Made by a program: the position numbers and the translations under genes. The notes under the pieces were generated by a model that searched no databases, was not told the origin of the DNA, and worked only from the letters and a program-made list of their open reading frames with translations. This document shows positions 1-64,000 of a stretch of DNA of 64,000 bases, one piece after another. The first letter of the stretch is position 1, and the number at the start of each line of letters is the position of its first letter. This DNA comes from Hydrogenophaga sp. (GTDB taxonomy: Bacteria; Pseudomonadota; Gammaproteobacteria; Burkholderiales; Burkholderiaceae_C), in contig NZ_JAUCZG010000001.1 in assembly GCF_030373225.1 (NCBI RefSeq), positions 1-64,000 on the forward strand. Reading direction: 5' to 3'.

Positions 1-933
1 TTCGGTCGTCACGTCGATGTTGGAGATGCCGGTCGAGTCGGCGGCTGAAGCGGCGGTGTCAACCGCATCGCCAGTGGCTTCCAGCAGACCGGTGTCGGCC
101 ACGGCGAAGCCTGCCGAGAATTCGACGGTGGCCGGTGCGGTACCCGCAGCGTTGAGCTGGGATGACAGCAGTTCCACGTCGAAGGTACCGTCTTCGTTGT
201 CCACCAGGAAGGCGGACACGCCGGTGTCGGCGGTCTTGCGGTTGATGGCTTCGATGACCTGGCCCAGACGCGCCGTCTCGGATGAGGCGCCTTCAATGGC
301 ACCCAGATCGACCGCGGTACCGCCGCCCACAGTGATGGTCAGAACACCGGCAGCGATGTCTTCGTCGAAGTCCGTGATGTTGGCGGCCGTCACCGTGGCG
401 GTTGCTTCACCATAGATCACGGTGCTGAGGTTGTCGGCGGTGGTGTCGGCCAGCGAGCCGATGGTGATGTTGTCGCCGGCGTTGGCGCCGACCTGGAAGC
501 TCGCGGCGGTGAAGGAGCCGTCGAGCACTTTCTTGCCGTTGAACGAGGTCTGCTTGGAGACGCGGTCGACTTCATCGGACAGCTGCTTCACCTCGGCCTG
601 CAGGGCGTCGCGGTCGTCGCTGCTGTTGGTGGCGTTGGCCGACTGCACGGACAGCTCACGCATGCGCTGCAGCATGTCGCCGACCTTGCCGAGTGCGCCT
701 TCAGCGGTCTGTGCCAGCGAGATGCCGTCGTTGGCGTTGCGCGCTGCCACGCTCAGGCCCTTGACCTGGGCGTTCATGCGCTCGGCAATGGCCAGGCCGG
801 CGGCGTCGTCCTTGGCGCTGTTGACACGCAGGCCCGAAGACAGGCGCTGCATGGAAGTGGCCAGCGAACCCTGCGAGGACATCAGGTTGCGCTGGGCGTT
901 CATCGACATCACGTTTGTGTTGATGGTGGTCAT
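1..933 (-). CDS. fliC: Flagellin, C-terminal part cut by window edge
   Basis: Flagellin, the secreted subunit of the flagellar filament. The gene reads leftwards from an ATG at 933 and is still open at base 1, giving 311 codons without a stop, so the C-terminal D0/D1 region lies outside the window. The N-terminus ([17 protein letters not shown]) and the following helical region with [19 protein letters not shown] are the hallmark flagellin D0/D1 sequence. After about residue 150 the sequence becomes Thr/Ala/Gly-rich, typical of the variable surface domain. A GGAG ribosome binding site lies 6 bases before the ATG. It is divergent from flhD. The family call is certain; whether it is the only flagellin cannot be judged here. 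Confidence 0.97.
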
Positions 934-1396
934 GACTAACTCCTAAAAATGGATGAAAAGCAATCCGGCATTGCTGCCAATCTCGACACCAGCCAGAGGG
1001 CTGGCTGCCTGACCGGTGCTGGGCTGAATGCTTCGCTGGCCGGACGACGAACCTTTTTAGAAGTCCGTTGCAATCAATTTCGGAGGACCAGGCGGATTCT
1101 TTAGGGCTGCTTGGAATTCGTTTCCAGGGCCAGTTGCTCCCGTCGGCGGCTGTGTCTGCCGGGGGGAGCAGCCTCACGTGCCGGTGGTGAATCCCGTTTG
1201 GCACCCGCACAGGCAGGACCGTTTTGAGTACCAAAGACGTAGGCCGTTGGATGACACGCGGGTGGTGCACACATGACACGCGGTACAGCCGTTTGCCGAT
1301 TCAAGAAATTGTTGCCCTCGACACAATTACACACATCGGGTCAGGAGTTGTAAGCAGGTCGCCAACAACCCAGACCCCACACCGAAGGAACACATC
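934..1396. other. Divergent fliC-flhD intergenic region
   Basis: 463 bases between divergent fliC and flhD. No protein-coding gene is convincing here. It should hold the fliC promoter on the minus strand and the flhDC promoter on the plus strand. I see two sigma-28-like candidates for fliC (the better one listed separately) and no clear sigma-70 hexamer pair for flhDC. Confidence 0.7.
1077..1103 (-). promoter_or_regulatory. Candidate sigma-28 promoter for fliC
   Basis: On the minus strand TAAA (1103-1100) is followed after 15 bases by TCCGAAAT (1084-1077). This matches the FliA pattern TAAA-N15-GCCGATAA fully at -35 and at 5 of 8 positions at -10. It would give a leader of about 140 bases before fliC. 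A second, weaker candidate lies at 1033-1059 (TAAA-N15-GCCAGCGA). Confidence 0.4.
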
Positions 1397-1732
1397 ATGG
1401 ACAGCGAACAACTCCTGGCAGAAATCCGCGAAGCCAACCTCACCTACCTGATGCTGGCTCAAAACCTGATCCGCAAGGACCGCGCCGAAGCGCTGTTCCG
1501 CCTCGGCCTGACCGAAGAAGCCGCTGATTTGCTGGGCATGCTGTCCACCGCGCAGCTGCTCAAGATCGCATCGAGCAACATGCTGCTGTGCCGCTTCCGG
1601 GTGGACGACGACCTGGTGTGGAACCTGCTGACCAGCCACAACGTGAAGAAGGTGGACAACGCCACCACCACGCAGCTGCATGCCAGCATCCTGATGGCCG
1701 GGAAATTTGCTGAATCGATGGCTGCGCACTGA
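1397..1732 (+). CDS. flhD: Flagellar master transcriptional activator subunit FlhD
   Basis: FlhD forms the FlhD4C2 complex that activates early flagellar promoters together with sigma-70 RNA polymerase. The 111-residue product matches the usual FlhD length and carries the typical LLAEIREANLTYLMLAQNLI start and the DRAEALFRLGL segment. A Cys at residue 65 lies in NMLLCRFR, in the region that pairs FlhD subunits. An AGGAA motif precedes the ATG by about 9 bases. flhC follows after 132 bases, an unusually long gap for this pair that is filled by an intergenic repeat (1746-1828). Presence of flhDC indicates the enterobacterial/betaproteobacterial style of flagellar control. Confidence 0.97.
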   Translation: MDSEQLLAEIREANLTYLMLAQNLIRKDRAEALFRLGLTEEAADLLGMLSTAQLLKIASSNMLLCRFRVDDDLVWNLLTSHNVKKVDNATTTQLHASILMAGKFAESMAAH

Positions 1733-1745
1733 TCGATTCAGCGGA

Positions 1746-1828
1746 ACACCCCCGCGCCGCCTTCGGCGTCACCCCCTCAAGGGGGCGGTGCCTGCGGTCT
1801 GGCAAAGCCAGTCCCGCGGCACCCCTGG
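1746..1828 (+). repeat. Intergenic palindromic repeat, copy A (flhD-flhC)
   Basis: Copy of a repeat also found at 3417, 28982, 31459, 32710 and 35696. Layout: CACCCCCGC, a short palindrome (GCCGCCTTCGGCG), CCCCCTCAAGGGGG hairpin, a TCTGGCAAAGCCAG hairpin, then GCACCCCTGG. It is read in the same orientation as the genes. Unlike most other copies it has no ATG at its 5' edge, so no separate mini-ORF links flhD to flhC. Confidence 0.8.
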
Positions 1829-1864
1829 CAAAGACCAGCTTTTCTCACATACCCGGAGTTCACC

Positions 1865-2401
1865 ATGGCCGTCGGCAAAAGCATCCTCAACGAATCCCGC
1901 GACATCGAGCGGGCGGTGGCCTTGATCCAGCTGGGTGCGCGCCTGCAGGTGCTGGAGTATGAAACCAGCCTGTCTTACGAGCGCCTGTTGCGCCTGTACA
2001 AGGAAGTGGCGGGCAAGAGCCCGTCCAAAGGCCAGTTGCCTTTCTCCACCGACTGGTTTCTGACCTGGCAGCCCAACATCCACGCCTCGCTGTTCCTCAA
2101 CATCCACGAGTACCTGAGCAAGACCAGCGAGCTCGAAGAGATCGACACGGTGATCAAGGCCTTCCGTCTGTACAACGACCAGATGTCGGCCAGCGCGATC
2201 GAGCCCATTCTGTCGGTCACCCGCGCCTGGCGCCTGGTGAAGTTCGTCGACAACGGCATGCTGACCCTGACCAAGTGCACCTGCTGTGGCGGCAACTTCG
2301 TGACCGAGCCCTATGAAAACCGCCACTTCGTGTGCGGCCTGTGCCAGCCACCAGCGCGTGCCGGAAAAGGCGCGGCCTCGGGTGGACTCCGCCTGCACTG
2401 A
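1865..2401 (+). CDS. flhC: Flagellar master transcriptional activator subunit FlhC
   Basis: FlhC is the DNA-binding partner of FlhD in the FlhD4C2 activator of class II flagellar operons. The product is 178 residues, the usual size. The zinc site is visible: Cys138 and Cys141 in KCTCCGG and Cys157 and Cys160 in VCGLC. The N-terminal helical part (RDIERAVALIQLGARLQVLEYE) matches the family. The gene directly follows flhD and the intergenic repeat. A hairpin terminator lies 22 bases after the stop, so flhDC is probably its own transcription unit. Confidence 0.97.
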   Translation: MAVGKSILNESRDIERAVALIQLGARLQVLEYETSLSYERLLRLYKEVAGKSPSKGQLPFSTDWFLTWQPNIHASLFLNIHEYLSKTSELEEIDTVIKAFRLYNDQMSASAIEPILSVTRAWRLVKFVDNGMLTLTKCTCCGGNFVTEPYENRHFVCGLCQPPARAGKGAASGGLRLH

Positions 2402-2422
2402 TCACCGCCGTTTCCAAAACCT

Positions 2423-2450
2423 GAAATGGACCCCGATGCGGGTCCATTTC
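2423..2450 (+). terminator. Hairpin terminator after flhC
   Basis: Perfect 11-base inverted repeat, GAAATGGACCC at 2423-2433 and its complement at 2440-2450, with a 6-base loop. Only a weak T stretch follows, so termination strength is uncertain. It sits between flhC and the candidate motA promoter. Confidence 0.65.
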
Positions 2451-2466
2451 GCGTTTATGGACTCCT

Positions 2467-2493
2467 TCAATCGCACCTAGAGTTGGTCGATAG
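2467..2493 (+). promoter_or_regulatory. Candidate sigma-28 promoter for motA operon
   Basis: TCAA (2467-2470), 15-base spacer, then GTCGATAG (2486-2493), close to the FliA pattern TAAA-N15-GCCGATAA (6 of 8 at -10). It lies 64 bases before the motA ATG and after the flhC hairpin, where a class III promoter for motA-motB-cheY-cheZ would be expected. Confidence 0.55.
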
Positions 2494-2556
2494 AAAAGGC
2501 ATCCCCCCAAAGTCACGCGTCACCCCGGTGCCGCGTCCTCTTTCAGGCCCACACAC

Positions 2557-3417
2557 ATGTTCGTCATCATCGGTCTTGTCGTTTCGATGCTTTGCATCTT
2601 CGGCGTCTACATCTTCCACGGCGGCAACATCGCGGTGGTGCTCAAGGCGCTGCCGTTCGAGATGACGACCATCCTTGGCGCAGCGCTGGGCGCCTTCATC
2701 ATCAACAACCAGATGAAGGTGGTGAAGGCGGCCCTCAAGGGGCTGGCGGGCTGCTTCAAGGGCAGCCGTTACACCAAGGCCCGCTACCTCGAACTCATGG
2801 CGCTGCAGTACGACATTCTGCAAAAGGCCCGCAAGGAAGGCCTGATGGCGATCGAGCAGGATGTGGAGAACCCGCACGAGTCGGCGGTGTTCAAGAAGTA
2901 CCCCACCATCGCCGCCGACCACCACGTGGTCGAGTTCATCACCGACTACCTGCGCATGATGGTCTCGGGCAACCTCAACGCGCACGAGATCGAGTCGCTC
3001 ATGGACAGCGAGATCGAAACCCACCACCAGGAAGCCCATGCCCCGGTGGCCGCGATCGGCCGCCTCGCCGGTGGCCTGCCGGCCTTCGGCATCGTGGCCG
3101 CCGTGCTGGGTGTGATCAACACCATGGGTTCGGTGGGCCAGCCGCCCGCCATCCTCGGCGGCATGATCGCCTCGGCCCTGGTGGGCACCTTCCTCGGCAT
3201 CCTGCTGGCCTACGGCGTGTTCGAGCCACTGGGCGGACTGATGGACCAGAAGGTGGAGGAAAGCAGCAAGGAATTCCAGTGCATCAAGACCACGCTGCTG
3301 GCCAGCATGCAGGGCTACGCCCCCGCCACAGCCATCGAGTTCGGCCGCAAGGTTCTGCTGTCTGATGTTCGGCCCACGTTCAACGAACTCGAAGCCCACG
3401 TCAAGGGCAAGAAGTGA
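2557..3417 (+). CDS. motA: Flagellar motor stator protein MotA
   Basis: MotA is the proton-channel stator subunit in the inner membrane that pushes on FliG to turn the rotor. The 286-residue protein has four hydrophobic segments (about residues 1-20, 32-52, 168-190 and 202-225), and the large cytoplasmic loop contains the charged stretch ARYLELMALQYDILQKARKEG. The motif GRLAGGLPAFGIVAAVLGVI contains the conserved prolines next to the channel. The stop TGA overlaps an ATG (TGATG) that opens a repeat-derived mini-ORF leading to motB. First gene of the motA-motB-cheY-cheZ unit, probably FliA-dependent. Confidence 0.97.
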   Translation: MFVIIGLVVSMLCIFGVYIFHGGNIAVVLKALPFEMTTILGAALGAFIINNQMKVVKAALKGLAGCFKGSRYTKARYLELMALQYDILQKARKEGLMAIEQDVENPHESAVFKKYPTIAADHHVVEFITDYLRMMVSGNLNAHEIESLMDSEIETHHQEAHAPVAAIGRLAGGLPAFGIVAAVLGVINTMGSVGQPPAILGGMIASALVGTFLGILLAYGVFEPLGGLMDQKVEESSKEFQCIKTTLLASMQGYAPATAIEFGRKVLLSDVRPTFNELEAHVKGKK

Positions 3418-3542
3418 TGCACCCCCCGCGCGCCTTCGGCGCTCCCCCCTGGGAGGGGGGCGGCGGCTTGGGCCGGCGGAGCCGGACCCTCGACGCCCTT
3501 GGTCTGGGGCACTTCATGCGCTGCGCTTTAAAAGGAGGCTGA
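3417..3542 (+). repeat. Intergenic repeat copy B with mini-ORF bridging motA to motB
   Basis: The 126-base motA-motB gap is a repeat copy (GCACCCCCCGCG, CGCCTTCGGCG palindrome, CCCCCCTGGGAGGGGGG hairpin, GGGCCGGCGGAGCCGG). It forms an open frame of 41 codons. The ATG at 3417 overlaps the motA stop (TGATG) and the TGA at 3540-3542 ends one base before the motB ATG at 3544. The peptide is low-complexity (MHPPRAFGAPPWEGGGG...) and is unlikely to be a working protein. The arrangement suggests ribosome hand-over from motA to motB. Confidence 0.7.
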
Positions 3543-3543
3543 C

Positions 3544-4527
3544 ATGGCCGGAGCTGGAAAGAAGCTTCAACCGATCATCATCAAGCGCATCAAGAAGAGT
3601 GGCCACTCGGCTCATGGTGGCGCCTGGAAGATCGCCTACGCCGACTTCGTGACGGCCATGATGGCGTTCTTCCTGCTCATGTGGTTGCTCGGATCCACCG
3701 CCAAGGGCGAACTCGACGGCATTGCCAGCTATTTCCAGTCACCGGTGAAGGTCTCGCTCATGGGCGGTCCGGGCACCGGCAACAGCAGCAGCATCCTGCC
3801 CGGTGGCGGGCGCGACCTGAGCAAGGCGTTCGGTCAGATGGACAGCGGCGACAAGGAGCGTGCCGCCAAGGTGATGGGTGCGCAGATGGCCCAGGAGGCC
3901 AAGGCCCGCCAGGAGGCCGCGCGGCTCGATGCGCTGGAAGAGAAGATCGCCGCGATCATCCAGAGCAACCCCAGGCTGGCCGAGTACGGCTCGCAGATCC
4001 AGCTGGAAAAAACCACCGATGGCCTGCACATCCAGATCGTCGACCAGCAGAACCGCCCGATGTTCGACACCGGCAGTTCGCTGGTGAAGCCCTACATGAG
4101 CGAGATCCTGCGTGAAATCGGCGCCGCACTGAGAGACGTGGACAACCGCATCGCCCTGGCCGGCCACACCGATGCCACGCCCTATGGCAGCGGCGAGCGC
4201 GGCTACAGCAACTGGGAACTCTCGGCCGACCGCGCCAATGCCTCGCGGCGTGAACTGATCTCGGGGGGCTTGCCCGACGACAAGCTGCGTCGCGTGGAAG
4301 GTCTGGCCTCCAGCCGCTTGTTGCGCCCGGAAACGCCCACCGATCCGATCAACCGGCGCATCAGCATCGTGGTGATGACGCAGGCGGCCGAAGACCGCAT
4401 GGCGCCCGGCGCGGTTTCTGCAGTCGTGGCCCCGCCGGCCAGCGCACCGCCTGACGAGACCTCCACCGCGCCATCGCTTCAGATTCCCGCTGATGTGACG
4501 AAAACAACCCCAGGGAGCGGTGGCTGA
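3544..4527 (+). CDS. motB: Flagellar motor stator protein MotB
   Basis: MotB anchors the stator to peptidoglycan and carries the proton-binding aspartate. The 327-residue product has the basic N-terminus KRIKKSGHSAHGGAWKIAY followed by ADFVTAMMAFFLLMWLLGS, the single membrane helix with the conserved Asp. The C-terminal half is an OmpA/MotB peptidoglycan-binding domain, seen in IALAGHTDATPYG, NWELSADRANASRREL and NRRISIVV. A Pro/Ala/Thr-rich tail of about 45 residues follows. AAAGGAGG lies 5 bases before the ATG. It is coupled to motA through the mini-ORF at 3417-3542. Confidence 0.97.
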   Translation: MAGAGKKLQPIIIKRIKKSGHSAHGGAWKIAYADFVTAMMAFFLLMWLLGSTAKGELDGIASYFQSPVKVSLMGGPGTGNSSSILPGGGRDLSKAFGQMDSGDKERAAKVMGAQMAQEAKARQEAARLDALEEKIAAIIQSNPRLAEYGSQIQLEKTTDGLHIQIVDQQNRPMFDTGSSLVKPYMSEILREIGAALRDVDNRIALAGHTDATPYGSGERGYSNWELSADRANASRRELISGGLPDDKLRRVEGLASSRLLRPETPTDPINRRISIVVMTQAAEDRMAPGAVSAVVAPPASAPPDETSTAPSLQIPADVTKTTPGSGG

Positions 4528-4575
4528 GCAGCCGCCGTCTCCACCCCACCTTCCCACCCGCCCTCGGAGGCCTGC

Positions 4576-4962
4576 ATGTCCACCCCGATGAAATTCCTGA
4601 TCGTTGACGACTTCTCCACCATGCGCCGCATCGTGCGCAACCTGCTGAAAGAAATCGGCCATGCCGATGCCGACGAGGCCGAGGACGGCGCCATCGCCTT
4701 GAACAAGCTGCGCAATGGCGCGTTCAACTTCGTGGTGTCCGACATCAACATGCCCAACATGAACGGCTTCGAACTGCTCGCTGAAATCAAGAAGGACGAG
4801 AAGCTCAAGCACCTGCCGGTGCTGATGGTCACGGCCGAAGCCCGCAAGGAAGACATCGTGCTGGCTGCCCAGAGCGGCGCGGCTGGCTACATCGTCAAGC
4901 CCTTCACCAAGGCGACGCTGGAAGACAAGCTGGCCAACATCTTCAAGAAGCTCGGCATTTGA
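4576..4962 (+). CDS. cheY: Chemotaxis response regulator CheY
   Basis: Single-domain receiver that, when phosphorylated by CheA, binds FliM and switches motor rotation. The 128-residue length is exactly that of CheY. Key residues are visible: Asp11 and Asp12 (acid pair in [15 protein letters not shown]), phospho-acceptor Asp56 ([10 protein letters not shown]), Thr86 (VTAEA) and Lys108 (VKPF). No output domain. It lies in the motA-motB-cheY-cheZ unit. The histidine kinase CheA, CheW and receptors are not in this window. Confidence 0.97.
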
Positions 4963-4974
4963 AAGGACGCTGCC

Positions 4975-5586
4975 ATGACACACGATGAAGCAGCGACACC
5001 CGGCCACCCCCAGATGTTCCAGAAACTGGGCTCGATCACGCGCCAGTTGCACGACGCGCTGAAGGAGCTGGGCTACACCGACAAGCTCAAGGGAACGGTC
5101 GACCAGCTCCCCGACGCGCAAAGCCGCCTCTCCTACATCGCCCGCCTCACCGGTGAAGCGGCCGAGAAGGTGCTCAACCATGTGGAGCTGGGCAAGACCG
5201 AGCAGGGCCTGATCGCCGAGCGCGGCCGCCAGCTGGCCGACACCATCTCGCGCGTGCCGGCGCTGGCCAAGGCCATGCCCGAACTGATGGAATGGACGAA
5301 CGACATCGTCAAGACCAGCGAGCAGACCGATGCGCGCCTGACCGACATCATGATGGCGCAGGATTTCCACGACCTCACCGGCCAGGTGATCGCCCGCGTG
5401 GTGCAGCTCGCAGGAACGATAGAAGAACAACTGCTCAGCCTGTTGCTGCAGTCGGCTCCCTCGGGCCAGCCCGGCCAGGACCAGGCCTACGAACTGGCCG
5501 GCCCGGTGGTCGACGCCGAAGGCCGCACCGATGTGGTCAACGACCAGAAGCAGGTGGACGACCTGCTCGCCTCGCTGGGCTTCTAA
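4975..5586 (+). CDS. cheZ: Chemotaxis protein phosphatase CheZ
   Basis: CheZ dephosphorylates CheY-P and ends the tumble signal. The 203-residue protein is mainly helical. It contains AQDFHDLTGQVIARV, where the Asp and the Gln of QDxxDxTGQ form the family active site. The C-terminus ends in a separate short helix, KQVDDLLASLGF, the CheY-binding tail. It starts 12 bases after cheY with AAAGGA upstream, so the two are co-translated. Last gene of the mot/che unit; a 253-base gap follows before flhB. Confidence 0.96.
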   Translation: MTHDEAATPGHPQMFQKLGSITRQLHDALKELGYTDKLKGTVDQLPDAQSRLSYIARLTGEAAEKVLNHVELGKTEQGLIAERGRQLADTISRVPALAKAMPELMEWTNDIVKTSEQTDARLTDIMMAQDFHDLTGQVIARVVQLAGTIEEQLLSLLLQSAPSGQPGQDQAYELAGPVVDAEGRTDVVNDQKQVDDLLASLGF

Positions 5587-5633
5587 TCCCCAAGCCCGGA
5601 CCCCGTAGCCACGCAAGCCCACCAAGCCCGCAA

Positions 5634-5711
5634 GCTTGGGGCGGCTGGGTGCGCTGCGCAGCGAAGTCAAGGGGGAGGCGGCTCCAGCCGCCGGAGGACA
5701 TTCGCGGAGCA
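5634..5711. repeat. Repeat-like palindromic element in cheZ-flhB gap
   Basis: Within the 253-base gap 5587-5839 a GC-rich block contains a GCGCTGCGCAGCG palindrome, AGTCAAGGGGGAGGCGG and a GGCGGCTCCAGCCGCC hairpin. It resembles the other intergenic repeats but in a different arrangement. No mini-ORF links cheZ to flhB here. The rest of the gap (5712-5839) becomes less GC-rich (CTTATCGCGCTTTAGTTTTC) and probably holds the flhB operon promoter, though I cannot assign hexamers. Confidence 0.5.
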
Positions 5712-5839
5712 GCGCGCCCAGGCGCCACGAGCCCGAAGAGGCGCATCCGAGAAAAGCACCCGTTCACCGAGCCTTATCGCGCTTTAGTTTTCCCCAGCGG
5801 ATTCCAGAATCGGATTCACCGATCACGTGAGCCCGCTCC

Positions 5840-6997
5840 ATGGATACCTCCAGTCAAGACAAGAACCTGCCCGCCACCGCGCAACGCCTGAAAAAGGCGC
5901 GCACGGACGGCCAGGTGCCGCGTTCCAAGGACCTGTCCAACCTCACGGTGCTGGGCGGCGGCTCGCTGCTCTTGCTCGCGCTCGCCCCCATGGGTTTCGA
6001 GAAGCTGCGCACCACGCTGCAAAGCCAGCTGCGTTTCGACAACGTGTCCGTGCGGCAACCCGACCAGATGCTGCAGCGCCTGGTGGACGGCTTCTCGCAG
6101 GGCCTCATGCTCTACCTGCCGCTGGGCGTGCTGGTGCTCGCGGTGGCCATCGCCGCCACGGTGGCCGCCGGCAGCTATGCCTTGAGCAGCAAGCCGCTCA
6201 TGCCCGACCTCGGCCGCCTGAATCCGCTCAAGGGCATCGGCCGCCTGTTCTCCAAACAGCAACTGGCCGACACCGCCAAGCTGTTCGGCATCACGGTCGT
6301 GGTGGGCCTGGTGGCCTGGCAGTTCATCGGTGCCCACGCCGAGCTGTTTGCCACGCTGGTGATGCAGCCCCTGGAGTCCGGCATCGGCCAGCTCGCCAGC
6401 TGGCTCATGACAGGTGTGGGCCTGCTGCTCGCGGTGGTGACCTTCTTCGCCGTCCTCGACGTGCCCTTGCAGAAATACCTGCATGCCCAGCAACTCAAGA
6501 TGTCGCTGCAGGAAGTGAAGCAGGAGCACAAGGAAGCCGAGGGCGATCCGCACGTGAAGTCGCAACGCCGCGCGCGCCAGCGCGAAATGGCCCAGCGCAA
6601 CAGCGTGGGCGCGGTGCCCAGGGCCGACCTGGTGGTGATGAACCCGACCCACTACGCGGTGGCGATCCGCTACGACGATGCCTCCATGAACGCGCCGCGC
6701 GTGGTGGCCAAGGGCGCCGACCTGATCGCGCTGAAGATCCGCGACGTGGCCAAGGCACACAACGTGCCGGTGCTGCAGTCGCCCATGCTGGCGCGTGCGC
6801 TCTACGCCCACGCCGAGCTCGACGGCGAGGTGCCCTCTGCCCTGTACACCGCCGTGGCCCAGGTGCTGGCCTACGTGTACCAGCTCAAGGCCGCCATGAA
6901 AGGCCAGGGCGCCATGCCCGGCGACATGCCCACGCCGCAGGTGCCGCCCGAGCTCGACCCGCACTTCAAGAAATCCGCCACGAAGGACTCCGAATGA
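5840..6997 (+). CDS. flhB: Flagellar type III export switch protein FlhB
   Basis: FlhB is an inner-membrane part of the flagellar export gate and switches substrate from rod/hook to filament type. The 385-residue protein has four membrane helices in its first about 210 residues and a cytoplasmic C-terminal domain with the self-cleavage motif Asn268-Pro-Thr-His in VVMNPTHYAVAIRYD. The start MDTSSQDKNLPATAQRLKKAR is typical (KTE-like, sets of charged residues). It overlaps flhA by ATGA. First gene of the flhB-flhA-flhF-flhG-fliA block. Confidence 0.97.
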   Translation: MDTSSQDKNLPATAQRLKKARTDGQVPRSKDLSNLTVLGGGSLLLLALAPMGFEKLRTTLQSQLRFDNVSVRQPDQMLQRLVDGFSQGLMLYLPLGVLVLAVAIAATVAAGSYALSSKPLMPDLGRLNPLKGIGRLFSKQQLADTAKLFGITVVVGLVAWQFIGAHAELFATLVMQPLESGIGQLASWLMTGVGLLLAVVTFFAVLDVPLQKYLHAQQLKMSLQEVKQEHKEAEGDPHVKSQRRARQREMAQRNSVGAVPRADLVVMNPTHYAVAIRYDDASMNAPRVVAKGADLIALKIRDVAKAHNVPVLQSPMLARALYAHAELDGEVPSALYTAVAQVLAYVYQLKAAMKGQGAMPGDMPTPQVPPELDPHFKKSATKDSE

Positions 6998-9072
6998 ACC
7001 TGCTCGCGCCCCTGCAGCAATGGCTCAACCGCAACGCGGCCTGGGCCGGCGGTCTGGCCGCTCCGATGCTGGTGATCGCGGTGCTGTCGATGATGGTGTT
7101 GCCGCTGCCGCCCTGGCTGCTCGACACCTTCTTCACGCTCAACATCGCGCTCGCCCTGGTGGTGATGATGGTGGCGGCCTACATGAAGCGGCCGCTGGAC
7201 TTCTCGGTGTTTCCCACCGTGCTGCTGCTCACCACGCTGCTGCGCCTGTCCCTGAACGTGGCCTCCACCCGTGTCGTGCTGCTCGAAGGCCACACCGGGC
7301 CGGGTGCGGCCGGTGCGGTGATCGAGGCCTTCGGCCACTTCCTGATCGGCGGCAACTTCGCGGTCGGGTTCGTGGTGTTCGTGATCCTGGTGGTGATCAA
7401 CTTCATCGTGATCACCAAGGGCTCCGAGCGCATTGCCGAGGTGTCGGCCCGCTTCACGCTGGACGCGATGCCCGGCAAGCAGATGGCGATCGATGCCGAC
7501 CTCAACGCCGGCCTGATCGACGAGAAACAGGCCAAGAAGCGGCGCCAGGAAGTCGGCGACGAGGCCGAGTTCTTCGGCTCCATGGACGGCGCCTCCAAGT
7601 TCGTGCGGGGCGACGCGATCGCCGGCATCCTGATCCTGATCATCAACATCATCGGCGGCTTCGCGGTGGGTCTGATGCAGCACGGCCTGTCGGCCAGCGA
7701 AGCGGCCAGCACCTACATCCTGCTGGCGGTGGGCGACGCGCTGGTGGCACAGATTCCCTCGCTGCTGATCTCGGTGGCCGCGGCCATGGTGGTCTCGCGC
7801 GTGGGCAAGGACGAAGACCTGGGCGCACAGGTGATGCAGCAGATGTTCATCTCCTCCAAGGTGCTCGGCATCGTGGCGGCGGTCATGTTGCTGCTGGGCG
7901 TGATTCCCGGCATGCCGCACACCGTGTTCCTGAGCTTTGCGGCCATCTTCGGCGCCCTGGCCTGGTGGCGCACCCGGGTCGACGCCCGGCCCGTGGCCGA
8001 GCCCGAAGCACCCGCCGTGCAGAGCGACGGCGAAGCCACCTGGGACGACCTGCAACCGGTGGACCTGCTCGGCCTGGAGCTGGGCTACCGACTGATCGCC
8101 ATGGTGGACAAGACGCGCCAGGGCGATCTGCTGACCCGCATCAAGGGCGTGCGCAAGAAGTTCGCGCAGGAGGTCGGCTTTCTGCCGCCGGCGGTGCACG
8201 TGCGCGACAACCTGGAACTGCGTCCGAGCGCCTACCGCATCACCCTGCGCGGCGTGGTGGTGGGCGAGGGCGAGGTGTTTCCCGGCATGTTCCTGGCCAT
8301 CGACCCGGGCGGCCTGGGCACCCCGCTCATCGGCACCCCGACCACCGACCCGGCGTTCGGCCTGCCCGCGCACTGGATCGATGACAAGCAGCGTGAAAAC
8401 GCGCAGATGGCCGGTTTTACCGTGGTTGATTCCGAGACCGTGCTGGCGACGCATCTTTCACACTTGATGCAAGTCCAGGCAGCCAGGTTGCTCAGCCGGA
8501 CGGAGACCCAGGACCTGGTTGAACACGTCACCAAGCTGGCCCCCAAACTGATCGAAGAAGTCGTGCCCAAGATGATCTCTGTCGCTTCCTTCCAGAAAGT
8601 GCTGCAGCTGCTGCTGGAAGAGTCGGTGCATGTGCGCGACATCCGGACCATCATCGAAGCGATCGCCGAACACGCTGTTGCCACCACCGACCCGCAGGAA
8701 CTGGCCCGCCGCGTGCGCATGGCGCTGGCACCGGCCATCGTGCAGCAGATCTACGGCCCGGTGAAGGAGCTCGAGGTGATCGCCATCGAGCCCGGTCTGG
8801 AGCGCCTGCTGATGCAGGCCCTGAGCGGCGCTGCCAACGGCGCGCTCGACCCCGGCGTGGCCGACATGCTCAGCAAGTCCGCCTCCGACATCGCCAACAA
8901 GCAGGAAGAGAAGGGCGTGCCCGCCTGCCTGCTGGTGCCCGACGCCATCCGCACCGCCATGGCCCGCCTGCTGCGCCGCGCCGCACCGCGCCTGCAGGTG
9001 CTGGCACACAGCGAAATTCCTGAAACCCACCTGATCCGCATCGGCCCGATTCTTGGAGAACTTGCATCATGA
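6994..9072 (+). CDS. flhA: Flagellar export gate protein FlhA
   Basis: FlhA is the large export-gate subunit that docks chaperone-substrate complexes and uses proton motive force. The ATG at 6994 overlaps the flhB stop as ATGA and gives 692 residues, the normal length. An upstream in-frame extension into flhB (open to 5827) is rejected. The N-terminal half has about eight membrane helices. The FHIPEP signature lies in the loop around LLLTTLLRLSLNVASTRVVLLEGH. The C-terminal half is the cytoplasmic ring domain. The stop overlaps the flhF ATG (ATGA). Confidence 0.97.
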   Translation: MNLLAPLQQWLNRNAAWAGGLAAPMLVIAVLSMMVLPLPPWLLDTFFTLNIALALVVMMVAAYMKRPLDFSVFPTVLLLTTLLRLSLNVASTRVVLLEGHTGPGAAGAVIEAFGHFLIGGNFAVGFVVFVILVVINFIVITKGSERIAEVSARFTLDAMPGKQMAIDADLNAGLIDEKQAKKRRQEVGDEAEFFGSMDGASKFVRGDAIAGILILIINIIGGFAVGLMQHGLSASEAASTYILLAVGDALVAQIPSLLISVAAAMVVSRVGKDEDLGAQVMQQMFISSKVLGIVAAVMLLLGVIPGMPHTVFLSFAAIFGALAWWRTRVDARPVAEPEAPAVQSDGEATWDDLQPVDLLGLELGYRLIAMVDKTRQGDLLTRIKGVRKKFAQEVGFLPPAVHVRDNLELRPSAYRITLRGVVVGEGEVFPGMFLAIDPGGLGTPLIGTPTTDPAFGLPAHWIDDKQRENAQMAGFTVVDSETVLATHLSHLMQVQAARLLSRTETQDLVEHVTKLAPKLIEEVVPKMISVASFQKVLQLLLEESVHVRDIRTIIEAIAEHAVATTDPQELARRVRMALAPAIVQQIYGPVKELEVIAIEPGLERLLMQALSGAANGALDPGVADMLSKSASDIANKQEEKGVPACLLVPDAIRTAMARLLRRAAPRLQVLAHSEIPETHLIRIGPILGELAS

Positions 9073-10622
9073 ACATCCAGCGCTTTCTTGCTCCCACCTC
9101 CCGCGAAGCCATGGCCAAGGCCCGCATGGCCTTTGGCGACAGCGCGGTGATTCTCTCGACCCGCTCCAGCGCCGAGGGCTTCGAGGTGATGGCCGCGGCC
9201 GAGGAGAGCCTGGCTTCGCTGGCCGACAACGCCACGCCGGCACCGGTCGCGACGCGGCCGGCACCGGCCCGTGCCAGGCCCGCCGCCACGCACACGCAGG
9301 CACAGCCCGAGTCGGTCGAGGGCGACACCGAAGCGCTGGCCATGAGCACGCTGTCGTTCCAGGAATACGTGCGTGAACGCATGCTGCGCAAGCGCCGCGA
9401 AATGATGCAGGCGCCCGAGCCCGCCGAGACCACCCCGCCAGCAGCGGCGCAGCCCCGCGCCCCGCTGGCCGCACCGGTGCAGGCCGCTGCGGTTCGCCCC
9501 GTGCCCCGCGTGCAGCCCGCGGCCGAGCCGATCGAGGTGCCGGTGCAGCGTTTCAACCAGCCGGCGCACGCCGTGTTCGGCAGCCGCCTGGGCCAGCAGC
9601 CCATCCGCACCCGCGACGAGGCCGAGCCGGCCTGGGAAGACTCGCAGCCTTCGGTGCGCTTCGCCAGCAAGGACGACAGCCGCATGGCGGTCGAGCTCTC
9701 CGCGCTCAAGGACATGATCGAAGAGCGCTTCAACACGCTGGCCTGGCTCGGTTCGTCCAAGCAGAACCCGATCCAGTCGAACCTGATGCTCAAGATGATC
9801 CGCGCCGGCTACTCGCCCGCGATGGCCCGTGCCGTGCTCGACCGTGTCCCGACAGACGCCGGCGCGCCCGAGGCCTTTCGCTGGCTCATGGACGTGATCA
9901 CGCGCAACCTCAAGGTGAGCGCGCCCTCTGCCGGGCTGTGCGACGAAGGCGGCGTGGTCTCGCTGATCGGCGCCACCGGCGTGGGCAAGACCACCACCGC
10001 GGCCAAGCTCGCTGCCCAGTGCGTCAAGCAATACGGTGCTGCGAGCGTGGGCATGATCACGCTCGACACCTACCGCGTCTCGGGCTACGAACAGCTGCGC
10101 GCCTACGGCCGCATGCTCGGTGTGGTGGCCCACCTGGCGCACGACCGCGCTGCGCTGAAGGACCTGCTCAACCTGCTCTCGGGCAAGCGCCTGGTGATCA
10201 TCGACACCGCCGGCCTGGGCCAGCGCGACCAGCGCATCCAGGACATGCTCGATGTGCTGGACATGCCCAAGGTCAAGAAGACGCTGGTGCTCAACGCCGG
10301 CTCGCAAGGCGACACGCTCGACGAGACGCTGACCTCGTTCAAGGCCAGCTCGCTGCACGGTGTGGTGCTCTCCAAGGTGGACGAAGCCGTGAAGCTCGGC
10401 CCGGCGCTGGACGCACTGATCCGCCACCAGGTGAGCTTGCACGGCGTGGCCAACGGCCAGCGCGTGCCCGAAGACTGGCAGAACCCCGATGCCCAGGCGC
10501 TGGTGCGCATGTCCATGGGCACGGCCGGCAAGTCGGCCTTCGACCCGGTCGCCACCGACATGGGCGTCTACTTCGCCCCCACCAGCACCCATGGCGTGAA
10601 CCTGGGGGCCTCTCATGTTTGA
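9069..10622 (+). CDS. flhF: Flagellar SRP-type GTPase FlhF
   Basis: FlhF is a signal-recognition-particle type GTPase that sets number and placement of flagella, usually polar. The 517-residue protein has the FlhF start MNIQRFLAPTSREAMAKAR, a long Ala/Pro-rich linker (about residues 60-190), then an NG domain. The P-loop GATGVGKTTTAAKL is near residue 300, with DTYRVSGYEQLR, DTAGLGQRD and SKVDEA following. It overlaps flhA by ATGA and overlaps the next gene by 8 bases. FlhF normally works with FlhG; the gene in that place is degenerate here (see 10615-11388). Confidence 0.96.
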   Translation: MNIQRFLAPTSREAMAKARMAFGDSAVILSTRSSAEGFEVMAAAEESLASLADNATPAPVATRPAPARARPAATHTQAQPESVEGDTEALAMSTLSFQEYVRERMLRKRREMMQAPEPAETTPPAAAQPRAPLAAPVQAAAVRPVPRVQPAAEPIEVPVQRFNQPAHAVFGSRLGQQPIRTRDEAEPAWEDSQPSVRFASKDDSRMAVELSALKDMIEERFNTLAWLGSSKQNPIQSNLMLKMIRAGYSPAMARAVLDRVPTDAGAPEAFRWLMDVITRNLKVSAPSAGLCDEGGVVSLIGATGVGKTTTAAKLAAQCVKQYGAASVGMITLDTYRVSGYEQLRAYGRMLGVVAHLAHDRAALKDLLNLLSGKRLVIIDTAGLGQRDQRIQDMLDVLDMPKVKKTLVLNAGSQGDTLDETLTSFKASSLHGVVLSKVDEAVKLGPALDALIRHQVSLHGVANGQRVPEDWQNPDAQALVRMSMGTAGKSAFDPVATDMGVYFAPTSTHGVNLGASHV

Positions 10623-11388
10623 ACACGGCTTCGATCAGGCCGCCGGACTGCGCGGCGAGAGCCGCAGCGGTGGTGCCGCCTTGCTGCCCCTGGCCAGCCC
10701 GGCGCAACCGTCGCGCGGCCACGAGTGGCTGTACATGCTGGCCGGCTGCCTCGCCAACCAGGGGCGCTGCGTCGTCATCGTGGACGGCACCGCCAACGAG
10801 TCCACCGGTTTCCAGCGCGACAGCGGCAACCACCTCGGCCTGCTGCGCGCCTTGCAAGACCCCTCCATCGGGCACCTTGAACACCCCAACGACCTCGCCG
10901 ACTGGCTGGTGATGCCCGGCGCGCGCGGCCTGCAGGCCCTCCAGGAAACCACCCACGCCGCTGGCGCGCCGGTGGCGCTGGCCCGCCTGCTGGCGCCGTT
11001 CGCACCCGGCGTGATCGTGCTGCTGTATGCGCCGGCCTTCGCGCTGGCCGGCCTGCTGCCGGGCTTGAACGCCCGCGCGATGGTGCCGCTGATCGACCAG
11101 CCGCAGGCCAGCATCGATGCCTACGGCGCCGTCAAGTTGCTGCACAGCGCGGGCCTGGCGCCCGTGCTGGCACCCCTGGCCGCCGGTGGTGCGCAGGCGC
11201 TGCAGCCGCTGGTGACCTCGGTCACCGACTGTGCGTCACGCCACCTCGGCCTGAAGCTGGAGAGCTGGCCTGCGCACACCTGGGGCCACCGTGCCCAGGC
11301 CAGCGCCATCACCTCACCGGCCGACGCCGGCCCGCACGGGTACCACGGCCTGGTTCGCGGCACCCCGACGACACCCCTCTGGAGCTGA
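10615..11388 (+). CDS. FlhG-like protein lacking the ATPase P-loop
   Basis: A 257-residue protein in the position normally held by flhG/fleN (MinD-type ATPase partner of FlhF), between flhF (8-base overlap) and fliA (2-base gap). The N-terminus contains GFDQAAGLRG. Asp7-Gln8-Ala9 and Leu12-Arg13 match the DQAxxLR activator helix with which FlhG stimulates FlhF GTPase. The deviant Walker A motif (KGGxGKT) that should follow is absent: the sequence there reads ASPAQPSRGHEWLYMLAGCL. Traces of the MinD fold remain, such as VVIVDGTAN where DAD is expected and LIDQPQASIDAYGAVKLLH. I read it as an FlhG derivative reduced to FlhF activation. An unrelated conserved protein is less likely. Confidence 0.7.
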   Translation: MFEHGFDQAAGLRGESRSGGAALLPLASPAQPSRGHEWLYMLAGCLANQGRCVVIVDGTANESTGFQRDSGNHLGLLRALQDPSIGHLEHPNDLADWLVMPGARGLQALQETTHAAGAPVALARLLAPFAPGVIVLLYAPAFALAGLLPGLNARAMVPLIDQPQASIDAYGAVKLLHSAGLAPVLAPLAAGGAQALQPLVTSVTDCASRHLGLKLESWPAHTWGHRAQASAITSPADAGPHGYHGLVRGTPTTPLWS

Positions 11389-11390
11389 AG

Positions 11391-12107
11391 ATGTACACCG
11401 CCAAAGGCACGCTCAACCGCGACGACCAGCTGCGCAAATACAGCCCGCTGGTGCGGCGGCTCGCCCACCACATGATCGCCAAGCTGCCTCCCAGCGTGGA
11501 ACTCGACGACCTGATCCAGGTCGGCATGATCGGCCTGACCGAAGCCATCGCGCGCTTCGAGCCCACGCAGGGCGTGCAGTTCGAGACCTTTGCCAGCCAG
11601 CGCATCCGTGGCGCCATGATCGACGAGCTGCGCGAGGGCGACTGGATGTCGCGCGGTTCGCGCAAGAGCCAGAAAGACATCGAGCAGGCCGTGAGTCGGC
11701 TGCAGCAGAAACTGCAGCGCGTGCCCAAGGAATCCGAGATCGCCGCCGAGCTCGGCATGCCCCTGGCCGACTACCAGCACCTGCTGGCCAAGGTGCGTGG
11801 CACGCAGCTGGTGTACCTCGAGGACATCAGCGGCAACGGTGACGATGAAGACGGTTTTCTCGACCGCCACATGGGCGACAGCGAAGCCGATCCTTCGGCC
11901 AGGTTGCAGGACCACCGCATGCGCACCGCGCTGGTGGCCGCCATCAACGTGTTGCCCGAGCGCGAGCAGCAGATCATGAGCATGTATTACGAGCACGACA
12001 TGAACCTGAAGGAAATCGCCGCCGTGCTCGGCGTGACCGAATCGCGCATCTGCCAGCTGCACAGCCAGTCGATTGCGCGGCTGCGCGCAAAACTGCGCGA
12101 GCACTGA
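11391..12107 (+). CDS. fliA: RNA polymerase sigma-28 factor FliA
   Basis: FliA directs transcription of late flagellar genes (flagellin, motor, chemotaxis) and is held inactive by FlgM until the hook is complete. The 238-residue product has region 2 (HHMIAKLPPSVELDDLIQVGMIGLTEAI and FETFASQRIRGAMIDELREGDW), region 3, and a region 4 helix-turn-helix (NLKEIAAVLGVTESRICQLHSQSIARLRAKL). It starts 2 bases after the upstream gene, so it is translated from the flhBAF operon. Its targets within this window probably include flgM, motA and fliC promoters. Confidence 0.98.
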   Translation: MYTAKGTLNRDDQLRKYSPLVRRLAHHMIAKLPPSVELDDLIQVGMIGLTEAIARFEPTQGVQFETFASQRIRGAMIDELREGDWMSRGSRKSQKDIEQAVSRLQQKLQRVPKESEIAAELGMPLADYQHLLAKVRGTQLVYLEDISGNGDDEDGFLDRHMGDSEADPSARLQDHRMRTALVAAINVLPEREQQIMSMYYEHDMNLKEIAAVLGVTESRICQLHSQSIARLRAKLREH

Positions 12108-12303
12108 AGCGGCCGCACGCAGCGGCGCGGCGCTCGGCTGAACCGTGCGCAATACCGCGGGCGCAGTAGCCGTTGGCGCAGGGCAACGGGCACTGGTGAG
12201 AGAGCAGGGGTGTGGCTAGCATCGGCGGCGGCTCCGGACAGCGGCTGACACACGGGCACCGCCGTCGGGGACCTCGCTCAGCAACCCTCGACGCCGCCGC
12301 ACC

Positions 12304-12957
12304 ATGACCGACCACAAACACGCCACGCCCAGCAGCCCCAGCCACGACAGCCTCGATGACGTGATCGAAGGCGCCACCGATGAAGCCACCGAAGACATGC
12401 TGGTCGAGGTGGTGAACGCCATCTGGCGTGGATTTGATTCTCCCGCCGACATCGACGCGTTGATCGAACGGCGCGCCACCGACGGTTTCCTGTTCGACAT
12501 CGACAAGGTCAGTGCCGTGGCCGCAGAAACCTTTTCGGAGAAACGCACCTCCGAAGCCGGCTGGCCGCTGACCACCGACTGCGACCGGCTCGACCGTGTT
12601 TTTGCCCGGCTGCATGTGTTGGGCATCTGCGCCCTGCAATGCACCGGCGACAGCCTGCGCGATGGTGTCCGCTGCGTGGGTGAGGCGCTCGATGCCTCGG
12701 GGGTGGAGCAAGACCGCTACAAGGGCTTCTGCTTCTTCCACACGCAGGACATCGACCGCGCGCTCGACGACGAAGGCCTGTTCCTGGCCTTTGGCCCCAT
12801 CGACAGCGACAGCGTCGAAGACGAAGACGAGATCGCCATCGGCCAGACGATCTGCGAGGCGCTGCGCGAGGCCGGGCTTGAGCCCGACTGGAACGGCAGC
12901 GGGGCGGTGCGCATCGGCCTGCCCCGGTTCTGCTGGCAGCGGCGCACGCCGGCCTGA
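12304..12957 (+). CDS. Conserved hypothetical protein, possibly DUF6891
   Basis: A 217-residue soluble, acidic protein with no signal peptide or membrane helix. It has an N-terminal Asp/Glu-rich segment and a middle with DRLDRVFARLHVLGICALQCTG. Later come KGFCFFHTQDIDRALDDEGLFLAFGPID and a C-terminal IGQTICEALREAGLEPDWNGSGAVRIGL. The last part resembles uncharacterised DUF6891-type proteins, but I cannot confirm this by eye. Function unknown. It stands alone: fliA ends 196 bases upstream (no recognisable signals in that gap) and a strong hairpin follows 19 bases after its stop. Confidence 0.75.
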   Translation: MTDHKHATPSSPSHDSLDDVIEGATDEATEDMLVEVVNAIWRGFDSPADIDALIERRATDGFLFDIDKVSAVAAETFSEKRTSEAGWPLTTDCDRLDRVFARLHVLGICALQCTGDSLRDGVRCVGEALDASGVEQDRYKGFCFFHTQDIDRALDDEGLFLAFGPIDSDSVEDEDEIAIGQTICEALREAGLEPDWNGSGAVRIGLPRFCWQRRTPA

Positions 12958-12976
12958 CAGGCACCCGGCCCCCAAC

Positions 12977-13020
12977 GACAAGGCCCGCCGGGCGTCACTG
13001 GACGCCCGGCGGGCCTTGTC
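12977..13020. terminator. Bidirectional hairpin between convergent genes
   Basis: Perfect 20-base inverted repeat (12977-12996 against 13001-13020) around an ACTG loop, built from GACAAGGCCCGCCGGGCGTC. It separates the plus-strand hypothetical gene from the minus-strand VOC gene. The T-run is weak (CTTGTCTTTG). Confidence 0.8.
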
Positions 13021-13060
13021 TTTGCGCTGGCTGCGCGGGTTCAGGGTGGGGCTGCAGGCC

Positions 13061-13480
13061 TCACCAGCTGCCGCTGTTGGCCATGTCCACCCAGGGCGGG
13101 CTCGGCGGCAGGGGGTCGCCCTTTTGCAGCAGCTCGATCGAGATGTTGTCGGGCGAACGCACGAAGGCCATGTGGCCGTCACGCGGTGGGCGCAGGATGC
13201 TCACGCCGTGCGCCTGCAGGCGCTCGCAGGTGGCGTAGATGTCGTCCACGAGGTAGGCGAGGTGGCCGAAGTTGCGGCCGCCGGTGTAGCTCTCCGGGTC
13301 CCAGTTGTGGGTGAGTTCGACCTGTGCGCTGTGGTCGCCGGGTGCGGCCAGAAAGGCCAGCGTGAAGCGGCCTTGCGGCACCTCCCGGATGCGCACCACC
13401 TCCAGGCCGAGGGCGTCGCGGTAGAACTTCAGGGAGGCTTCGAGATCGGTCACGCGGACCATGGTGTGCAGGTATTTCAT
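13061..13480 (-). CDS. VOC-superfamily protein (glyoxalase I-like)
   Basis: A 139-residue single vicinal-oxygen-chelate domain, related to lactoylglutathione lyase. Features: MKYLHTMVRVTDLEASLKFYRDALGLEVVR, with the metal-ligand His of the first beta strand; VELTHNW with a Glu; FGHLAYLVDDIYATCERLQAHGV with a His; and SIELLQKG with the last Glu. These are the four metal-ligand positions of glyoxalase I. Whether the substrate is methylglyoxal-glutathione is inference. The ATG at 13480 was chosen because it begins at the domain boundary; the frame is open further upstream. It is downstream of and same-strand with the DUF1275 gene. Confidence 0.85.
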   Translation of the reverse strand: MKYLHTMVRVTDLEASLKFYRDALGLEVVRIREVPQGRFTLAFLAAPGDHSAQVELTHNWDPESYTGGRNFGHLAYLVDDIYATCERLQAHGVSILRPPRDGHMAFVRSPDNISIELLQKGDPLPPSPPWVDMANSGSW

Positions 13481-13511
13481 GCGTTCATTGGACCCGGGTT
13501 GCAATACCTTG

Positions 13512-14264
13512 TCACGGCCCGGCCTTTCGGTGGCGCAGCAGGTCGTCCACCGTGGGAACCAGAGCCAGCACCGCCAGCAGCAGGGCCAGCGGCACGGTGA
13601 ATCCGTAGCCCACCTGCTTGAAGCCGTAGGCGCCGGCGACGCCACCGACCGTGAAGGCCGCCAGCAGCCCGCCCAGCACCGCCATGCGCTGCCGGTCGGC
13701 GCGCACCTTCAAGGGGTGGTCGCCCTTGCCGTTCCAGTAGACGAGCTTGCCCAGTTCGATGCCCAGGTCGGTCACGATGCCGGTCATGTGGGTGGTGCGG
13801 ATCACCGCGCTGGAGAGCTTGGTGGCAATGGCGTTCTGCAGTCCCATGATGAAACACAGCAGCACCACGGTGAAGGGAATCAGCAGCCCCTCGAAGGTGG
13901 ACAGCCGGGCACCCATCAGCCCGAAACACAGGATGAGTGCCGCTTCCAGCAGCAGCGGCAGGGCGTATTCGCTTGAGAGCTGGCGGCGCCTTGCAAAGTT
14001 GACCATGATGGCGCAGCACATGGCGCCGAGCAGGAAGGACAGCACGCCCACGGCAGCGTCCACCACCAGGCCGAGCTGGCCCAGCGCCAGGTTGTCTGCC
14101 AGCGAGGACACCATGCCGGTGACGTGCGAGGTGTATTGCTTCACCGCCAGGAAGCCGCCGGCGTTGATGGCACCGGCGACGAAGGCCAGCACGAAGCCGA
14201 GCTCCCGGTTGGATTCGGCGGTGCGCTGGGTGCCGATCAGGTAGCGGGCGTAGTTGGCGGGCAT
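13512..14264 (-). CDS. DUF1275 (YoaK-like) membrane protein
   Basis: A 250-residue integral membrane protein of the YoaK/DUF1275 family. It has about six hydrophobic segments, seen in FVLAFVAGAINAGGFLAV, AAVGVLSFLLGAMCCAIMV, LLLEAALILCFGLMG, PFTVVLLCFIMGLQNAI and the C-terminal ALLLAVLALVP. Family-typical motifs are the first helix followed by TSHVTGMVSS and the later MGLQNA, with a second RTTHMTGIVTDLGIELG. Molecular function is unknown. It lies 31 bases upstream of the VOC gene on the same strand, with the universal stress gene (opposite end) 32 bases further upstream. Confidence 0.88.
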   Translation of the reverse strand: MPANYARYLIGTQRTAESNRELGFVLAFVAGAINAGGFLAVKQYTSHVTGMVSSLADNLALGQLGLVVDAAVGVLSFLLGAMCCAIMVNFARRRQLSSEYALPLLLEAALILCFGLMGARLSTFEGLLIPFTVVLLCFIMGLQNAIATKLSSAVIRTTHMTGIVTDLGIELGKLVYWNGKGDHPLKVRADRQRMAVLGGLLAAFTVGGVAGAYGFKQVGYGFTVPLALLLAVLALVPTVDDLLRHRKAGP

Positions 14265-14296
14265 GGGGCGACGTTACACCCGAGTCGGGTATTGGC

Positions 14297-15178
14297 TCAG
14301 CGAAGCAGCAGGGTGGGCACCCTGGCCGAGCGCAGCAGTTCACTCGTGCGGCTGCCCATGAACAGGCTGCGCAGCGGCGAGTGCGTGTACGCGCCCATCA
14401 CCAGCATGTCGATGCGCTGCTCGTCGATGTAGCGCGCCACGGCGGTTTCCGGGTCGCCCATCACCTGGGCCGCGGACGTGTCGATGCCGGAGGCCATCAG
14501 TGCAGCCTGCGCCACCTGCAGTTGTTTTGAAGCCTCGCCACGGCCCTCCTTGCCGACCATCAGCAGGTGGCAGGGGATGCCTTTGAAGAGCGGGCTGGCG
14601 GCCACCATCTCCACACCGTGGCGGGAGGCCGAGCCGCCGTCAAAGGCGATCAGCACCCGGGCTGGCGGTGTGAAGTTGTCGGTCACGGTGAGGATGGGGC
14701 GCTCCATGGCGCGCACCACGCGCTCCACGTTGCGGCCGAGGTCGCGCAGCGTGGTGGTGGACGATTCACCACGCCGGCCCATGACCACCAGGCGCACGTC
14801 GACCTGCTGCTCGGTGAGCGTTTCCACCAGCGATCCGTGGCGCTGGCGCATGTCGGGCGCGGCCACGCCGCTGGCCTGGGCGCGCAGGCGCAAGCGGTTG
14901 AGGAACAAGCGGCCCTGCTCGCGTTCGCGAACCGCCACGCTGGCTTCGTCTTCGGTCAGCTGGTTGAGCAGGTTCTCCTGCGCGTTCACGCCGATGGCAC
15001 CGCTGTGGTCGGTGACCGGCGCGATGCCTTGCTGGCGGTCGATCACATGCAGCAGCTCCAGCGGTGCGCCCAGGCGCAGCGCGGCCCAGGCGGCGGCGTC
15101 GGTCACGTGGTCGGCGTAGGGGGACCGGTCCACGCAGGCAAGCACCTTGTTGTCCAGGCTCATGTTCATGCTGTCCAT
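14297..15178 (-). CDS. Tandem universal stress protein (UspA family)
   Basis: A 293-residue protein with two Usp domains. The first runs about residues 8-150 (NKVLACVDRSPYADHVTDAA ... VVMGRRGESS). The second runs about 155-293 (RVLIAFDGGSASRHGVEMV ... MLVMGAYTHSPLRSLFMGSRTSELL). The G-2x-G-9x-G(S/T) nucleotide loop is recognisable but altered in both halves. The ATG at 15178 is one base after the sulP stop (TGA, C, ATG), so the gene is translationally tied to the SulP transporter. Later ATGs at 15169 and 15163 are possible. The role is presumably stress adaptation linked to anion uptake, by context only. Confidence 0.88.
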   Translation of the reverse strand: MDSMNMSLDNKVLACVDRSPYADHVTDAAAWAALRLGAPLELLHVIDRQQGIAPVTDHSGAIGVNAQENLLNQLTEDEASVAVREREQGRLFLNRLRLRAQASGVAAPDMRQRHGSLVETLTEQQVDVRLVVMGRRGESSTTTLRDLGRNVERVVRAMERPILTVTDNFTPPARVLIAFDGGSASRHGVEMVAASPLFKGIPCHLLMVGKEGRGEASKQLQVAQAALMASGIDTSAAQVMGDPETAVARYIDEQRIDMLVMGAYTHSPLRSLFMGSRTSELLRSARVPTLLLR

Positions 15179-15179
15179 G

Positions 15180-16655
15180 TCAGTGACCCGTGAGCATGTC
15201 GTCAGCGCCGTCCTTGTCGTGCACACCGAACTTGTCCACCAGCGTCGCGCTGGCCTGGTTCAGGCCCACCACCTCCACCTCGGTGCCTTCGCGGCGGAAC
15301 TTCAACACCACCTTGTCGAGAGAACTCACGGCCGTGATGTCCCAGAAATGCGCGCGGCTCACGTCGATGCGCACCTTGTCCACCACTTCCTTGTAGTCAA
15401 ACGAGTTGGTGAAACGGTCGGCCGACGCAAAGAACACCTGACCCAGGATCTGGTAGGTGCGGGTGCGGCCGTCGTCTTCAGCGCGCGACTGCACGCGCAG
15501 GATCTGGCCCACCTTGTGTGCAAAGAAGAAGCCCGAGAGCAGCACGCCCACCAGCACACCCTTGGCCAGGTCGTGCGTGGCCACGGTCACGGCGACGGTG
15601 GCCAGCATGACGACGCTGGAGCTGCGCGGGTGGTCGCGCAGGCCCTTGAGCGAGGCCCAGTTGAAGGTACCGATGGAGACCATGATCATGACGGCCACCA
15701 GCGCGGCCATGGGGATCCGGCCGACCCAGTCGCCGAGGAACACCACCATGAGCAGCAGAAAGATGCCCGCCGACAAGGTGGACAGGCGCCCGCGTCCGCC
15801 CGACTTGATGTTGATGATGGACTGACCGATCATGGCGCAGCCCGCCATGCCACCGATGAAGCCACTGGTGATGTTGGCCACGCCCTGGCCCACGCATTCG
15901 CGGTTCTTGTCGCTTTTGGTGTCGGTCAGGTCGTCCACGATGGTGGCCGTCATGAGCGATTCGAGCAGGCCCACCACCATGAGCGTGAGCGAGTACGGGA
16001 AGATGATCAGCAGCGTTTCCAGGGTGAACGGGATCTGCGGGATCAGGAAGAACGGCAGGCTGTCGGGCAGCTCGCCCATGTCGGACACGGTGCGGACGTC
16101 CAGGTTCAGGTAGAGCGCCACGCCGGTCAGCACCACGATGGTCACCAGCGGTGACGGAATGGCTTTGGTGATGTACGGAAAGCCGTAGATGATGACCAGA
16201 CCCGCAGCGGTCATGGCGTAGACGTGCCAGGTCACGTTGGTGAGCTCGGGCAGTTGCGCCATGAAGATCAGGATCGCCAGTGCATTGACGAAGCCGGTGA
16301 CCACCGAGCGCGAGACAAAACGCATCAGCACGCCCAGGCGCACCCAGCCCGCGATGATCTGCAGCACGCCGGTGAGCACGGTGGCGGCCAGCAGGTATTG
16401 CAGGCCGTGGTCCTTCACCAGCGTGACCATCACCAGCGCCATGGCACCGGTGGCGGCCGAGATCATGCCCGGGCGCCCGCCGGTGAAGGCGATCACCACC
16501 GCAATGCAGAACGAGGCGTAGAGCCCCACCTTGGGGTCTACCCCGGCAATGATGGAGAAGGCAATGGCCTCCGGGATGAGGGCCAGTGCGACGACGAGAC
16601 CGGCGAGCAAGTCGCCGCGGACGTTGGACAACCAGTCCTGCTGGAAAGATTTCAT
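15180..16655 (-). CDS. SulP-family anion transporter with STAS domain
   Basis: A 491-residue inner-membrane anion transporter of the SulP/SLC26 family. The first about 390 residues are membrane-embedded, starting with [39 protein letters not shown], the family signature region. The C-terminal about 100 residues form a STAS domain ([38 protein letters not shown]). The substrate may be sulfate or bicarbonate and cannot be decided from the sequence. It forms an operon with the universal stress gene downstream. The 132-base gap 16656-16787 before the GntR stop shows no gene or clear signal. Confidence 0.9.
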
Positions 16656-16787
16656 GGGTTCGGTGCTTGTCCTGGAGCCGAGCGGCCCGGGGGCAGCCGG
16701 CGCGGCAGAGACGGCGGGGCGATTGGCGGAGGTCGCCGGGAATCGGCCGTCTCGATGACGGGCCGGGAGACGCTGAATTGTAGGCAG

Positions 16788-17447
16788 TCAGTGTCCGAGC
16801 AGGTTGTGCCGCACATGCAGCAGGTGCTCCAGCGTGCCGGCCTTGGCGCGGACGGCGTCGCGGTCGCGCAGGGCGTCCACCAGCTGGCGGTGTTCGCGCT
16901 GGTAGGCCAGGCGGCGCTCGGGCGTGACGCTTTTCTTCTTCAGCTGCCCCCAGTCGCCCTGGGCGCGCACCTGTTTCATGAGCTTGAACACGCTGGACAC
17001 AAAGCTGTTGTGCGCGGCGTCGGCAATGGCTTCGTGCAGTTCAGCGTCCCAGTGCTCGAACGCTTCCAGGCTGGTGGCCTGCTCGGCGCTGGTGCAGCAC
17101 GACAGCATGCGGGTGAAGTCGGCGGTGGTGGCATTGCGCACCACCAGATCGATGATGGCCGGCTCCAGCGCCAGACGCGCCTCCATCAGCTCGGCCGGGC
17201 TGGTGTGCTGAGCAGAGTCCTGCTGCCATGGGCTGGTGGCCTGTTGCGCGACAAAGGTGCCGCTGCCCACGGTCTGCTCGATCAGGCCCTGCTGCTTCAG
17301 GTCCGCCAGCGCGCGGCGCACGGTGGTGCGGCTCACGCCGTAACCTTCGGCCAGCTCCCGCTCGGTGGGCAGGCGGTCACCGGCCTTCCAGTGCCCGGCC
17401 TGCAGCTGGGTCAGGATGGTTTCGCGCAGGGAGGTCGAGATGCTCAT
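16788..17447 (-). CDS. GntR-family transcriptional regulator, FadR/FCD type
   Basis: A 219-residue regulator. The N-terminal winged helix (LRETILTQLQAGHWKAGDRLPTERELAEGYGVSRTTVRRALADLKQQGLIEQ, about residues 5-60) is the GntR signature. The C-terminal all-helical FCD domain (about 85-210, with LEPAIIDLVVRNA and HWDAELHEAIADAAHN) would bind an acid ligand through a metal site. It is divergent from the FAH hydrolase/Bug gene pair and is probably their regulator. Clusters of TTGGT-type half-sites lie on both sides of the intergenic region. ATG at 17447 chosen; an upstream start at 17477 would leave a non-homologous extension. Confidence 0.92.
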   Translation of the reverse strand: MSISTSLRETILTQLQAGHWKAGDRLPTERELAEGYGVSRTTVRRALADLKQQGLIEQTVGSGTFVAQQATSPWQQDSAQHTSPAELMEARLALEPAIIDLVVRNATTADFTRMLSCCTSAEQATSLEAFEHWDAELHEAIADAAHNSFVSSVFKLMKQVRAQGDWGQLKKKSVTPERRLAYQREHRQLVDALRDRDAVRAKAGTLEHLLHVRHNLLGH

Positions 17448-17454
17448 GGTGGCC

Positions 17455-17590
17455 ACCAATATACCAAAGCAGACCAATGAGTGCCGGCCCGGCAGCGGCC
17501 CCGGGCATCGGTGAAAACCCGCTGTGGATCGCTCGCTGGCTGGTCTAACATCGGTTCTTTCTGGTACCTATTGGTATTTAATGGTATTTA
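17455..17590. promoter_or_regulatory. TTGGT half-site clusters between gntR and FAH genes
   Basis: Three ACCAA copies (17455-17459, 17463-17467, 17473-17477) sit just before the gntR start. Three exact 10-base units each containing TGGTA (17561-17570, 17571-17580, 17581-17590) end 15 bases before the FAH start codon. The 10-base period puts the plus-strand units on one helix face. GntR/FCD regulators commonly bind TTGGT...ACCAA palindromes, so these are candidate operators for autoregulation and control of the hydrolase. Confidence 0.5.
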
Positions 17591-17605
17591 TTCCAAGGAG
17601 TGTCT

Positions 17606-18478
17606 GTGCGCATTGCCACGTTTGTTCATGAAGGTCAGCGCCGGGTCGGGCAGATCGCAGCCGATGGCCAGGGCGTCACGGTCTTTGCGCTGGACCCCGC
17701 GCAGGCGGCCCGCGGTGCCTTGCCGCTGATCGAAGCCGCGGCCCGGGGCGATGCCCTGCCGGCGCTGGTGGGTGAGGCGCTGCCCCTGAAGGCGGTGCGG
17801 CTGGAGGCACCCTTGCCGATGCCCCGGCGCAACCTGTGGTGCGTGGGGCGCAACTACCACGAGCACGCCAAGGAACTGCAGACCTCGGTGTTCAAGGACA
17901 ACAACGCCAACCCCGCCACCTGGCCGATCGTGTTCACCAAGGTACCCGAGTGCGTGATCGCCGACGGCGCCGATGTGGTGTTGCCGGGCGCGGCGGTGTC
18001 GGAGCAGATCGACTACGAGGCCGAACTGGCCGTGATCATCGGCGTGGGTGGCAAGAACATCGCGCGCGGCGACGCGATGAAGCATGTGTACGGCTACACC
18101 ATCGTCAACGACGTGACCGCGCGCGACGTGCAGATGCGCCACCAGCAATGGGACATGGGCAAGAGCTTCGACACCTTCTGCCCGATGGGGCCATGGATCG
18201 TGACCGCCGACGAGCTCGACGGGCAGCACACGCGGGTGCGTTGCTGGGTCAACGACACGCTGCGCCAGGACGGCCGCACCGAAGACCTGATCTTCGACAT
18301 TCCCACGCTGATCGAGACCATCTCGCGCGGCATCACGCTCTACCCTGGCGACGTGATCGCCACGGGCACGCCGGCCGGCGTGGGCATGGGCCTCAAGCCC
18401 CCCGTGTTCCTGCGCAAGGGCGACGTGGTGCGCATCGAGATCGACGGCATCGGCAGCCTGCAGAACGCCTTCGTCTGA
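17606..18478 (+). CDS. Fumarylacetoacetate hydrolase (FAH) family protein
   Basis: A 290-residue metal-dependent hydrolase or decarboxylase of the FAH superfamily, which acts on beta-diketo or 2-oxo acids in aromatic and related catabolism. Seen: a small N-terminal domain, then RNLWCVGRNYHEHAKE, the metal-binding Glu residues in QIDYEAELAVIIG, GYTIVNDVTARDVQ and the C-terminal TGTPAGVGMG loop. The GTG at 17606 is preferred because AAGGAG lies 5 bases upstream; another in-frame GTG at 17600 would overlap that site. The exact substrate is unknown. It is followed 25 bases later by a Bug binding protein, suggesting uptake and use of an organic acid under GntR control. Confidence 0.88.
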   Translation: MRIATFVHEGQRRVGQIAADGQGVTVFALDPAQAARGALPLIEAAARGDALPALVGEALPLKAVRLEAPLPMPRRNLWCVGRNYHEHAKELQTSVFKDNNANPATWPIVFTKVPECVIADGADVVLPGAAVSEQIDYEAELAVIIGVGGKNIARGDAMKHVYGYTIVNDVTARDVQMRHQQWDMGKSFDTFCPMGPWIVTADELDGQHTRVRCWVNDTLRQDGRTEDLIFDIPTLIETISRGITLYPGDVIATGTPAGVGMGLKPPVFLRKGDVVRIEIDGIGSLQNAFV

Positions 18479-18503
18479 ACTTTCACAACAGGAGATCACC
18501 CGC

Positions 18504-19490
18504 ATGAACCGACATTTCAAACGCCTCTGCCTGGCCGTCGCGGCCGCCACCGTGGCCAGCACCGCCGCCGTGTCTGCACTGGCGCAAGACGCCTACCCGA
18601 GCAAGCCGATCAGCATGGTGGTGCCGTTCCCGCCCGGCGGTGTGGCCGACACCGTGGGTCGCCCGGTGGCCGAGGCCATGGGCAAGCACCTCAACCAGAC
18701 GGTGGTGGTGGTCAACCGCGCCGGCGCCGGCGGAGGCATCGGCATGGCGCAGGTGGCCAAGGCCGCGCCCGATGGCTACACGATGTTGATGGCCCTGTCC
18801 TCGGTGGTGGTGCTGCCCGAGGCCGACAAGATCCTCAACCGCCCTCCGATGTTCGAGTTGAACCAGTTGCTGCCGATCGCCCGCATCACGGCCGACCCGA
18901 CCGTGCTGGTGGTGCGTGCCGACAGCCCCTGGAAGACCTACGCCGACTTCATCGCCCATGCCAAGGCCAATCCGAGCCGCATTTCTTTCGGTTCGTCGGG
19001 CAACTACGGCACCATGCACGTGCCGATGGAGCAGCTGAAGTCGGCCACATCCACCTTCATGCTGCACGTGCCCTACACCGGCGCCGGCCCGGCCCTGCTG
19101 GGCCTGCTCAGCGGCCAGATCGATGCCGTGGCCAGCGGTCCGGCCAGCGTGGCGGGCCAGATCAAGGCCGGCAAGATGCGGGCGCTCGCGCACTGGGGCG
19201 AAGGCCGCCTGGCCCTGCTGCCCGATGTGCCGAGTTTCAAGGAACTCGGCGTGCCGATCAGCTACTCGCAGTGGTCGGGCATCTTCGTGCCGGCCGGCAC
19301 CCCGCCCGATGTGGTGAGCAAGCTGCGCGAGGCGGCGCGTGCCGCCACCCGCGACGAACGCACCATCCAGGTCATGACCACCGCCGGCACCTCGTTCCAG
19401 TTCCAGGACGCGCCGGAGTTCGACCGCTTCGTCAAGGAAGACGCCGGCACCATGCTCAAGGTGGTTCGACAGATCGGGCGTGTCAACTGA
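18504..19490 (+). CDS. Tripartite tricarboxylate transporter binding protein (Bug family)
   Basis: A 328-residue periplasmic solute-binding protein of the Bug/TctC family. It has a signal peptide (about residues 1-28, ending SALAQDAYP), then YPSKPISMVVPFPPGGVADTVGRPVAEAM, the usual family opening. Also typical are VNRAGAGGGIGMAQVAKAAPDGYT and HVPYTGAGPALLGLLSGQIDAV. Ligands in this family are carboxylic acids. No TctA/TctB membrane genes are nearby, as is common for betaproteobacterial Bug proteins. A GGAGA site precedes the ATG. Co-directional with the FAH gene and probably in its operon. Confidence 0.92.
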   Translation: MNRHFKRLCLAVAAATVASTAAVSALAQDAYPSKPISMVVPFPPGGVADTVGRPVAEAMGKHLNQTVVVVNRAGAGGGIGMAQVAKAAPDGYTMLMALSSVVVLPEADKILNRPPMFELNQLLPIARITADPTVLVVRADSPWKTYADFIAHAKANPSRISFGSSGNYGTMHVPMEQLKSATSTFMLHVPYTGAGPALLGLLSGQIDAVASGPASVAGQIKAGKMRALAHWGEGRLALLPDVPSFKELGVPISYSQWSGIFVPAGTPPDVVSKLREAARAATRDERTIQVMTTAGTSFQFQDAPEFDRFVKEDAGTMLKVVRQIGRVN

Positions 19491-19726
19491 TGAAGGCGGT
19501 GCGTCGACAGCGCAGCCGTGCTGTTGCCGGTTGTGTTGTCATGCGTGCGACTCGACGGGAGTGAATTCCCTAGGTCGCGAAATTCGTTAGTTCGCTAACA
19601 ATCGCGCGGAGCAGACAGCCTTCGGTCGCTCGTTTCCGAAGGCCGCCATCAAGAGACACAGGAGACCGGATTTCCAGCTCGCCCGCCGGCCCTTGGCCTG
19701 CGGCTCCTTGCGGGAGATCGACATTC
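19491..19726 (+). other. Leader region of the LIV-type transporter operon
   Basis: 236 bases without a gene. It contains GTTAG-TTCG-CTAAC (19586-19599), a short inverted repeat with a TTCG loop that could be an operator or an RNA hairpin. No clear promoter hexamers or terminator for the preceding Bug gene can be assigned. Confidence 0.45.
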
Positions 19727-20488
19727 ATGAGCACCGACTACATTCTCGAAACGCGTGAACTCACCCGGGAGTTCAAGGGTTTTGTCGCGGTTGACAAGGT
19801 CAACCTGAAGGTCCGGCGGGGCTCGATCCACGCGTTGATCGGGCCCAACGGTGCCGGCAAGACCACGATGTTCAACCTGTTGACCAAGTTCCTGCCCGTG
19901 ACCTCGGGCAAGATCTTCTACAAGGGCGAAGACATCACCAGCCACAAGGCGGCCGAGGTGGCGCGCACGGGCATGGTGCGGTCGTTCCAGATCTCGGCGG
20001 TGTTTCCGCACCTCACCGTGCTGGAGAACGTGCGCATCGGCCTGCAGCGCAAGCTGGGCACCAGCTTTCATTTCTGGAAGCCCGAGTCCAGCCTGTATGC
20101 GCTCAACGACGAAGCCATGGCGCTGCTGGAGCAGGTCGACCTGGGCAGCTTCGCGCAGACGCAGACGGTGGAGCTGCCCTACGGCCGCAAGCGCGCGCTG
20201 GAGATCGCCACCACGCTGGCGCTGGACCCCGAACTGATGCTGCTGGACGAACCCACGCAGGGCATGGGCCACGAAGACGTGGGCCGGGTGGTCGAACTGA
20301 TCCGCAAGGTGGCCGCCAACCGCACCGTGCTCATGGTGGAGCACAACATGAACGTGATCGCCAACCTCTCCGACACCATCACGGTGCTGGCGCGCGGTTC
20401 GGTGCTCGCCGAGGGCCCGTACGAAACCGTGTCGAAAGACCCGCGGGTGCTCGAAGCCTATGTCGGCACGGTGGAGGAAACACAATGA
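19727..20488 (+). CDS. livG: Branched-chain amino acid-type ABC transporter ATPase LivG
   Basis: A 253-residue ATP-binding subunit of a LIV/HAAT-type importer. Walker A GPNGAGKTTMFNLLTKF, the Q-loop region, the Walker B stretch ELMLLDEPTQGM and the H-loop MVEHNMNVI are all present. The signature loop reads VELPYGRKRALEIATTLALDP instead of LSxGQ, as is usual for LivG. Substrate may be branched-chain amino acids or another small amide/acid; the sequence does not decide. The stop overlaps a start codon (ATGA at 20485) of a 22-codon mini-ORF that leads to livF. Confidence 0.93.
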   Translation: MSTDYILETRELTREFKGFVAVDKVNLKVRRGSIHALIGPNGAGKTTMFNLLTKFLPVTSGKIFYKGEDITSHKAAEVARTGMVRSFQISAVFPHLTVLENVRIGLQRKLGTSFHFWKPESSLYALNDEAMALLEQVDLGSFAQTQTVELPYGRKRALEIATTLALDPELMLLDEPTQGMGHEDVGRVVELIRKVAANRTVLMVEHNMNVIANLSDTITVLARGSVLAEGPYETVSKDPRVLEAYVGTVEETQ

Positions 20489-20553
20489 GCGCAGCGCCGG
20501 GCCGCCCCAAGCCAGCGCGCACCGCCGTGCGCAGCGCGGAGGTTTCTCGATGA
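20485..20553 (+). repeat. Mini-ORF bridging livG and livF (repeat-like)
   Basis: The 61-base gap between livG and livF forms a 22-codon frame. Its ATG (20485) overlaps the livG stop and its TGA (20551-20553) overlaps the livF ATG (20550), ATGA at both ends. The stretch GCCGGGCCGCCCCAAG is shared with the repeat-rich gspE-gspF and gspK regions (opposite strand). The SD-like GCGGAGG for livF lies inside the mini-ORF. Probably a translational coupling device rather than a functional peptide. Confidence 0.6.
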
Positions 20554-21254
20554 GCAAAGTCCTGCTGAAGGTCACCGACCTCCACACCTGGTACGGCGAA
20601 TCGCACGTGTTGCACGGCATCAACTTCGAGATTCGCGAAGGTGAGCTGGTCACGCTGCTGGGTCGCAACGGTGCGGGCCGCACCACCACCGTCAAGTCCA
20701 TTCTTGGCCTGGTGGGCAAGCGCACCGGATCGATCCAGATCGACGGCGTGGAAACCATCCAGATGCCGACCAACAAAATCGCGCGCCTGGGCCTGGGCTA
20801 TTGCCCCGAGGAGCGCGGCATCTTCTCGTCGCTGAGCTGCGAGGAAAACCTGATGCTGCCGCCCAAGGTGGGCGAGGGCGGCATGAGCGTGGATGCGATC
20901 TACGAGATGTTTCCCAACCTCAAGGAGCGCCGCCACAGCCAGGGCACGCGGCTCTCGGGCGGTGAACAGCAGATGCTGGCGATGGCGCGCATCCTGCGCT
21001 CGGGCGCACGCATCCTGCTGCTCGACGAAATCACCGAGGGCCTCGCGCCGGTGATCGTGCAGACCCTGGGGCGCGTGATCCGTGCGCTCAAGGCCAAGGG
21101 GCTGACCATCGTCATGGTCGAACAGAACTTCCGGTTTGCCGCGCCGCTGGCCGACCGCCACTACGTGATCGAGCACGGCCAGATCGTGGCCACGGTCAAC
21201 AAGAACGAGCTCGAGAGCAAGTCCGACATGCTCAATGAGTATCTGGGCGTCTGA
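20550..21254 (+). CDS. livF: LIV-type ABC transporter ATPase LivF, Walker A Arg variant
   Basis: A 234-residue second ATPase of the LIV-type importer. The fold is standard, with signature loop RLSGGEQQMLAMARIL, Walker B ILLLDEITEGLAP and H-loop-region IVMVEQNF. The Walker A motif, however, reads GRNGAGRTTTVKS: the invariant lysine that contacts ATP phosphates is Arg (codon CGC). The H-loop histidine is Gln (EQN), which is usual for LivF. The lysine change may lower ATP hydrolysis or be tolerated in the LivG/LivF heterodimer. The ATG at 20550 follows GCGGAGG by 8 bases and overlaps the upstream mini-ORF stop. Confidence 0.9.
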   Translation: MSKVLLKVTDLHTWYGESHVLHGINFEIREGELVTLLGRNGAGRTTTVKSILGLVGKRTGSIQIDGVETIQMPTNKIARLGLGYCPEERGIFSSLSCEENLMLPPKVGEGGMSVDAIYEMFPNLKERRHSQGTRLSGGEQQMLAMARILRSGARILLLDEITEGLAPVIVQTLGRVIRALKAKGLTIVMVEQNFRFAAPLADRHYVIEHGQIVATVNKNELESKSDMLNEYLGV

Positions 21255-21282
21255 CGCCCTTCCACCAAGAGGAGACTTCACC

Positions 21283-22518
21283 ATGAAACGCAAACTGATT
21301 TCGACCGCCGTGACCGCCGCCATGGCCACCGTGCTGGCCGGCGGGGCATCGCTCGCCGTTGCCCAGCAGGGCAAGCTCACCGGAGATGCGGTGAAGATCG
21401 GTGTGCTCACCGACATGTCGGGCCTGTACGCCGACTACGGCGGCCCCGGTGCCGTGGCCGCTGCCCGCATGGCGGTGGCCGACTTCGGCGGCACCATGTT
21501 CGGCAAGCCGATCGAGGTGATCAGCGCCGACCACCAGAACAAGCCCGACATCGCCAAGAACGTGGCCCAGGGCTGGTTCGACCGCGACGGCGTGGACATC
21601 TCGGTGGAAAACCTGAACTCCGCCGTGGCGCTGGCCGTGCAGGCGCTCGGCAAGGAAAAGAACAAGATCACCATCACCACCGGCGCCGCTTCGGCCCGCC
21701 TGACCAACGCCGACTGCGCGCCCGCCACCGGCATTCACTACCTGATGGACACCATCGCCCTGTCCAACGTGGTGGGCAAGGCCATCGTGAAGGACGGTGG
21801 TGACAGCTGGTACTTCCTGACCGCCGACTACGCTTTCGGTCACTCGCTGGAAAAGGACACCAGCGACGTGGTGAAGGCCGCCGGCGGCAAGGTGATGGGC
21901 GCCGTGCGCCACCCGCTGTCCACCGGTGACTTCTCGTCCTTCCTGCTGCAGGCGCAAACCTCCGGTGCGAAGGTTGTGGGCCTGGCCAACGCCGGCGGCG
22001 ACACGGTCAGCAGCATCAAGGCCGCGGCCGAGTTCGGCCTGACCAAGAAGCAGAGCCTGGCCGCGCTGCTGATGCTGATCACCGACGTGCACGCCATCGG
22101 CCTGCCCACGGCGCAAGGCCTGTACCTCACCGAAGCCTGGTACTGGGACCTGAGCCCCGAGACCCGCGCCTGGGCCGACAAGTACAGCAAGGTCATGAAC
22201 GGCCGCAAGCCGAACTCCAACCACGCTTCGGTCTATTCCTCGACCATGCATTACCTCAATGCCGTGAAGGCCGCCGGCACCGACGACACCGCCACCGTGA
22301 TGGCCAAAATGAAGGCCACGCCGATCAACGACATGTTTGCCAAGGGCGGCGTGATCCGCGAAGACGGCCGCATGGTGCACGACATGTACCTGTTCCAGGT
22401 CAAGAAGCCGTCGGAGTCCAAGGGCACATGGGACTACTACAACCTCAAGGGCACCATCAAAGGCACGGACGCCTTCTTGCCGATCGCGCAGAGCCAGTGC
22501 CCCGGCGTGAAGAAGTGA
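21283..22518 (+). CDS. LIV-type ABC transporter periplasmic binding protein
   Basis: A 411-residue periplasmic binding protein of the Leu/Ile/Val-binding (type I fold) family. It has a signal peptide of about 26 residues (KRKLISTAVTAAMATVLAGG...AVAQQ), then VKIGVLTDMSGLYADYGGPGAVAAARMAV, which is the family entry motif. AAGAGGAG lies 8 bases before the ATG at 21283. In this subfamily ligands include branched-chain amino acids, amides or aromatic acids; nothing here fixes the ligand. It lies between the ATPase and permease genes, 28 bases after livF. A strong hairpin follows, probably to keep its mRNA level above that of the permeases. Confidence 0.92.
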   Translation: MKRKLISTAVTAAMATVLAGGASLAVAQQGKLTGDAVKIGVLTDMSGLYADYGGPGAVAAARMAVADFGGTMFGKPIEVISADHQNKPDIAKNVAQGWFDRDGVDISVENLNSAVALAVQALGKEKNKITITTGAASARLTNADCAPATGIHYLMDTIALSNVVGKAIVKDGGDSWYFLTADYAFGHSLEKDTSDVVKAAGGKVMGAVRHPLSTGDFSSFLLQAQTSGAKVVGLANAGGDTVSSIKAAAEFGLTKKQSLAALLMLITDVHAIGLPTAQGLYLTEAWYWDLSPETRAWADKYSKVMNGRKPNSNHASVYSSTMHYLNAVKAAGTDDTATVMAKMKATPINDMFAKGGVIREDGRMVHDMYLFQVKKPSESKGTWDYYNLKGTIKGTDAFLPIAQSQCPGVKK

Positions 22519-22546
22519 ACCTGGACTGAGCTGAACTGAGCCGACC

Positions 22547-22578
22547 GGGCGGGCCGTGATTCACGGCCCGCCCCTTTT
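22547..22578 (+). terminator. Intra-operon hairpin after the binding-protein gene
   Basis: A 13-base inverted repeat (GGGCGGGCCGTGA at 22547-22559 and its complement at 22561-22573) followed by CTTTT. It resembles a rho-independent terminator but lies between the binding protein and livH of one operon. It may cause partial termination or stabilise the upstream mRNA, giving excess binding protein. Confidence 0.7.
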
Positions 22579-22590
22579 CACCGGACTGCA

Positions 22591-23478
22591 ATGACTGAAA
22601 TATTTGGTGTGCCGACCGCGGCCTTCATGGGGCAACTCATGCTGGGCCTGGTCAACGGCTCGTTTTACGCGATTCTCTCGCTGGGCCTGGCCGTGATCTT
22701 CGGCATGCTCAACATCGTCAACTTCGCGCACGGTGCCCTCTACATGGTGGGCGCCTTCTTTGCGTGGATGCTGCTCAATTACGCGGGTGTGAACTACTGG
22801 TTCGCCCTGCTGCTCGCCCCCATCGGGGTGGGCGCCATCGGCGCCCTGATCGAGATGACCATGCTGCGCCGCCTGCAGCAGCTCGACCACCTCTACGGCC
22901 TGCTGCTCACCTTCGGCCTGGCGCTGGTGTTCGAGGGTGCATTCCGCGAGTTCTACGGTTCGTCCGGCCAACCCTACGAGTTGCCCGAGATCTTCCGCGG
23001 CGTGTTCGACCTGGGCTTCATGTACCTGCCCAAGTACCGCGCCTGGGTGGTGTTCGTCTCCATCTTCCTGTGCCTGTTCACCTGGTACGTGATCGAGAAA
23101 ACCAGGCTGGGCGCCTATCTGCGCGCCGGCACCGAGAACCCCAACATGGTGCGCGCCTTCGGCATCAACGTGCCGCTGATGGTGACACTCACCTATGCCT
23201 TCGGCGTGGGCCTGGCGGGTCTGGCCGGGGTGATGGCCGCGCCGATCTACCAGGTGAGTCCGCTGATGGGCTCCAACATCATCATCGTGGTGTTCGCCGT
23301 GGTCGTGATCGGCGGCATGGGCTCCATCCTGGGCTCCATCCTCACCGGTCTGGCGCTCGGTCTCATCGAAGGCCTCACCAAGGTGTTCTACGCAGAAATC
23401 TCCTCGACCGTGGTCTTCATCATCATGGTCATCGTGCTGATGATCCGTCCGGCAGGTCTGTTCGGCCGGGAGAAATAA
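22591..23478 (+). CDS. livH: LIV-type ABC transporter permease LivH
   Basis: A 295-residue inner-membrane permease with about eight hydrophobic helices. Family motifs include GLVNGSFYAILSLGLAVIFGMLNIVNFAHGALYM near the N-terminus, GLAGLAGVMAAPI and VVVIGGMGSILGSILTGLALGLIEG near the C-terminus; the last contains the coupling-helix segment that contacts the ATPases. The stop overlaps the livM start (TAATG), so the two permeases are co-translated. It forms the channel with LivM. Confidence 0.94.
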   Translation: MTEIFGVPTAAFMGQLMLGLVNGSFYAILSLGLAVIFGMLNIVNFAHGALYMVGAFFAWMLLNYAGVNYWFALLLAPIGVGAIGALIEMTMLRRLQQLDHLYGLLLTFGLALVFEGAFREFYGSSGQPYELPEIFRGVFDLGFMYLPKYRAWVVFVSIFLCLFTWYVIEKTRLGAYLRAGTENPNMVRAFGINVPLMVTLTYAFGVGLAGLAGVMAAPIYQVSPLMGSNIIIVVFAVVVIGGMGSILGSILTGLALGLIEGLTKVFYAEISSTVVFIIMVIVLMIRPAGLFGREK

Positions 23479-24404
23479 TGTCCAAAGCCACCCGCAACGT
23501 TTATCTGGTGCTGTTCCTGGCACTGCTCGTCGCCCCCTTCGTGGGCTACCCCATCTTCCTCATGAAGGTGCTGTGTTTTGCGCTGTTCGCCTCTGCGTTC
23601 AACCTGCTGATCGGTTTCACCGGCCTGCTCTCGTTCGGTCACGCCATGTTCTTCGGCTTCGCGGCCTACGTCGCCGGCCACGCGGCCAAGGTGTGGGGCC
23701 TCACGCCCGAGCTGGCGATTCTGGCGGGCACGCTGAGCGCGGCCTTTATCGGCCTGGTCACCGGCTGGCTGGCGGTGCGCCGCCAGGGCATCTACTTCGC
23801 CATGGTCACGCTCGCGCTGGCGCAGATGATCTATTTCATCTGTGTGCAGGCGCCGTTCACCTACGCCGAGGACGGCATCCAGAGCATTCCGCGCGGCAGG
23901 CTGTTCGGCCTGATCGATCTGGGCAACGACACGGTGATGTACTACTTCGTGGCAGCGATCTTTGTCGCCGCCTTCGCGCTCATCTACCGCATCATCCATT
24001 CGCCGTTCGGCCAGGTGCTGAAGTCGGTGCGCGAGAACGAACCCCGGGCGCTCTCGCTGGGCTACAACGTCGACCGCTACAAGCTGGTGGCCTTTGTGCT
24101 CTCGGGGACCATCGCCGGTCTTGCCGGTGCCACCAAGTCGATCGCCTTCGGCATCGCCACACTCACCGACGTGGGATGGCAGATGTCGGGCGAGGTGGTG
24201 CTGATGACGCTGCTCGGCGGCATGGGCACCATCCTGGGCCCCTCGGTCGGTGCGGCCGTGATCGTCACCATGCAGAACTACCTCTCGGGCCTGGGCTCCA
24301 TGGTCTCGATCATCATGGGCGTGACCTTCGTGGTCTGCGTGCTGATGTTCCGTCGCGGCATCGTTGGCGAGATCGAGCACCGCTTCGGCGCAAAGAAGGG
24401 CTGA
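23478..24404 (+). CDS. livM: LIV-type ABC transporter permease LivM
   Basis: A 308-residue second permease of the importer. The ATG at 23478 overlaps the livH stop (TAATG). The open frame runs far upstream through livH, but this start gives the normal LivM length. Family motifs are SAFNLLIGFTGLLSFGHAMFFGFAAYVAGH, RRQGIYFAMVTLALAQMIYF and MTLLGGMGTILGPSVGAAVIV. Nine or so membrane segments. A rho-independent terminator follows 17 bases after the stop, ending the livG-F-SBP-H-M operon. Confidence 0.94.
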   Translation: MSKATRNVYLVLFLALLVAPFVGYPIFLMKVLCFALFASAFNLLIGFTGLLSFGHAMFFGFAAYVAGHAAKVWGLTPELAILAGTLSAAFIGLVTGWLAVRRQGIYFAMVTLALAQMIYFICVQAPFTYAEDGIQSIPRGRLFGLIDLGNDTVMYYFVAAIFVAAFALIYRIIHSPFGQVLKSVRENEPRALSLGYNVDRYKLVAFVLSGTIAGLAGATKSIAFGIATLTDVGWQMSGEVVLMTLLGGMGTILGPSVGAAVIVTMQNYLSGLGSMVSIIMGVTFVVCVLMFRRGIVGEIEHRFGAKKG

Positions 24405-24421
24405 GGCCCGCGACGGACGAG

Positions 24422-24448
24422 AAAAAACCGGCCTTGGCCGGTTTTTTT
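24422..24448. terminator. Rho-independent terminator shared by livM and flgN
   Basis: AAAAAACCGGCC, then TTGGCCGGTTTTTTT, a short GC stem flanked by an A-run and a T-run. Because of the A-run on one side and the T-run on the other it can work in both directions, for livM (plus) and flgN (minus). Confidence 0.88.
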
Positions 24449-24468
24449 GCGGGCGAAGGTGGCGCTGC

Positions 24469-24831
24469 TCAGGCCGAGAGGTAACCCCGACCGGCACCAC
24501 CCTGCGCGCCGAGCGGGCGGCCATAGGTGGGTTGCTGCGCGTGCTGGGGCAGCAGGCTGGTCACGGCGCGCTGGCTGTGCGCATTGGCGCGCAGCACAGC
24601 CTGGCGCAGGCGGGAGAAGCGTTCGGCCGCCGACAACAGGGCCTGTTGCTGTTCGCTGCCCGGCTCACCCAGCGCGATGACGGGCGGGGCTTGCAGCAGC
24701 ACTTGCTGCATGGCCGCACTGGCCAGCTCCACCGCGGGCGCGTCGCCCCGCAGCAGGGCGGCTTCCAGCGCATCGAGCTCCACCTGCAGCGAGCCGATCC
24801 AGGGGTGGCAGTTGGTCGAGGTGGTGCTCAT
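24469..24831 (-). CDS. flgN: Flagellar export chaperone FlgN-like protein
   Basis: A 120-residue, mostly helical protein (about residues 10-90), with a Gly/Pro-rich tail that ends QPTYGRPLGAQGGAGRGYLSA. FlgN is the cytoplasmic chaperone of hook-junction proteins FlgK and FlgL. Sequence conservation in FlgN is low, so the call rests on size, helix content, the tail style seen in betaproteobacterial FlgN (TYG near the C-terminus) and the place directly after flgM, which is the usual flgM-flgN order. flgK and flgL lie 9 to 12 kb to the right. Confidence 0.85.
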   Translation of the reverse strand: MSTTSTNCHPWIGSLQVELDALEAALLRGDAPAVELASAAMQQVLLQAPPVIALGEPGSEQQQALLSAAERFSRLRQAVLRANAHSQRAVTSLLPQHAQQPTYGRPLGAQGGAGRGYLSA

Positions 24832-24857
24832 GTGAGGCCCTGTGGGTGGATCGTGGA

Positions 24858-25184
24858 TCAGTTGCGTGTGCCGCCGAGCATCTCGGCCGCGTTGGACAGC
24901 ATCTTGTCGGCGATCGCTTCGGCGTTGACCTGGAAGGTGCCGCTGGCGATCGCCTGCTTCATGGCTTCGACCTTGCCGGCGTTGAACACCTCGCTGCCCC
25001 CCGAGACCGCGCGGGCTTCGGTGGTGGAAGACGACAGCGTCACGGTCACGCCCGCTGCCGGCTTGGCCGTGGCACTGGCGGCCGAGGCCGCTGCGCCCGC
25101 TTCGGCCGCCGCCGGCGCGGTGGCCTTCTGGGGGCCACCAGCCACAGAACCAATGTAGGAATCCGGTGATGAATCGACTTTCAT
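24858..25184 (-). CDS. flgM: Anti-sigma-28 factor FlgM
   Basis: FlgM binds FliA and is exported through the finished hook, which releases late gene expression. The 108-residue product has an Ala-rich disordered N-terminal half and the conserved C-terminal FliA-binding part (GKVEAMKQAIASGTFQVNAEAIADKMLSNA). The ATG at 25184 has GGAG 6 bases upstream. A TTG at 25196 would place the start inside that site and was rejected. An excellent sigma-28 promoter lies upstream at 25225-25251, giving feedback control by FliA. flgN follows after 26 bases. Confidence 0.96.
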   Translation of the reverse strand: MKVDSSPDSYIGSVAGGPQKATAPAAAEAGAAASAASATAKPAAGVTVTLSSSTTEARAVSGGSEVFNAGKVEAMKQAIASGTFQVNAEAIADKMLSNAAEMLGGTRN

Positions 25185-25224
25185 GTCACGCTCCAAACCC
25201 CGAAGTCGGGGCCTTGTCCTGACT

Positions 25225-25251
25225 GTATCGGCCCTCGTCTGGAGAACTTTA
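25225..25251 (-). promoter_or_regulatory. Sigma-28 promoter for flgM-flgN
   Basis: On the minus strand TAAA (25251-25248), a 15-base spacer and GCCGATAC (25232-25225). The -35 reads TAAAGTTC, 7 of 8 to TAAAGTTT, and the -10 is 7 of 8 to GCCGATAA. Transcription should start near 25218. The short leader then contains a CCCCGA-CT-TCGGGG-type hairpin (25198-25211) immediately before the flgM ribosome binding site. Confidence 0.85.
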
Positions 25252-25309
25252 GCGATTCAGATGTGGCGTTCGTCACGAAAATCCGGCCGTCTGTGCCCCC
25301 GGCCCGGTT

Positions 25310-26056
25310 TCAGAGCGCCAGGTCGACCGTCTGCGCATCGCGCACCACGCCGGTGACCACGCGCCCGCCCGGCAGCTTGACGCGGGCGGTTTCACCCACC
25401 ATGCCGGCGGTGAGCGCCTGCCCGGTGGCCGAAACGCTGAAGCCGCCGCCGCGCCCGCTGACCCGCACCTGGCTGCCCGGGGCAAAGGCCTGCGGCGCAC
25501 GCACCATGCTCTCGCGCAGGGCCAGGCCCGGCGTGAGCGCAAAGGCCGCGAGTTGACCCACCCAGCGCTCGGGCAGGGCCAGCACACTGGATCGCTGCTC
25601 GGCCCAATCGATTTCGGCCAGATCGGCATCTTCTTGAGTCAGGGTGTCGCCCGCGGCCACGGCGCGCTTGAGCACCCAGGCCGGTCCCCAGGCCTTGACG
25701 GTGACCGGCACATAGACGTTCCAGCGTGTGGGACCGTCCACACAGCGCAAACCGATGCGGCTGCGGCCCCACAGCCGGGAGCCCCTGGGCAGGTGGGGCT
25801 CGACCCGGTTGCAGGGAGCGAGCCGCAGGCGCGCATCGAGCGAGCCCATCACCACCTCGGCACGCAGCGGCGAGCTGCCGTCCTGCGGCATCGCCTGCGC
25901 CACGGCCGGCGTCACGAAGTCGTGAGCCATCTTCTCCAGCGCGGCGCTCTCCCCGGCGTGGGCGTTGCAGACACCCAGCAGCACGGCGAGCAACGCCAGC
26001 CGGCGCCGCAGGCGCGCTGTCAGGCAGGAAACAAAGGGGGTGTTCAGCGTTGGCAT
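25310..26056 (-). CDS. flgA: Flagellar P-ring assembly chaperone FlgA
   Basis: FlgA is a periplasmic chaperone for P-ring protein FlgI. The 248-residue product has a signal peptide (about residues 1-33, RRRLALLAVLLGVCNAHAGES). The C-terminal about 130 residues form the SAF/ChapFlgA domain (RAVAAGDTLTQEDADLAEIDW, VGQLAAFALTPGLALRESMV, QVRVSGRGGGFSVSATGQAL). A Cys pair (APCNRVEP, GLRCVDG) may form a disulfide. The ATG at 26056 starts the signal peptide; a start at 26131 is rejected. Divergent from flgB; FlgI is encoded at 31595. Confidence 0.95.
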   Translation of the reverse strand: MPTLNTPFVSCLTARLRRRLALLAVLLGVCNAHAGESAALEKMAHDFVTPAVAQAMPQDGSSPLRAEVVMGSLDARLRLAPCNRVEPHLPRGSRLWGRSRIGLRCVDGPTRWNVYVPVTVKAWGPAWVLKRAVAAGDTLTQEDADLAEIDWAEQRSSVLALPERWVGQLAAFALTPGLALRESMVRAPQAFAPGSQVRVSGRGGGFSVSATGQALTAGMVGETARVKLPGGRVVTGVVRDAQTVDLAL

Positions 26057-26232
26057 GGCCTGCACTGTAGGTCGCTGCGCGGCCTGGGAAAGCCGGGAAA
26101 AGGCGGCCCAAGGGGGCTTTGTTCCGGCCATTGAAGAAGCTCAAGATTTCCATAATTCGTCCAACGCCCCGGTGTCCGTGCCCTCCGAGGATGGCCCGAC
26201 CACCGCCCCACAACCCTTGCCCAGAGGTGAAC

Positions 26233-26634
26233 ATGCTCGAACAGATGACCGCCCGGCTGGACTTCCATGCCAACGCCCTGCTGCTGCGCTCACAGCGCCA
26301 GCAGGTCATTGCGAGCAACATCGCCAACGCCGACACCCCCGGCTACATCGCACGCGACTTCGACTTCGCGGCTGCGCTCAAGAACGTCGCAGGCGGAGCG
26401 GCCCGTGCCGATGTCAGCCTGACCAGCGCCGGCCACATGCATCTGGGCACCCAGAGCGCACACAACCCGAAGCTGGCCTACACGGTGCAGACCCAGCCCA
26501 GCCAGGACGGCAACTCGGTCGACCTCGACCGGGAGCGCGCCAGCTTCGTGGACAACAGCGTGCGCTACGAGTCGACGCTGCGGTTCATCAATTCCAACGT
26601 GAAAACGATGCTCAGCGCCATCACCGGCCAATGA
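26233..26634 (+). CDS. flgB: Flagellar proximal rod protein FlgB
   Basis: A 133-residue rod subunit exported by the flagellar type III system. It has the rod/hook N-terminal motif RSQRQQVIASNIANADTPGYIARDFDF and a C-terminal helical part (SVRYESTLRFINSNVKTMLSAITGQ). AGAGGTGA lies just before the ATG at 26233. First gene of the flgBCDEFGHIJKL operon. The region 26057-26232 between flgA and flgB should hold divergent FlhDC-dependent promoters; CATAAT near 26151 is a possible -10, without a good -35. Confidence 0.96.
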   Translation: MLEQMTARLDFHANALLLRSQRQQVIASNIANADTPGYIARDFDFAAALKNVAGGAARADVSLTSAGHMHLGTQSAHNPKLAYTVQTQPSQDGNSVDLDRERASFVDNSVRYESTLRFINSNVKTMLSAITGQ

Positions 26635-26651
26635 CTTGAAGGGAATTTTCC

Positions 26652-27056
26652 ATGTCGATGTTTTCCATCTTCGGTGTCTCGGGCAGTGCGGTCAGTGCGC
26701 AGTCGCAGCGTCTCAACGTGGTGGCCAGCAACCTGGCCAATGCAGACGCCGTGGCCGGGCCGGACGGTCAGGCCTACAAGGCGCGCCACATCCAGTTCCA
26801 GACCATGCCCATGGGTGGCGCGGGCAACGCCGGTGTGAAGGTGCAGACCATCACCGAGAGCCAGGAGCCCGGTCGGCGGGTGCACAACCCCTCGCACCCC
26901 AGCGCCGACGCCGAAGGCTATGTGAACCATTCCAACGTGAACCCGGTGGAGGAGATGGTCAACATGATCTCGGCCTCGCGTTCATACCAGAACAACGTCG
27001 AGGTCATGAACACGGCCAAGTCGCTGCTGCTCAAGACGCTGCAGATGGGCCAGTAA
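26652..27056 (+). CDS. flgC: Flagellar proximal rod protein FlgC
   Basis: A 134-residue rod subunit. The start MSMFSIFGVSGSAVSAQSQRLNVVASNLANADA is the FlgC/FlgE-family D0 motif. The C-terminus carries VNHSNVNPVEEMVNMISASRSYQNNVEVMNTAKSLLLKTLQMGQ, diagnostic for FlgC. It starts 17 bases after flgB. Confidence 0.97.
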   Translation: MSMFSIFGVSGSAVSAQSQRLNVVASNLANADAVAGPDGQAYKARHIQFQTMPMGGAGNAGVKVQTITESQEPGRRVHNPSHPSADAEGYVNHSNVNPVEEMVNMISASRSYQNNVEVMNTAKSLLLKTLQMGQ

Positions 27057-27070
27057 AGAAAGCACACACC

Positions 27071-27733
27071 ATGTTCGCCACTCCCATCGACACCTCCGGC
27101 CTCGGCACCGCCGTGGGCAGCACCACCGGCACCGCCGCCCGAAACAACATGGACCCGGAGGCGTCGCAAGACCGGTTCCTCAAGCTCCTGGTGGCGCAGC
27201 TCAACAACCAGGATCCGATGAATCCGATGGACAACGCGCAGATGACGACCCAGATGGCGCAGATCAACACGGTCAGCGGCATCCAGGAACTCAACGCCAC
27301 GCTCAAGGGCATGGCCGCGCAGTTCGGCTCCATTCAGTCGCTGCAGGGCACCTCGCTGATCGGGCGCGAAGCGCTGGTCGAAGGCAACACGCTCGGCTTT
27401 GACGGCAGCGTGGGCAAGGGCGCGATGCGCCTGGGCGCCAATGCCGGCAGCGTGACGGTCGATGTGATCGGCAGGAACGGGCAGGTGCTCGACACGCTCG
27501 ACTTCGGCGCCCTGACTGCCGGCCAGCACTCGTTCAACTGGGATGGCACCGGCATCGACCCCACCCAGGTGGCGAGCTTCCGGGTCAATGCCGCCGACGG
27601 CGGCCAGCCCGTCACCGCCACCACTTACAGCCGCCAGACCGTGACCTCCGTGGGCTTTTCCAACGGCGCCATGAACCTGCAACTGCAGGACGGCAGCACC
27701 CTGGGCTACGACCAGGTCGCCACCTTCCTGTAA
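27071..27733 (+). CDS. flgD: Hook-capping scaffold protein FlgD
   Basis: FlgD caps the growing hook and is required for hook assembly. The 220-residue product has the N-terminal signature DRFLKLLVAQLNNQDPMNPMDNAQMTTQMAQINTVSGIQELN, and a C-terminal Ig/Tudor-like part (VIGRNGQVLDTLDFGALTAGQHSFNWDGTG). The ATG at 27071 is 14 bases after flgC. The open frame extends far upstream over flgC in another frame and was ignored. Confidence 0.97.
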   Translation: MFATPIDTSGLGTAVGSTTGTAARNNMDPEASQDRFLKLLVAQLNNQDPMNPMDNAQMTTQMAQINTVSGIQELNATLKGMAAQFGSIQSLQGTSLIGREALVEGNTLGFDGSVGKGAMRLGANAGSVTVDVIGRNGQVLDTLDFGALTAGQHSFNWDGTGIDPTQVASFRVNAADGGQPVTATTYSRQTVTSVGFSNGAMNLQLQDGSTLGYDQVATFL

Positions 27734-27762
27734 CCGACCCCCACACCTCCAAGGACAAGACC

Positions 27763-28977
27763 ATGGCATTCCAGCAAGGACTCTCCGGCCTCAACGCCGC
27801 CAGCCGCAACCTCGACGTGATCGGCCACAACATCGCCAACTCCAACACCGTGGGCATGAAGAGTTCCCGCGCCGAGTTCGCCGAGATCTACGCCAGTTCG
27901 GTCAATGCCTCGGGTGGCACCGCCACCGGCATCGGTGTGGCGGTGGCCGCGGTGGCGCAGAGCTTCACGCAGGGCAACATCAGCGTCACCGGCAACGAGC
28001 TCGACGTGGCGATCAACGGCAACGGCTTCTTCGAACTCACCCAGCCCAACGGCTCGGCCGCCTACACGCGTGCCGGCATGTTCAAGCTCGACCGCGAAGG
28101 CAATGTCGTCACCAACGACGGCAGCAACCTCATGGGCTACCCGACCGATGCCGACGGCAACCGCCTGAGCTTCGACACCGAGCCGCTCTCCTTGCCCACC
28201 GGCGGCCCGATCCCGGCCCAGCAGACCACCGCCATCACCGCCGAGTTCAACCTCGACACCCGCGCCGACGTCTGGAACGCCGTCACGCCGAACACCCCGC
28301 TGGCCACCTACGGCACCTCGCTGGTGGCGTTCGACGCGCAGGGCGTGGAAGTGCCGGTGGCCATGGCCTTTCGCAAGACCGCGGCCAACACCTGGACCGT
28401 CTACACCAGCGGCGACGGCACCGCGCCCACCACCGCCAGCCCGTCGTTTGCGCTCAACTTCAACGCCGACGGCACGCTCAACCCGGCCTCGATCACACCG
28501 GCGCCCACGGTGGCACTCACCTCGGCCAACGGCACGTTCAACGCCACGCTGGACCTGACCGACGTCACGCAGTTCGGCACCTCGTTCGCCGTGACCAACC
28601 TCGACCAGGACGGTTACCGCCCGGGCGAGCTCACCAGCCTGAAGATCGACGAGAACGGTGTCGTCACCGGCCGCTACTCCAACGGTGAGTCGCGCGCCGC
28701 CGGCCAGATCGCGCTGGTGAACTTCCGCAACGCGCAGGGCCTGGCGCCCGGCAGCAACGGCATCTGGCAGTCCACCTTCGCCTCGGGCGATCCGCTGCGC
28801 GGCGAGCCCGGCGCGGGCAACTTCGGCGTGCTGCGCTCCGGTGCGCTGGAAGACTCCAACGTCGACCTCACGGCCGAGCTGGTGAACATGATGACCGCGC
28901 AGCGCGCCTACCAGGCCAACGCCCAGACGATCAAGACGCAAGACCAGGTCTTGAGCACGCTGCTGAACATGCGGTGA
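27763..28977 (+). CDS. flgE: Flagellar hook protein FlgE
   Basis: FlgE forms the universal joint between rod and filament. The 404-residue protein has the hook N-terminus MAFQQGLSGLNAASRNLDVIGHNIANSNTVGMKSSRAEFAEIY. The FlgEFG middle motif is seen in GNELDVAINGNGFFELTQPNGSAAYTRAGMFKLD. The C-terminus is the D0 helix LEDSNVDLTAELVNMMTAQRAYQANAQTIKTQDQVLSTLLNMR. A repeat and mini-ORF (28982-29161) separate it from flgF. Confidence 0.98.
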   Translation: MAFQQGLSGLNAASRNLDVIGHNIANSNTVGMKSSRAEFAEIYASSVNASGGTATGIGVAVAAVAQSFTQGNISVTGNELDVAINGNGFFELTQPNGSAAYTRAGMFKLDREGNVVTNDGSNLMGYPTDADGNRLSFDTEPLSLPTGGPIPAQQTTAITAEFNLDTRADVWNAVTPNTPLATYGTSLVAFDAQGVEVPVAMAFRKTAANTWTVYTSGDGTAPTTASPSFALNFNADGTLNPASITPAPTVALTSANGTFNATLDLTDVTQFGTSFAVTNLDQDGYRPGELTSLKIDENGVVTGRYSNGESRAAGQIALVNFRNAQGLAPGSNGIWQSTFASGDPLRGEPGAGNFGVLRSGALEDSNVDLTAELVNMMTAQRAYQANAQTIKTQDQVLSTLLNMR

Positions 28978-28981
28978 GGAC

Positions 28982-29161
28982 ATGAAACACCCCCGCCGCG
29001 CTTCGCGCGACCCCCTCAAGGGGGCGGCACCAGCGGCCCGGCAAAGCCGGTTCCGCGGTGCCCCTGGACGAAGGCCTTTCAGGCGCGGCGATGCCTCTTG
29101 TCGAAGCCACCTCGCACGCACCGGCGTCCGCCATTCAAGGAGCTCTTCATGGACCGTCTGA
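28982..29161 (+). repeat. Intergenic repeat copy D with mini-ORF bridging flgE to flgF
   Basis: The repeat proper is 28982-29068: ATGAAACACCCCCGC, GCGCTTCGCGC palindrome, CCCCCTCAAGGGGG hairpin, CCGGCAAAGCCGG hairpin, GTGCCCCTGG. Its ATG lies 4 bases after the flgE stop and opens a 59-codon frame. The frame ends with TGA at 29159-29161, 12 bases inside flgF, so it spans the flgF start codon at 29149 in another frame. The predicted peptide begins MKHPRRASRDPLKGAAPAAR. The flgF SD (AAGGAG, 29138-29143) lies within it. Confidence 0.7.
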
Positions 29162-29886
29162 TCTACACCGCGATGACCGGCGCCAACGCCGCCCAGCATC
29201 GGCAGCAGGTGCTGGCCAACAACCTGGCCAACGTGTCCACGCCGGGTTTTCGCGCCGAGCTCTCGACCTTTCGCGCCGTGCCCATCCGTGGCGACGGTGC
29301 CAGCACCCGCGTGTTCGCCCTGGAAGCCACCGCCGGCCATTCCGACACCCCGGGTGCCATCACCTCCACCGGCCGCAACCTCGACGTGGCCGCGCGCGGC
29401 AACGCTTACTTTGCGGTGCAGGGGCTCGATGGCACCGAGGCCTACACCCGCGCCGGCGCGCTCGAGGTCAACCCCGACGGCTCGCTGGTCAACAGCCAGG
29501 GCCTGCCCATGCTGGGCGATGGTGGTCCGATCGTGGTGCCCGAAGGCGCCCGGGTGGACATTGCCGCCGACGGCACGGTGAGCACCCGCGTGGGCAACCA
29601 GCCTTCGCAGCAGGTCGGCAAGCTCAAGATGGTGCTGCCCGACGAAGACAACCGCCTGCAGCGCGGTGAAGACGGCCTGTTCCGCGGCCCGCAGGGCGAC
29701 CCGCTGCCCGCCAGCGATGTGGCCCGCCTGCAGGACGGCGCGCTCGAGGGTTCCAACGTGAACCCGATGGAAGCCATGGTCGGAATGATCGCCGTGGCCC
29801 GCCAGTTCGAGGTGCAGATGCGCATGCTGCAGAACGGCGAAACCAACGACAAGACGGCAGCCCAACTCCTCAGTCTCAATGGCTGA
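29149..29886 (+). CDS. flgF: Flagellar proximal rod protein FlgF
   Basis: A 245-residue rod subunit of the FlgEFG family. It starts MDRLIYTAMTGANAAQHRQQVLANNLANVSTPGFRAELS, which is typical FlgF. The middle motif is GRNLDVAARGNAYFAVQGLDGTEAYTRAGALEV and the D0 C-terminus is LEGSNVNPMEAMVGMIAVARQFEVQMRMLQ. The ATG at 29149 follows AAGGAG by 5 bases; an upstream start at 29098 is within the mini-ORF region and lacks a homologous extension. flgG follows after 24 bases. Confidence 0.97.
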   Translation: MDRLIYTAMTGANAAQHRQQVLANNLANVSTPGFRAELSTFRAVPIRGDGASTRVFALEATAGHSDTPGAITSTGRNLDVAARGNAYFAVQGLDGTEAYTRAGALEVNPDGSLVNSQGLPMLGDGGPIVVPEGARVDIAADGTVSTRVGNQPSQQVGKLKMVLPDEDNRLQRGEDGLFRGPQGDPLPASDVARLQDGALEGSNVNPMEAMVGMIAVARQFEVQMRMLQNGETNDKTAAQLLSLNG

Positions 29887-29910
29887 TCACTTTCCTTTGC
29901 GGAGCACACC

Positions 29911-30693
29911 ATGATCAATTCACTGATGATTTCCAAGACCGGCATGCAGGCGCAACAGACGCAGCTGGACGTGATTTCGAACAACCTGGCCAACGTGTCC
30001 ACCAACGGCTTCAAACGCGCCACCGCCGTGTTCGAGGACCTGATGTACCAGAACCTGCGCCAGGTGGGTGCCAACACGGCCGAGCAGGCCGAGCTGCCCA
30101 CCGGGCTGCAGGTGGGCCTGGGGGTGCGCACCGTGGCCACCTCGCGCAACTTCACGCAGGGCAGCCTGCAGCAGTCGGGCAACGCGCTCGACCTGGCCGT
30201 CAACGGCGGAGGGTTCTTCCAGGTGCAGATGCCCGATGGCACCACCGGCTACACCCGCGACGGCAGCTTCCAGCTCGATGCACAGGGCCGCATGGTCACC
30301 TCCAGCGGCTACCCGCTCACCGCCGGCATCACACTGCCGGCCGAGTCGCAAAGCATCACGGTCTCCAGCGACGGTGTGGTCACCGCCAAGCTGCCGGGCA
30401 ACCCCGTGCCGCAACAGGTGGGCAACATCGAACTGGCCAACTTCATCAACTCGGCCGGCCTGGAGCCGCTGGGCCAGAACCTGTTTGCCGAAAGCCTGGC
30501 CTCGGGCAACCCGATCACCGGAGCGCCGGGCTCGGCCGGTCTGGGCACGGTGATGCAGGGCATGGTGGAAACCTCCAACGTCAACGTGGTGCAGGAGCTG
30601 GTGACCATGATCCAGACCCAGCGCGCCTACGAGATGAATTCGAAGGCGATTCAAACCTCCGACCAGATGCTGCAGCGCCTGAGCCAGATGTAA
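29911..30693 (+). CDS. flgG: Flagellar distal rod protein FlgG
   Basis: FlgG builds the distal rod that spans the P and L rings. The 260-residue length is exactly the family standard. It has MINSLMISKTGMQAQQTQLDVISNNLANVSTNGFKRATAVFEDLMYQN at the start, ALDLAVNGGGFFQVQMPDG in the middle and VQELVTMIQTQRAYEMNSKAIQTSDQMLQRLSQM at the end. GCGGAG lies before the ATG. The flgG-flgH gap (30694-30757) begins with GCACCCCCGCG, a possible remnant of the intergenic repeat, but has no start codon and therefore no mini-ORF. Confidence 0.98.
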   Translation: MINSLMISKTGMQAQQTQLDVISNNLANVSTNGFKRATAVFEDLMYQNLRQVGANTAEQAELPTGLQVGLGVRTVATSRNFTQGSLQQSGNALDLAVNGGGFFQVQMPDGTTGYTRDGSFQLDAQGRMVTSSGYPLTAGITLPAESQSITVSSDGVVTAKLPGNPVPQQVGNIELANFINSAGLEPLGQNLFAESLASGNPITGAPGSAGLGTVMQGMVETSNVNVVQELVTMIQTQRAYEMNSKAIQTSDQMLQRLSQM

Positions 30694-30757
30694 GGCACCC
30701 CCGCGTCTCTTCTGGACCAGGCCACTCACGCCACCCCTTCATCCACCAAGGCCCATC

Positions 30758-31447
30758 ATGCGCACTCGCCCTGTTTTCCTGTCTGCATGGCTTTTGCTGG
30801 CCGTGCTCGCCAGCGGTTGCGAAACCATGAGTTCCAAGGTGGACCTGGAGCCGGTGCAGCCGGTGCGTTACGCGCAGGCGGTGCCACCCGCCGCGGTCAA
30901 TGCCGTGCCCAGTGGCAGCCTGTTCCAGGCGGCCAGCTATCGGCCTGCATTCGAAGACCCGCGTGCCCGCCGGCCCGGCGACACGCTCACGGTGCAGATC
31001 ACCGAGCGGCTGAACGCGAGTCAGACCTCGTCGGCCTCGATCGACCGCAGCGGCGATATCTCGGGCAGCGTCTCGGGCTTTCCCTTCCTCAAGGCGCCGC
31101 TGCTCGACAAGCTCACGCTGGGCGCGCAGTCTGAAAACAGCTTCGCCGGCGACGGCAGGAACCTCAACAACAACAACTTCTCGGGCTCGATCACCACGAC
31201 CGTGCAGGAAGTGCTGCCCAACGGCCACCTGGTGGTGGTGGGCGAGAAGCAGATCGGCGTGAACCAGAACGTGGACGTGCTGCGCTTCTCGGGCACGGTC
31301 GACCCCAAGCTGATCCAGCCCGGCAACACCGTGGCCTCGACCCAGATGGCCAACGTGCGCGTGGAGTCGCGCGGGCGCGGTGCGCAGGGTGAAGCGATGG
31401 CAATTGGCTGGTTGGCGCGGTTCTTTTTGAGCGTTATCCCCTTTTGA
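30758..31447 (+). CDS. flgH: Flagellar L-ring lipoprotein FlgH
   Basis: FlgH is the outer-membrane L-ring lipoprotein. The 229-residue precursor has a lipoprotein signal peptide with lipobox LASGC (cleavage before the Cys at about residue 21). The conserved body includes RRPGDTLTVQITERLNASQTSSAS, NNNNFSGSITTTVQEVLPNGHLVVVGEKQIGVNQ and VRVESRGRG. It ends in an aromatic-rich C-terminus (LARFFLSVIPF), as usual. A repeat copy follows and leads to flgI. Confidence 0.97.
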   Translation: MRTRPVFLSAWLLLAVLASGCETMSSKVDLEPVQPVRYAQAVPPAAVNAVPSGSLFQAASYRPAFEDPRARRPGDTLTVQITERLNASQTSSASIDRSGDISGSVSGFPFLKAPLLDKLTLGAQSENSFAGDGRNLNNNNFSGSITTTVQEVLPNGHLVVVGEKQIGVNQNVDVLRFSGTVDPKLIQPGNTVASTQMANVRVESRGRGAQGEAMAIGWLARFFLSVIPF

Positions 31448-31458
31448 CCTCTGCGAAC

Positions 31459-31593
31459 ATGAAGCACCCCCGCCGCACTGCGTGCGACCCCCTCAAGGGG
31501 GCGGCGCTGGTGGCCCGTCCTGAGCTTGTCGAAGGGCGGTTCCGCGGCGCCCCTGGATGGCTACCTTTTGCTCCGGATCAGTTGGAATCATGA
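31459..31593 (+). repeat. Intergenic repeat copy E with mini-ORF bridging flgH to flgI
   Basis: The repeat (31459-31558) reads ATGAAGCACCCCCGCC, a GCACTGCGTGC palindrome and a CCCCCTCAAGGGGG hairpin. In place of the usual GGCAAAGCC hairpin it carries CCTGAGCTTGTCGAAGGGC, a second widespread repeat type. The ATG opens a 44-codon frame (MKHPRRTACDPLKGAA...) that starts 11 bases after the flgH stop. The frame ends with TGA at 31591-31593, one base before the flgI ATG at 31595. Confidence 0.72.
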
Positions 31594-31594
31594 A

Positions 31595-32713
31595 ATGAAA
31601 ATCGACCGCTTCTTTCGCTGCCTGGTGGTTTTGTGCGGAGTGCTGACACTCTGGCCGGCCGCCGCGCAGTCGATCCGCATCAAGGAGATCGCGGCGGTGC
31701 AGGGTGTGCGCAGCAACCAGCTCACCGGCTACGGCCTGGTGGTGGGGCTGGACGGCACGGGCGACCAGACCACGCAGATGCCCTACACCGCGCAGAGCAT
31801 GAACAACTACCTGCAGCAGCTCGGCCTGTCGCTGCCGCCGGGTGCGAACATGCAGCTGAAGAACGTGGCGGCGGTGCTGGTCACGGCGCAGCTGCCGGCC
31901 TTCGCCCAGCCCGGCCAGACCATCGACGTGACGGTGTCTTCCATCGGCAATTCCAAATCGCTGCGCGGCGGCACGCTCATCACCACGCCTCTCAAGGGAG
32001 CCGACGGTGAAATCTACGCGCTGGCCCAGGGCAACCTGCTGGTGGGTGGTGCAGGTGCGTCGGCCGGTGGCAGCAAGGTGCAGATCAACCACCTGAGCGC
32101 GGGCCGTGTGCCCGGTGGCGCGCAGGTGGAACGTGCGGTGGCCACCCCGTTCGCCCTGGGCGAGACCATCGACCTCGGTTTGAACTCGAGCGACTTCCAG
32201 ACCGCCAGCCGCGTGACCGACGCGATCAACCGCACCATGGGCGCCGGCGTGGCCAGCGCGATCGACGGCCGCGTGGTGCGCCTGCAGGCGCCCGCCGACC
32301 CCGGCGCGCGCGTGAGTTTCCTCGCCCGCGTCGAAGAGATCCGCCTGGACGCTGCCGTGCCGACGGCCCGCGTGATCATCAATTCGCGCACCGGCTCCAT
32401 CGTGATGAACCAGGCGGTGAGCCTGGGCGCCTGCGCGGTCTCGCACGGCAACCTCTCGGTGAGCATCAGCTCCACCCCGGTGATCAGCCAGCCCAACGCC
32501 TTGTCCACCGGCGGCCAGACCGTGGTGACCGAGCAGGCCAACATCCAGATCAGCCAGGACAAGGGCTCGCTGATCACGCTCGACACCGCGCCGCAGCTCG
32601 CCGACGTGGTGCGCGCCCTCAATTCACTGGGCGCAACGCCCCAGGACCTGCTGGCCATCCTGCAAGCCATCAAGGCGTCTGGCGCGATGAACGCCGAACT
32701 GGAGGTCATATGA
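31595..32713 (+). CDS. flgI: Flagellar P-ring protein FlgI
   Basis: FlgI forms the periplasmic P-ring bushing around the rod. The 372-residue precursor has a signal peptide (about residues 1-22, ending WPAAAQS). The conserved opening is IRIKEIAAVQGVRSNQLTGYGLVVGLDGTGDQTTQMPYTAQSMNNYL, and GNAKSLRGGTL-like (GNSKSLRGGTLITTPLKGADG) and VVTEQANIQISQ segments follow. The ATG at 31595 is chosen by the signal peptide. The stop TGA (32711-32713) overlaps an ATG that opens the next repeat mini-ORF. Confidence 0.97.
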   Translation: MKIDRFFRCLVVLCGVLTLWPAAAQSIRIKEIAAVQGVRSNQLTGYGLVVGLDGTGDQTTQMPYTAQSMNNYLQQLGLSLPPGANMQLKNVAAVLVTAQLPAFAQPGQTIDVTVSSIGNSKSLRGGTLITTPLKGADGEIYALAQGNLLVGGAGASAGGSKVQINHLSAGRVPGGAQVERAVATPFALGETIDLGLNSSDFQTASRVTDAINRTMGAGVASAIDGRVVRLQAPADPGARVSFLARVEEIRLDAAVPTARVIINSRTGSIVMNQAVSLGACAVSHGNLSVSISSTPVISQPNALSTGGQTVVTEQANIQISQDKGSLITLDTAPQLADVVRALNSLGATPQDLLAILQAIKASGAMNAELEVI

Positions 32714-32892
32714 ACCCCCCCGTCGCTTGCTCACTGCGTGTAGCCGCATCCCCCCTCCAGGGGGCAATACCTGCGCCCCGGCGGAGCCGGTTGCGCGGTA
32801 TTTCTGAACGCGCGTTTTCGCCCTCCGGGCTGAGCTCCCCTCCGTTCGGGCTGAGCCTGTCGAAGCCCTTGCAAGGTCCAGTCCGGCCATGA
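32710..32892 (+). repeat. Intergenic repeat copy F with mini-ORF joining flgI and flgJ by double ATGA
   Basis: A 60-codon frame fills the 175-base gap between flgI and flgJ. Its ATG (32710) overlaps the flgI stop as ATGA, and its TGA (32890-32892) overlaps the flgJ ATG (32889) as ATGA. The sequence is a diverged repeat copy (ATGAACCCCCCC, CCCCCCTCCAGGGGG hairpin, CCCCGGCGGAGCCGG). It is followed by a nested TCGGGCTGAGCCTGTCGAAG-type repeat (about 32844-32873). The peptide is low-complexity (MNPPVACSLRVAASPLQGAI...). Annotated as a coupling element, not a working protein. Confidence 0.72.
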
Positions 32893-33761
32893 ACCCGACC
32901 CGGTCCCTCTCCAACGCCGGCCTCGCGGCCGACCCGACGGCGCTCAAAGCGCTGCGGTACGGCGCGGGCAAGGATGGCAACGACAAGGCCGCGCTCAAGG
33001 AAGCGGCCAAACAGTTCGAATCGCTGTTCATGCGCGAACTCATCAAGAGCATGCGCGAGGCCACGCAGAAGTCGGGGCTGATGGAAGGCGAGGGCGCCGA
33101 CCTGGGAACCGACCTGCTCGACCAGCAGTTCGCGGTCCAGCTCTCGGGCCTGCCCGGTGGCCTGTCCGAGGCCATCGAGCGCCAGCTCGCCCGCCAGATG
33201 CAGACCAGTGCCCCGGACGCGGCCGGTGCGCAGAGCGCACTGCCTTCGGCCGGCGAGATCAGCACCGTGGGCCGCGCCAGCGCCGGCGGGCGCCAGGCGG
33301 GGTTTGTCGACCAGCACAGCCAGGCCGCCGCCGTGGTGGCGCGCGAGTCGGGCATTCCGGCCAGTTTCATGATCGGCCAGGCCGGGCACGAGACCGGCTG
33401 GGGCAAGAGCGAGATCCGCCACGCCGACGGAACGCCGTCGCACAACCTCTTCGGCATCAAGGCCACTGGCGGCTGGAAGGGCAAGGTCGCCGAAATCACC
33501 ACCACCGAATACATCAACGGCGAGCCGCGCAAGGTCACCGCGAAGTTCCGCGCCTACGACTCGTACGCCGACTCGTTCCGCGACTACGCCAGCCTGATCG
33601 GCAACAGCCCGCGCTACGACAAGGTGATGGACCAGCTCGGCTCGGTGCAGGGCTTTGCCACCGGCCTGCAAAAGGCCGGCTACGCCACCGACCCCCAATA
33701 CGCCGCCAAGCTCAGCCGCGCGATCAACACCACGCTGAGCCTGCAACGCGCTCAGGGCTGA
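32889..33761 (+). CDS. flgJ: Flagellar rod-cap/peptidoglycan hydrolase FlgJ
   Basis: FlgJ scaffolds the rod and cuts peptidoglycan so that the rod can cross the cell wall. The 290-residue protein has both parts. The N-terminal rod-cap domain is about residues 30-105 (LKEAAKQFESLFMRELIKSMREATQKSGLMEGEGADLGTDLLDQQFA). The C-terminal glucosaminidase domain is about 135-285 (AAAVVARESGIPASFMIGQAGHETGWGKSEIR, with the likely catalytic Glu in HETGWG, and NLFGIKA). The start overlaps the upstream mini-ORF stop; flgK begins 13 bases after its end. Confidence 0.97.
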   Translation: MNPTRSLSNAGLAADPTALKALRYGAGKDGNDKAALKEAAKQFESLFMRELIKSMREATQKSGLMEGEGADLGTDLLDQQFAVQLSGLPGGLSEAIERQLARQMQTSAPDAAGAQSALPSAGEISTVGRASAGGRQAGFVDQHSQAAAVVARESGIPASFMIGQAGHETGWGKSEIRHADGTPSHNLFGIKATGGWKGKVAEITTTEYINGEPRKVTAKFRAYDSYADSFRDYASLIGNSPRYDKVMDQLGSVQGFATGLQKAGYATDPQYAAKLSRAINTTLSLQRAQG

Positions 33762-33774
33762 GGACCTCACCACC

Positions 33775-35694
33775 ATGTCATCGCTCAACATCGGCGCCCG
33801 CGCCCTCACCACGAATCTCGCGGCCCTGCAGGTCATCGGCCACAACATCGCCAACGTCAACACGGCGGGCTACTCGCGTCAGAGCGTGCAGCTCACCACC
33901 GCCGGTGCGCAGGCTTTCGGGAATGGCTACATCGGCAAGGGTGTGGACATGGCCACGGTGGAGCGTTCGCACAACGCCTATCTCACGCGCGAGGCGCAGC
34001 TCACGGCGTCGGTGGCGGCCGCCGACTCGGTTCGCTACTCGCGCCTGCAGGCGCTGGAAAGCGCGTTTCCGCTCGGTGCATCCGGTCTGGGCGCTGCGCT
34101 CAACGACACGCTCAATGCCTGGAACGATGTGGCGTCCGCACCCAACAACCTCACCGCACGCGTGGTGGTGATCGCCAAGGGCGAAGAGTTCGCCAGCCGC
34201 CTGCGCAACACCGCCGGCCAGCTCGACGCGCTCTCGCGCAGCACACAGCAGCAGGTGCAGGGCACGGTGGATGTGATCAACGGCCTGGCGCAGGACCTGG
34301 CCAAGATCAACCAGCGGATCGTCGAGTCTGCCGGTGGCGAGCACACACCCAACGACCTGTTCGACCAGCGCGACCAGATGCTCGGCGAGCTCAGCCAGCA
34401 CATCCAGACCAGCACGATCTTCGACAAGGACGGCGCGGTGAGCGTGTTCGTGGCCGGCAGCCAGCCGCTGCTGCTGGGCCAGCGTGCCAGCCAGCTCGCC
34501 GTCACGCGCGATGCCACCGACAACTCGCGCATCGGTGTGTCGTTCGTGCAGGGCAGTGTGAGCACACCCCTGCCCGACAGCACGCTGGGCGGCGGTGGGC
34601 TCTCGGGCCTGATGAATTTTCTCAACACCGATCTGGTGGGTGTGCAGAACCTGCTGGGTCGCATGGCACTGGCCTCGGCCACCTCGGTGAACGACCAGCA
34701 TCGGCTGGGTATCGACCTGCAGGGCAACCCGGGTCAGGACTTTTTCATTCCGCCCGCCGCCGCGACCGGTCTGCCCGCCCCCACCAACACCGGCAACGCG
34801 GTGGTGAGTGCCAGCGTCAGCGACCCGACCGCGCTCATGGCTTCGGACTACGAGCTGCGTTTTTCGGCCGCAGGGGTGAGCGTGGTGCGCCTGTCCGACG
34901 GTGACGCGAGCGTCCCGGCACCCGGGACCAGCTTCGTCAAGGATGGCCTGACCTTCAACATCGATGCCGGCGCCGGCGCCGCCGGCGACCGCATCCTGGT
35001 CCGGCCGTTCGAGGCTGCCGCACGCAACCTGCAGCTGGCCATCGGTTCGCCCGACCGCCTGGCTGCGGCCAGCCCGGTGCTGGTGACGCCGGCACTGGCC
35101 AACTCGGGCGGTCTGAGTGTGGAAAGCCTGTACGCCTCGTCCGGTTCGGCCAGCCTCACCAACCCGGTGAGCCTGACCTTCCAGGCCAACGGCACGTTCG
35201 AAGTGTCCGGCGTGATGGACCCCGCCAACCCGCCACCCGACAACCCCGGCCCACCCGCCACCTGGAACTTCGCACCGGGTCAGCCGATCGTGCTCAACGG
35301 CTGGAGCCTGACGCTGCGTGGCAGTCCCAGCCCCGGCGACCGCTTCGACATCGCCGCCGCGCCGCCCGGCTCCACCGCGCAGAACGCCGGCAACGCCAGC
35401 GCCGTGCTGGCGCTGCACGACCGCCCCACGTTCGAAGGCGTGCCCCTGGCCGATGGGTATGTGAGCCTGTTCTCCGACGTCGGCACGCGTGTGCAGGGCG
35501 CGAAGTTCGCCGCCGATTTCTCCGGCCAGATCGCTACCACCGCCGAGACGGCCCGCACCAACGTGTCGGGCGTGAACCTCGACGAAGAAGCCGCGCGCCT
35601 GCTGCAGTACCAGCAGGCCTACCAGGCCTCGGCGAAGTTCCTGCAGGTGGCGCAGAGCACGTTCGACAGCCTGCTGGCCACTGTGGGTCGCTGA
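33775..35694 (+). CDS. flgK: Hook-filament junction protein FlgK (HAP1)
   Basis: FlgK is the first hook-associated protein between hook and filament. The 639-residue protein begins MSSLNIGARALTTNLAALQVIGHNIANVNTAGYSRQSVQL (D0) and ends TARTNVSGVNLDEEAARLLQYQQAYQASAKFLQVAQSTFDSLLATVGR, both diagnostic. The central about 300 residues (330-560) are the variable surface-exposed domain, rich in Ala, Gly, Pro and Ser. FlgN is its chaperone. A repeat with a mini-ORF follows directly after the stop. Confidence 0.98.
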   Translation: MSSLNIGARALTTNLAALQVIGHNIANVNTAGYSRQSVQLTTAGAQAFGNGYIGKGVDMATVERSHNAYLTREAQLTASVAAADSVRYSRLQALESAFPLGASGLGAALNDTLNAWNDVASAPNNLTARVVVIAKGEEFASRLRNTAGQLDALSRSTQQQVQGTVDVINGLAQDLAKINQRIVESAGGEHTPNDLFDQRDQMLGELSQHIQTSTIFDKDGAVSVFVAGSQPLLLGQRASQLAVTRDATDNSRIGVSFVQGSVSTPLPDSTLGGGGLSGLMNFLNTDLVGVQNLLGRMALASATSVNDQHRLGIDLQGNPGQDFFIPPAAATGLPAPTNTGNAVVSASVSDPTALMASDYELRFSAAGVSVVRLSDGDASVPAPGTSFVKDGLTFNIDAGAGAAGDRILVRPFEAAARNLQLAIGSPDRLAAASPVLVTPALANSGGLSVESLYASSGSASLTNPVSLTFQANGTFEVSGVMDPANPPPDNPGPPATWNFAPGQPIVLNGWSLTLRGSPSPGDRFDIAAAPPGSTAQNAGNASAVLALHDRPTFEGVPLADGYVSLFSDVGTRVQGAKFAADFSGQIATTAETARTNVSGVNLDEEAARLLQYQQAYQASAKFLQVAQSTFDSLLATVGR

Positions 35695-35695
35695 T

Positions 35696-35854
35696 ATGAA
35701 ACACCCCCTGCGCCGCTGCGCGGCTTCCCCCTCTCTGGCGCCTTCGGCCTGGAAGGGGACGGCATCTTGGGCCGGCGGAGTCGGACCCTCGTTGCCCCTG
35801 GACGAAGCCCGGCTCGCGCGCCGTTCGCTGGCAAGCCGAAGCCTGATCGTTTGA
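35696..35854 (+). repeat. Intergenic repeat copy G with mini-ORF bridging flgK to flgL
   Basis: Repeat of the B/D type: ATGAAACACCCCCTGCGCC, GCGCCGCTGCGCGG palindrome, CGCCTTCGGC, GGGCCGGCGGAGTCGG, TTGCCCCTGGACGAAG. The ATG is one base after the flgK stop and opens 52 codons (MKHPLRRCAASPSLAPSAWK...). The TGA at 35852-35854 lies inside the flgL SD (TGAGGA), 9 bases before the flgL ATG at 35864. Confidence 0.72.
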
Positions 35855-35863
35855 GGAAACCCC

Positions 35864-37084
35864 ATGCGAGTCTCCACCGCCAACAGCTACGACAACACCG
35901 TGAGCCTGCTCGCGCGCCGACAGGCCGAACTCGCCCAGATGCAGGAAAACCTGGCCACCGGCAAACGCGTGCTCAAACCCAGCGACGACCCGGTCGCCGC
36001 CACCTTGTCGGAGACCGCGCAGAACCGCCTCTCGCGCACGCAGTCCGACCTGCGCTCGCTGGAGACCGCGCGCACCAGCCTGCAGCAGGCCGAAAGCGGC
36101 CTGGCCGAATCGGGCGAGCTGATCCAGAAGGTGCGCGAGTTGCTGGTGAGCGCGGGCAACGCGACCTTCGGTCCGAGCGAGCGCGAAGACATCGCGCGCC
36201 AGCTCGAGGGCTTGCGCGAACAACTCATCGGCGTGGCCAACCTGAAGGACAACGCCGGGCGCACGCTGTTCGGCGGACTCGGTGGCGCGGCCACCCCGTT
36301 TGTCGATCTGTACAGCGCCAGCGGCAACGGCGTGCAGTTCGAAGGCCAGCGCGGCCAGGCCGCCGCCGGCAACACCTCGCTGCCGCAGACGCTGGACGGC
36401 AACGCGATCTGGATGCGGGTGCCCGAAGGCAACGGCAGCTTCACGCTCAGCCTCGATCCGTCCAACACCGGCGGCGTGAGCACCAGTGTGGGCGAAGTGA
36501 CCAACCCGGGTGCGCTCACCGGGGCCGACTACCGCATCGACTTCGCCGATGTGGCGGGTGTCATGCAGTACACCGTGACAAACCTCATCACGGCGGCCAG
36601 CAACCCGATGCCCGGCCAGACCGGTGTGCCTTACACCTCGGGCATGACGATCGCGTTCGATGGCCAGTCGCTGCAGATGAGCGGTCCACCCGCCGCCGGC
36701 GACCGGATCAACCTGGTGCCCGCCGGCAGGACCGACATTTTCAGCGTGGTGCAGGACGCGGTGAGTGCGCTGCGCTACACCGGCGCCAACGACAGCGCCC
36801 ACCGCACCCAGGAACTGGCCCGCACCATGACCGAGCTCGACGCCGGGCACGACCGCGTGTTGCTCGCCCGTGGCCGGGCCGGTGAGTGGCTCAACCGCGC
36901 GGACTCGCTCGACACCTTGCTCGAAGACCGCTCGGTCGACCTCAAGACCGAACAATCGCGGCTGGAAGACCTGGACCTGGTCAAGGGCATTTCGGACTTC
37001 CAGACCCAGCAGCTCGGCCTGGAGGCCGCGCTCAAGTCCTACGCCCAGGTGCAGCGCCTGTCGCTGTTCCAGATGATCAATTGA
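35864..37084 (+). CDS. flgL: Hook-filament junction protein FlgL (HAP3)
   Basis: FlgL connects FlgK to the flagellin filament. The 406-residue protein starts MRVSTANSYDNTVSLLARRQAELAQMQENLATGKRVLKPSDDPVAA. This is the flagellin-like D0/D1 start found in FlgL. It ends in a flagellin-like helix (TEQSRLEDLDLVKGISDFQTQQLGLEAALKSYAQVQRLSLFQMIN). GAGGAAA lies before the ATG. The HDOD gene starts 13 bases after its stop, so it is probably co-transcribed. Confidence 0.98.
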   Translation: MRVSTANSYDNTVSLLARRQAELAQMQENLATGKRVLKPSDDPVAATLSETAQNRLSRTQSDLRSLETARTSLQQAESGLAESGELIQKVRELLVSAGNATFGPSEREDIARQLEGLREQLIGVANLKDNAGRTLFGGLGGAATPFVDLYSASGNGVQFEGQRGQAAAGNTSLPQTLDGNAIWMRVPEGNGSFTLSLDPSNTGGVSTSVGEVTNPGALTGADYRIDFADVAGVMQYTVTNLITAASNPMPGQTGVPYTSGMTIAFDGQSLQMSGPPAAGDRINLVPAGRTDIFSVVQDAVSALRYTGANDSAHRTQELARTMTELDAGHDRVLLARGRAGEWLNRADSLDTLLEDRSVDLKTEQSRLEDLDLVKGISDFQTQQLGLEAALKSYAQVQRLSLFQMIN

Positions 37085-37097
37085 CAGGCTGTCCCAC

Positions 37098-38339
37098 ATG
37101 TTGAGTCACACGGTCCTGGACAGCCTCGCGCTCGGCTACGAGCCGGTGTGGAACCGCGAACGCCAGCTCGCGGCGGTGCGCCTGTGTGTGCACCCCATCC
37201 ACGCGGCCGCGGTGGACGCCGCCCACCTCATGCAGGCCCTGGGCGACGACTGGCCCGACAGTGCGCCGGTCCTCGTCATCTCCATCGCCTCGCCCCACCT
37301 GTTGCAACAGGCGCTGGCCTGCCCGCCGGTGCACAACACCTGGCTGGAAGTGCCCGCTGCGCTGTTCGAAGCGCCCGAGACCCTGGCCGCCCTGTCGGTG
37401 GCCAGCCGGCGCGGGCACCGCCTGATCCGCCGCACCGACCTGGCCACCTTGCGTGAGCGCCCGGCGCCCGGCTTCGATGTGCGCAACCTGTTGCAGCTCA
37501 GCCCGGCGCAGGCCAGCGAGATCCTGCAGGCCCAGTCCACACCCGGTCTGCACGGGCGCAGCGAGGGCCTGCTGCCCGGGCAGCTGTACCAGGGCGTGCA
37601 GACCCGGACCCTGGCGCGCCACCTGCTCGACGACGCCGGTGCCTGGGGCCTGCTCGGCTGGCCCGACGCCGATGTGCTGCTGGCGCACCGCCACCACCCC
37701 GTTTCATGCGATCCGCGTGTGATCCGCCAGATCCTGCAGGCCATCAACGACGACTGCTCGCTCGAACGCCTGGAGCGTTTGGTGCGCCAGGACCCGGTGC
37801 TGGTCTACCGCATCCTGCTGCTGGTGAACTCGGCCGCGTACGGCGGCCGCCATGAAATCGGCTCGCTGCGCCATGCGCTCATGATGCTGGGCTTTCGCGA
37901 ACTGGGCCGCTGGCTGTTCGAGCAGGCGCCCGGCAGCGAACCCGACAACGACCTGCAGCCGGTGCGCGCGGCCATGGTCATGCGCTCGCGCCTGGCGCAG
38001 CACCTGCTGGCCACGGGCTCCGAGGACAACCTGCGGCTGGAGGTCTACACCACGGCGCTGTTTGCCCAGCTCGACAAACTGCTGCAAGCGCCGCTGGCCG
38101 AGCTGCTGCACAAGCTGCCGCTGTCGGGCCGCCTGTTTGATGCGGTGCTGCGCCACGACGGGCCTTACCACCCGCTGCTCGACGTGGCCCGCGCCCAGGG
38201 CGAGCCGGGCCAGCTGCACCGCCTGGCCACCGTGTGCGAACGCAACGGCGTGAGCCTCGAAGAAGCCAACCGCGCGCTGATCCGCATGCTGGCCACGAGC
38301 CGTGATCACGCGGGCGTGCGTTCGGAACGCATGGTCTGA
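37098..38339 (+). CDS. Degenerate EAL plus HDOD domain protein
   Basis: A 413-residue cytoplasmic protein. The N-terminal about 190 residues follow the EAL-HDOD (YuxH-like) layout, but the catalytic ExL signature and other metal-binding acids are missing. Cyclic-di-GMP hydrolysis is therefore unlikely. The C-terminal HDOD domain, about residues 205-390 ([66 protein letters not shown]), is well preserved. HDOD proteins act in signalling and stress without known catalysis. It lies 13 bases after flgL in the flagellar operon, suggesting a role in motility control. Confidence 0.85.
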
Positions 38340-38390
38340 GGGAGAGGCTTTGGCTCCCTCTCCCGGTGGGAGAGGTCCGGGGTGAGGGCG
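38340..38390 (+). repeat. Interspersed palindromic repeat / terminator-like hairpins
   Basis: GGGAG...CTCCC and CTCTCCC-GGT-GGGAGAG (38358-38374) followed by TCCGGGGTGAGGGC. It closely resembles a CCCTCTCCC...GGGAGAGGG...GGGGTGAGGG repeat seen in many proteobacterial genomes. It begins one base after the HDOD stop and may end the flg operon transcript. queC begins 20 bases after it. Confidence 0.7.
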
Positions 38391-38410
38391 GCGCGCTACG
38401 ATCTCGCCCC

Positions 38411-39157
38411 ATGACCACCGCATCCGCTGCCACCTCCCACAACACCCCCCACCACACCAGCGCCCTGGTGCTGTTCTCGGGCGGGCAGGATTCCACCACC
38501 TGCCTGGCGCAGGCGCTCGAGCGCTTCCCGCGCGTGGAGACCCTGGGCTTCGACTACGGCCAGCGCCACCATGTGGAACTTCAGGCCCGCCAGGTGGTGC
38601 TGCGCGAACTGCGCGAGCGCTTTCCCCACTGGGCCGAACGCCTGGGCGAAGACCACATGCTCGACCTCGCGGTGCTCGGCAAGGTCAGCGACACCTCGCT
38701 CACGCGCGACATGGCCTTTCGCATGGAAGCCAGCGGCCTGCCCAACACCTTCGTGCCTGGCCGCAACCTGCTGTTCCTCACGCTCGCTGCGGCGCTGGCC
38801 TACCGCCGCGGCATCCAGGTCATCGTCACCGGCGTGTGCGAAACCGATTTTTCAGGCTACCCCGACTGCCGCGACGACACCATGAAGGCGTTGCAGGTCG
38901 CGCTGTCGCTCGGCATGGACCACCGCTTCCTGATCGACACACCGCTCATGTGGATCGACAAGGCCGCCACCTGGCGCCTGGCCGAAACCCTGGGCGGCCA
39001 GACGCTGGTGGACCTGATCGTGGAACACAGCCACACCTGCTACCTGGGTGACCGCGAGCACCGGCATGCCTGGGGCTACGGGTGTGGCAGCTGCCCGGCT
39101 TGCGAGTTGCGCGCGCGGGGCTGGAGGGGATTCCATCCCATGGAGGTGACACCGTGA
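38411..39157 (+). CDS. queC: 7-cyano-7-deazaguanine synthase QueC
   Basis: QueC converts 7-carboxy-7-deazaguanine to preQ0 using ATP and ammonia, a step in queuosine tRNA modification. The 248-residue protein has the PP-loop [19 protein letters not shown] near residue 20. It also has [31 protein letters not shown] and the zinc site formed by the Cys of HTCYLG and the C-terminal [15 protein letters not shown] at 38411 chosen because homology starts there. The stop overlaps the GNAT start (TGATG). Other queuosine genes are not in this window. Confidence 0.97.
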
Positions 39158-39612
39158 TGCAGATCCGCCTGGACGACCTGCGCGGCCCCGAGGTGCTGGC
39201 CCTGCTCGAGGAACACCTGGCGCACATGCGCGCCAGCTCGCCGCCCGGCAGCGTGCACGCGCTCGATCTGGACGCGCTGCGCCAGCCGCACATCCGCTTC
39301 TGGGGCGCCTGGCGGGGCAACGAACTGCTCGGTTGCGGCGCGCTCATGGCGCTGGGTGCGGGCGAAGGCGAGATCAAGTCGATGCGCACCGCCGCGCGCC
39401 ACCAGCGCCAGGGTGTGGCGCGCACCCTGCTCACCCACCTGGTGGACCAGGCCCGGGCCAGCGGCTGGCACACCCTCTGGCTAGAGACCGGTTCGAACGA
39501 GCCCTTCGCGCCGGCACGCAAGCTCTACGCGTCGTTCGGTTTCGAGGTGTGCGAGCCGTTCGCCGGCTACACCGAAGACCCGCACAGCACCTTCATGCGC
39601 CGGCGGCTCTGA
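39157..39612 (+). CDS. GNAT-family N-acetyltransferase
   Basis: A 151-residue acetyltransferase of the GNAT superfamily. The acetyl-CoA loop is RHQRQGVARTLLTHLVDQAR, preceded by the beta strand EIKSMRTAA and followed by WLETGSNEPFAPARKLYASFGF. This layout resembles YafP/PanZ-like small-molecule or peptide acetyltransferases. Substrate unknown. The ATG at 39157 overlaps the queC stop (TGATG) with GGAGGTG upstream, so it is translated with queC. Possible function in the same pathway is not implied. Confidence 0.9.
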   Translation: MQIRLDDLRGPEVLALLEEHLAHMRASSPPGSVHALDLDALRQPHIRFWGAWRGNELLGCGALMALGAGEGEIKSMRTAARHQRQGVARTLLTHLVDQARASGWHTLWLETGSNEPFAPARKLYASFGFEVCEPFAGYTEDPHSTFMRRRL

Positions 39613-39633
39613 AGGCCGCGCCGGGCGCGTGGC

Positions 39634-41406
39634 TCAGCTGGCCGCCAGACGCCAGCGCGATCCGCCGGCCTGGCCGTCCACCAGCGTCCACTGCGTCTGG
39701 TGAAACGCCGCCACCCCGGGCCGGTGCGCGATGGACACCAGCGCGCCGTTGCTCTCTTTCACCAGCGCCTGCAGCCGCGCATACAGCGTGGCTTCGGCCG
39801 CTTCGTCGAGCGCGCTGGTGGCTTCGTCCACGAACAGCCAGCGCGGTTTCTTGAGCAGGGCGCGGGCAATGGCCAGGCGCTGTTGTTCACCGCCCGAGAG
39901 CTTCTGGCCCCAGGTGTCGAGTTCATCGAGCCGCTCGGCCAGCGCGGGCAGCAAGGCTTCCCGCAAGGCCTGTTGCAGGTCGGCATCGCTGTAGCGGTCG
40001 GCCGGTTCGGGATAGGCCAGGGCGTCGCGCAGCGAGCCCTGCGGGAAGTAGGGGCGCTGCGGCAGGAACATCACCTGCCCGGCAAAACCCGCCGGTGTGC
40101 GCAGGCTGCGCTCGGCCCAGGGCCAGATGCCCGCCAGGCCCCGGAACAGGGTCGACTTGCCGCTGCCCGACGGGCCCTTGACCAGCACCGTGTCGCCCGG
40201 CGAGACCTGCAGGCCGTGCACCGCCAGCAGCGCCACGCCGCCGGGCAGCGAGAGCCGCAGGTCGTCGATGGCCAGGGCGTCCTGGGTGTTGGTCTGGGCG
40301 GCGGTGGCTTCCTGGGGCGCCTGAAGCGCCTGGAAGCTTTCTTCGAAGCTGGTGATGCGGTCGGTGGTGGCGCGCCAGGCGGCCAGGCTGCTGTAGTTGT
40401 CGACGAACCATGACAGTGAATCCTGCACGCGGCCGAAGGCGGACGAGATCTGGATCAGTTCACCGAGCTGGATGGCGCCGCTGAAAAACCGCGGCGCTGC
40501 CACGACAAAGGGGAACACCACGGCGGCCTGGCCGAAGCCCACGGTGAACCAGGTCAGGCGCTTCTGCGCATTGATGAGCTTGAAGTAGTTGGAGAGCACG
40601 TCGGCAAAGCGCAGGCCGAGCTGCTGGCGCTCCACCGGTTCGCCCTTGTCGAGCGCGATCGACTCGCTGTACTCGCGCACCCGCACCAGGTGGTGGCGAA
40701 AGTCGGCTTCGTAGCGCTGCTGCTTGAAGTTGAGCGCGATCTGCGGGCGGCCGATGTAGTGGGTGGCAATGCTGCCCAGCAGGCAGTAGAGCACCGCCAT
40801 CCACACCATGAAGCCGGGAATGGTGTAGTCGCTGCCGTTGACTGAGAAGGCGAAGCTGCCGGAGAGCACCCACAGGATGCCGACAAAACTCACCAGCGTG
40901 ACCACCGCGTTGAGCAGACCCATGGTCAGGCTCACCGTGTAGCTGGTGAACATGTTCATGTCCTCGGCGATGCGCTGGTCGGGGTTGTCGGGCGGCGCGT
41001 CTTCGCCTTGGGCAAAGCGCGTGAGCTCCAGCTGGTAGAAGGCCTTGTTGGCGAGCCAGCGGTCGAGGTAGTGCCCGGTCATCCAGGCGCGCCAGCGCAT
41101 CTCGAGCAGTTGCGTGAGGTAGAAGCGGTAGACCGCGATGATGATGAACCCGAACGCAAGGTAGGTGAAGCGGCCGAGCTCGCGCCAGAACACGGCGGCG
41201 TCCTTGTTCTGCAGCGCGTCGTAGAACACGCGGTTCCACTCGTTGAGCAGCACCAGCATGTAGACCGAGCCGAGGTTGAGCGCCACGATGGCTGCCAGCA
41301 ACAGGCGGGCCTTCCATTTTTCTTCCGACTGGAAGTAGGGCACGGTCAGGCGGCCCACCTTGCGTGCGAACACGCGAAAGCTCTGGAACTTGTCGCTCAG
41401 AGTCAT
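39634..41406 (-). CDS. SbmA/BacA/YddA-like ABC transporter (fused permease-ATPase)
   Basis: A 590-residue fused ABC protein. The N-terminal about 360 residues are an SbmA/BacA-type membrane domain (RLTVPYFQSEEKWKARLLLAAIVALNLGSVYMLVLLNEWNRVFYDALQ). This family handles peptides, bleomycin, cobalamin or very-long-chain fatty acids. The C-terminal ATPase has Walker A KGPSGSGKSTLFRGLAGIWPW, signature KLSGGEQQRLAIARALL, Walker B WLFVDEATSALDE and H-loop SIAHR. The Walker A Lys is at about residue 419. It is the last gene after gsp...gspF and the 5'-nucleotidase, 20 bases downstream of the latter. Substrate cannot be assigned. Confidence 0.92.
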   Translation of the reverse strand: MTLSDKFQSFRVFARKVGRLTVPYFQSEEKWKARLLLAAIVALNLGSVYMLVLLNEWNRVFYDALQNKDAAVFWRELGRFTYLAFGFIIIAVYRFYLTQLLEMRWRAWMTGHYLDRWLANKAFYQLELTRFAQGEDAPPDNPDQRIAEDMNMFTSYTVSLTMGLLNAVVTLVSFVGILWVLSGSFAFSVNGSDYTIPGFMVWMAVLYCLLGSIATHYIGRPQIALNFKQQRYEADFRHHLVRVREYSESIALDKGEPVERQQLGLRFADVLSNYFKLINAQKRLTWFTVGFGQAAVVFPFVVAAPRFFSGAIQLGELIQISSAFGRVQDSLSWFVDNYSSLAAWRATTDRITSFEESFQALQAPQEATAAQTNTQDALAIDDLRLSLPGGVALLAVHGLQVSPGDTVLVKGPSGSGKSTLFRGLAGIWPWAERSLRTPAGFAGQVMFLPQRPYFPQGSLRDALAYPEPADRYSDADLQQALREALLPALAERLDELDTWGQKLSGGEQQRLAIARALLKKPRWLFVDEATSALDEAAEATLYARLQALVKESNGALVSIAHRPGVAAFHQTQWTLVDGQAGGSRWRLAAS

Positions 41407-41426
41407 GGTGACCTCGAGGTTGGGAG

Positions 41427-42323
41427 TCAGGGATTGGAGATGCCGCTGGCGACATGGCCGGCGGGGACATGCAGCGATGCGGACTCGATGTGGCCCGTCT
41501 GGTCATCGAAGAAAAAGTCGGGCTCGAATTCGCGCAGGAACTCGCCCTTGGGCAGGCCGCCGAGGAACATGGCTTCGTCGACCTCGATGTTCCAGTTCAT
41601 CAGCGTGCGGATCGCCCGCTCATGGGCGGGGGCGCTGCGCGCGGTGACCAGCGCGGTGCGCACCCGCATGAGTGGCGTGCCTTCGCTCTGCAGGCGGTGC
41701 AGGGCTTCGAGCAGGGGCTTGAACGGGCCGCCCGCCAGCGGTGTGCCGGCCTTGGTCGCCTCGTGTTCCTGAAATGCCGACAGGCCGTGCGACTGGTAGA
41801 CGCGCTCGGCCTCGTCGGAGAACAGCACGGCGTCACCGTCGAAGGCGATGCGCACCTCGTGCGGGTGCGCATCGCTGGCGTGCACCGAGTGCGGATACAC
41901 CTGTGCGGCCGGCACGCCGGCATCGAGCGCGGCGCGCACGTCGGCCAGGTGGGTGGAGAGGAAGAGGTTGGCGCGCAGCGGGCGCAGGTAGCGCCATGGC
42001 GGCTGGCCGCGCGTGAAGCTGCCGCGCTGGATCGGCAGGCCGTAGTGCTTGGCCGAGCGGAACACACGCATGCCCGAGACCGGGTCGTTGCGCGAGAGGA
42101 TCACCACCTCCACCCGCTGCGCGTGCGCGTCGTTGAAGGCGAGCAGCTTGTGCACCAGCGAAAACGCCACGCCAGGCAGGGCGGGTGTGTCCAGCCGCTC
42201 CAGCTGCAGCTTCATGTAAGCCCGGTCGTCACCGGTTTCAAACAGCCGGTTCTCTTCCTCGAAATCGAACAGGGCACGGGAAGAAATGGCAACGACGAGT
42301 TTGCCTTCGAGGGTGACACCCAT
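41427..42323 (-). CDS. cN-I-type 5'-nucleotidase
   Basis: A 298-residue protein of the bacterial cytosolic 5'-nucleotidase I family, which dephosphorylates nucleoside monophosphates. It has LVVAISSRALFDFEEENRLFETG, a haloacid-dehalogenase-style opening in which the acidic pair appears as FDFEEE, plus VVILSRNDPVSGMRVF, FLSTHLADVRAALDAGV and the late FFFDDQTGHI. The ATG is 2 bases after the gspF stop, so it is translated as part of the gsp operon, an unexpected place for a nucleotidase. The ABC exporter follows. Confidence 0.9.
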   Translation of the reverse strand: MGVTLEGKLVVAISSRALFDFEEENRLFETGDDRAYMKLQLERLDTPALPGVAFSLVHKLLAFNDAHAQRVEVVILSRNDPVSGMRVFRSAKHYGLPIQRGSFTRGQPPWRYLRPLRANLFLSTHLADVRAALDAGVPAAQVYPHSVHASDAHPHEVRIAFDGDAVLFSDEAERVYQSHGLSAFQEHEATKAGTPLAGGPFKPLLEALHRLQSEGTPLMRVRTALVTARSAPAHERAIRTLMNWNIEVDEAMFLGGLPKGEFLREFEPDFFFDDQTGHIESASLHVPAGHVASGISNP

Positions 42324-42325
42324 GT

Positions 42326-43555
42326 TCAGCTGACCAGTTGATTCAACTGAATGATCGGCATCAGCACCGCCAGCACGATCAGCATCACCACCAGACCCAT
42401 GCCCACGATCAGCAGCGGCTCCAGGATGGTGGCCATGTGCATGGCGCGGCGCTGCACCTCGGCACCCAGTTGCTCGGCGGCGCGGTCCAGCATGGCGGGC
42501 AACTGGCCGGTCTGCTCGCCCAGGCGGGCAAACATCGAGACCAGCGGTGGAAAGCGCTTCTTGCTGGCCAGGGCGGACGCCAGTGGCGCGCCCTCGCGCA
42601 CCAGCACCAGCGCATCGAGTGCGTCGGCCCGCATGGCCTGGTTGTTGAGCGTTTCGGCGGCGGTCTGCAGCGCCCGCAGGATCGGCACGCCGGCGGCGGC
42701 CAGCATGGCCAGCGTGGCGGCAAACCGGGCGGCGTTGAAACCGCGCGCGAGCCGCCCCACCAGCGGCAGACGCAGCCAGGCCGCGTCCATGCGCAGTCGC
42801 AGCGCTTCGTTGCGCCGCGCCATCACCAGCGCGCCGCTGCCCAGCACCAGTGCACCCAGCATCAACCAGCCATGGCTGCGCACGACATCGCTCAGGCCGA
42901 GCATGATCACCGTGAGCAAGGGCAGGGCGCGTTTGCTGCCGGCGAACACGCTGGCCACTTGCGGCACCACGTAGGACACCAGAAACACCACGATCACGAT
43001 GGCCACGAGGGTGACGATGGCGGGGTAGAGCGATGCGGCGACCAGCTTGTTCTTCAGGGCTTCGCGCGCTTCCAGGTCGTCCGCCAGCCGCTCCAGCACC
43101 GTGCCCAGCAAGCCGCTTTGTTCGCCGGCGGCGATCACCGAGGTGTAGATGGATGAAAACTCGCGCGGGTGCTGCGCCAGCGCCTGGGCGAACGGAGCGC
43201 CCGCGTTGACTTCCGAGCGCAGCGAGGCCATGAGGTTGCGCTGCTTGTCGTCTTCAGCCTCCTCGGTCAGCGCCGAGAGCGCGCGCTCCAGCGGCAGCCC
43301 GGCGGCCACCAGCCCGGCGATCTGCCGCGTCCAGACCGCCAGCGAGGTGGCGCTGAACACGCGTCCGCCCCAGAGCGTCACATTGAGCCCGCTGCCCTTG
43401 ACGTTGGTGCCGCCGCCAGTGGCGGGCTCCACCAGCAAGGGCACCAGCGCACGGGCGCGCAACATGCTGCGCGCCGAGCGGGCGGTGTCCGCGTCGATCA
43501 GGCCTTTCTGGGTGGCGCCCTGGGCGTCCAGCGCTTCGAAGGTGTAGGCGGGCAT
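42326..43555 (-). CDS. gspF: Type II secretion inner-membrane protein GspF
   Basis: GspF is the polytopic platform protein of the T2SS. The 409-residue protein starts MPAYTFEALDAQGATQKGLIDADTARSARSMLRA and has two T2SF repeats (about residues 75-195 and 275-400). Three membrane helices are seen (PAIVTLVAIVIVVFLVSYVVP, SHGWLMLGALVLGSGAL, LLIVGMGLVVMLIVLAVLMPII). It follows gspE across a mini-ORF and is the last gsp gene; the 5'-nucleotidase starts 2 bases after its stop. Confidence 0.97.
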   Translation of the reverse strand: MPAYTFEALDAQGATQKGLIDADTARSARSMLRARALVPLLVEPATGGGTNVKGSGLNVTLWGGRVFSATSLAVWTRQIAGLVAAGLPLERALSALTEEAEDDKQRNLMASLRSEVNAGAPFAQALAQHPREFSSIYTSVIAAGEQSGLLGTVLERLADDLEAREALKNKLVAASLYPAIVTLVAIVIVVFLVSYVVPQVASVFAGSKRALPLLTVIMLGLSDVVRSHGWLMLGALVLGSGALVMARRNEALRLRMDAAWLRLPLVGRLARGFNAARFAATLAMLAAAGVPILRALQTAAETLNNQAMRADALDALVLVREGAPLASALASKKRFPPLVSMFARLGEQTGQLPAMLDRAAEQLGAEVQRRAMHMATILEPLLIVGMGLVVMLIVLAVLMPIIQLNQLVS

Positions 43556-43561
43556 GTCAGG

Positions 43562-43678
43562 TCAAGGTTCTGTCGCCGGGCCGCCCCAAGGCGGAACAGC
43601 CCCCGGACCCGGCATTGACCGGGGCCCTTGCCCTTCCTGGGGCAGCGACCCGCGAAGCGGTGAGCGTGGGGGCCTCAT
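43562..43678 (-). repeat. Intergenic repeat with mini-ORF bridging gspE to gspF
   Basis: Read on the minus strand it starts ATGAGGCCCCCACGCTCACC, followed by CGCTTCGCGGGTCGCTGCCCC and two further GC-rich palindromes. The ATG (43678) is 3 bases after the gspE stop and opens 38 codons. The TGA (43564-43562) is 6 bases before the gspF ATG. The frame start MRPPRSPLRGSLP parallels the gspG-gspH and gspK repeat copies (PPRSTAVRVAAP and PPRCAAARLAAP). Confidence 0.7.
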
Positions 43679-43681
43679 CTT

Positions 43682-45124
43682 CTAGTCGCGAGTGACCGAC
43701 ATGACTTCTTCTGGCGACGTGATCCCCGCTTCGATCAGCCGCTGCCCGTCGGAGCGCATCGACTGCAGGCCTGCCGCCTCCGCGGCCACGAAGATCTTGC
43801 TTTCGGCGGCGCGGTTGTGGATCAGTGCACGGATCTTGTCGTCGGCCACCAGCAGCTCATAGATGCCGGTGCGGCCCTTGTAGCCGCTGTGGTTGCAGTG
43901 CTCACAGCCCACCGGGTGCCACAGCCCCTTGTCGTCCTGGCGGCGGCAGTGCAGGCAGAGCTTGCGCACCAGGCGCTGCGCCAGCACACCGAGCAGCGAG
44001 GAACTCAGCAGGAATGGCTCAACGCCCATGTCGGTCAGGCGGGTCACGGCGCTGGGCGCGTCGTTGGTGTGCAGCGTGGCCAGCACCAGGTGACCGGTGA
44101 GCGAGGCCTGGATGGCGATCTGCGCGGTCTCGAAGTCGCGGATCTCGCCGATCATGATCACGTCGGGGTCTTGCCTCAGGATGGCGCGCAAGGCTTTGGC
44201 AAACGTGAGGTCGATGCGCGCGTTCACCTGCGTCTGTCCCACGCCCGGCAGCTCGTATTCGATCGGGTCTTCGACCGTCATGATGTTCTGCGTGCTGGCG
44301 TCCAGGCGCTGCAGGCCGGCGTACAGCGTGGTGGTCTTGCCCGATCCGGTGGGCCCGGTCACCAGGATGATGCCGTGCGGCTGGCCGATGAGCTTGCGAA
44401 AACGCGCCAGCACGTCGCCCTGCATGCCGACCGATTCCAGGCTGAGCTTGCTCTCGCTCTTGTCGAGCAGGCGCAGCACCGCGCGCTCGCCGTGCGCGCT
44501 GGGCAGGGTGGAGACGCGCACGTCCACCGCCCGTGTGCCGATGCGCAACGAGATGCGGCCGTCCTGCGGCAGGCGTTTCTCGGAAATGTCGAGCTCGGCC
44601 ATGATCTTCAGCCGCGAAATGAGGGCGGCGTGCAGCGCTCGGTTGGGCTGCACCACCTCGCGCAGCGTGCCGTCCACGCGAAAGCGCACGCTGGAGGTGC
44701 GCTCGAACGGTTCGATGTGGATGTCGCTGGCGCCATCGCGCGCGGCCTGCGTGAGCAGGGCGTTGAGCATGCGGATGATGGGCGCGTCGTCGGCCGTTTC
44801 CAGCAGGTCTTCGATGGCTGGCAGCTCCTGCATCATTCGGCTCAGGTCGGCATCGCCCTGCACCTCGCTCACCACGGCGGCCGCGCTCGATTCGCCTTGC
44901 GAATAGGCCACGCTGATGCGCTGCTTGAGACTGTCTCCGTCTTCCCAGTGCAGGCCCTGCACCGCATGGCAGCGAAGGATCTCCGACAGGGCCGAGAGGC
45001 GGCGGGTCTGGCCGGCGGCGTCGGGGGCGGGCGTGCTGCTGCCGATCAAGGTCTGGGTGGCGCCGTCGTCCTCGATCAGCCAGAGGTGTTCGCGCGCGAA
45101 GGCGTAGGGCAGCGGGTACTTCAC
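43682..45124 (-). CDS. gspE: Type II secretion ATPase GspE
   Basis: GspE is the cytoplasmic ATPase that powers pseudopilus assembly. The 480-residue protein has an N-terminal N1/N2 region, then DGASDIHIEPFERTSSVRFRVDGTLREV. Walker A VTGPTGSGKTTTLYAGLQRL lies around residues 255-265, followed by the Asp box VEDPIEYELPGVGQTQVN, Walker B RAILRQDPDVIMIGEIRDFETA and the His box LATLHTNDAPSAVTRL. The tetracysteine zinc site (CLHC...CEHC) is present near residue 400. Partner of GspL and GspF. It lies 10 bases after gspD. Confidence 0.97.
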   Translation of the reverse strand: MKYPLPYAFAREHLWLIEDDGATQTLIGSSTPAPDAAGQTRRLSALSEILRCHAVQGLHWEDGDSLKQRISVAYSQGESSAAAVVSEVQGDADLSRMMQELPAIEDLLETADDAPIIRMLNALLTQAARDGASDIHIEPFERTSSVRFRVDGTLREVVQPNRALHAALISRLKIMAELDISEKRLPQDGRISLRIGTRAVDVRVSTLPSAHGERAVLRLLDKSESKLSLESVGMQGDVLARFRKLIGQPHGIILVTGPTGSGKTTTLYAGLQRLDASTQNIMTVEDPIEYELPGVGQTQVNARIDLTFAKALRAILRQDPDVIMIGEIRDFETAQIAIQASLTGHLVLATLHTNDAPSAVTRLTDMGVEPFLLSSSLLGVLAQRLVRKLCLHCRRQDDKGLWHPVGCEHCNHSGYKGRTGIYELLVADDKIRALIHNRAAESKIFVAAEAAGLQSMRSDGQRLIEAGITSPEEVMSVTRD

Positions 45125-45134
45125 GGCCCGGGCC

Positions 45135-47321
45135 TCACTGCGCGGGAGTGGTGGGAGGCAGCGGCACCGCGGGCGGGATCAATGGCGGTGACGACTGGGG
45201 ATTGGCCAGCGAAGGCGCCTGTGGCGTGAGCGACATCGAACCCGGCGACTGCGGCGCCGGCATGATCGGCGACTCGTTGATGCCGAGCACGCTGCTGGGC
45301 CTGGGCTGGGCGTCCTGCTGGACCGAACGCATGAGTTCGTAACGGTCGAGTGCCAGGCTGGTGGTGGCACGGGAATCGCGCACGACCACCGGCCGCAGGA
45401 ACACCATGAGGTTGGTCTTGCGGCGCGAACGGGTTTCGCTCTTGAAGAGGTTGCCGAACAGGGGCACGTCCCCGAGGCCGGGCACCTTTTCCTGGTTGCC
45501 GGAGTATTCGTCCTGCAGCAGGCCGCCGAGCACCACGATGGCGCCGTCGTCGACCAGCACGGTGGACTCGATCGTTCGTTTGTTGGTGATCAGTCCGGAA
45601 GTGGAATTGACGGAGGACGCCTGCACACTGCTGACCTCCTGGTAGATGGTCATCTTGATGGTGCCGTTCTCGCTGATCTGCGGCTTCACGCGCAGCGTCA
45701 GACCCACGTCCTTGCGTTCGATGGTCTGGAACGGGTTGACCGAGCCCTCGTTGCTGCCGGTGTTGGTGAACTGGCCGGTGACGAAGGGCACGTTCTGGCC
45801 GATCACGATCTTGGCTTCTTCGTTGTCCAGCGTCAGCAGGTTGGGCGTGGACAGGATGTTGCCTTCGCCACTTTCCTGCAGGAAGCGCGCGAGGAAACCC
45901 AGTACGTAGACGCCATTGGTCTGGCGGGCCAGGCCGAAGTTCAGGCCGGAGGCCGGCGCGCTGTTGCCTTGGGCGAGGTCCACGATGTTGCGCCCGCCGG
46001 TGCCGAAATTGGTGCCGAGCAGGCCGATGAGCCGGTCGCCCGAGTTGCCCAGGGCGCCCTGCCACTGGATGCCGAACTCGCTGGCCTTGTCGGCGTTGAC
46101 CTCGGCGATCAGGCTTTCCACATACACCTGCGCACGGCGCGAGTCGAGCTGGTCGATCACGGCACGAAGTTGGCGGTATTGCGGCTCGGGCGCGGTGATG
46201 ATGAGCGAGTTGGTGGCCGGGTCGGCCTGGATCTGGCCACCGGTGGACGGCTGTGCACTGGCCGACACCGGGGCGCTGGACGGGTTGCCACCGGCTGCGC
46301 CGGCCGGGCGGACCGCTCTGACGGTGCCACCGTTGCTGCCGGAGGCGGCCGATTCACCCGCCATCGCTGCCCGCAGGGTGGCGGCCAGGGAGACGGCGTC
46401 CGCGTTTTTCAGATACACGACATGGATGTTGCCGCTGACGTTGGCCGACGAGGGCTGGTCGAGCCGGGCCACGAGGTTGCGCACCAGCGCCAGACGCGCC
46501 GGGTTCGCTGCGCGCAACACGAGGCTGTTGCTGCGCGGTTCGGCGATCAGGGTGGTCCTGTAGGAGGCATCGGTCGCGCCGGGGCCGCCCGCCGTCACCG
46601 CCGGATCGATCAGGCGCGACACCAGGCCGGCGAGATCGGCCGCCACCGCGTGTTGCAGCGGAATCACTTCCACGTCGGTGGCACCCGCCACGTCCAGCGC
46701 GGTGATGATGCGGCCGATGCGTTGCAGGTTGTCGGCGTAGTCGGTGATCACCAGCGAGTTGTTGCCGGGATTCACGTTGATCGTGTTGTTGGGCCCGATC
46801 AGGGGGCGCAACACCGGCACGAGGTTGTTGGCCGACTCGTGGTTGAGCCGGAAGATCTGCGTGACGACCTGGTTGGAGGTGGGCAGCGCGTTCACCGAAC
46901 CCGCGTTGACCACATTGCCCTGCAGCTTGGCGTCGGCCTCGGGCACGATCTTGTAGAGCCCCCCGGTGTCGACGATGGAGAAACCCTGCAGGCGCAGCAC
47001 GGCGGCAAACTGGTTGAGTGCGGCGGTGGGCGACACCGGGCGTTCGGTGGCCAGGTTCACGGTGCCCTTGACGCGCGGGTCGACCACGACGTTGCGGCCG
47101 GTGATGGTGGCCATGGTGCGTGCCACCGACTCGATGTCGGCCGCCACGAAGTTCAGGGTGACGGGCTCGGTTTTCTGGTTCTGTGCATGCACGGGTGCGC
47201 CGGCCCACAGGCCGAGCAGCAGCAGCGAGGCCAGTGCAAGTGCGGTCAGTGCCTTGCCGTGGCCTGGCTGCCCGGGGCGCAGGGGCCGGGCGGGGGCGGC
47301 GCGGTTGAGGTTCGGGTTCAT
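45135..47321 (-). CDS. gspD: Type II secretion outer-membrane secretin GspD
   Basis: GspD forms the outer-membrane secretion channel. The 728-residue precursor has a long signal peptide (about residues 1-46, ending GAPVHAQ). The N0 domain follows (VTLNFVAADIESVARTMATITGRNVVVDPRVKGTVNL), then N1-N3 and the secretin domain (VPFVTGQFTNTGSNEGSVNPFQTIERKDVGLTLRVKPQISENGTI, VLGGLLQDEYSGNQEKVPGLGDVPLFGNLFKSE). The C-terminal tail of about 75 residues is Pro/Ser-rich. The ATG at 47321 overlaps the stop of a 13-codon mini-ORF; a GTG at 47357 is possible but would lengthen the signal region. Confidence 0.96.
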   Translation of the reverse strand: MNPNLNRAAPARPLRPGQPGHGKALTALALASLLLLGLWAGAPVHAQNQKTEPVTLNFVAADIESVARTMATITGRNVVVDPRVKGTVNLATERPVSPTAALNQFAAVLRLQGFSIVDTGGLYKIVPEADAKLQGNVVNAGSVNALPTSNQVVTQIFRLNHESANNLVPVLRPLIGPNNTINVNPGNNSLVITDYADNLQRIGRIITALDVAGATDVEVIPLQHAVAADLAGLVSRLIDPAVTAGGPGATDASYRTTLIAEPRSNSLVLRAANPARLALVRNLVARLDQPSSANVSGNIHVVYLKNADAVSLAATLRAAMAGESAASGSNGGTVRAVRPAGAAGGNPSSAPVSASAQPSTGGQIQADPATNSLIITAPEPQYRQLRAVIDQLDSRRAQVYVESLIAEVNADKASEFGIQWQGALGNSGDRLIGLLGTNFGTGGRNIVDLAQGNSAPASGLNFGLARQTNGVYVLGFLARFLQESGEGNILSTPNLLTLDNEEAKIVIGQNVPFVTGQFTNTGSNEGSVNPFQTIERKDVGLTLRVKPQISENGTIKMTIYQEVSSVQASSVNSTSGLITNKRTIESTVLVDDGAIVVLGGLLQDEYSGNQEKVPGLGDVPLFGNLFKSETRSRRKTNLMVFLRPVVVRDSRATTSLALDRYELMRSVQQDAQPRPSSVLGINESPIMPAPQSPGSMSLTPQAPSLANPQSSPPLIPPAVPLPPTTPAQ

Positions 47322-47359
47322 GGCGCGATCGTAAAGGTAAGTGGGGGGCTGGAACACAT
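47318..47359 (-). promoter_or_regulatory. 13-codon mini-ORF bridging gspN to gspD
   Basis: The 45-base gap between gspN and gspD holds a frame starting with ATG at 47359 (7 bases after the gspN stop). Its TGA (47320-47318) overlaps the gspD ATG (47321) as ATGA. No repeat sequence is involved, and no good SD precedes gspD, so coupling to this mini-ORF could be how gspD is started. Confidence 0.5.
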
Positions 47360-47366
47360 CGAGATG

Positions 47367-48161
47367 TCAACCGATGTTCAGCAGCGAGCGCGGGCCTTGC
47401 CGGCGTCCGATGATGTTGAGCAGGTTGTTGAGCGCTGCCTCGCTGTCGGGCGCAGCCTCGGCCACGCCCTGAAAGCGCAGGCGCCCGCCGACCCACTGAC
47501 CCTGGCCCTGCAGCTGCAGGCGTCCGCGCAGCGTCTGCAGCACCAGGGTGGTGGTGTTGCCGTCGGCCTCGGCCCGCACGTCCATGCGGTAACTGCCCAG
47601 TGGGCGCAGCGTCGACAGGCGCGAGGCGAGATCCTGCGCCTCCACCGCCAGCGCGCCCTGCAGGCTGCCGCGCCCGCTGTCCCAGCGCAGGGTCAGGCCG
47701 TCGGTCTGCAGGCTGAGCTGGCCTTCCATGCGCAGCGTGTTCCACGGCGTTCCCAGTCCCGTCAGCAGTTCGGCCGGCCATTGGCTGCTGAAGGCCGCCA
47801 GCCGAACTTCGCCGCCGCCCAGACTTGGGCGGGCGGTCAGCGCGATCGGCTGCAAGGTGCAGCAGGGTGCATTCAGTTCAAGCGCCAGGGAGGGCACGCC
47901 CGAGACCAGCGTGGGCCAGAGCCGCCACCGGACGCCCTGGGGCAGGGTGGTGCGGGTCTGGCTGCCCTGGCCACCGGTGAACATGAGGTCGGCCTGGCCC
48001 CGCCAGACCGTGCCGCGCGCGTTGACGAGCTGGAGCTGGTCGGCGGTGGCCGAGGTGATGCCCTGCGCCAGCCAGCGCGCCGGAGCAAACACGAGCAGTG
48101 CGCCCAGGAGACCGAGCAGGGCGCCGGCCCAGGCCAGGCGAGAGGGCCAGCGAGCGTTCAT
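47367..48161 (-). CDS. gspN: Type II secretion protein GspN
   Basis: GspN is an optional inner-membrane component of T2SS clusters with unclear role. The 264-residue protein has one N-terminal membrane helix (LAWAGALLGLLGALLVFAPARWLA) and a periplasmic beta-rich domain (LQLVNARGTVWRGQADLMF, NTLRMEGQLSLQTDGLTLRWDSGRGSLQGALAVEA) of the T2SSN family. It starts 3 bases after gspM. The tail ends LLNIIGRRQGPRSLLNIG. Confidence 0.93.
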   Translation of the reverse strand: MNARWPSRLAWAGALLGLLGALLVFAPARWLAQGITSATADQLQLVNARGTVWRGQADLMFTGGQGSQTRTTLPQGVRWRLWPTLVSGVPSLALELNAPCCTLQPIALTARPSLGGGEVRLAAFSSQWPAELLTGLGTPWNTLRMEGQLSLQTDGLTLRWDSGRGSLQGALAVEAQDLASRLSTLRPLGSYRMDVRAEADGNTTTLVLQTLRGRLQLQGQGQWVGGRLRFQGVAEAAPDSEAALNNLLNIIGRRQGPRSLLNIG

Positions 48162-48164
48162 GAA

Positions 48165-48707
48165 TCAGCCGCCGGCCAGGCCCGGGCCGGACAGCACCAC
48201 GGTGCCGTTCCAGCCGCTGCTGGCGGGGTCGCGTGTGAGTTGGGTTTCCAGCGGCAGCAGCCGGGCATTGATGCGCACTTGGGCCAGCCACTGGGCCAGC
48301 GCAGCGGGTGGCGTGCCGCGCAGGGTGACGGTGGCCCTGTCGCCCAGCACCGACAGTTGTGCGGTGGTGCCCAGCGATGTGGTGGCCGCTTCGAGTGCGC
48401 GCAGGATCTCGTCGCGCCCGGGCGGCTGGGCCGCAGTCTCCGAGCGCAGGGCATTGGCCGTGGCCGCCATGCGCTGCATCTGCCCGAGCTGGGCGTCCAG
48501 CCGCGCATGGCGCGCGGGCGCTTCGCGCAACGTGGTCAGGGCAGGCGCAATCGCCACCCACCAGAGCAGGCCCAGGCCGATGGTCCAGAGCGCGATCAAC
48601 ACCGCCTTGCGCTCGCGGGGTGAGAGCCGGTCGAGTGCCGTCGTCAGCGGAGTCGTGAGGCGGGACAGGGATGAGGCCGCCTGGGCGGAGCGTTGAAGGG
48701 TGGCCAT
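48165..48707 (-). CDS. gspM: Type II secretion inner-membrane protein GspM
   Basis: GspM is a bitopic inner-membrane platform protein that pairs with GspL. The 180-residue product has LSPRERKAVLIALWTIGLGLLWWVAIAPAL (a cytoplasmic stub and the single membrane helix, about residues 28-55). A coiled-coil segment follows (LDAQLGQMQRMAATANAL), then a ferredoxin-like periplasmic domain. It starts 5 bases after the gspL stop. Confidence 0.94.
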   Translation of the reverse strand: MATLQRSAQAASSLSRLTTPLTTALDRLSPRERKAVLIALWTIGLGLLWWVAIAPALTTLREAPARHARLDAQLGQMQRMAATANALRSETAAQPPGRDEILRALEAATTSLGTTAQLSVLGDRATVTLRGTPPAALAQWLAQVRINARLLPLETQLTRDPASSGWNGTVVLSGPGLAGG

Positions 48708-48712
48708 GGTGC

Positions 48713-50020
48713 TCAGGGGGCGGGTGGCCCGATGGCCAGTTCGTTGCCGTCGAAACGCGCGCGCCAGCCCGCTCTCTCGAGGGTTTGCTGCAGCGCGCGC
48801 AACTGGTCTTCGGTGGCGCGCCAGCCGGCGAAACGGCCGTCACCCGGCGTGTGGTTGACCGAGCCGGGCATGTAGCTCTCCCCACCTGAGGCCTGCGCGA
48901 TCGCCCCCAGCAGGGTTTCGAGATCGCCCACCGACAAGGCGCCGGCGGCCTGCTGCAGGCGACTGAGCTCGCGCTCCATCTGCACCGGGGCGTCCAGCAC
49001 CAGGGTGACCTGGGGAAAGGTCTGCTGCAAGGTCTGGCGCACGGCAGCCTGTTTGGCTTGCAGGGCGCTGTTCTCGCTCCACGCGGCGGCGTTGAGGCCG
49101 ACCAGCTGCACGCCCACCAGGGCTGCCAGGCCCCAACGGGCCGGTCGCCAGGCCGGCGCGCTGCGCCATTGGCGAAAGCTGCGACGCAAGCGCTGGCCGC
49201 GGCGGGCGTTGGCAGAGAGGCTGAGGTCGAACTGCGCCAGGTTCCACTCGGATTGCGAGCAGCGCAGCAGCCATTGCGGCTGGGCGACCAGTTCGAAGCG
49301 CCGGCCCAGCACCCGCTCGGCCAGGGCGGACACGCCCGGGTCGGCCAGCCAGATGTCGTATTCGGCCTCCATCGGCGCTTCGGGCGAAGGGGGCATGAGG
49401 GCGGTGATGGCGGCCACGCTGGCACTGCCGCCGGCGCCGCTGGCGGCCTCCAGCAGCGGCGTGCAGCTCACGCCCAGCACGCTGGAACTGCCCAGCCAGG
49501 CCTCACCGGTCTCGCCGTGTGCCCAGTGGATGGTGGAGGGAATGTCGAGCTCGAAACTGCGCGAGGCGCCCGCCGAGGCCACCTGGGCTTCGGACTGCAC
49601 CAGCGGCCACATCGAGGGCACGATGCGCGTGACCGGTCGGCCGGCACCTTCAAGGATCTGCAGCCAGCTGCGCAACCAGGTCTTGTGGCAGACCGCAACC
49701 CACACCGCCTGGCCGGACTTGCCGCCGGGCTCGAGGGCGAAATGCAGCTCGCCCACGTCGGCCAGCAGGCGGTCTTCAAGCAGGCCTTCGAGCGCGGCCC
49801 GCAGGCGCGTCGAGGCGACCTTGGGCAGGGCGACGCGGTGCCAGGACACGGTTCGCGGGGGCAGCACCAGCACCACCTCCTCGTCTCGCGGCAGCAAGGA
49901 CGCGGCGCTCTGGCCGACGTCGTTGATCTGCTGGCCATTGCCCGAAGAAGCCCAGTCGAACAGGGCCGAGGCGGGTGTGGGGGTCGAGACGGAAAAGTCC
50001 GCTGGGGTGAGGATCAGCAC
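48713..50020 (-). CDS. gspL: Type II secretion protein GspL
   Basis: GspL links GspE to the inner-membrane platform. The 435-residue protein has an actin-like cytoplasmic domain (about residues 1-260, with VVLVLPPRTVSWHRVALPKVASTRLRAALEGLLEDRL), one membrane helix near 290 (WGLAALVGVQLVGLNAAAW) and a periplasmic coiled-coil/ferredoxin-like domain. The start codon is GTG (50020), one base after the stop of a mini-ORF that links it to gspK. No strong SD is seen before the GTG, which makes translational coupling plausible. Confidence 0.94.
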   Translation of the reverse strand: MLILTPADFSVSTPTPASALFDWASSGNGQQINDVGQSAASLLPRDEEVVLVLPPRTVSWHRVALPKVASTRLRAALEGLLEDRLLADVGELHFALEPGGKSGQAVWVAVCHKTWLRSWLQILEGAGRPVTRIVPSMWPLVQSEAQVASAGASRSFELDIPSTIHWAHGETGEAWLGSSSVLGVSCTPLLEAASGAGGSASVAAITALMPPSPEAPMEAEYDIWLADPGVSALAERVLGRRFELVAQPQWLLRCSQSEWNLAQFDLSLSANARRGQRLRRSFRQWRSAPAWRPARWGLAALVGVQLVGLNAAAWSENSALQAKQAAVRQTLQQTFPQVTLVLDAPVQMERELSRLQQAAGALSVGDLETLLGAIAQASGGESYMPGSVNHTPGDGRFAGWRATEDQLRALQQTLERAGWRARFDGNELAIGPPAP

Positions 50021-50021
50021 G

Positions 50022-50138
50022 TCAGGGTGTGGGGCAGGGCGCGGGGCCCGGGTCGCACCATTCTAGAGAGCCTGTGTGACGGGCAGTCAAAAAGTTGCGG
50101 CTCCAGCACGGGCCGTTGTTGGGGCCGCACGTCAACAT
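50022..50138 (-). promoter_or_regulatory. 38-codon mini-ORF bridging gspK to gspL
   Basis: The 123-base gap gspK-gspL contains a frame from ATG at 50138 (5 bases after the gspK stop). It runs to TGA at 50024-50022, one base before the gspL GTG (50020). The peptide begins MLTCGPNNGPCWSRN. I do not recognise the intergenic repeat here, so the bridging pattern is not only a by-product of the repeat sequence. Confidence 0.5.
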
Positions 50139-50143
50139 CGGTC

Positions 50144-51238
50144 TCATGGCCGGGCAAAGCGCTCGCGCCAGCTCACCCGCACATCGAGGTTGTTGCGCAC
50201 GACCAGCGAGCGTTCTTCGATGACGGCGTTCTCCAGCCGAAGACGTCCGCGCACCTCGAAATAGCGGCTGCGCGTGCCGTGGGCATCGTCGTTGAGCTTG
50301 CCCGCGGTGGCCGGCACCGCCTGGCTCACATCGCCGAGGTTCTTGAACGGATTGCGTTCCCGCGCCGCCACCACCTGGCGCGCCTGCGCCATGTCCAGGC
50401 CCGGCAGGCTGGCGTGGATGGCCTGCGGACTGGCGGTGTTGAGGTTCAGGCTGGAGCGTTCGGGCAGCACGGTGACATGGGGCTCCAGCGCGGCCAGGCT
50501 CGCGCGGCTGATGCCCAGCCAGCCGAGGTGCGACAGCTTGCGGGGCAGCAGCGCGGTGCGTGAGGGCAGGGGATCGGTCAGACCTTGCTGTGTGGTGTTT
50601 CTCAGCTCGTCCACCGCATTGGTGAGTTCCACCACCGGCAGGCCAAGCTGCTCGAAGAGGCGGGTGAAGGCGTTGAGGTCGGCTTCGGAGGTTTCTGCCC
50701 TGGCCGTGGCGCCGCCGCCAATGGTTCGCACGAGGTTGGTGAAATTCAGGCGCGACTGCAAGTCGATCATCTCGCCCGAGAGAAAGGCCTCCAGGGTGTC
50801 GTCGGTGTTGTTGTTCTTGTCGGCGGCCAGAAAGCTGGACAGCCGCGCTTCCTCCAGCGGCAAAGCCCAGGGTTCACCCAGGTGGTCGGAGTTGCCGCTG
50901 GTCTGGTTGCTTCGGGCGTCCTCGCGCAGGATCAGCCGGGCCCAGTCGAGCGCCCCTGTGAGGATCCAGCCCGCCTGCACCCGCTGGCGCTCGGCCTGCT
51001 CGACCTCGGTGGAGCGCCATTGTTGCCACAAGGCGGCCGACGCGAGCGTGGCCACCAGGGTCACGGTGAGCATCGCCAGCAGCAGTGCCGCGCCGCGCTG
51101 GCTCTTTCCGCGCGCTGCGAGCCGCGCAGCGGTGGAGCGTGGGGGCCCTGTCTCGCCGCCGGGCCGCCCCCAGGCGAGACCGCCCCCTTGGGGGGCAGCG
51201 AGCCGCGCAGCGGCGCAGCGTGGGGGCCATTCCTTCAT
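50144..51238 (-). CDS. gspK: Type II secretion minor pseudopilin GspK with repeat-derived N-terminus
   Basis: GspK is the large minor pseudopilin at the pseudopilus tip. The 364-residue product has QRGAALLLAMLTVTLVATLAS, the prepilin-type cleavage region and helix, and the large inserted domain typical of GspK, ending with a helix-hairpin-helix-like part (LNLNTASPQAIHASLPGLDMAQARQVVAARER). The only usable start is the ATG at 51238, overlapping the gspJ stop (ATGA). This places about 45 residues encoded by a double intergenic repeat (MKEWPPRCAAARLAAPQGGG...STAARLAARGK) before the cleavage site. There is no alternative ATG, GTG or TTG between. Normal leaders are about 10 residues. Confidence 0.93.
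   Translation of the reverse strand: MKEWPPRCAAARLAAPQGGGLAWGRPGGETGPPRSTAARLAARGKSQRGAALLLAMLTVTLVATLASAALWQQWRSTEVEQAERQRVQAGWILTGALDWARLILREDARSNQTSGNSDHLGEPWALPLEEARLSSFLAADKNNNTDDTLEAFLSGEMIDLQSRLNFTNLVRTIGGGATARAETSEADLNAFTRLFEQLGLPVVELTNAVDELRNTTQQGLTDPLPSRTALLPRKLSHLGWLGISRASLAALEPHVTVLPERSSLNLNTASPQAIHASLPGLDMAQARQVVAARERNPFKNLGDVSQAVPATAGKLNDDAHGTRSRYFEVRGRLRLENAVIEERSLVVRNNLDVRVSWRERFARP
51114..51229 (-). repeat. Double intergenic repeat translated as the gspK leader
   Basis: Read on the minus strand, GGCCCCCACGCTGCGCCGCT, GCGCGGCTCGCTGCCCCCCA, AGGGGGCGG, then a linker with GCCTGGGGGCGGCCCGGCG. A second partial copy follows, GGGCCCCCACGCTCCACCGC with GCGGCTCGCAGC. The first copy matches the gspG-gspH element. 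It lies wholly inside the gspK reading frame between the ATG and the prepilin cleavage site. Confidence 0.8.
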
Positions 51239-51972
51239 CTCCCGGCCTCCAGGTTGGGGCGCACCCAGTCGCGCAGCAGGGTGCCGCTCAGGCCCTGTCC
51301 GCCGGAGACGGTGAGTTGCAGGCGCACGCCGTTGGGCATGCCGCTGGTGGCGGCCCCGCCCGGGTCGGCGACTTCGGTGCCCAGCGAGGACAGGGGGTTG
51401 CCCCAGGTTTCTCCCCGGTGATAGAAGATTTGCCACTGGTCGATCGCGATGATGGCCAGTGCGCTGTCCGCGCCCTGGTTGACGGTGTTCACTGGCGCCG
51501 GTCCGGCGCCGCGGCCCCAGTCGGCAGCGCGTTGCCAGGCCCGGGCGAGTTCGTCGCGTTGTCGCAGCGGCCCCGACTGCCAGCGCGTCCACTGGCCGCC
51601 AGCCGGCGAGGGCTTCATGGCCCAGGCCACCACCCGCACGCCACGGCTGTCCAGGCCCGATTCGCTGCTGTCGCGCCGCGTGAGGCGCATCGTCTGTCCG
51701 TTGAAGTCCACCGGCGAGACTTCGCCGGTGTCGAGCACCGCATCCAGATCGGCGATCCATTGGCCCACCGCGGATTGCAGGCGCAGCAGCCCGTCGGAGC
51801 GTTCCTGCGTGATGGACTGTGTTCGCGTCATGCCGTCGATGGAGCGCCAGCTCAGCAGGGCCAGCATGGCCATGACGGAAATGGCGACGAGCAGTTCGAT
51901 CAGCGTGAAGCCGCGGGCCACTCGTGTCGTCCAGCGGCGGCCGCGCGGCGAAGGGTGTGGGCGCATGGGCAT
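51235..51972 (-). CDS. gspJ: Type II secretion minor pseudopilin GspJ
   Basis: A 245-residue minor pseudopilin. The prepilin peptidase site is RGFTLIELLVAISVMAMLALLSWRSIDGM with the conserved Glu at +5. The leader before the Gly is about 21 residues, arginine-rich. The body matches the GspJ domain (QSAVGQWIADLDAVLDTG, MRLTRRDSSESG). It starts one base after the gspI stop and overlaps gspK by ATGA. An internal ATG at 51966 could shorten the leader by two residues. Confidence 0.95.
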   Translation of the reverse strand: MPMRPHPSPRGRRWTTRVARGFTLIELLVAISVMAMLALLSWRSIDGMTRTQSITQERSDGLLRLQSAVGQWIADLDAVLDTGEVSPVDFNGQTMRLTRRDSSESGLDSRGVRVVAWAMKPSPAGGQWTRWQSGPLRQRDELARAWQRAADWGRGAGPAPVNTVNQGADSALAIIAIDQWQIFYHRGETWGNPLSSLGTEVADPGGAATSGMPNGVRLQLTVSGGQGLSGTLLRDWVRPNLEAGR

Positions 51973-51973
51973 G

Positions 51974-52342
51974 TCAGTAGCGGCCGATCACGGTGGAAAG
52001 CGTCAGCAAACGCACCGAATTGCCGTCCACATCGCCTTCCACCACCGCATCGATGCGGCGGAAGTTGGGATTGGGCGTGGGCAGCACCGCCAGGCGCACG
52101 CGCAGCTGCCGGCCGGCCTGTTCACAGGCCATGTCGCTGTCGCCCGTGGCGGGCAGCTGCCGCTGCAGGCGCAGACGGGTGAGTTCGTTTTCGGCGCACA
52201 GCTGCGCCAGCCATTGGTCGCTCTGGCGCACGGCCGCCCGCGTGAGCGCGCCGGTGGCCTGCAGTCCGGCGGCCAGGGTGATCGCGATCACCGCCAGCGC
52301 CACCAGCACCTCGATCAGCGTGAAGCCGCGTGGCGCTTTCAC
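51974..52342 (-). CDS. gspI: Type II secretion minor pseudopilin GspI
   Basis: A 122-residue minor pseudopilin that starts the tip complex with GspJ and GspK. The leader is MKAPRG followed by FTLIEVLVALAVIAITLAAGLQATGAL with Glu at +5. The rest contains QLCAENELTRLRLQRQLP, which is typical for GspI. The start overlaps gspH by 4 bases (ATGA). Confidence 0.95.
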   Translation of the reverse strand: MKAPRGFTLIEVLVALAVIAITLAAGLQATGALTRAAVRQSDQWLAQLCAENELTRLRLQRQLPATGDSDMACEQAGRQLRVRLAVLPTPNPNFRRIDAVVEGDVDGNSVRLLTLSTVIGRY

Positions 52343-52800
52343 GGTGCGTCGGGCACGACGGCAAAGGCCGAGATGCCGTCGGTGGCCAGGGTCAGGCGCC
52401 GGTCGCCTTGCTGCAGCACCACACGCTGCGCGGCAATGAGCGGCTCGGGCCCCAGCACCAGGGTCAAGGCGCCCGGGGGCTGGATCACCTGGGCCAGGGT
52501 GTCGGGGCTGATCCAGCTGCGGGGCCCGATCAGGCTGTCGCGCGAGGGCGCACCACTGCGCAGCGGCGGCAGCCCGACAAATTCAAAGCCCTGCGGCAGG
52601 CTGCGCCAGATCACCGGCAGGCCGCTGGTGCGCGATTGCGCGCGCGCCGACTCGATCAATGCCGACAGGCGCAAGGCTTCTCGCTCCAGCCGTGTGGAAC
52701 CATCGTCGCGCAAGGACAAGGTCACCCCGGCCGTGGCCAGCGCCACCAAGGCCACCACCACCATGAGTTCGATCAGGGTGAAGCCCAAGTTGCGTCGCAT
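52339..52800 (-). CDS. gspH: Type II secretion minor pseudopilin GspH
   Basis: A 153-residue minor pseudopilin. The leader MRRNLG is followed by FTLIELMVVVALVALATAGVTLSLRD, with Glu at +5. The C-terminal part (ALRLSALIESARAQSRTSGLPVIWRSLPQGFEFVGL) matches the GspH domain. It lies after gspG, separated by a repeat and a 26-codon mini-ORF whose stop is 9 bases before this ATG. Confidence 0.94.
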   Translation of the reverse strand: MRRNLGFTLIELMVVVALVALATAGVTLSLRDDGSTRLEREALRLSALIESARAQSRTSGLPVIWRSLPQGFEFVGLPPLRSGAPSRDSLIGPRSWISPDTLAQVIQPPGALTLVLGPEPLIAAQRVVLQQGDRRLTLATDGISAFAVVPDAP

Positions 52801-52809
52801 GGGGTCTGC

Positions 52810-52890
52810 TCACAGAAGCCGGAGAGCGCAACAGCCCCCTCGGGGGGCAGCGACCCGCACAGCGGTGGAGCGTGGGGGCACTCCCCTCAT
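52810..52890 (-). repeat. Intergenic repeat with mini-ORF bridging gspG to gspH
   Basis: Read on the minus strand, GTGCCCCCACGCTCCACCGC, GTGCGGGTCGC, TGCCCCCCGAGGGGGC hairpin. The ATG at 52890 overlaps the gspG stop (ATGA) and opens 26 codons (MRGVPPRSTAVRVAAPRGGC...). The TGA at 52812-52810 is 9 bases before the gspH ATG. Confidence 0.72.
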
Positions 52891-53357
52891 TGCCAGCTGC
52901 CCACGTCGGCGTCTCGGTTTTCGCCGCCGGGCTGTCCGTCGGCACCGAGCGACAGCACATCGACCTCGCCCTTGAGTCCGGGGTTGAGGTACTGGTAGGG
53001 GCGGCTCCAGGGGTCGGCCGGCAGCTTGTCGAGATAGGGGCGCCAGTTGGGCGGGATCGGGCCGGTGGTGGGCTTGGCCACCAGGGCGTTGAGCCCTTGT
53101 TCGCCGGTGGGGTAGCGCTGGTTGTCGAGGCGGTAGAGCTTGAGCGCCTGCATGAGGTTGTTCACATCGGTCTTGGCCGCGGTCACCCTGGCATCGTCGG
53201 CGCGGTCCAGCACGTTGGGCACGATCAGCGCGGCCAGCACGCCGATGATGACCAGCACCACCATCAGTTCGATCAGTGTGAAACCCCGCTGCAGGAGACG
53301 CCAGGGCTGGCGGATGCGAGACAGGCTCGCGCGCGGCTGGATGCTGAGGAATGACAT
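52887..53357 (-). CDS. gspG: Type II secretion major pseudopilin GspG
   Basis: GspG is the main subunit of the pseudopilus piston. The 156-residue precursor has QRGFTLIELMVVLVIIGVLAALIVPNVLDRADDARVTAAKTDVNNLMQALKLYRLDN. This includes the cleavage site and the helix. The conserved C-terminal calcium-site region is YPTGEQGLNALVAKPTTGPIPPNWRPYLDKLPADPWSRPYQYLNPG. The leader is unusually long (about 25 residues) and has a GGGAG site before the ATG at 53357. First gene of the gspG-H-I-J-K-L-M-N-D-E-F operon, divergent from gspC. Confidence 0.98.
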   Translation of the reverse strand: MSFLSIQPRASLSRIRQPWRLLQRGFTLIELMVVLVIIGVLAALIVPNVLDRADDARVTAAKTDVNNLMQALKLYRLDNQRYPTGEQGLNALVAKPTTGPIPPNWRPYLDKLPADPWSRPYQYLNPGLKGEVDVLSLGADGQPGGENRDADVGSWQ

Positions 53358-53425
53358 TTCGAACTCCCGAACGCTGATGTGATGGCCAGACCTGACAAGC
53401 GGATGCACAGGCCGGTTGCCCCACC

Positions 53426-53453
53426 TTGTGCGCAGGGCGTGGTCGATCATAAT
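53426..53453 (+). promoter_or_regulatory. Candidate sigma-70 promoter for gspC
   Basis: TTGTGC (53426-53431), a 16-base spacer and CATAAT (53448-53453). With the usual 7-base distance, transcription would start at or next to the gspC ATG (53461), so the mRNA may be leaderless. No SD is seen before the ATG. Confidence 0.45.
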
Positions 53454-53460
53454 CCGGGGC

Positions 53461-53970
53461 ATGAAAAAGGCACCTGCGTTCGGTCACTCCGGTTTCCTGA
53501 TGGAAAGCCCGGCAGCGCTGCAAAACACCAGCCGGCGCGGGCCGGCATTGGTCGCCGGTGTTTTGTGGCTGGCTGCGGGCCTGAGTGCCGGTTACTGGGT
53601 GTTGCAGGCGCTGGGCCGTTCACCCGTCACGCCCCTGCCGGTGGCAACGCCTTCCTTGATCCAGGTCGACTCGCTCGCCGTGGCCCGCGTGCTGGGCGCG
53701 CAGCCGCTGGCGGCGTCGTCACCCACGGCGCCGGCAGCCACGGGTACCCAGTACAACCTGCTCGGCGTGGTCGACGCGAGTGCTGCCGGGGGCGCTGCGC
53801 TGATTGGTGTCAATGGTCAGCCACCACGTCCCTACCGGGTGGGCGCTTCGCTCGAAGGCGGTCTTGTGCTGCAGGCGGTGTCCAGGCGCTCGGCGCGCCT
53901 GGGCGCATCCATGGACGGGCCGGCCACGGTCGAGCTGACCTTGCCCGAGAGCGCGCCCGCGCCGTCCTGA
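53461..53970 (+). CDS. gspC: Type II secretion protein GspC, short form
   Basis: GspC connects the inner-membrane platform to the GspD secretin. The 169-residue protein has one membrane helix (PALVAGVLWLAAGLSAGYWVLQAL, about residues 28-52) and an HR domain (QYNLLGVVDASAAGGAALIGVNGQPPRPYRVGASLEGGLVLQAVSRRSARLG). The C-terminal PDZ or coiled-coil domain of many GspC proteins is absent; the protein ends shortly after the HR domain. It is divergent from gspG, as in other betaproteobacterial gsp clusters, and is followed after 19 bases by the DUF294 protein gene. Confidence 0.88.
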   Translation: MKKAPAFGHSGFLMESPAALQNTSRRGPALVAGVLWLAAGLSAGYWVLQALGRSPVTPLPVATPSLIQVDSLAVARVLGAQPLAASSPTAPAATGTQYNLLGVVDASAAGGAALIGVNGQPPRPYRVGASLEGGLVLQAVSRRSARLGASMDGPATVELTLPESAPAPS

Positions 53971-53989
53971 CCCCGATCGGCCCGCGCCC

Positions 53990-55882
53990 ATGGCCGTCCG
54001 GCTTGTTGCAACCTCTGCGGCAGAGCTCTGCAGCGAGCTGCGGCGTCATCCACCGTTTTCCGACATGTCACCCGCCCACGTGCAGGCCTTCGTGGCGGCG
54101 TCGCGCGAGCGGAGTTTCGTCGCGGGCGAGGTGGTGGTGCGGCCGGAAGACGGACCTGTGGCTGAGCTCTATTTCATCCGCAGCGGCGCGATCACCGGCC
54201 GCCGGGGCCTGTCCGACCTGGCCGGTGGCGCCTTCCAGTACGAAGCCGGTGAGCTTTTTCCCGTGAGCGCCGTGCTCGCGCGGCGCGCGGTGACGACCCG
54301 CTACAGCGCCACCGAAGACAGCACCGTGCTGGCGCTGCCGGCCGACGCCATGCAGAAACTGGCCGAGGCCAGTGCCGTGTTCGGCGACTTTCTCAACCGG
54401 CGCATCCTGCGCTTTCTCGAACTCTCGCGCTCGGCCCTGCAGGTGGCCTATGCCTCCCGGACACTGGCCGAACAGTCGCTGGAGACTCCTCTGGCCCAGC
54501 TGTGCCGCCAGGCACCCGAAACCTGCCTGGCAGACACCTCTTTGGAGGACGCGCTGACCCGCATGCAGGCGCTGCGCATCGGCTCCATGCTGGTGGTCGA
54601 TGCAGCGGACGTGCCGGTCGGCATCCTCACCCGCTCCGACATCCTGGCGCGAATCACCTTGCCCCGGTTGCCGCTGTCCACCCCGATCGGCGAGGTGATG
54701 GCACACCCGGTGCTGACCCTCACGCACCTGCACACCGCTCAGGACGCCGCGCTGCTCATGTCCAGTCATGGCATTCGCCACGTGCCGGTGACGCGCGACA
54801 AGCGCGCGGTGGGCCTGGTGTCGGAGCGCGACCTGTTTGCCCTGCAGCGGCTGAGCCTGAAACAGGTGAGCAGCGGCCTGCGCAACGCGCCCGATGTGCA
54901 GGGCTTGCAGGCCGGGTCGCAGGAGATCCGCCGCCTGGCGCGCGCACTGCTCGGTCAGGGCGTGCAGGCCCAGCAACTCACCGCACTGATCAGCCACCTG
55001 AACGACGTGTTGACCTCACGGCTGGTCGAGATCACGGCGGAGAAACACGGCCTTGATCTGAATGCCTGCAGCTGGATCGCGCTGGGCTCGGAAGGCCGCA
55101 GCGAACAGACCATTGCCACCGACCAGGACAACGCGCTGATCCTGGCGGAGCCTCCCGGCGCCCCGGTGCCCGACAAACAGCGCTGGCTGGCGTTCGCGCG
55201 TGAAGTGAACGAGGCGCTCGATGTCTGCGGCTATCCGCTGTGCAAGGGCAACATCATGGCCAGCAACCCGGATTGCTGCCTCACCCTGGGCGAATGGGAA
55301 CGGCGTTTTGCCGACTGGATCGACCGGGGCACGCCCAAAGACCTGCTCAACGCCAGCATCTATTTCGACTTTCGAAGCCTGGTGGGTCAGGCCACGCTGG
55401 CCGATCGGCTGCGTGCGTCCGTCACCCGGCACGCTCAGGGCAACCCGCGGTTCCTGCGGCAGATGGCGCTCAACGGGTTGTCGCAGAGCGCTCCGCTGAA
55501 CTGGCTCGGCCAGATCGACACCACCGCCATGGATGGACTCGACACGCTCGATCTCAAGCTGCAGGGCACGGCCATCTTCGTGGACGTGGCTCGCCTGTAC
55601 GCGCTGTCCAAAGGGGTGGTTGCCACCGGCACGCGCGAGCGGTTCGAGGCCGTGGGCCCGCTGCTCGGCGTGCCCGAACCGGAGCACCAGGCCTGGGTGG
55701 GGGGCTTCGAATTCCTGCAAATGTTGAGGCTGCGTGCCCAGCTCGACGGCACCGCGGTGGGTGGCAACGCCAACCGGATCGCGGTCAACCACCTCAACGA
55801 CATCGACCGGCGCATCCTCAAGGAAACCCTGCGGGTGCTGCGCACGCTGCAACAGCGCGTGAAGCTGGACTACGAACGCTGA
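53990..55882 (+). CDS. cNMP-binding/CBS/DUF294 nucleotidyltransferase-like protein
   Basis: A 630-residue multidomain cytoplasmic protein. Domains in order: cyclic nucleotide-binding fold (about residues 15-140, FSDMSPAHVQAFVAASRERSFVAGEVVV...), two CBS domains (about 160-285, LEDALTRMQALRIGSMLVVD, MSSHGIRHVPVTRDKRAVGLVSERDL) and a DUF294 nucleotidyltransferase domain (about 330-440). The last has GSEGRSEQTIATDQDNALIL, where the Gly-Ser and Asp-x-Asp resemble the polymerase-beta fold active site. A C-terminal substrate-binding domain follows. Substrate unknown. It may relate to PII-uridylyltransferase-like signalling. It follows gspC by 19 bases, with unclear link. Confidence 0.92.
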   Translation: MAVRLVATSAAELCSELRRHPPFSDMSPAHVQAFVAASRERSFVAGEVVVRPEDGPVAELYFIRSGAITGRRGLSDLAGGAFQYEAGELFPVSAVLARRAVTTRYSATEDSTVLALPADAMQKLAEASAVFGDFLNRRILRFLELSRSALQVAYASRTLAEQSLETPLAQLCRQAPETCLADTSLEDALTRMQALRIGSMLVVDAADVPVGILTRSDILARITLPRLPLSTPIGEVMAHPVLTLTHLHTAQDAALLMSSHGIRHVPVTRDKRAVGLVSERDLFALQRLSLKQVSSGLRNAPDVQGLQAGSQEIRRLARALLGQGVQAQQLTALISHLNDVLTSRLVEITAEKHGLDLNACSWIALGSEGRSEQTIATDQDNALILAEPPGAPVPDKQRWLAFAREVNEALDVCGYPLCKGNIMASNPDCCLTLGEWERRFADWIDRGTPKDLLNASIYFDFRSLVGQATLADRLRASVTRHAQGNPRFLRQMALNGLSQSAPLNWLGQIDTTAMDGLDTLDLKLQGTAIFVDVARLYALSKGVVATGTRERFEAVGPLLGVPEPEHQAWVGGFEFLQMLRLRAQLDGTAVGGNANRIAVNHLNDIDRRILKETLRVLRTLQQRVKLDYER

Positions 55883-55886
55883 GGCC

Positions 55887-56983
55887 CTAGCGCTCCAGCA
55901 GGCTTTGCGCGGCCAGCAGCATCGGCCAGGCCAGCAAGGCGCCTGTTCCCTGACCAATGCGCAGACCCATGTCGAGCAGCGGCTGGGACTGCATGTGGAT
56001 CAACAGCAGGCGGTGGCCGGCGTCTGCGGCGCGGTGGGTGAACACCAGGTAATCGACCACATTCGGGCACAGTCCGCGCGCCACCAGGGCGGCCGCACCC
56101 GACACGAAACCATCCACCAGCACCACGCGCGCTCGCTGGCAGCCTGCAGCATGGCGCCGGCCATCATGGCGATTTCATAACCGCCAAGCGCGGCCAGCGC
56201 CTCGAAGGGCCCGACCGCGCTGCGGTGTCTGGCCGCTGCCGTCGAGAGTTTCTCGACCCGCTTCACATGCTGCGTGTCGTCCAGACGTGCGCCATCGGCG
56301 TCGTCGTGACCGAACGCGTCCACCAGCGGCACGCCGCACAGGCGAGACAGCAGCAGGGCTGCACTCACCGCGTTGGCAACACCGACATCACCGATCGCAA
56401 TCACGTTGCCCGGCAGATGGCGGACCACGTCCATGCCGGCATGGACCGCCGACACCGCCTGTGCCGTGGACATCGCCGGTACGAGCAGCAGGTTGCGTGT
56501 GCCGTAGCCGATCTTGCGCACCAGCAGCGTTCCATGCGGTCTGAGCTCACGGGGCGGCACGATCGGCTTGGCCATGCCGGCATCCACCACGGTGAGTTCG
56601 AAACCGTGCAGCGCAGCCAGCGCATTGACGGGTGCCTGACCGCGAAGCAGTTGCATCACCATCTGCTCGGTCATCGTCGGCGCCATCGGCGACATGCCTT
56701 CGTCGGCGATGCCGTGATCGGCCGCGAACACCACCAGTTGCGGAGAGTCGAAGGCCAGCAGGTCGAACTCGATCGACATGCCGTTTTGTACGCGGGCGAG
56801 TTGCAACACCAGGGTTTCCATCCGGCCCAGGGCGTGCTCGGGCGCACTGCCGGGCGAGAGTCGCTGGCGCAGTGCGAACTCCAGCAGGGTGTCTGTGGTG
56901 GCTGTGATGGTGGGCAGCCTGAGCGTCGCCGGCAGCGCGGCCGACCGCCTGGACAGTGGTGAGAAAACGGGGTCTCTGGTCAT
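55887..56983 (-). pseudogene. cobT: CobT-like phosphoribosyltransferase, frameshifted and active-site altered
   Basis: Related to nicotinate-nucleotide:dimethylbenzimidazole phosphoribosyltransferase, which activates the lower ligand of cobalamin. Frame 1 covers 56983 to about 56129 (LVVFAADHGIADEGMSPMAPTMTEQMVMQLL, VDAGMAKPIVPPREL, GTRNLLLVPAMSTAQAVSAVHAG, ALGGYEIAMMAGAMLQAASER). Frame 2 continues from 56126 (VVLVDGFVSGAAALVARG...). The shift falls at a CGCGCG run (56126-56131) where two extra bases fit. Two active-site regions also differ from the family: the GEMGIGNTT-type motif reads GDVGVANAVSA, and the C-terminal RLGEGTG motif reads RIGQGTG, so the catalytic Glu would be Gln. A sequencing error at the CG run is possible. 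Confidence 0.8.
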
Positions 56984-57000
56984 GGCACTGCGGATCGGGT

Positions 57001-58602
57001 TCAACTCTGCAGGAACAGACGGTAAACCGGGTTGCTGGTCTCCTCCACGCAGGGGTATCCGAGGGTGGCCAGAAACTTGTCGAAGGCCTTGTGATCCTTG
57101 GCCGGCACCTGCAGTCCCACCAGAATGCGACCGTAGTCGGCGCCCTGGTTGCGGTAGTGGAACAGGCTGATGTTCCAGCCGGGACGCATCAGGCTCAGGA
57201 ACTTGAGCAGCGCGCCCGGCCGCTCCGGAAAAACGAAGCGCAACACGCGCTCGTCCTGTGCCAGGGGTGAATGCCCCCCCACCATGTGGCGGATGTGCTC
57301 CTTGGCCAGGTCGTCGTGGGTGAGGTCCAGTGTCTGGAAGCCGTGTTTGATCAGGTTTTTGACAATCTTGGTGGACTCGCCCTTGCCCTGGGTGGTCAGA
57401 CCCACGAACACGTGGGCCTTGCTGCCGTCGTGAATCCGGTAGTTGAACTCGGTCACGTTGCGCGGGCCACCCGGCAGGTCGCCGATCAGTTCGCAGAAGC
57501 GGCGAAAGCTGCCACGTTCCTCGGGAATCGTCACCGCCAGCAGCGCCTCCCGTTCCTCGCCCACTTCGGCACGTTCGGCCACAAAACGCAGGCGGTCAAA
57601 GTTCATGTTGGCGCCGCACAGGATGGCCGCATAGGTCTGCCCCCGCGTCTTGTGGGTGGCCACGTACTGTTTGATGGCTGCCACCGACAGCGCGCCGGCT
57701 GGCTCGACGATGCTGCGCGTGTCAACGAACACGTCCTTGATGGCCGCACACACCGCGTCCGTGTCCACGCTGATGAACTCGTCCACCAGTTCGCGCGCGA
57801 TGCGAAAGGTCTCTTCGCCCACCAGCTTGACGGCGGTGCCGTCGGAAAAAAGACCCACGTCGGCCAGCGTGGTGCGTTCGCCTTCGCGCACCGACCGGAT
57901 CATCGCGTCCGAGTCGTTCATCTGCACGCCGATCACCTTGATCTCGGGCCGCACCGCCTTGATGTAGTTGGCCACGCCCGAGATCAGACCGCCTCCGCCA
58001 ATGGCCACGAACACGGCATCGAGGTGGTCGGACCCCAGGCTTTGCAACTGGCGCAGGATTTCCATGGCAATGGTTCCCTGACCAGCAATCACGTCCGGAT
58101 CGTCAAAAGGATGAACGAAAGTGAGCCCCTGCTTTTTCTGCAGTTTCACCGCATGGGTGTAGGCGTCCGAGTAGCTCTCGCCGTGCAACACCACCTCGCC
58201 GCCAAAGCCGCGCACCGCGTCGATCTTGACCTGGGGCGTGGTCGTCGGCATGACGATCACCGCCCGGGTGCCCAGCTTGCGCCCGCTCAGCGCCACGCCC
58301 TGTGCATGGTTGCCGGCCGAGGCGCAAATCACCCCGTTTTTGAGCTGCTCGGGCGTGAGGTGGGCCATCTTGTTGTAGGCACCACGCAGCTTGAAGCTGA
58401 ACACCGGTTGCTGGTCTTCGCGCTTGAGCAGCACCGTGTTGTGCAGCCGTTCGCTGAGGTTGCGCGCCGGCTCCAGAGCCGATTCCACAGCCACGTCGTA
58501 CACACGGGCAGTCAGTATTTTCTTGAGGTAGTCGGCCGGCCCCAGGGTGGTGACGGGTGAAACGGAAGGCTGTGTTTTGGTCGAGGCGGCGCGAGCAGTC
58601 AT
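57001..58602 (-). CDS. ilvA: Threonine ammonia-lyase, biosynthetic (IlvA)
   Basis: IlvA deaminates threonine to 2-oxobutanoate, the first step of isoleucine synthesis. The 533-residue protein has the PLP-binding Lys in REDQQPVFSFKLRGAYNKM and SAGNHAQGVALSGRKLGTRAVIVMP in the catalytic domain (about residues 20-340). Two C-terminal ACT-like regulatory domains follow (EEREALLAVTIPEERGSFRRFCELIGDL and HSPLAQDERVLRFVFPERPGALLKFLSLM), giving isoleucine feedback control. The long form is the biosynthetic type. A promoter and a terminator-like hairpin lie upstream, suggesting attenuation. The cobT-like gene follows 18 bases later. Confidence 0.97.
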   Translation of the reverse strand: MTARAASTKTQPSVSPVTTLGPADYLKKILTARVYDVAVESALEPARNLSERLHNTVLLKREDQQPVFSFKLRGAYNKMAHLTPEQLKNGVICASAGNHAQGVALSGRKLGTRAVIVMPTTTPQVKIDAVRGFGGEVVLHGESYSDAYTHAVKLQKKQGLTFVHPFDDPDVIAGQGTIAMEILRQLQSLGSDHLDAVFVAIGGGGLISGVANYIKAVRPEIKVIGVQMNDSDAMIRSVREGERTTLADVGLFSDGTAVKLVGEETFRIARELVDEFISVDTDAVCAAIKDVFVDTRSIVEPAGALSVAAIKQYVATHKTRGQTYAAILCGANMNFDRLRFVAERAEVGEEREALLAVTIPEERGSFRRFCELIGDLPGGPRNVTEFNYRIHDGSKAHVFVGLTTQGKGESTKIVKNLIKHGFQTLDLTHDDLAKEHIRHMVGGHSPLAQDERVLRFVFPERPGALLKFLSLMRPGWNISLFHYRNQGADYGRILVGLQVPAKDHKAFDKFLATLGYPCVEETSNPVYRLFLQS

Positions 58603-58635
58603 TCAGATGTTCTCCAACCTCATCATATCGGGGCG

Positions 58636-58671
58636 AAAAAAAGCCCGGACTGGCAGAACCGGTCCGGGCTT
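58636..58671 (-). terminator. Terminator-like hairpin in the ilvA leader (candidate attenuator)
   Basis: On the minus strand AAGCCCGGAC (58671-58662), an 11-base loop and GTCCGGGCTT (58650-58641) run into a TTTTTTT tract (58642-58636). It is a textbook rho-independent terminator, but lies between the candidate ilvA promoter and the ilvA ATG at 58602. There is no gene upstream on this strand that it could end, because OsmC is on the plus strand. Confidence 0.7.
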
Positions 58672-58720
58672 GAATCCACCCAGGGAGGGTAGAGGAGACA
58701 ACCTTGCATACAATGCCGCC

Positions 58721-58748
58721 AGTATATCCAAGCCATGTTGCGACGCAA
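58721..58748 (-). promoter_or_regulatory. Candidate sigma-70 promoter for ilvA
   Basis: On the minus strand TTGCGT (58748-58743), 16-base spacer, TATACT (58726-58721). Transcription would start near 58714, leaving a leader of about 110 bases that includes the terminator-like hairpin at 58636-58671. Confidence 0.6.
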
Positions 58749-58752
58749 CATG
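58734..58752. promoter_or_regulatory. Perfect palindrome overlapping the ilvA -35 box
   Basis: CATGTTGCG-A-CGCAACATG, a perfect 9-base inverted repeat with one central base. It covers the candidate ilvA -35 element and lies 74 bases before the OsmC start, so a bound repressor could act on either divergent gene. No candidate regulator is encoded next to it. Confidence 0.5.
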
Positions 58753-58825
58753 CGCCGTGGTTTTTTCGTGCTCTTTAGTGCGCCCTCCCCAAGTCACCCA
58801 TCCTTGTCAACACAGGACGTCCTCC

Positions 58826-59275
58826 ATGGAATGCACCGTCACCTGGACCGGCGCGACCGGCACCCGCTCCCACATGGGTTTTGTGGCCGAAACCGGCAGC
58901 GGTCATGTGATCAGCATGGACGGCGCACCCGACCCTGCCAAACCTGAAAACGGCGGTGCCAACATGGCCGCACGCCCGATGGAAACCGTGCTGGCCGGCA
59001 CCGGTGGTTGCACCGCCTATGACGTGGTGCTCATCCTCAAGCGTGGCCGTCACGATGTGCGCGGTTGCAGTGTGAAGCTCGAAACGGAGCGCGCCGAGTC
59101 CGATCCGAAGGTCTTCACCAAAATCCACATGCACTTCACGGTCAGCGGCAAGGCGATCGCGCCGGCTGCGGTGGAGCGGGCCATTGCCATGAGTCACGAG
59201 AAATACTGTTCGGCCAGCATCATGCTGGGCAAGACGGCGGCCATCACCACCAGCTTCGAAGTGCTCGAGGCCTGA
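58826..59275 (+). CDS. OsmC/Ohr-family protein (YhfA-like)
   Basis: A 149-residue protein of the OsmC superfamily, thiol-dependent peroxidases and relatives. It has MECTVTWTGATGTRSHMGFVAETGSGHVISMDG, the first redox Cys position in GTGGCTAYDVVLILKR and the second in HEKYCSASIMLGKTA, which match the two Cys of OsmC/YhfA. The long central helix is typical. It stands alone, divergent from ilvA and convergent with coq7. The ATG at 58826 is chosen by family start; the frame is open further upstream. Confidence 0.92.
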   Translation: MECTVTWTGATGTRSHMGFVAETGSGHVISMDGAPDPAKPENGGANMAARPMETVLAGTGGCTAYDVVLILKRGRHDVRGCSVKLETERAESDPKVFTKIHMHFTVSGKAIAPAAVERAIAMSHEKYCSASIMLGKTAAITTSFEVLEA

Positions 59276-59289
59276 GCCACGCCAGGTGC

Positions 59290-59949
59290 TCAGATGCGGT
59301 GCGCCACCGTCGTCATGAGCTTGGCTGCGATTCTCATCAGGCCCTTCACGGGTGCAGGCAGCTCAACCGCGCCTGCCGCTTGCGCCTCGCGCGCGTGTCG
59401 GGCCTCGTCCTGTTTCATCTGGGCCACGATGGCGCGTGACGCCTGGTCACCCGCCGGCAGGCGCTCCATGTGCTCGGCCAGGTGCGCTTCGACCTGCCTT
59501 TCGGTTTCCACCACGAAGCCCAGACTCACTGCAGGTCCCAGGCGCCCTGCGATCAGCCCCAGGCCAAAGGCCCCGGCGTACCACAGCGGATTCAGCAGCG
59601 AAGCCCTCGCCCCGAGCTCGTCGAGTCTCGTCTGCGTCCAGGCCAGGTGATCGGTCTCTTCCTTGCAGGCGGCTTCCAGCTGAGTGGCCAGAGGCAGATT
59701 CGGCCGGGAAGAGCCACGCGGCCAGCGTGCGCTGAGTGCCTGCGCGGTGTACAACGCCTGCGCACAGACCTCACCCACATGGTTCACGCGCATCAGGGCA
59801 CCAGACAGGTGCCTGTCCGCGTCACTGAGTTCCTGGTCGTTCGCCCGCTCGGGCAGCGTGGCGCACTCCCGAGAGGCTCGCGGTGGTACGAACAAGGTCC
59901 TCAAAGCCGAGTCCGCGGCATTGATCAAGGCGTCGGTGGCGGTGGTCAT
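59290..59949 (-). CDS. coq7: 2-polyprenyl-3-methyl-6-methoxy-1,4-benzoquinone monooxygenase Coq7
   Basis: Coq7 (UbiF-equivalent) hydroxylates demethoxyubiquinone in ubiquinone synthesis. The 219-residue protein is a di-iron carboxylate enzyme with [19 protein letters not shown] (first Glu and ExxH region), [37 protein letters not shown] and [16 protein letters not shown]. These supply the Glu and His metal ligands. It has a short membrane-associated hydrophobic segment ([20 protein letters not shown]). The ATG at 59949 is preferred over a TTG at 59973. Confidence 0.95.
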
Positions 59950-60264
59950 GATGGAGTCGCTATCAAAAAACAAGGTGTCAATGCTGCCACGTTCGCCGGC
60001 GCATCTGTTTGAGATGGCTCAGACAGCAAGACCACGGGTGAGGACATCGCCGCTTGGCTGAGCCCGACAACAGGGGCTGTTCTTCTAAGGGTTAGCACTG
60101 AGTGCGTCGCGGTGGTGCAACACAAGCACCACCGCAGGGCAGAAATGCGGCTCTGAACGTGGCGCCCCTCCCGGCTTTCTGATGCAATCCACTCAGCCCC
60201 CAAATGGAGGTCGGCTCGGCGGCACAGACCACCAGTCCTTATTCAACCCTTGGAGAACCTTTCC
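59950..60264. other. Divergent coq7-porin intergenic region with a GC hairpin
   Basis: 315 bases. It contains a perfect hairpin, GCGGTGGTGC (60109-60118) and GCACCACCGC (60126-60135) around a 7-base loop, with no T-run. The function is unknown; it may be part of the porin leader, a small RNA or a repeat. Less GC-rich patches around 60085 (TTCTTCTAAGG) may hold the porin promoter. Confidence 0.45.
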
Positions 60265-61248
60265 ATGAAAAAGACCCTGATCGCATTGGCCGCCGTGGCA
60301 GCCACCAGCGCAGCTTTCGCTCAATCGTCGGTGACCCTGTTCGGCAACATCGACATGGGTGTTCGCCAGACCAAGACCGACGGCGTGTCGCTCACCGAAC
60401 TGACGAACAACCTGATTTCTTCCAGCGCCCTGGGCTTCCGCGGCGTTGAAGATCTCGGCGGTGGCCTGAAGGCCGGTTTTCACCTCGAAGGTGACATCGC
60501 TGGCGACGTCGGCACCTCTGCTGGCCTCCAATTCCAGCGCCGCAGCACGGTCAGCCTGATGGGCGGCTTTGGTGAGTTGCGCCTGGGCCGTGACTACGTT
60601 CCGACCTTCTGGAACCACACCGTGTTCGATCCGTTCGGCACCAACGGCCTCGGTACCTCGATCAGCATGTTCGGTACCGCCTACGGCGCCGCAACCGGCC
60701 CCGCAGGTGTGACTGCTGTTCGTTCGAACAACACCATTGGTTACTTCCTGCCTGCCATGGGCGGCCTGTATGGCCAGTTCCAGTACGGCCTTAAAGAAGT
60801 GGCAGCCGGCAACAGCGCCAGCGACACCGCAGGTCTGCGCATTGGTTACAGCGCTGGTCCCTTGAACGTTGCCGTGGCCACCGGCTACGAAGGCACTGCC
60901 GCTGTTGGCAACAATCCAAAGCGCAGCAACATCGGCGTTTCGTACGACATGGGCTTTGTCAAGCCAATGTTCCAGTACACCGTCGCTAGCCGCACCGGTG
61001 GCAATGACGTGTCCAACCTGCTGGTTGGTCTGACCGCTCCCGTGGGCCCAGGCCTGCTGCGCGCTTCGTATGTGGTGACCGACGTGGACACCGTGGGTGA
61101 CGGCAAGCAGTTCGCCATTGGTTACACCTACAACCTGAGCAAGCGCACCTCGATCAACGCCAACTTCGCGCGCATCACTGCCGATGCTGGCGTGGTCGCG
61201 TTCACCAAGCGCACCGGCTACGAAATCGGCGTGCGCCACACCTTCTAA
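60265..61248 (+). CDS. Outer-membrane porin, Gram-negative porin family (first copy)
   Basis: A 327-residue trimeric diffusion porin of the betaproteobacterial type. It has a signal peptide (MKKTLIALAAVAATSAAFA, cut before QSSVTLFGNID), the characteristic SSSALGFRGVEDLGGGLKAGFHLEG early strand, and C-terminal RTGYEIGVRHTF with the final Phe needed for outer-membrane insertion. GGAGA precedes the ATG. Another in-frame start at 60250 is rejected. Codon use is richer in T-ending codons than the flagellar genes, as expected for highly expressed porins. A second porin follows, with its own terminator between. Confidence 0.96.
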   Translation: MKKTLIALAAVAATSAAFAQSSVTLFGNIDMGVRQTKTDGVSLTELTNNLISSSALGFRGVEDLGGGLKAGFHLEGDIAGDVGTSAGLQFQRRSTVSLMGGFGELRLGRDYVPTFWNHTVFDPFGTNGLGTSISMFGTAYGAATGPAGVTAVRSNNTIGYFLPAMGGLYGQFQYGLKEVAAGNSASDTAGLRIGYSAGPLNVAVATGYEGTAAVGNNPKRSNIGVSYDMGFVKPMFQYTVASRTGGNDVSNLLVGLTAPVGPGLLRASYVVTDVDTVGDGKQFAIGYTYNLSKRTSINANFARITADAGVVAFTKRTGYEIGVRHTF

Positions 61249-61285
61249 ATCGTCTGCGGACTCCGTCCGCTTCGGTTCAGTCTCA

Positions 61286-61319
61286 AGAGAGCCACCGCGA
61301 AAGCGGTGGCTCTCTTTTT
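61286..61319 (+). terminator. Rho-independent terminator after first porin
   Basis: AGAGAGCCACCGC-GAAA-GCGGTGGCTCTCT (61286-61315), a 13-base stem with a GAAA tetraloop, followed by TTTTT. Strong terminator of the first porin gene. Confidence 0.95.
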
Positions 61320-61525
61320 CGTCTTTTCGTCTCAAAAACGTTTCTCAAGGCCCAGATATTGCGTGCTGGATACGCCGGATGCATGTTGTGGGCTTGCAAC
61401 GAAATGCCCCGAGGTGAACTTTTTTGTGAGGGATTACCCGTGGTTCTTTCGATGCAATGCCTATCATCCATGTTGTTCATTCGTTTGACACATTCTTCCC
61501 GCTTCAACCACTCAAAGGAAATCTC

Positions 61526-62518
61526 ATGAAAAAATCGCTAGTTGCTTTGGCCGTTTTGGGTGCATTTGCATCCGCCGCAAGCGCGCAGTCTTCCGTGACC
61601 ATCTACGGCATCGCCGATGTGTGGGTTGGTAGCCAGAAAGACACCGGCGGCACGGTCGTTACCCAGACGTCGTCAACCGGTGTTGTCGAATCCGGTGGCC
61701 TGTCCTCCAGCCGTCTCGGCTTCAAGGGCACGGAAGATCTCGGTGGTGGCCTGTCCGCAGTGTTCGGCCTGGAAGCCGGTCTGACGGTCGACACGGGTAC
61801 CGCAGGTGGTCTGAGTTTCAATCGCCAGTCCTTTGTTGGTTTCGCAGGTGGCTTCGGTGAAGTGACTGTGGGAAAAATGTGGACCTCCTACGACGACATT
61901 GAAGCGGGTGCACACAGCGTCTTCGGCGCCTCGGACTTCGCTCCCGAATACGCTGTGATGCTCAGCGGCCGCGATTACTCCGCCAACCCGAACAACGGTT
62001 TCAAGTACACGTCGCCTGACTTCGGCGGCATCAGTGGTTCGGTGTCGTATGCACTGGACGAGACCGTCAACGGCGACGCCGAAGTGCTCGCCTTCCACGT
62101 CAAATATGCTGGTGGCCCGATCTATGCAGGCCTGGCATACCAAGACGAAGGCACCACCGCTGGTGTGGCGAACCCAGAGTACATCCGTGCGAACGCTTCG
62201 TATGACCTCGGCATGGTTCAACTGCTCGCGACCTATGGCAACAAGAAAGTTGGTGCTGTCAAAACGAACGAGTACGCCGTGGGCGTGAACGTGCCATTGA
62301 GCAGTGCTTTGGTGCTGTCTGCCGGCTATGCCACTTCGAAGGACAACACCGCTGGTGGCAGCAACAAGCGTGACGGTTTCGGCCTCGGCGCGACCTATGC
62401 CCTGTCCAAGCGCACGACCGTTTACGGTGCCTTCACGTCGGCAGATTGGAAAGATGGCGCTGGCGTCAAGACCAACGACATCAGCATCTGGGGCGTGGGT
62501 GTTCGCCACGCCTTCTGA
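61526..62518 (+). CDS. Outer-membrane porin, Gram-negative porin family (second copy)
   Basis: A 330-residue porin. It has a signal peptide (MKKSLVALAVLGAFASAASA, cut before QSSVTIYGIADVW), SSRLGFKGTEDLGGGLSAVFGLEAGL, and a C-terminal WGVGVRHAF with terminal Phe. AAAGGAA precedes the ATG at 61526. It is clearly diverged from the first porin in loop regions while strands match, so the pair likely differs in selectivity or expression. The 277-base gap between the porins holds the first gene's terminator and then a less GC-rich stretch (61420-61520) that should contain its own promoter. Confidence 0.96.
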   Translation: MKKSLVALAVLGAFASAASAQSSVTIYGIADVWVGSQKDTGGTVVTQTSSTGVVESGGLSSSRLGFKGTEDLGGGLSAVFGLEAGLTVDTGTAGGLSFNRQSFVGFAGGFGEVTVGKMWTSYDDIEAGAHSVFGASDFAPEYAVMLSGRDYSANPNNGFKYTSPDFGGISGSVSYALDETVNGDAEVLAFHVKYAGGPIYAGLAYQDEGTTAGVANPEYIRANASYDLGMVQLLATYGNKKVGAVKTNEYAVGVNVPLSSALVLSAGYATSKDNTAGGSNKRDGFGLGATYALSKRTTVYGAFTSADWKDGAGVKTNDISIWGVGVRHAF

Positions 62519-62544
62519 GCTGATTCCTCCTGAGTCTGCTTGAC

Positions 62545-62577
62545 AAAAAGCCACCCGGCCTGCCGGGTGGCTTTTTT
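62545..62577. terminator. Rho-independent terminator after second porin
   Basis: AAAAAGCCACCCGGC-CT-GCCGGGTGGCTTTTTT. With an A-run and a T-run on its flanks it can serve both the porin (plus) and the ComEA-like gene (minus), which converge here. Confidence 0.93.
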
Positions 62578-62597
62578 CATGGGCCCAAGCTTTCAGC

Positions 62598-62927
62598 TCA
62601 TTTGCTCGCTGCAGCGGGCTTTGTGTCTGCGGGCTTCTTCTGGGCAACCGGCTTGTCCATGGGTTTGAAGGCTTGACCGTTCACGTTGAGACCCTCTGAC
62701 GACAGTTTGGCCGCGCGCTTGTCACCGATGCCGGGTACTCTCCGGATCAAGTCGGTCCAGTCCTTGAACGGTGCGATCTTGCGTTCCTCCAGGATCTTGG
62801 TCGATGTGCTCGGACCGATCCCTTTGATGCTGTCAAGATCGGCCACTGTGGCTTTGTTGATGTCCACGGCAGCCAGGCTGATGGCAGCGAAGAATGCCAG
62901 CAGGCTGGCCATGATTTTCTTGAACAT
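62598..62927 (-). CDS. ComEA-family helix-hairpin-helix DNA-binding protein
   Basis: A 109-residue exported protein. The signal peptide (MFKKIMASLLAFFAAISLAA) is followed by VDINKATVADLDSIKGIGPSTSTKILEERKIAPFKDWTDLIRRVPGIGDKRAAKL. This is two helix-hairpin-helix motifs with GIG turns, as in ComEA, the periplasmic DNA receptor for natural transformation. A Lys/Pro/Ala-rich tail ends the protein. GGAGGAC lies before the ATG at 62927. No other com genes are nearby, so a competence role is by family only. Confidence 0.92.
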   Translation of the reverse strand: MFKKIMASLLAFFAAISLAAVDINKATVADLDSIKGIGPSTSTKILEERKIAPFKDWTDLIRRVPGIGDKRAAKLSSEGLNVNGQAFKPMDKPVAQKKPADTKPAAASK

Positions 62928-63098
62928 GATGTCCTCCGTTTGGATGAGGTGGAGCGCGACAGATGCAGGCAGTTGGTGCAAAAGCCTGGCTCCTGTCGCG
63001 GAAACCCGATGGCGGGTCCCGGTTCGAAATGTAGATCAAAAATACTAATAAATTTTCATTCATCGATACCGATGAGTCTTTAATGACTGGTTTGCAAC
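62928..63098. promoter_or_regulatory. AT-rich divergent promoter region (ComEA-like / DUF3047)
   Basis: 171 bases between divergent genes. The part 63027-63090 is clearly AT-rich (GTAGATCAAAAATACTAATA, AATTTTCATT), in contrast to the surroundings. It contains CATCG-ATAC-CGATG (63061-63074), a short inverted repeat. It probably holds both promoters; hexamers cannot be assigned with confidence. Confidence 0.5.
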
Positions 63099-63929
63099 AT
63101 GCCTCAACGCTCCCCGTTCACTGCTGTTGCGGTTCGTGTGCGCCGGTCGCTGCCTTTGATTTGGCTGCCATGGCTGGTGCTCACGCTGGGGCTGGCGGCT
63201 TGTTCGACGGGAAGCGTGGTCGTCGAGCCTGACGACCCCGCGCACGGGCACCTCGCCCCCGAGGCTTGGCAGCCAACGGCACAGCGGTTGTTGACCACGC
63301 CGCCGAGTGCCTTGGGGTGGCAATCCTTCGCCCTGCCGGGCAAGCGACATGTTCCGTTCGAAACGGTGGTGGTGTTGGATCGAACCGCCTTGCGGGTGAA
63401 GGCAGACAACTCGGTGAGCATCCTGCGTCGCCGTTTCGAGCCGACATTGGGCAAGCCTGGGCGCTTTGCCTTTTCGTGGAAAGTGGATGCGCTGCCGGCG
63501 GGCGCCGATCTTTCGGCCGCAGACGCCTCGGATTCGCCGGTGGGCGTCGTCCTGGCGTTCGAGGGAGACCGCACGCGCTGGTCTGCCAGGACGCACCGGC
63601 TCTCCGAAATGAGCCGCTTGCTCACAGGCGAAGAATTGCCCTTCGCCACCTTGATCTATGTGTGGGGCAGCCATGAATTGCCGGGCACCGTCGTGGTGAA
63701 TCCGAGAACCGACCGCATCCGCAAACTGGTGCTCGACAGCGGCACGCGGGACATCGGTGTGTGGCGGGACCACGTGCGCGATGTGCAGGCGGACTTTCGC
63801 CAGGTTTTTGGCGAAGAGCCCGGGCCCCTGCGTGTGGTGGCGTTGATGACGGACACCGACAACACGCGCAGTGCGCTCACCGCGTGGTACGGCGCACTGA
63901 ATCTCGAAGTCGCGGCAGCCGTGCCTTGA
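63099..63929 (+). CDS. DUF3047-family lipoprotein
   Basis: A 276-residue protein of the DUF3047 family, function unknown. An N-terminal lipoprotein signal (LIWLPWLVLTLGLAACSTG, lipobox LAAC, Cys at about residue 35) suggests outer- or inner-membrane anchoring in the periplasm. The family core contains LKVKADNSVSILRRR-like (ALRVKADNSVSILRRRFEP), FSWKVDALPAGADLSAADASDSPVGVVLAFEG and LIYVWGSHELPGTVVVNPRTDRIRKLVLDSG. The gene is complete, ending 71 bases before the window edge; nothing is recognised in 63930-64000. Confidence 0.88.
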   Translation: MPQRSPFTAVAVRVRRSLPLIWLPWLVLTLGLAACSTGSVVVEPDDPAHGHLAPEAWQPTAQRLLTTPPSALGWQSFALPGKRHVPFETVVVLDRTALRVKADNSVSILRRRFEPTLGKPGRFAFSWKVDALPAGADLSAADASDSPVGVVLAFEGDRTRWSARTHRLSEMSRLLTGEELPFATLIYVWGSHELPGTVVVNPRTDRIRKLVLDSGTRDIGVWRDHVRDVQADFRQVFGEEPGPLRVVALMTDTDNTRSALTAWYGALNLEVAAAVP

Positions 63930-64000
63930 GGCGACGCAGCGGTTCCGCCGTGATGCGGGTTACTCCCGGATGGCATGCGGGAACGTTTGTTGCATAGTCC

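Follow-up and report, generated by a model that had tools for sequence, protein, structure and literature searches.

Translational coupling of adjacent genes requires short overlaps and is nearly abolished by a spacing of ∼20 nt (PMC10666635), so that inserts of the size considered here should break it. In the same source, gene pairs joined by ATGA or TGATG, with overlaps of −4 and −1, represent the coupling geometry (PMC10666635). Among dispersed repeats, MIRUs are 46–101 bp long and were described at 41 loci (PMC3914561). Stable mRNA structures located just 3′ of stop codons, termed RTS, are reported to be depleted where reinitiation is useful (PMC7518266).

We analyzed 64,000 nt of a Hydrogenophaga contig (NZ_JAUCZG010000001.1, positions 1 to 64,000; the window). 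A prior sequence-only reading had listed ten junctions in its flagellar, liv, and gsp operons at which a mini-ORF runs from near the upstream stop to within about −12 to +9 nt of the next start, and had proposed that these frames restore translational coupling across inserted repeats, with selection on the open frame and the position of its stop.

Results

Two families of repeats lie close to stop codons

The Hydrogenophaga genome contains two sequence-distinct repeat families, A (model R1) and B (model R2). Each model has 81 positions, and matches are found at 98 places for A and 131 places for B, the latter in 88 arrays; in size (46–101 bp), interspersion, and tandem occurrence, both resemble MIRUs. 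In the sense orientation, 79 of the 98 family A copies begin within 17 nt of a stop codon, as do 39 of the 69 family B arrays of known context (19 of 88 arrays, near contig ends or with sequence that was not retrieved for 3 of 68 regions, were left out). Family A is predicted to form three hairpins supported by covariation (24 consensus pairs, 10 with changes on both sides), and 2 of the 8 copies folded had z below −2. A search of Rfam at gathering thresholds returned one unrelated sRNA match and none to the elements, and a literature search found no description of either family among the records listed. A Y1/RAYT mobilizer was considered and rejected, as the sole Y1_Tnp match in the genome has no R1 or R2 match within its 3.3-kb locus. 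Presence and absence of the elements among relatives suggest that they may be mobile.

Inserted DNA underlies eight of the ten mini-ORFs

All ten mini-ORFs exist, and eight of them stand out from chance; the frames at gspN-gspD and gspK-gspL do not. The same eight lie on inserted DNA, and seven of them have repeat-model matches (Table 1). The eighth is livG-livF, where the insert is matched by neither R1 nor R2 and by eye resembles a reversed family B element. At gspK-gspL, an ATG frame ending at −12 to +9 is found in 2 of 17 rows of relatives, and at gspN-gspD in 4 of 16; the distance at gspN-gspD also depends on the gspD start, since ATG 47300 gives +17 and GTG 47357, the preference of the gene caller, leaves no gap. 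The junctions previously given as unbridged (flhD-flhC, motB-cheY, cheZ-flhB, flgG-flgH, and SBP-livH) were found to be so when the frames were re-checked.

Table 1. Elements and frames at junctions in the window. Geometry gives the position of the ATG relative to the upstream stop, the number of codons, and the distance from the mini-ORF stop to the next start.
Feature	Coordinates	Strand	Model score	Geometry	Remarks
Family A, flhD-flhC	1749..1829	+	R1 87.7 bits		no mini-ORF; no ATG near stop
Mini-ORF, motA-motB	3417..3542	+		−1/41/+1	begins at TGATG; ends 1 nt short of motB
Family A, motA-motB	3420..3503	+	R1 43.0 bits, E 1e-5
Mini-ORF, livG-livF	20485..20553	+		−4/22/−4	on 61-nt insert; ATGA at each end
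Mini-ORF, flgE-flgF	28982..29161	+		+4/59/−13	stop 13 nt inside flgF
Family A, flgE-flgF	28988..29068	+	R1 102 bits
Mini-ORF, flgH-flgI	31459..31593	+		+11/44/+1	stop 1 nt before flgI
Family A, flgH-flgI	31465..31557	+	R1 76.6 bits
Mini-ORF, flgI-flgJ	32710..32892	+		−4/60/−4	ATGA overlap at each end
Family A, flgI-flgJ	32715..32808	+	R1 64.7 bits
Mini-ORF, flgK-flgL	35696..35854	+		+1/52/+9	stop 9 nt before flgL
Family A, flgK-flgL	35703..35802	+	R1 42.2 bits
Mini-ORF, gspE-gspF	43562..43678	−		+3/38/+6	stop 6 nt before gspF
Family B, gspE-gspF	43566..43675	−	R2 67 bits
Frame, gspN-gspD	47318..47359	−		+7/13/−4	with gspD ATG 47321; no element; background-like
Frame, gspK-gspL	50022..50147	−		−4/41/+1	no element; background-like
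Family B, after gspJ stop	51149..51229	−	R2 90.2 bits		in frame in gspK leader
Family B, gspG-gspH	52788..52881	−	R2 67.2 bits
Mini-ORF, gspG-gspH	52810..52890	−		−4/26/+9	stop 9 nt before gspH

The element at gspJ-gspK, absent from the sequence-only reading, illustrates a second outcome besides a mini-ORF. There, ATG 51238 opens a frame of 364 codons that continues through gspK, and similar in-frame fusions with the next gene occur at gspJ and flgH.

Mini-ORF stops are placed in phase with the downstream start

Start codons were those of our own gene caller, and copies overlapped by called genes were left out of the phase test. When both families are combined, 24 of the 38 co-directional junctions with an ATG at the stop have a frame ending at −12 to +9, compared with 1 and 6 of 38 after shifts of 1 and 2 nt (Fisher 2.9e-9). 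Each family contributes to this result (A, 13 of 20 versus 1 and 4; B, 11 of 18 versus 0 and 2). Ends at exactly −4 number 13 of 38 versus 1 and 4 after shifting; this excess lies in family B (9 of 18 versus 0 and 0), and family A has none (4 of 20 versus 1 and 4). The arrangement associated with coupling at MIRUs, insertion at a start codon or overlap with an ORF ending at −4, is therefore found in a subset of copies, with its excess in family B.

Copies outside operons, which the sequence-only reading had named as a comparison to make, behave differently, as 38 of 88 co-directional junctions have an ATG at the stop, compared with 2 of 27 convergent ones (p = 3e-4). The ATG is missing from the other 50 co-directional element junctions. 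Bridged gaps are more frequent with an element motif (23 of 77) than without one (9 of 84, p = 0.003), and gaps lacking the motif gave 9 of 28 versus 4 and 4 in the phase test (p = 0.054).

The suggested comparison with shuffled gaps gave no such excess in this genome. With GTG and TTG starts allowed up to 30 nt, 19 of 62 element junctions in this genome were bridged, compared with 17.0 in dinucleotide shuffles (p = 0.29); these shuffles preserve gap length and thus phase. Shuffling with the first and last 20 nt fixed, which likewise preserves phase and is thus a test of openness alone, gave 13 observed versus 10.1 in this genome (p = 0.053) and 17 versus 12.0 in relatives (reached in 0 of 300 shuffles). 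We rejected frame openness as evidence, because A and B have few stops whatever their context (by context class, a mean of 2.1–3.0 of the 3 forward frames is stop-free in A copies and 2.3–3.0 in single-copy B arrays); openness alone says little, and the signal is phase. A weak Shine-Dalgarno sequence was likewise rejected as the reason for bridging, since the scores show no difference between bridged and unbridged genes, and those of bridged genes are not weaker (one-sided p = 0.93).

Phase is retained at orthologous junctions of varied length

Relatives were compared using the −12 to +9 window of the sequence-only reading and a −14 to +10 window chosen after stops at −13 had been seen; orthologous junctions in these counts are not independent of each other. 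For motA-motB, gaps of at least 45 nt occur in 15 rows (own genome included), of which 10 have an ATG; 9 of these frames end at −12 to +9 and 10 at −14 to +10, the latter comparing with 1 and 0 after shifts. At the flg junctions of relatives, own row excluded, 23 of 32 frames end at −14 to +10 versus 5 and 4. The −13 stop at flgE-flgF, a geometry less apt for reinitiation, is also found in four of five relatives with long gaps, L046 being the exception, and at flgK-flgL, three such relatives have ends at +9, +17, and +17.

At flgI-flgJ, in this genome and its relatives (L057, with a mis-set start, was left out), 13 of the 14 ORFs, which have 42–103 codons, end at −4 and the other at −1, and phase is kept throughout gaps of 125–304 nt. 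At flgG-flgH, a stop beside the next start is present in none of the seven filled relatives of the set (five without an ATG, two fused); where an ATG does lie near the stop (L031, L046, L056, and L063), all four frames continue in phase into flgH.

At livG-livF, five genomes of the genus have an empty site with a −4 (ATGA) overlap and three have the same insert; all six frames, own row included, end at −14 to +10 versus 0 and 0 after shifts, and four of the six have one common insert. At gspE-gspF, A-like and B-like inserts occur in different relatives, five of seven long-gap relatives are bridged with ends at −1 to +9, and six empty rows have gaps of 1–12 nt. The gspG-gspH junction is weak among relatives (6 of 14 versus 4 and 2).

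Discussion

Beyond the elements, their placement, the empty sites, and the nonrandom phase and stop position, which the sequences show directly, it is well supported from the DNA comparisons that selection acts on the frame and on where it stops. Coupling is likely the means by which it acts; ribosomes would cross the inserts, and coupling would be the selected property. We therefore favor, as the probable explanation, that relay mini-ORFs preserve translational coupling across inserted repeats in Hydrogenophaga operons. Structured repeats of ∼80 nt from two families would insert where genes end, in many cases at junctions whose stop and start codons overlap. Between tightly spaced neighbors, copies would tend to survive when the upstream stop is accompanied by an ATG whose frame crosses the stop-poor repeat and either terminates at or next to the following start codon or fuses with the next gene. 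Coupling would be relayed over the insert, since a ribosome that terminates on the first gene could reinitiate at the mini-ORF and then, once more, at the downstream gene.

The original proposal of selection for restored coupling thus stands in part. Phase-shift controls, out-of-operon copies, repeat-free gaps, and empty sites in relatives agree with it; the support is partial because two of ten junctions resemble background, 50 of 88 co-directional element junctions lack an ATG at the stop, gspG-gspH is weak in relatives, family A has no excess of exact −4 ends, and Shine-Dalgarno scores do not differ. More tentatively, A and B may each have become transparent to translation. With few stops, a position at stop/start junctions, and an ATG that they bring along or leave intact, they would be read through either as relay mini-ORFs or as leaders in frame with the next gene, which could let them colonize tightly coupled operons (ruvA-ruvB, mraY-murD, pheS-pheT, narJ, fliG-fliH) that are closed to other insertions.

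Among the alternatives, the strongest, though unlikely, is that translation of the mini-ORFs shields the inserted RNA, so that Rho does not terminate transcription within the operon, with reinitiation secondary. The inserts would otherwise leave ∼100–200 nt of untranslated mRNA, their sense strand is richer in C (37 C and 27 G among the 81 nt of the reference A copy), any peptide would serve, and the fusions at gspI-gspJ, gspJ-gspK, and flgG-flgH likewise keep the gap translated. For shielding, the precise position of a stop near the end should not matter, but 13 of 38 stops lie at exactly −4, and it leaves the co-directional junctions without an ATG unaccounted for.

It is less probable still that the frames are a by-product of an element that targets and duplicates ATGA, with a phase-keeping length and no later selection. 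Bridged single-copy B elements often start at ATGA and end 1–4 nt before the next ATGA, the livG-livF insert has ATGAGC at each end, and the exact −4 excess is wholly in family B. Against this, nine family B gaps of 79–172 nt all end at −4, and flgI-flgJ gaps stay in phase despite their varied lengths.

That some mini-ORFs are genuine small genes kept for their peptides is highly improbable, because the peptides are unlike between junctions and A-like and B-like inserts at gspE-gspF yield unrelated frames. Part of the flgI-flgJ junction may be an older small gene, since seven ORFs have a common C-terminal peptide with the segment G-(M/V/I/L)-L-R and, by eye, many synonymous differences; L031 and L034 have an ORF there without an R1 match, and the remaining flgI-flgJ peptides are unlike one another. 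Chance bridging in GC-rich, stop-poor DNA with TGA-containing start regions is scarcely credible at element junctions, where the phase test refutes it (shifts retain composition and start region, yet with them 1 and 6 of 38 junctions are bridged, compared with 24), although it fits gspN-gspD, gspK-gspL, the element-free gaps, the few stops in A and B, and the shuffle counts with GTG/TTG starts.

The relay reading bears on the tolerance of insertions in coupled operons and on the strength of selection on coupling. As related species have empty and filled states with repeats of varied type and length, the need for a relay frame would be measurable for each junction. Annotators should be cautious about calling such ORFs genes, since they may instead be relays.

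In architecture, A and B are like mycobacterial MIRUs, as short interspersed and sometimes tandem repeats; the host is a betaproteobacterium. MIRUs are not known to have dyad symmetry. Family A has three covarying hairpins, so we class the elements only as MIRU-like in their working; in addition, no ORF begins at the stop in many copies, and some copies follow stops at convergent ends. The finding would extend a principle described for mycobacteria (PMC3914561) to a distant phylum. As structured, high-copy, extragenic elements near stop codons, A and B also recall REP/BIME repeats with their RAYTs; they differ in their mainly sense orientation and mini-ORF phase, and in this genome they do not flank a Y1 transposase gene. 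In their placement close to a stop codon, most family A copies are comparable to RTS, and their predicted structure may be so too; RTS is not a dispersed repeat (PMC7518266), and here a frame crosses the structure. Compared with simple ATGA and TGATG gene pairs, the overlap here would be relayed by an inserted mini-ORF, sometimes with an overlap at each of its ends.

Mini-ORFs at gene junctions of the window

The sequence-only reading had proposed that ten mini-ORFs bridge neighboring operon genes and restore translational coupling across inserted DNA. All ten are present in the sequence, and eight of them lie on inserts (family A repeats in five, family B repeats in two, and a 61-nt insert at livG-livF). 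The part of the proposal that concerns inserted DNA fails for gspK-gspL and gspN-gspD, which have no element; in relatives, an ATG frame ending −12 to +9 from the next gene start (hereafter, bridged) was found at these junctions in 2/17 and 4/16 rows, respectively. Many relatives also retain, by eye, a promoter-like TTGAC...TCTAGAAT stretch between gspK and gspL, a sequence that suggests an internal promoter.

The window has a GC content of 66.6%, and FlgI comparison places it within Hydrogenophaga, with H. palleronii as the closest named species (92%). MotA, MotB, FlgE, FlgF, FlgI, FlgL, GspE, GspF, GspK, and GspG have NCBIfam support; the remaining genes are named from sequence and gene order. 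Gene starts come from our own calls, made with a script that learned codon usage from genes of the window, and not from an annotation.

Features of the window and of other parts of the same genome
Feature	Coordinates	Strand	Remark
gspK-gspL promoter-like stretch	window 50022-50147	-	
gspJ-gspK element in frame in the GspK leader region	window 51100-51238	-	frame of 364 codons opens at 51238
Second short repeat	window 31520	+	
Second short repeat	window 32851	+	
Betaproteobacteria toxic small RNA (Rfam RF02278) match	window 58635-58700	-	54.5 bits, cut-off 50
Tandem family A copies	G000 C49:18767-19098		locus L188
Y1 transposase match	G000 C1:107274-107603		locus L397

Repeat families and their placement

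The family A alignment, built on 21 copies, forms three hairpins with both-side changes in 10 of 24 consensus pairs. Its model, R1, matches at least 98 places (E ≤ 0.01) in the 4.02-Mb, 52-contig genome, a lower bound because only the best 150 of 7,274 first-look candidates were scored. On 80 FlgI loci it gives 50 matches, 49 on the sense strand and every one in loci L031-L066. The family B model, from 10 copies, matches at least 131 places in 88 arrays (E ≤ 0.001; likewise a lower bound, with the best 150 of 10,195 candidates scored) and also matches L081 and L090, two loci outside L031-L066.

Among the 98 listed family A copies (overlapped ones included), 64 lie between genes that both read with the element, 19 follow a gene whose neighbor is convergent, 12 are antisense to the genes on both sides, and 3 have other contexts; the sense-gene stop is within 17 nt of the element start in 79. 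Family B arrays with context number 69, with 28 co-directional and 11 convergent without overlap. The stop of a sense gene falls within 17 nt of the array start in 39, and the other 30 are antisense, distant from any stop, or within called ORFs.

Eight of the 12 antisense family A copies begin 5–15 nt from the neighbor's start codon, so that the same element edge abuts coding sequence in either orientation; the remaining four are very similar copies forming the C49 tandem array. A second short repeat, CTGAGC(C/T)TGTCGAAG, occurs within one family A copy (as an extended hairpin loop) and behind another, and the frame stays unbroken. A genome search for Y1 (RAYT-like) transposases gave a single match, and its 3.3-kb locus has no family A or B copy.

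Frames at element junctions tend to be in phase with the next gene

At co-directional element junctions, every ATG from −4 to +20 nt of the upstream stop was followed and frame ends at −12 to +9 were scored; in the controls, 1 or 2 bases were deleted mid-gap, which retains composition, the start region, and nearly the whole element. For family A, 13 of 20 ATG-bearing junctions (out of 62) were in phase, compared with 1 and 4 when shifted. Family B, a replicate tested after family A, gave 11 of 18 (out of 28) versus 0 and 2, and the families jointly gave 24/38 versus 1 and 6 (Fisher, 2.9e-9). Exact −4 ends (13/38 versus 1 and 4) were in excess only in family B (9 versus 0 and 0; family A, 4 versus 1 and 4). 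Among the 14 frames ending outside the scored range, two are fused to the next gene (gspK and C43:18080), one stops 13 nt inside flgF, and 11 stop 15–115 nt upstream of the next start.

Out-of-operon copies, the check set by the sequence-only reading, differ from those in operons: an ATG lies between stop and element in 38/88 co-directional versus 2/27 convergent cases (p = 3e-4; family A, 20/60 versus 0/17; family B, 18/28 versus 2/10). When overlapped family A copies are retained, the counts are 21/61 versus 1/18 (p = 0.017). Gaps of 50–350 nt without an element motif (n = 84) contain an ATG in 28 cases and are bridged in 9 (shifted, 4 and 4), compared with 35 and 23 (shifted, 1 and 4) among 77 motif-bearing gaps, which overlap with the phase-test sets (bridged, p = 0.003).

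Elsewhere in the genome, mraY-murD, ruvA-ruvB, pheS-pheT, a D-Ala-D-Ala ligase, and narJ (NCBIfam; pheT and murD queries partial and below cut-off) are bridged, as are what we take to be fliF-fliG, fliG-fliH, and murA-hisG, named by recognition only.

Junctions in relatives

Among 40 flg rows of relatives, selected on length and motif, 23/32 frames were in phase (shifted, 5 and 4; −14 to +10). The same range, own row included, gave 6/6 for livG-livF (shifted, 0 and 0), 6/14 over 21 rows for gspG-gspH (shifted, 4 and 2), and, for 15 motA-motB gaps of at least 45 nt, several without a recognized element, an ATG in 10, all in phase (shifted, 1 and 0; nine under −12 to +9). At livG-livF, five genus genomes have an ATGA overlap, the 61-nt insert is common to our genome and three others, and two paralogous junctions carry independent B-like inserts with ends at −1 and −4. 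Gaps of 92–166 nt separate gspE and gspF in 7/15 relatives, A-like in some and B-like in others by eye; all seven have the stop ATG and five end at −1 to +9. The remaining gaps are 1–12 nt (six), 31 nt, and 59 nt.

At flgI-flgJ (L057 dropped), all 14 ORFs begin −4 to +1 from the flgI stop and span 42–103 codons; 13 end at −4 and one at −1. Where the site is empty, the spacing between the two genes ranges from −4 to 8. An R1 match is absent in 5/14 (L031, L033, L034, L044, and L055). Seven ORFs (L038, L043, L044, L046, L048, L064, and L066) have a C-terminal peptide in common whose codons, by eye, often differ synonymously, so a small gene of older origin may make up part of the junction.

In-frame fusion as a second outcome

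At gspJ-gspK, an ATG overlapping the gspJ stop is followed by an element and reads in frame into GspK. The GspK model meets the called start at model position 10, which suggests that the true start is upstream. Among ten long gspJ-gspK gaps in relatives, seven are a single frame to about the GspK end; of the others, one is cut by a contig end, one contains N, and one is unfused. A like fusion occurs at gspI-gspJ in at least L379, L386, L387, L391, L393, and L394. At flgG-flgH, 5/7 filled relatives of the set are without an ATG; in the other two (L031 and L056), and also in L046 and L063 (4/4 in total), every near-stop ATG opens 247–278 codons in frame with FlgH. Extra N-terminal residues may be tolerated, since all of these proteins are made with a leader or signal peptide and normally lose it. 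In several Hydrogenophaga, repeats lie in frame within the leader region of the pseudopilins GspK and GspJ (L379-L396) and of FlgH.

Coupling and comparison with known repeats

According to PMC10666635, reinitiation works only where genes overlap or are separated by a very short gap, and a distance of ∼20 nt is almost enough to abolish it; an insert of ∼100 nt should therefore uncouple its flanking genes, and a relay frame across it would bring coupling back. The frequent exact −4 stops in family B favor coupling over simple protection from Rho, but the sequence data are compatible with both. Two results speak against a universal need for bridging: an ATG at the stop is missing from 50/88 co-directional element junctions, and bridged and unbridged genes have similar Shine-Dalgarno scores.

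We found no prior description of family A or B elements in the open-access literature, a coverage that excludes most subscription journals. The closest likeness is to MIRUs, which a 2025 review (PMC12548453) describes as repeats that seem to be mobile and that enter start codons in such a way that their ORF is coupled at −4, probably with minimal effect on the gene. Insertion at a start junction with a coupled ORF is the same principle as that proposed for the Hydrogenophaga repeats; these differ in phylum, in comprising two families with strong hairpins in A, in their sense placement behind stops, and in having fusion as a second outcome.
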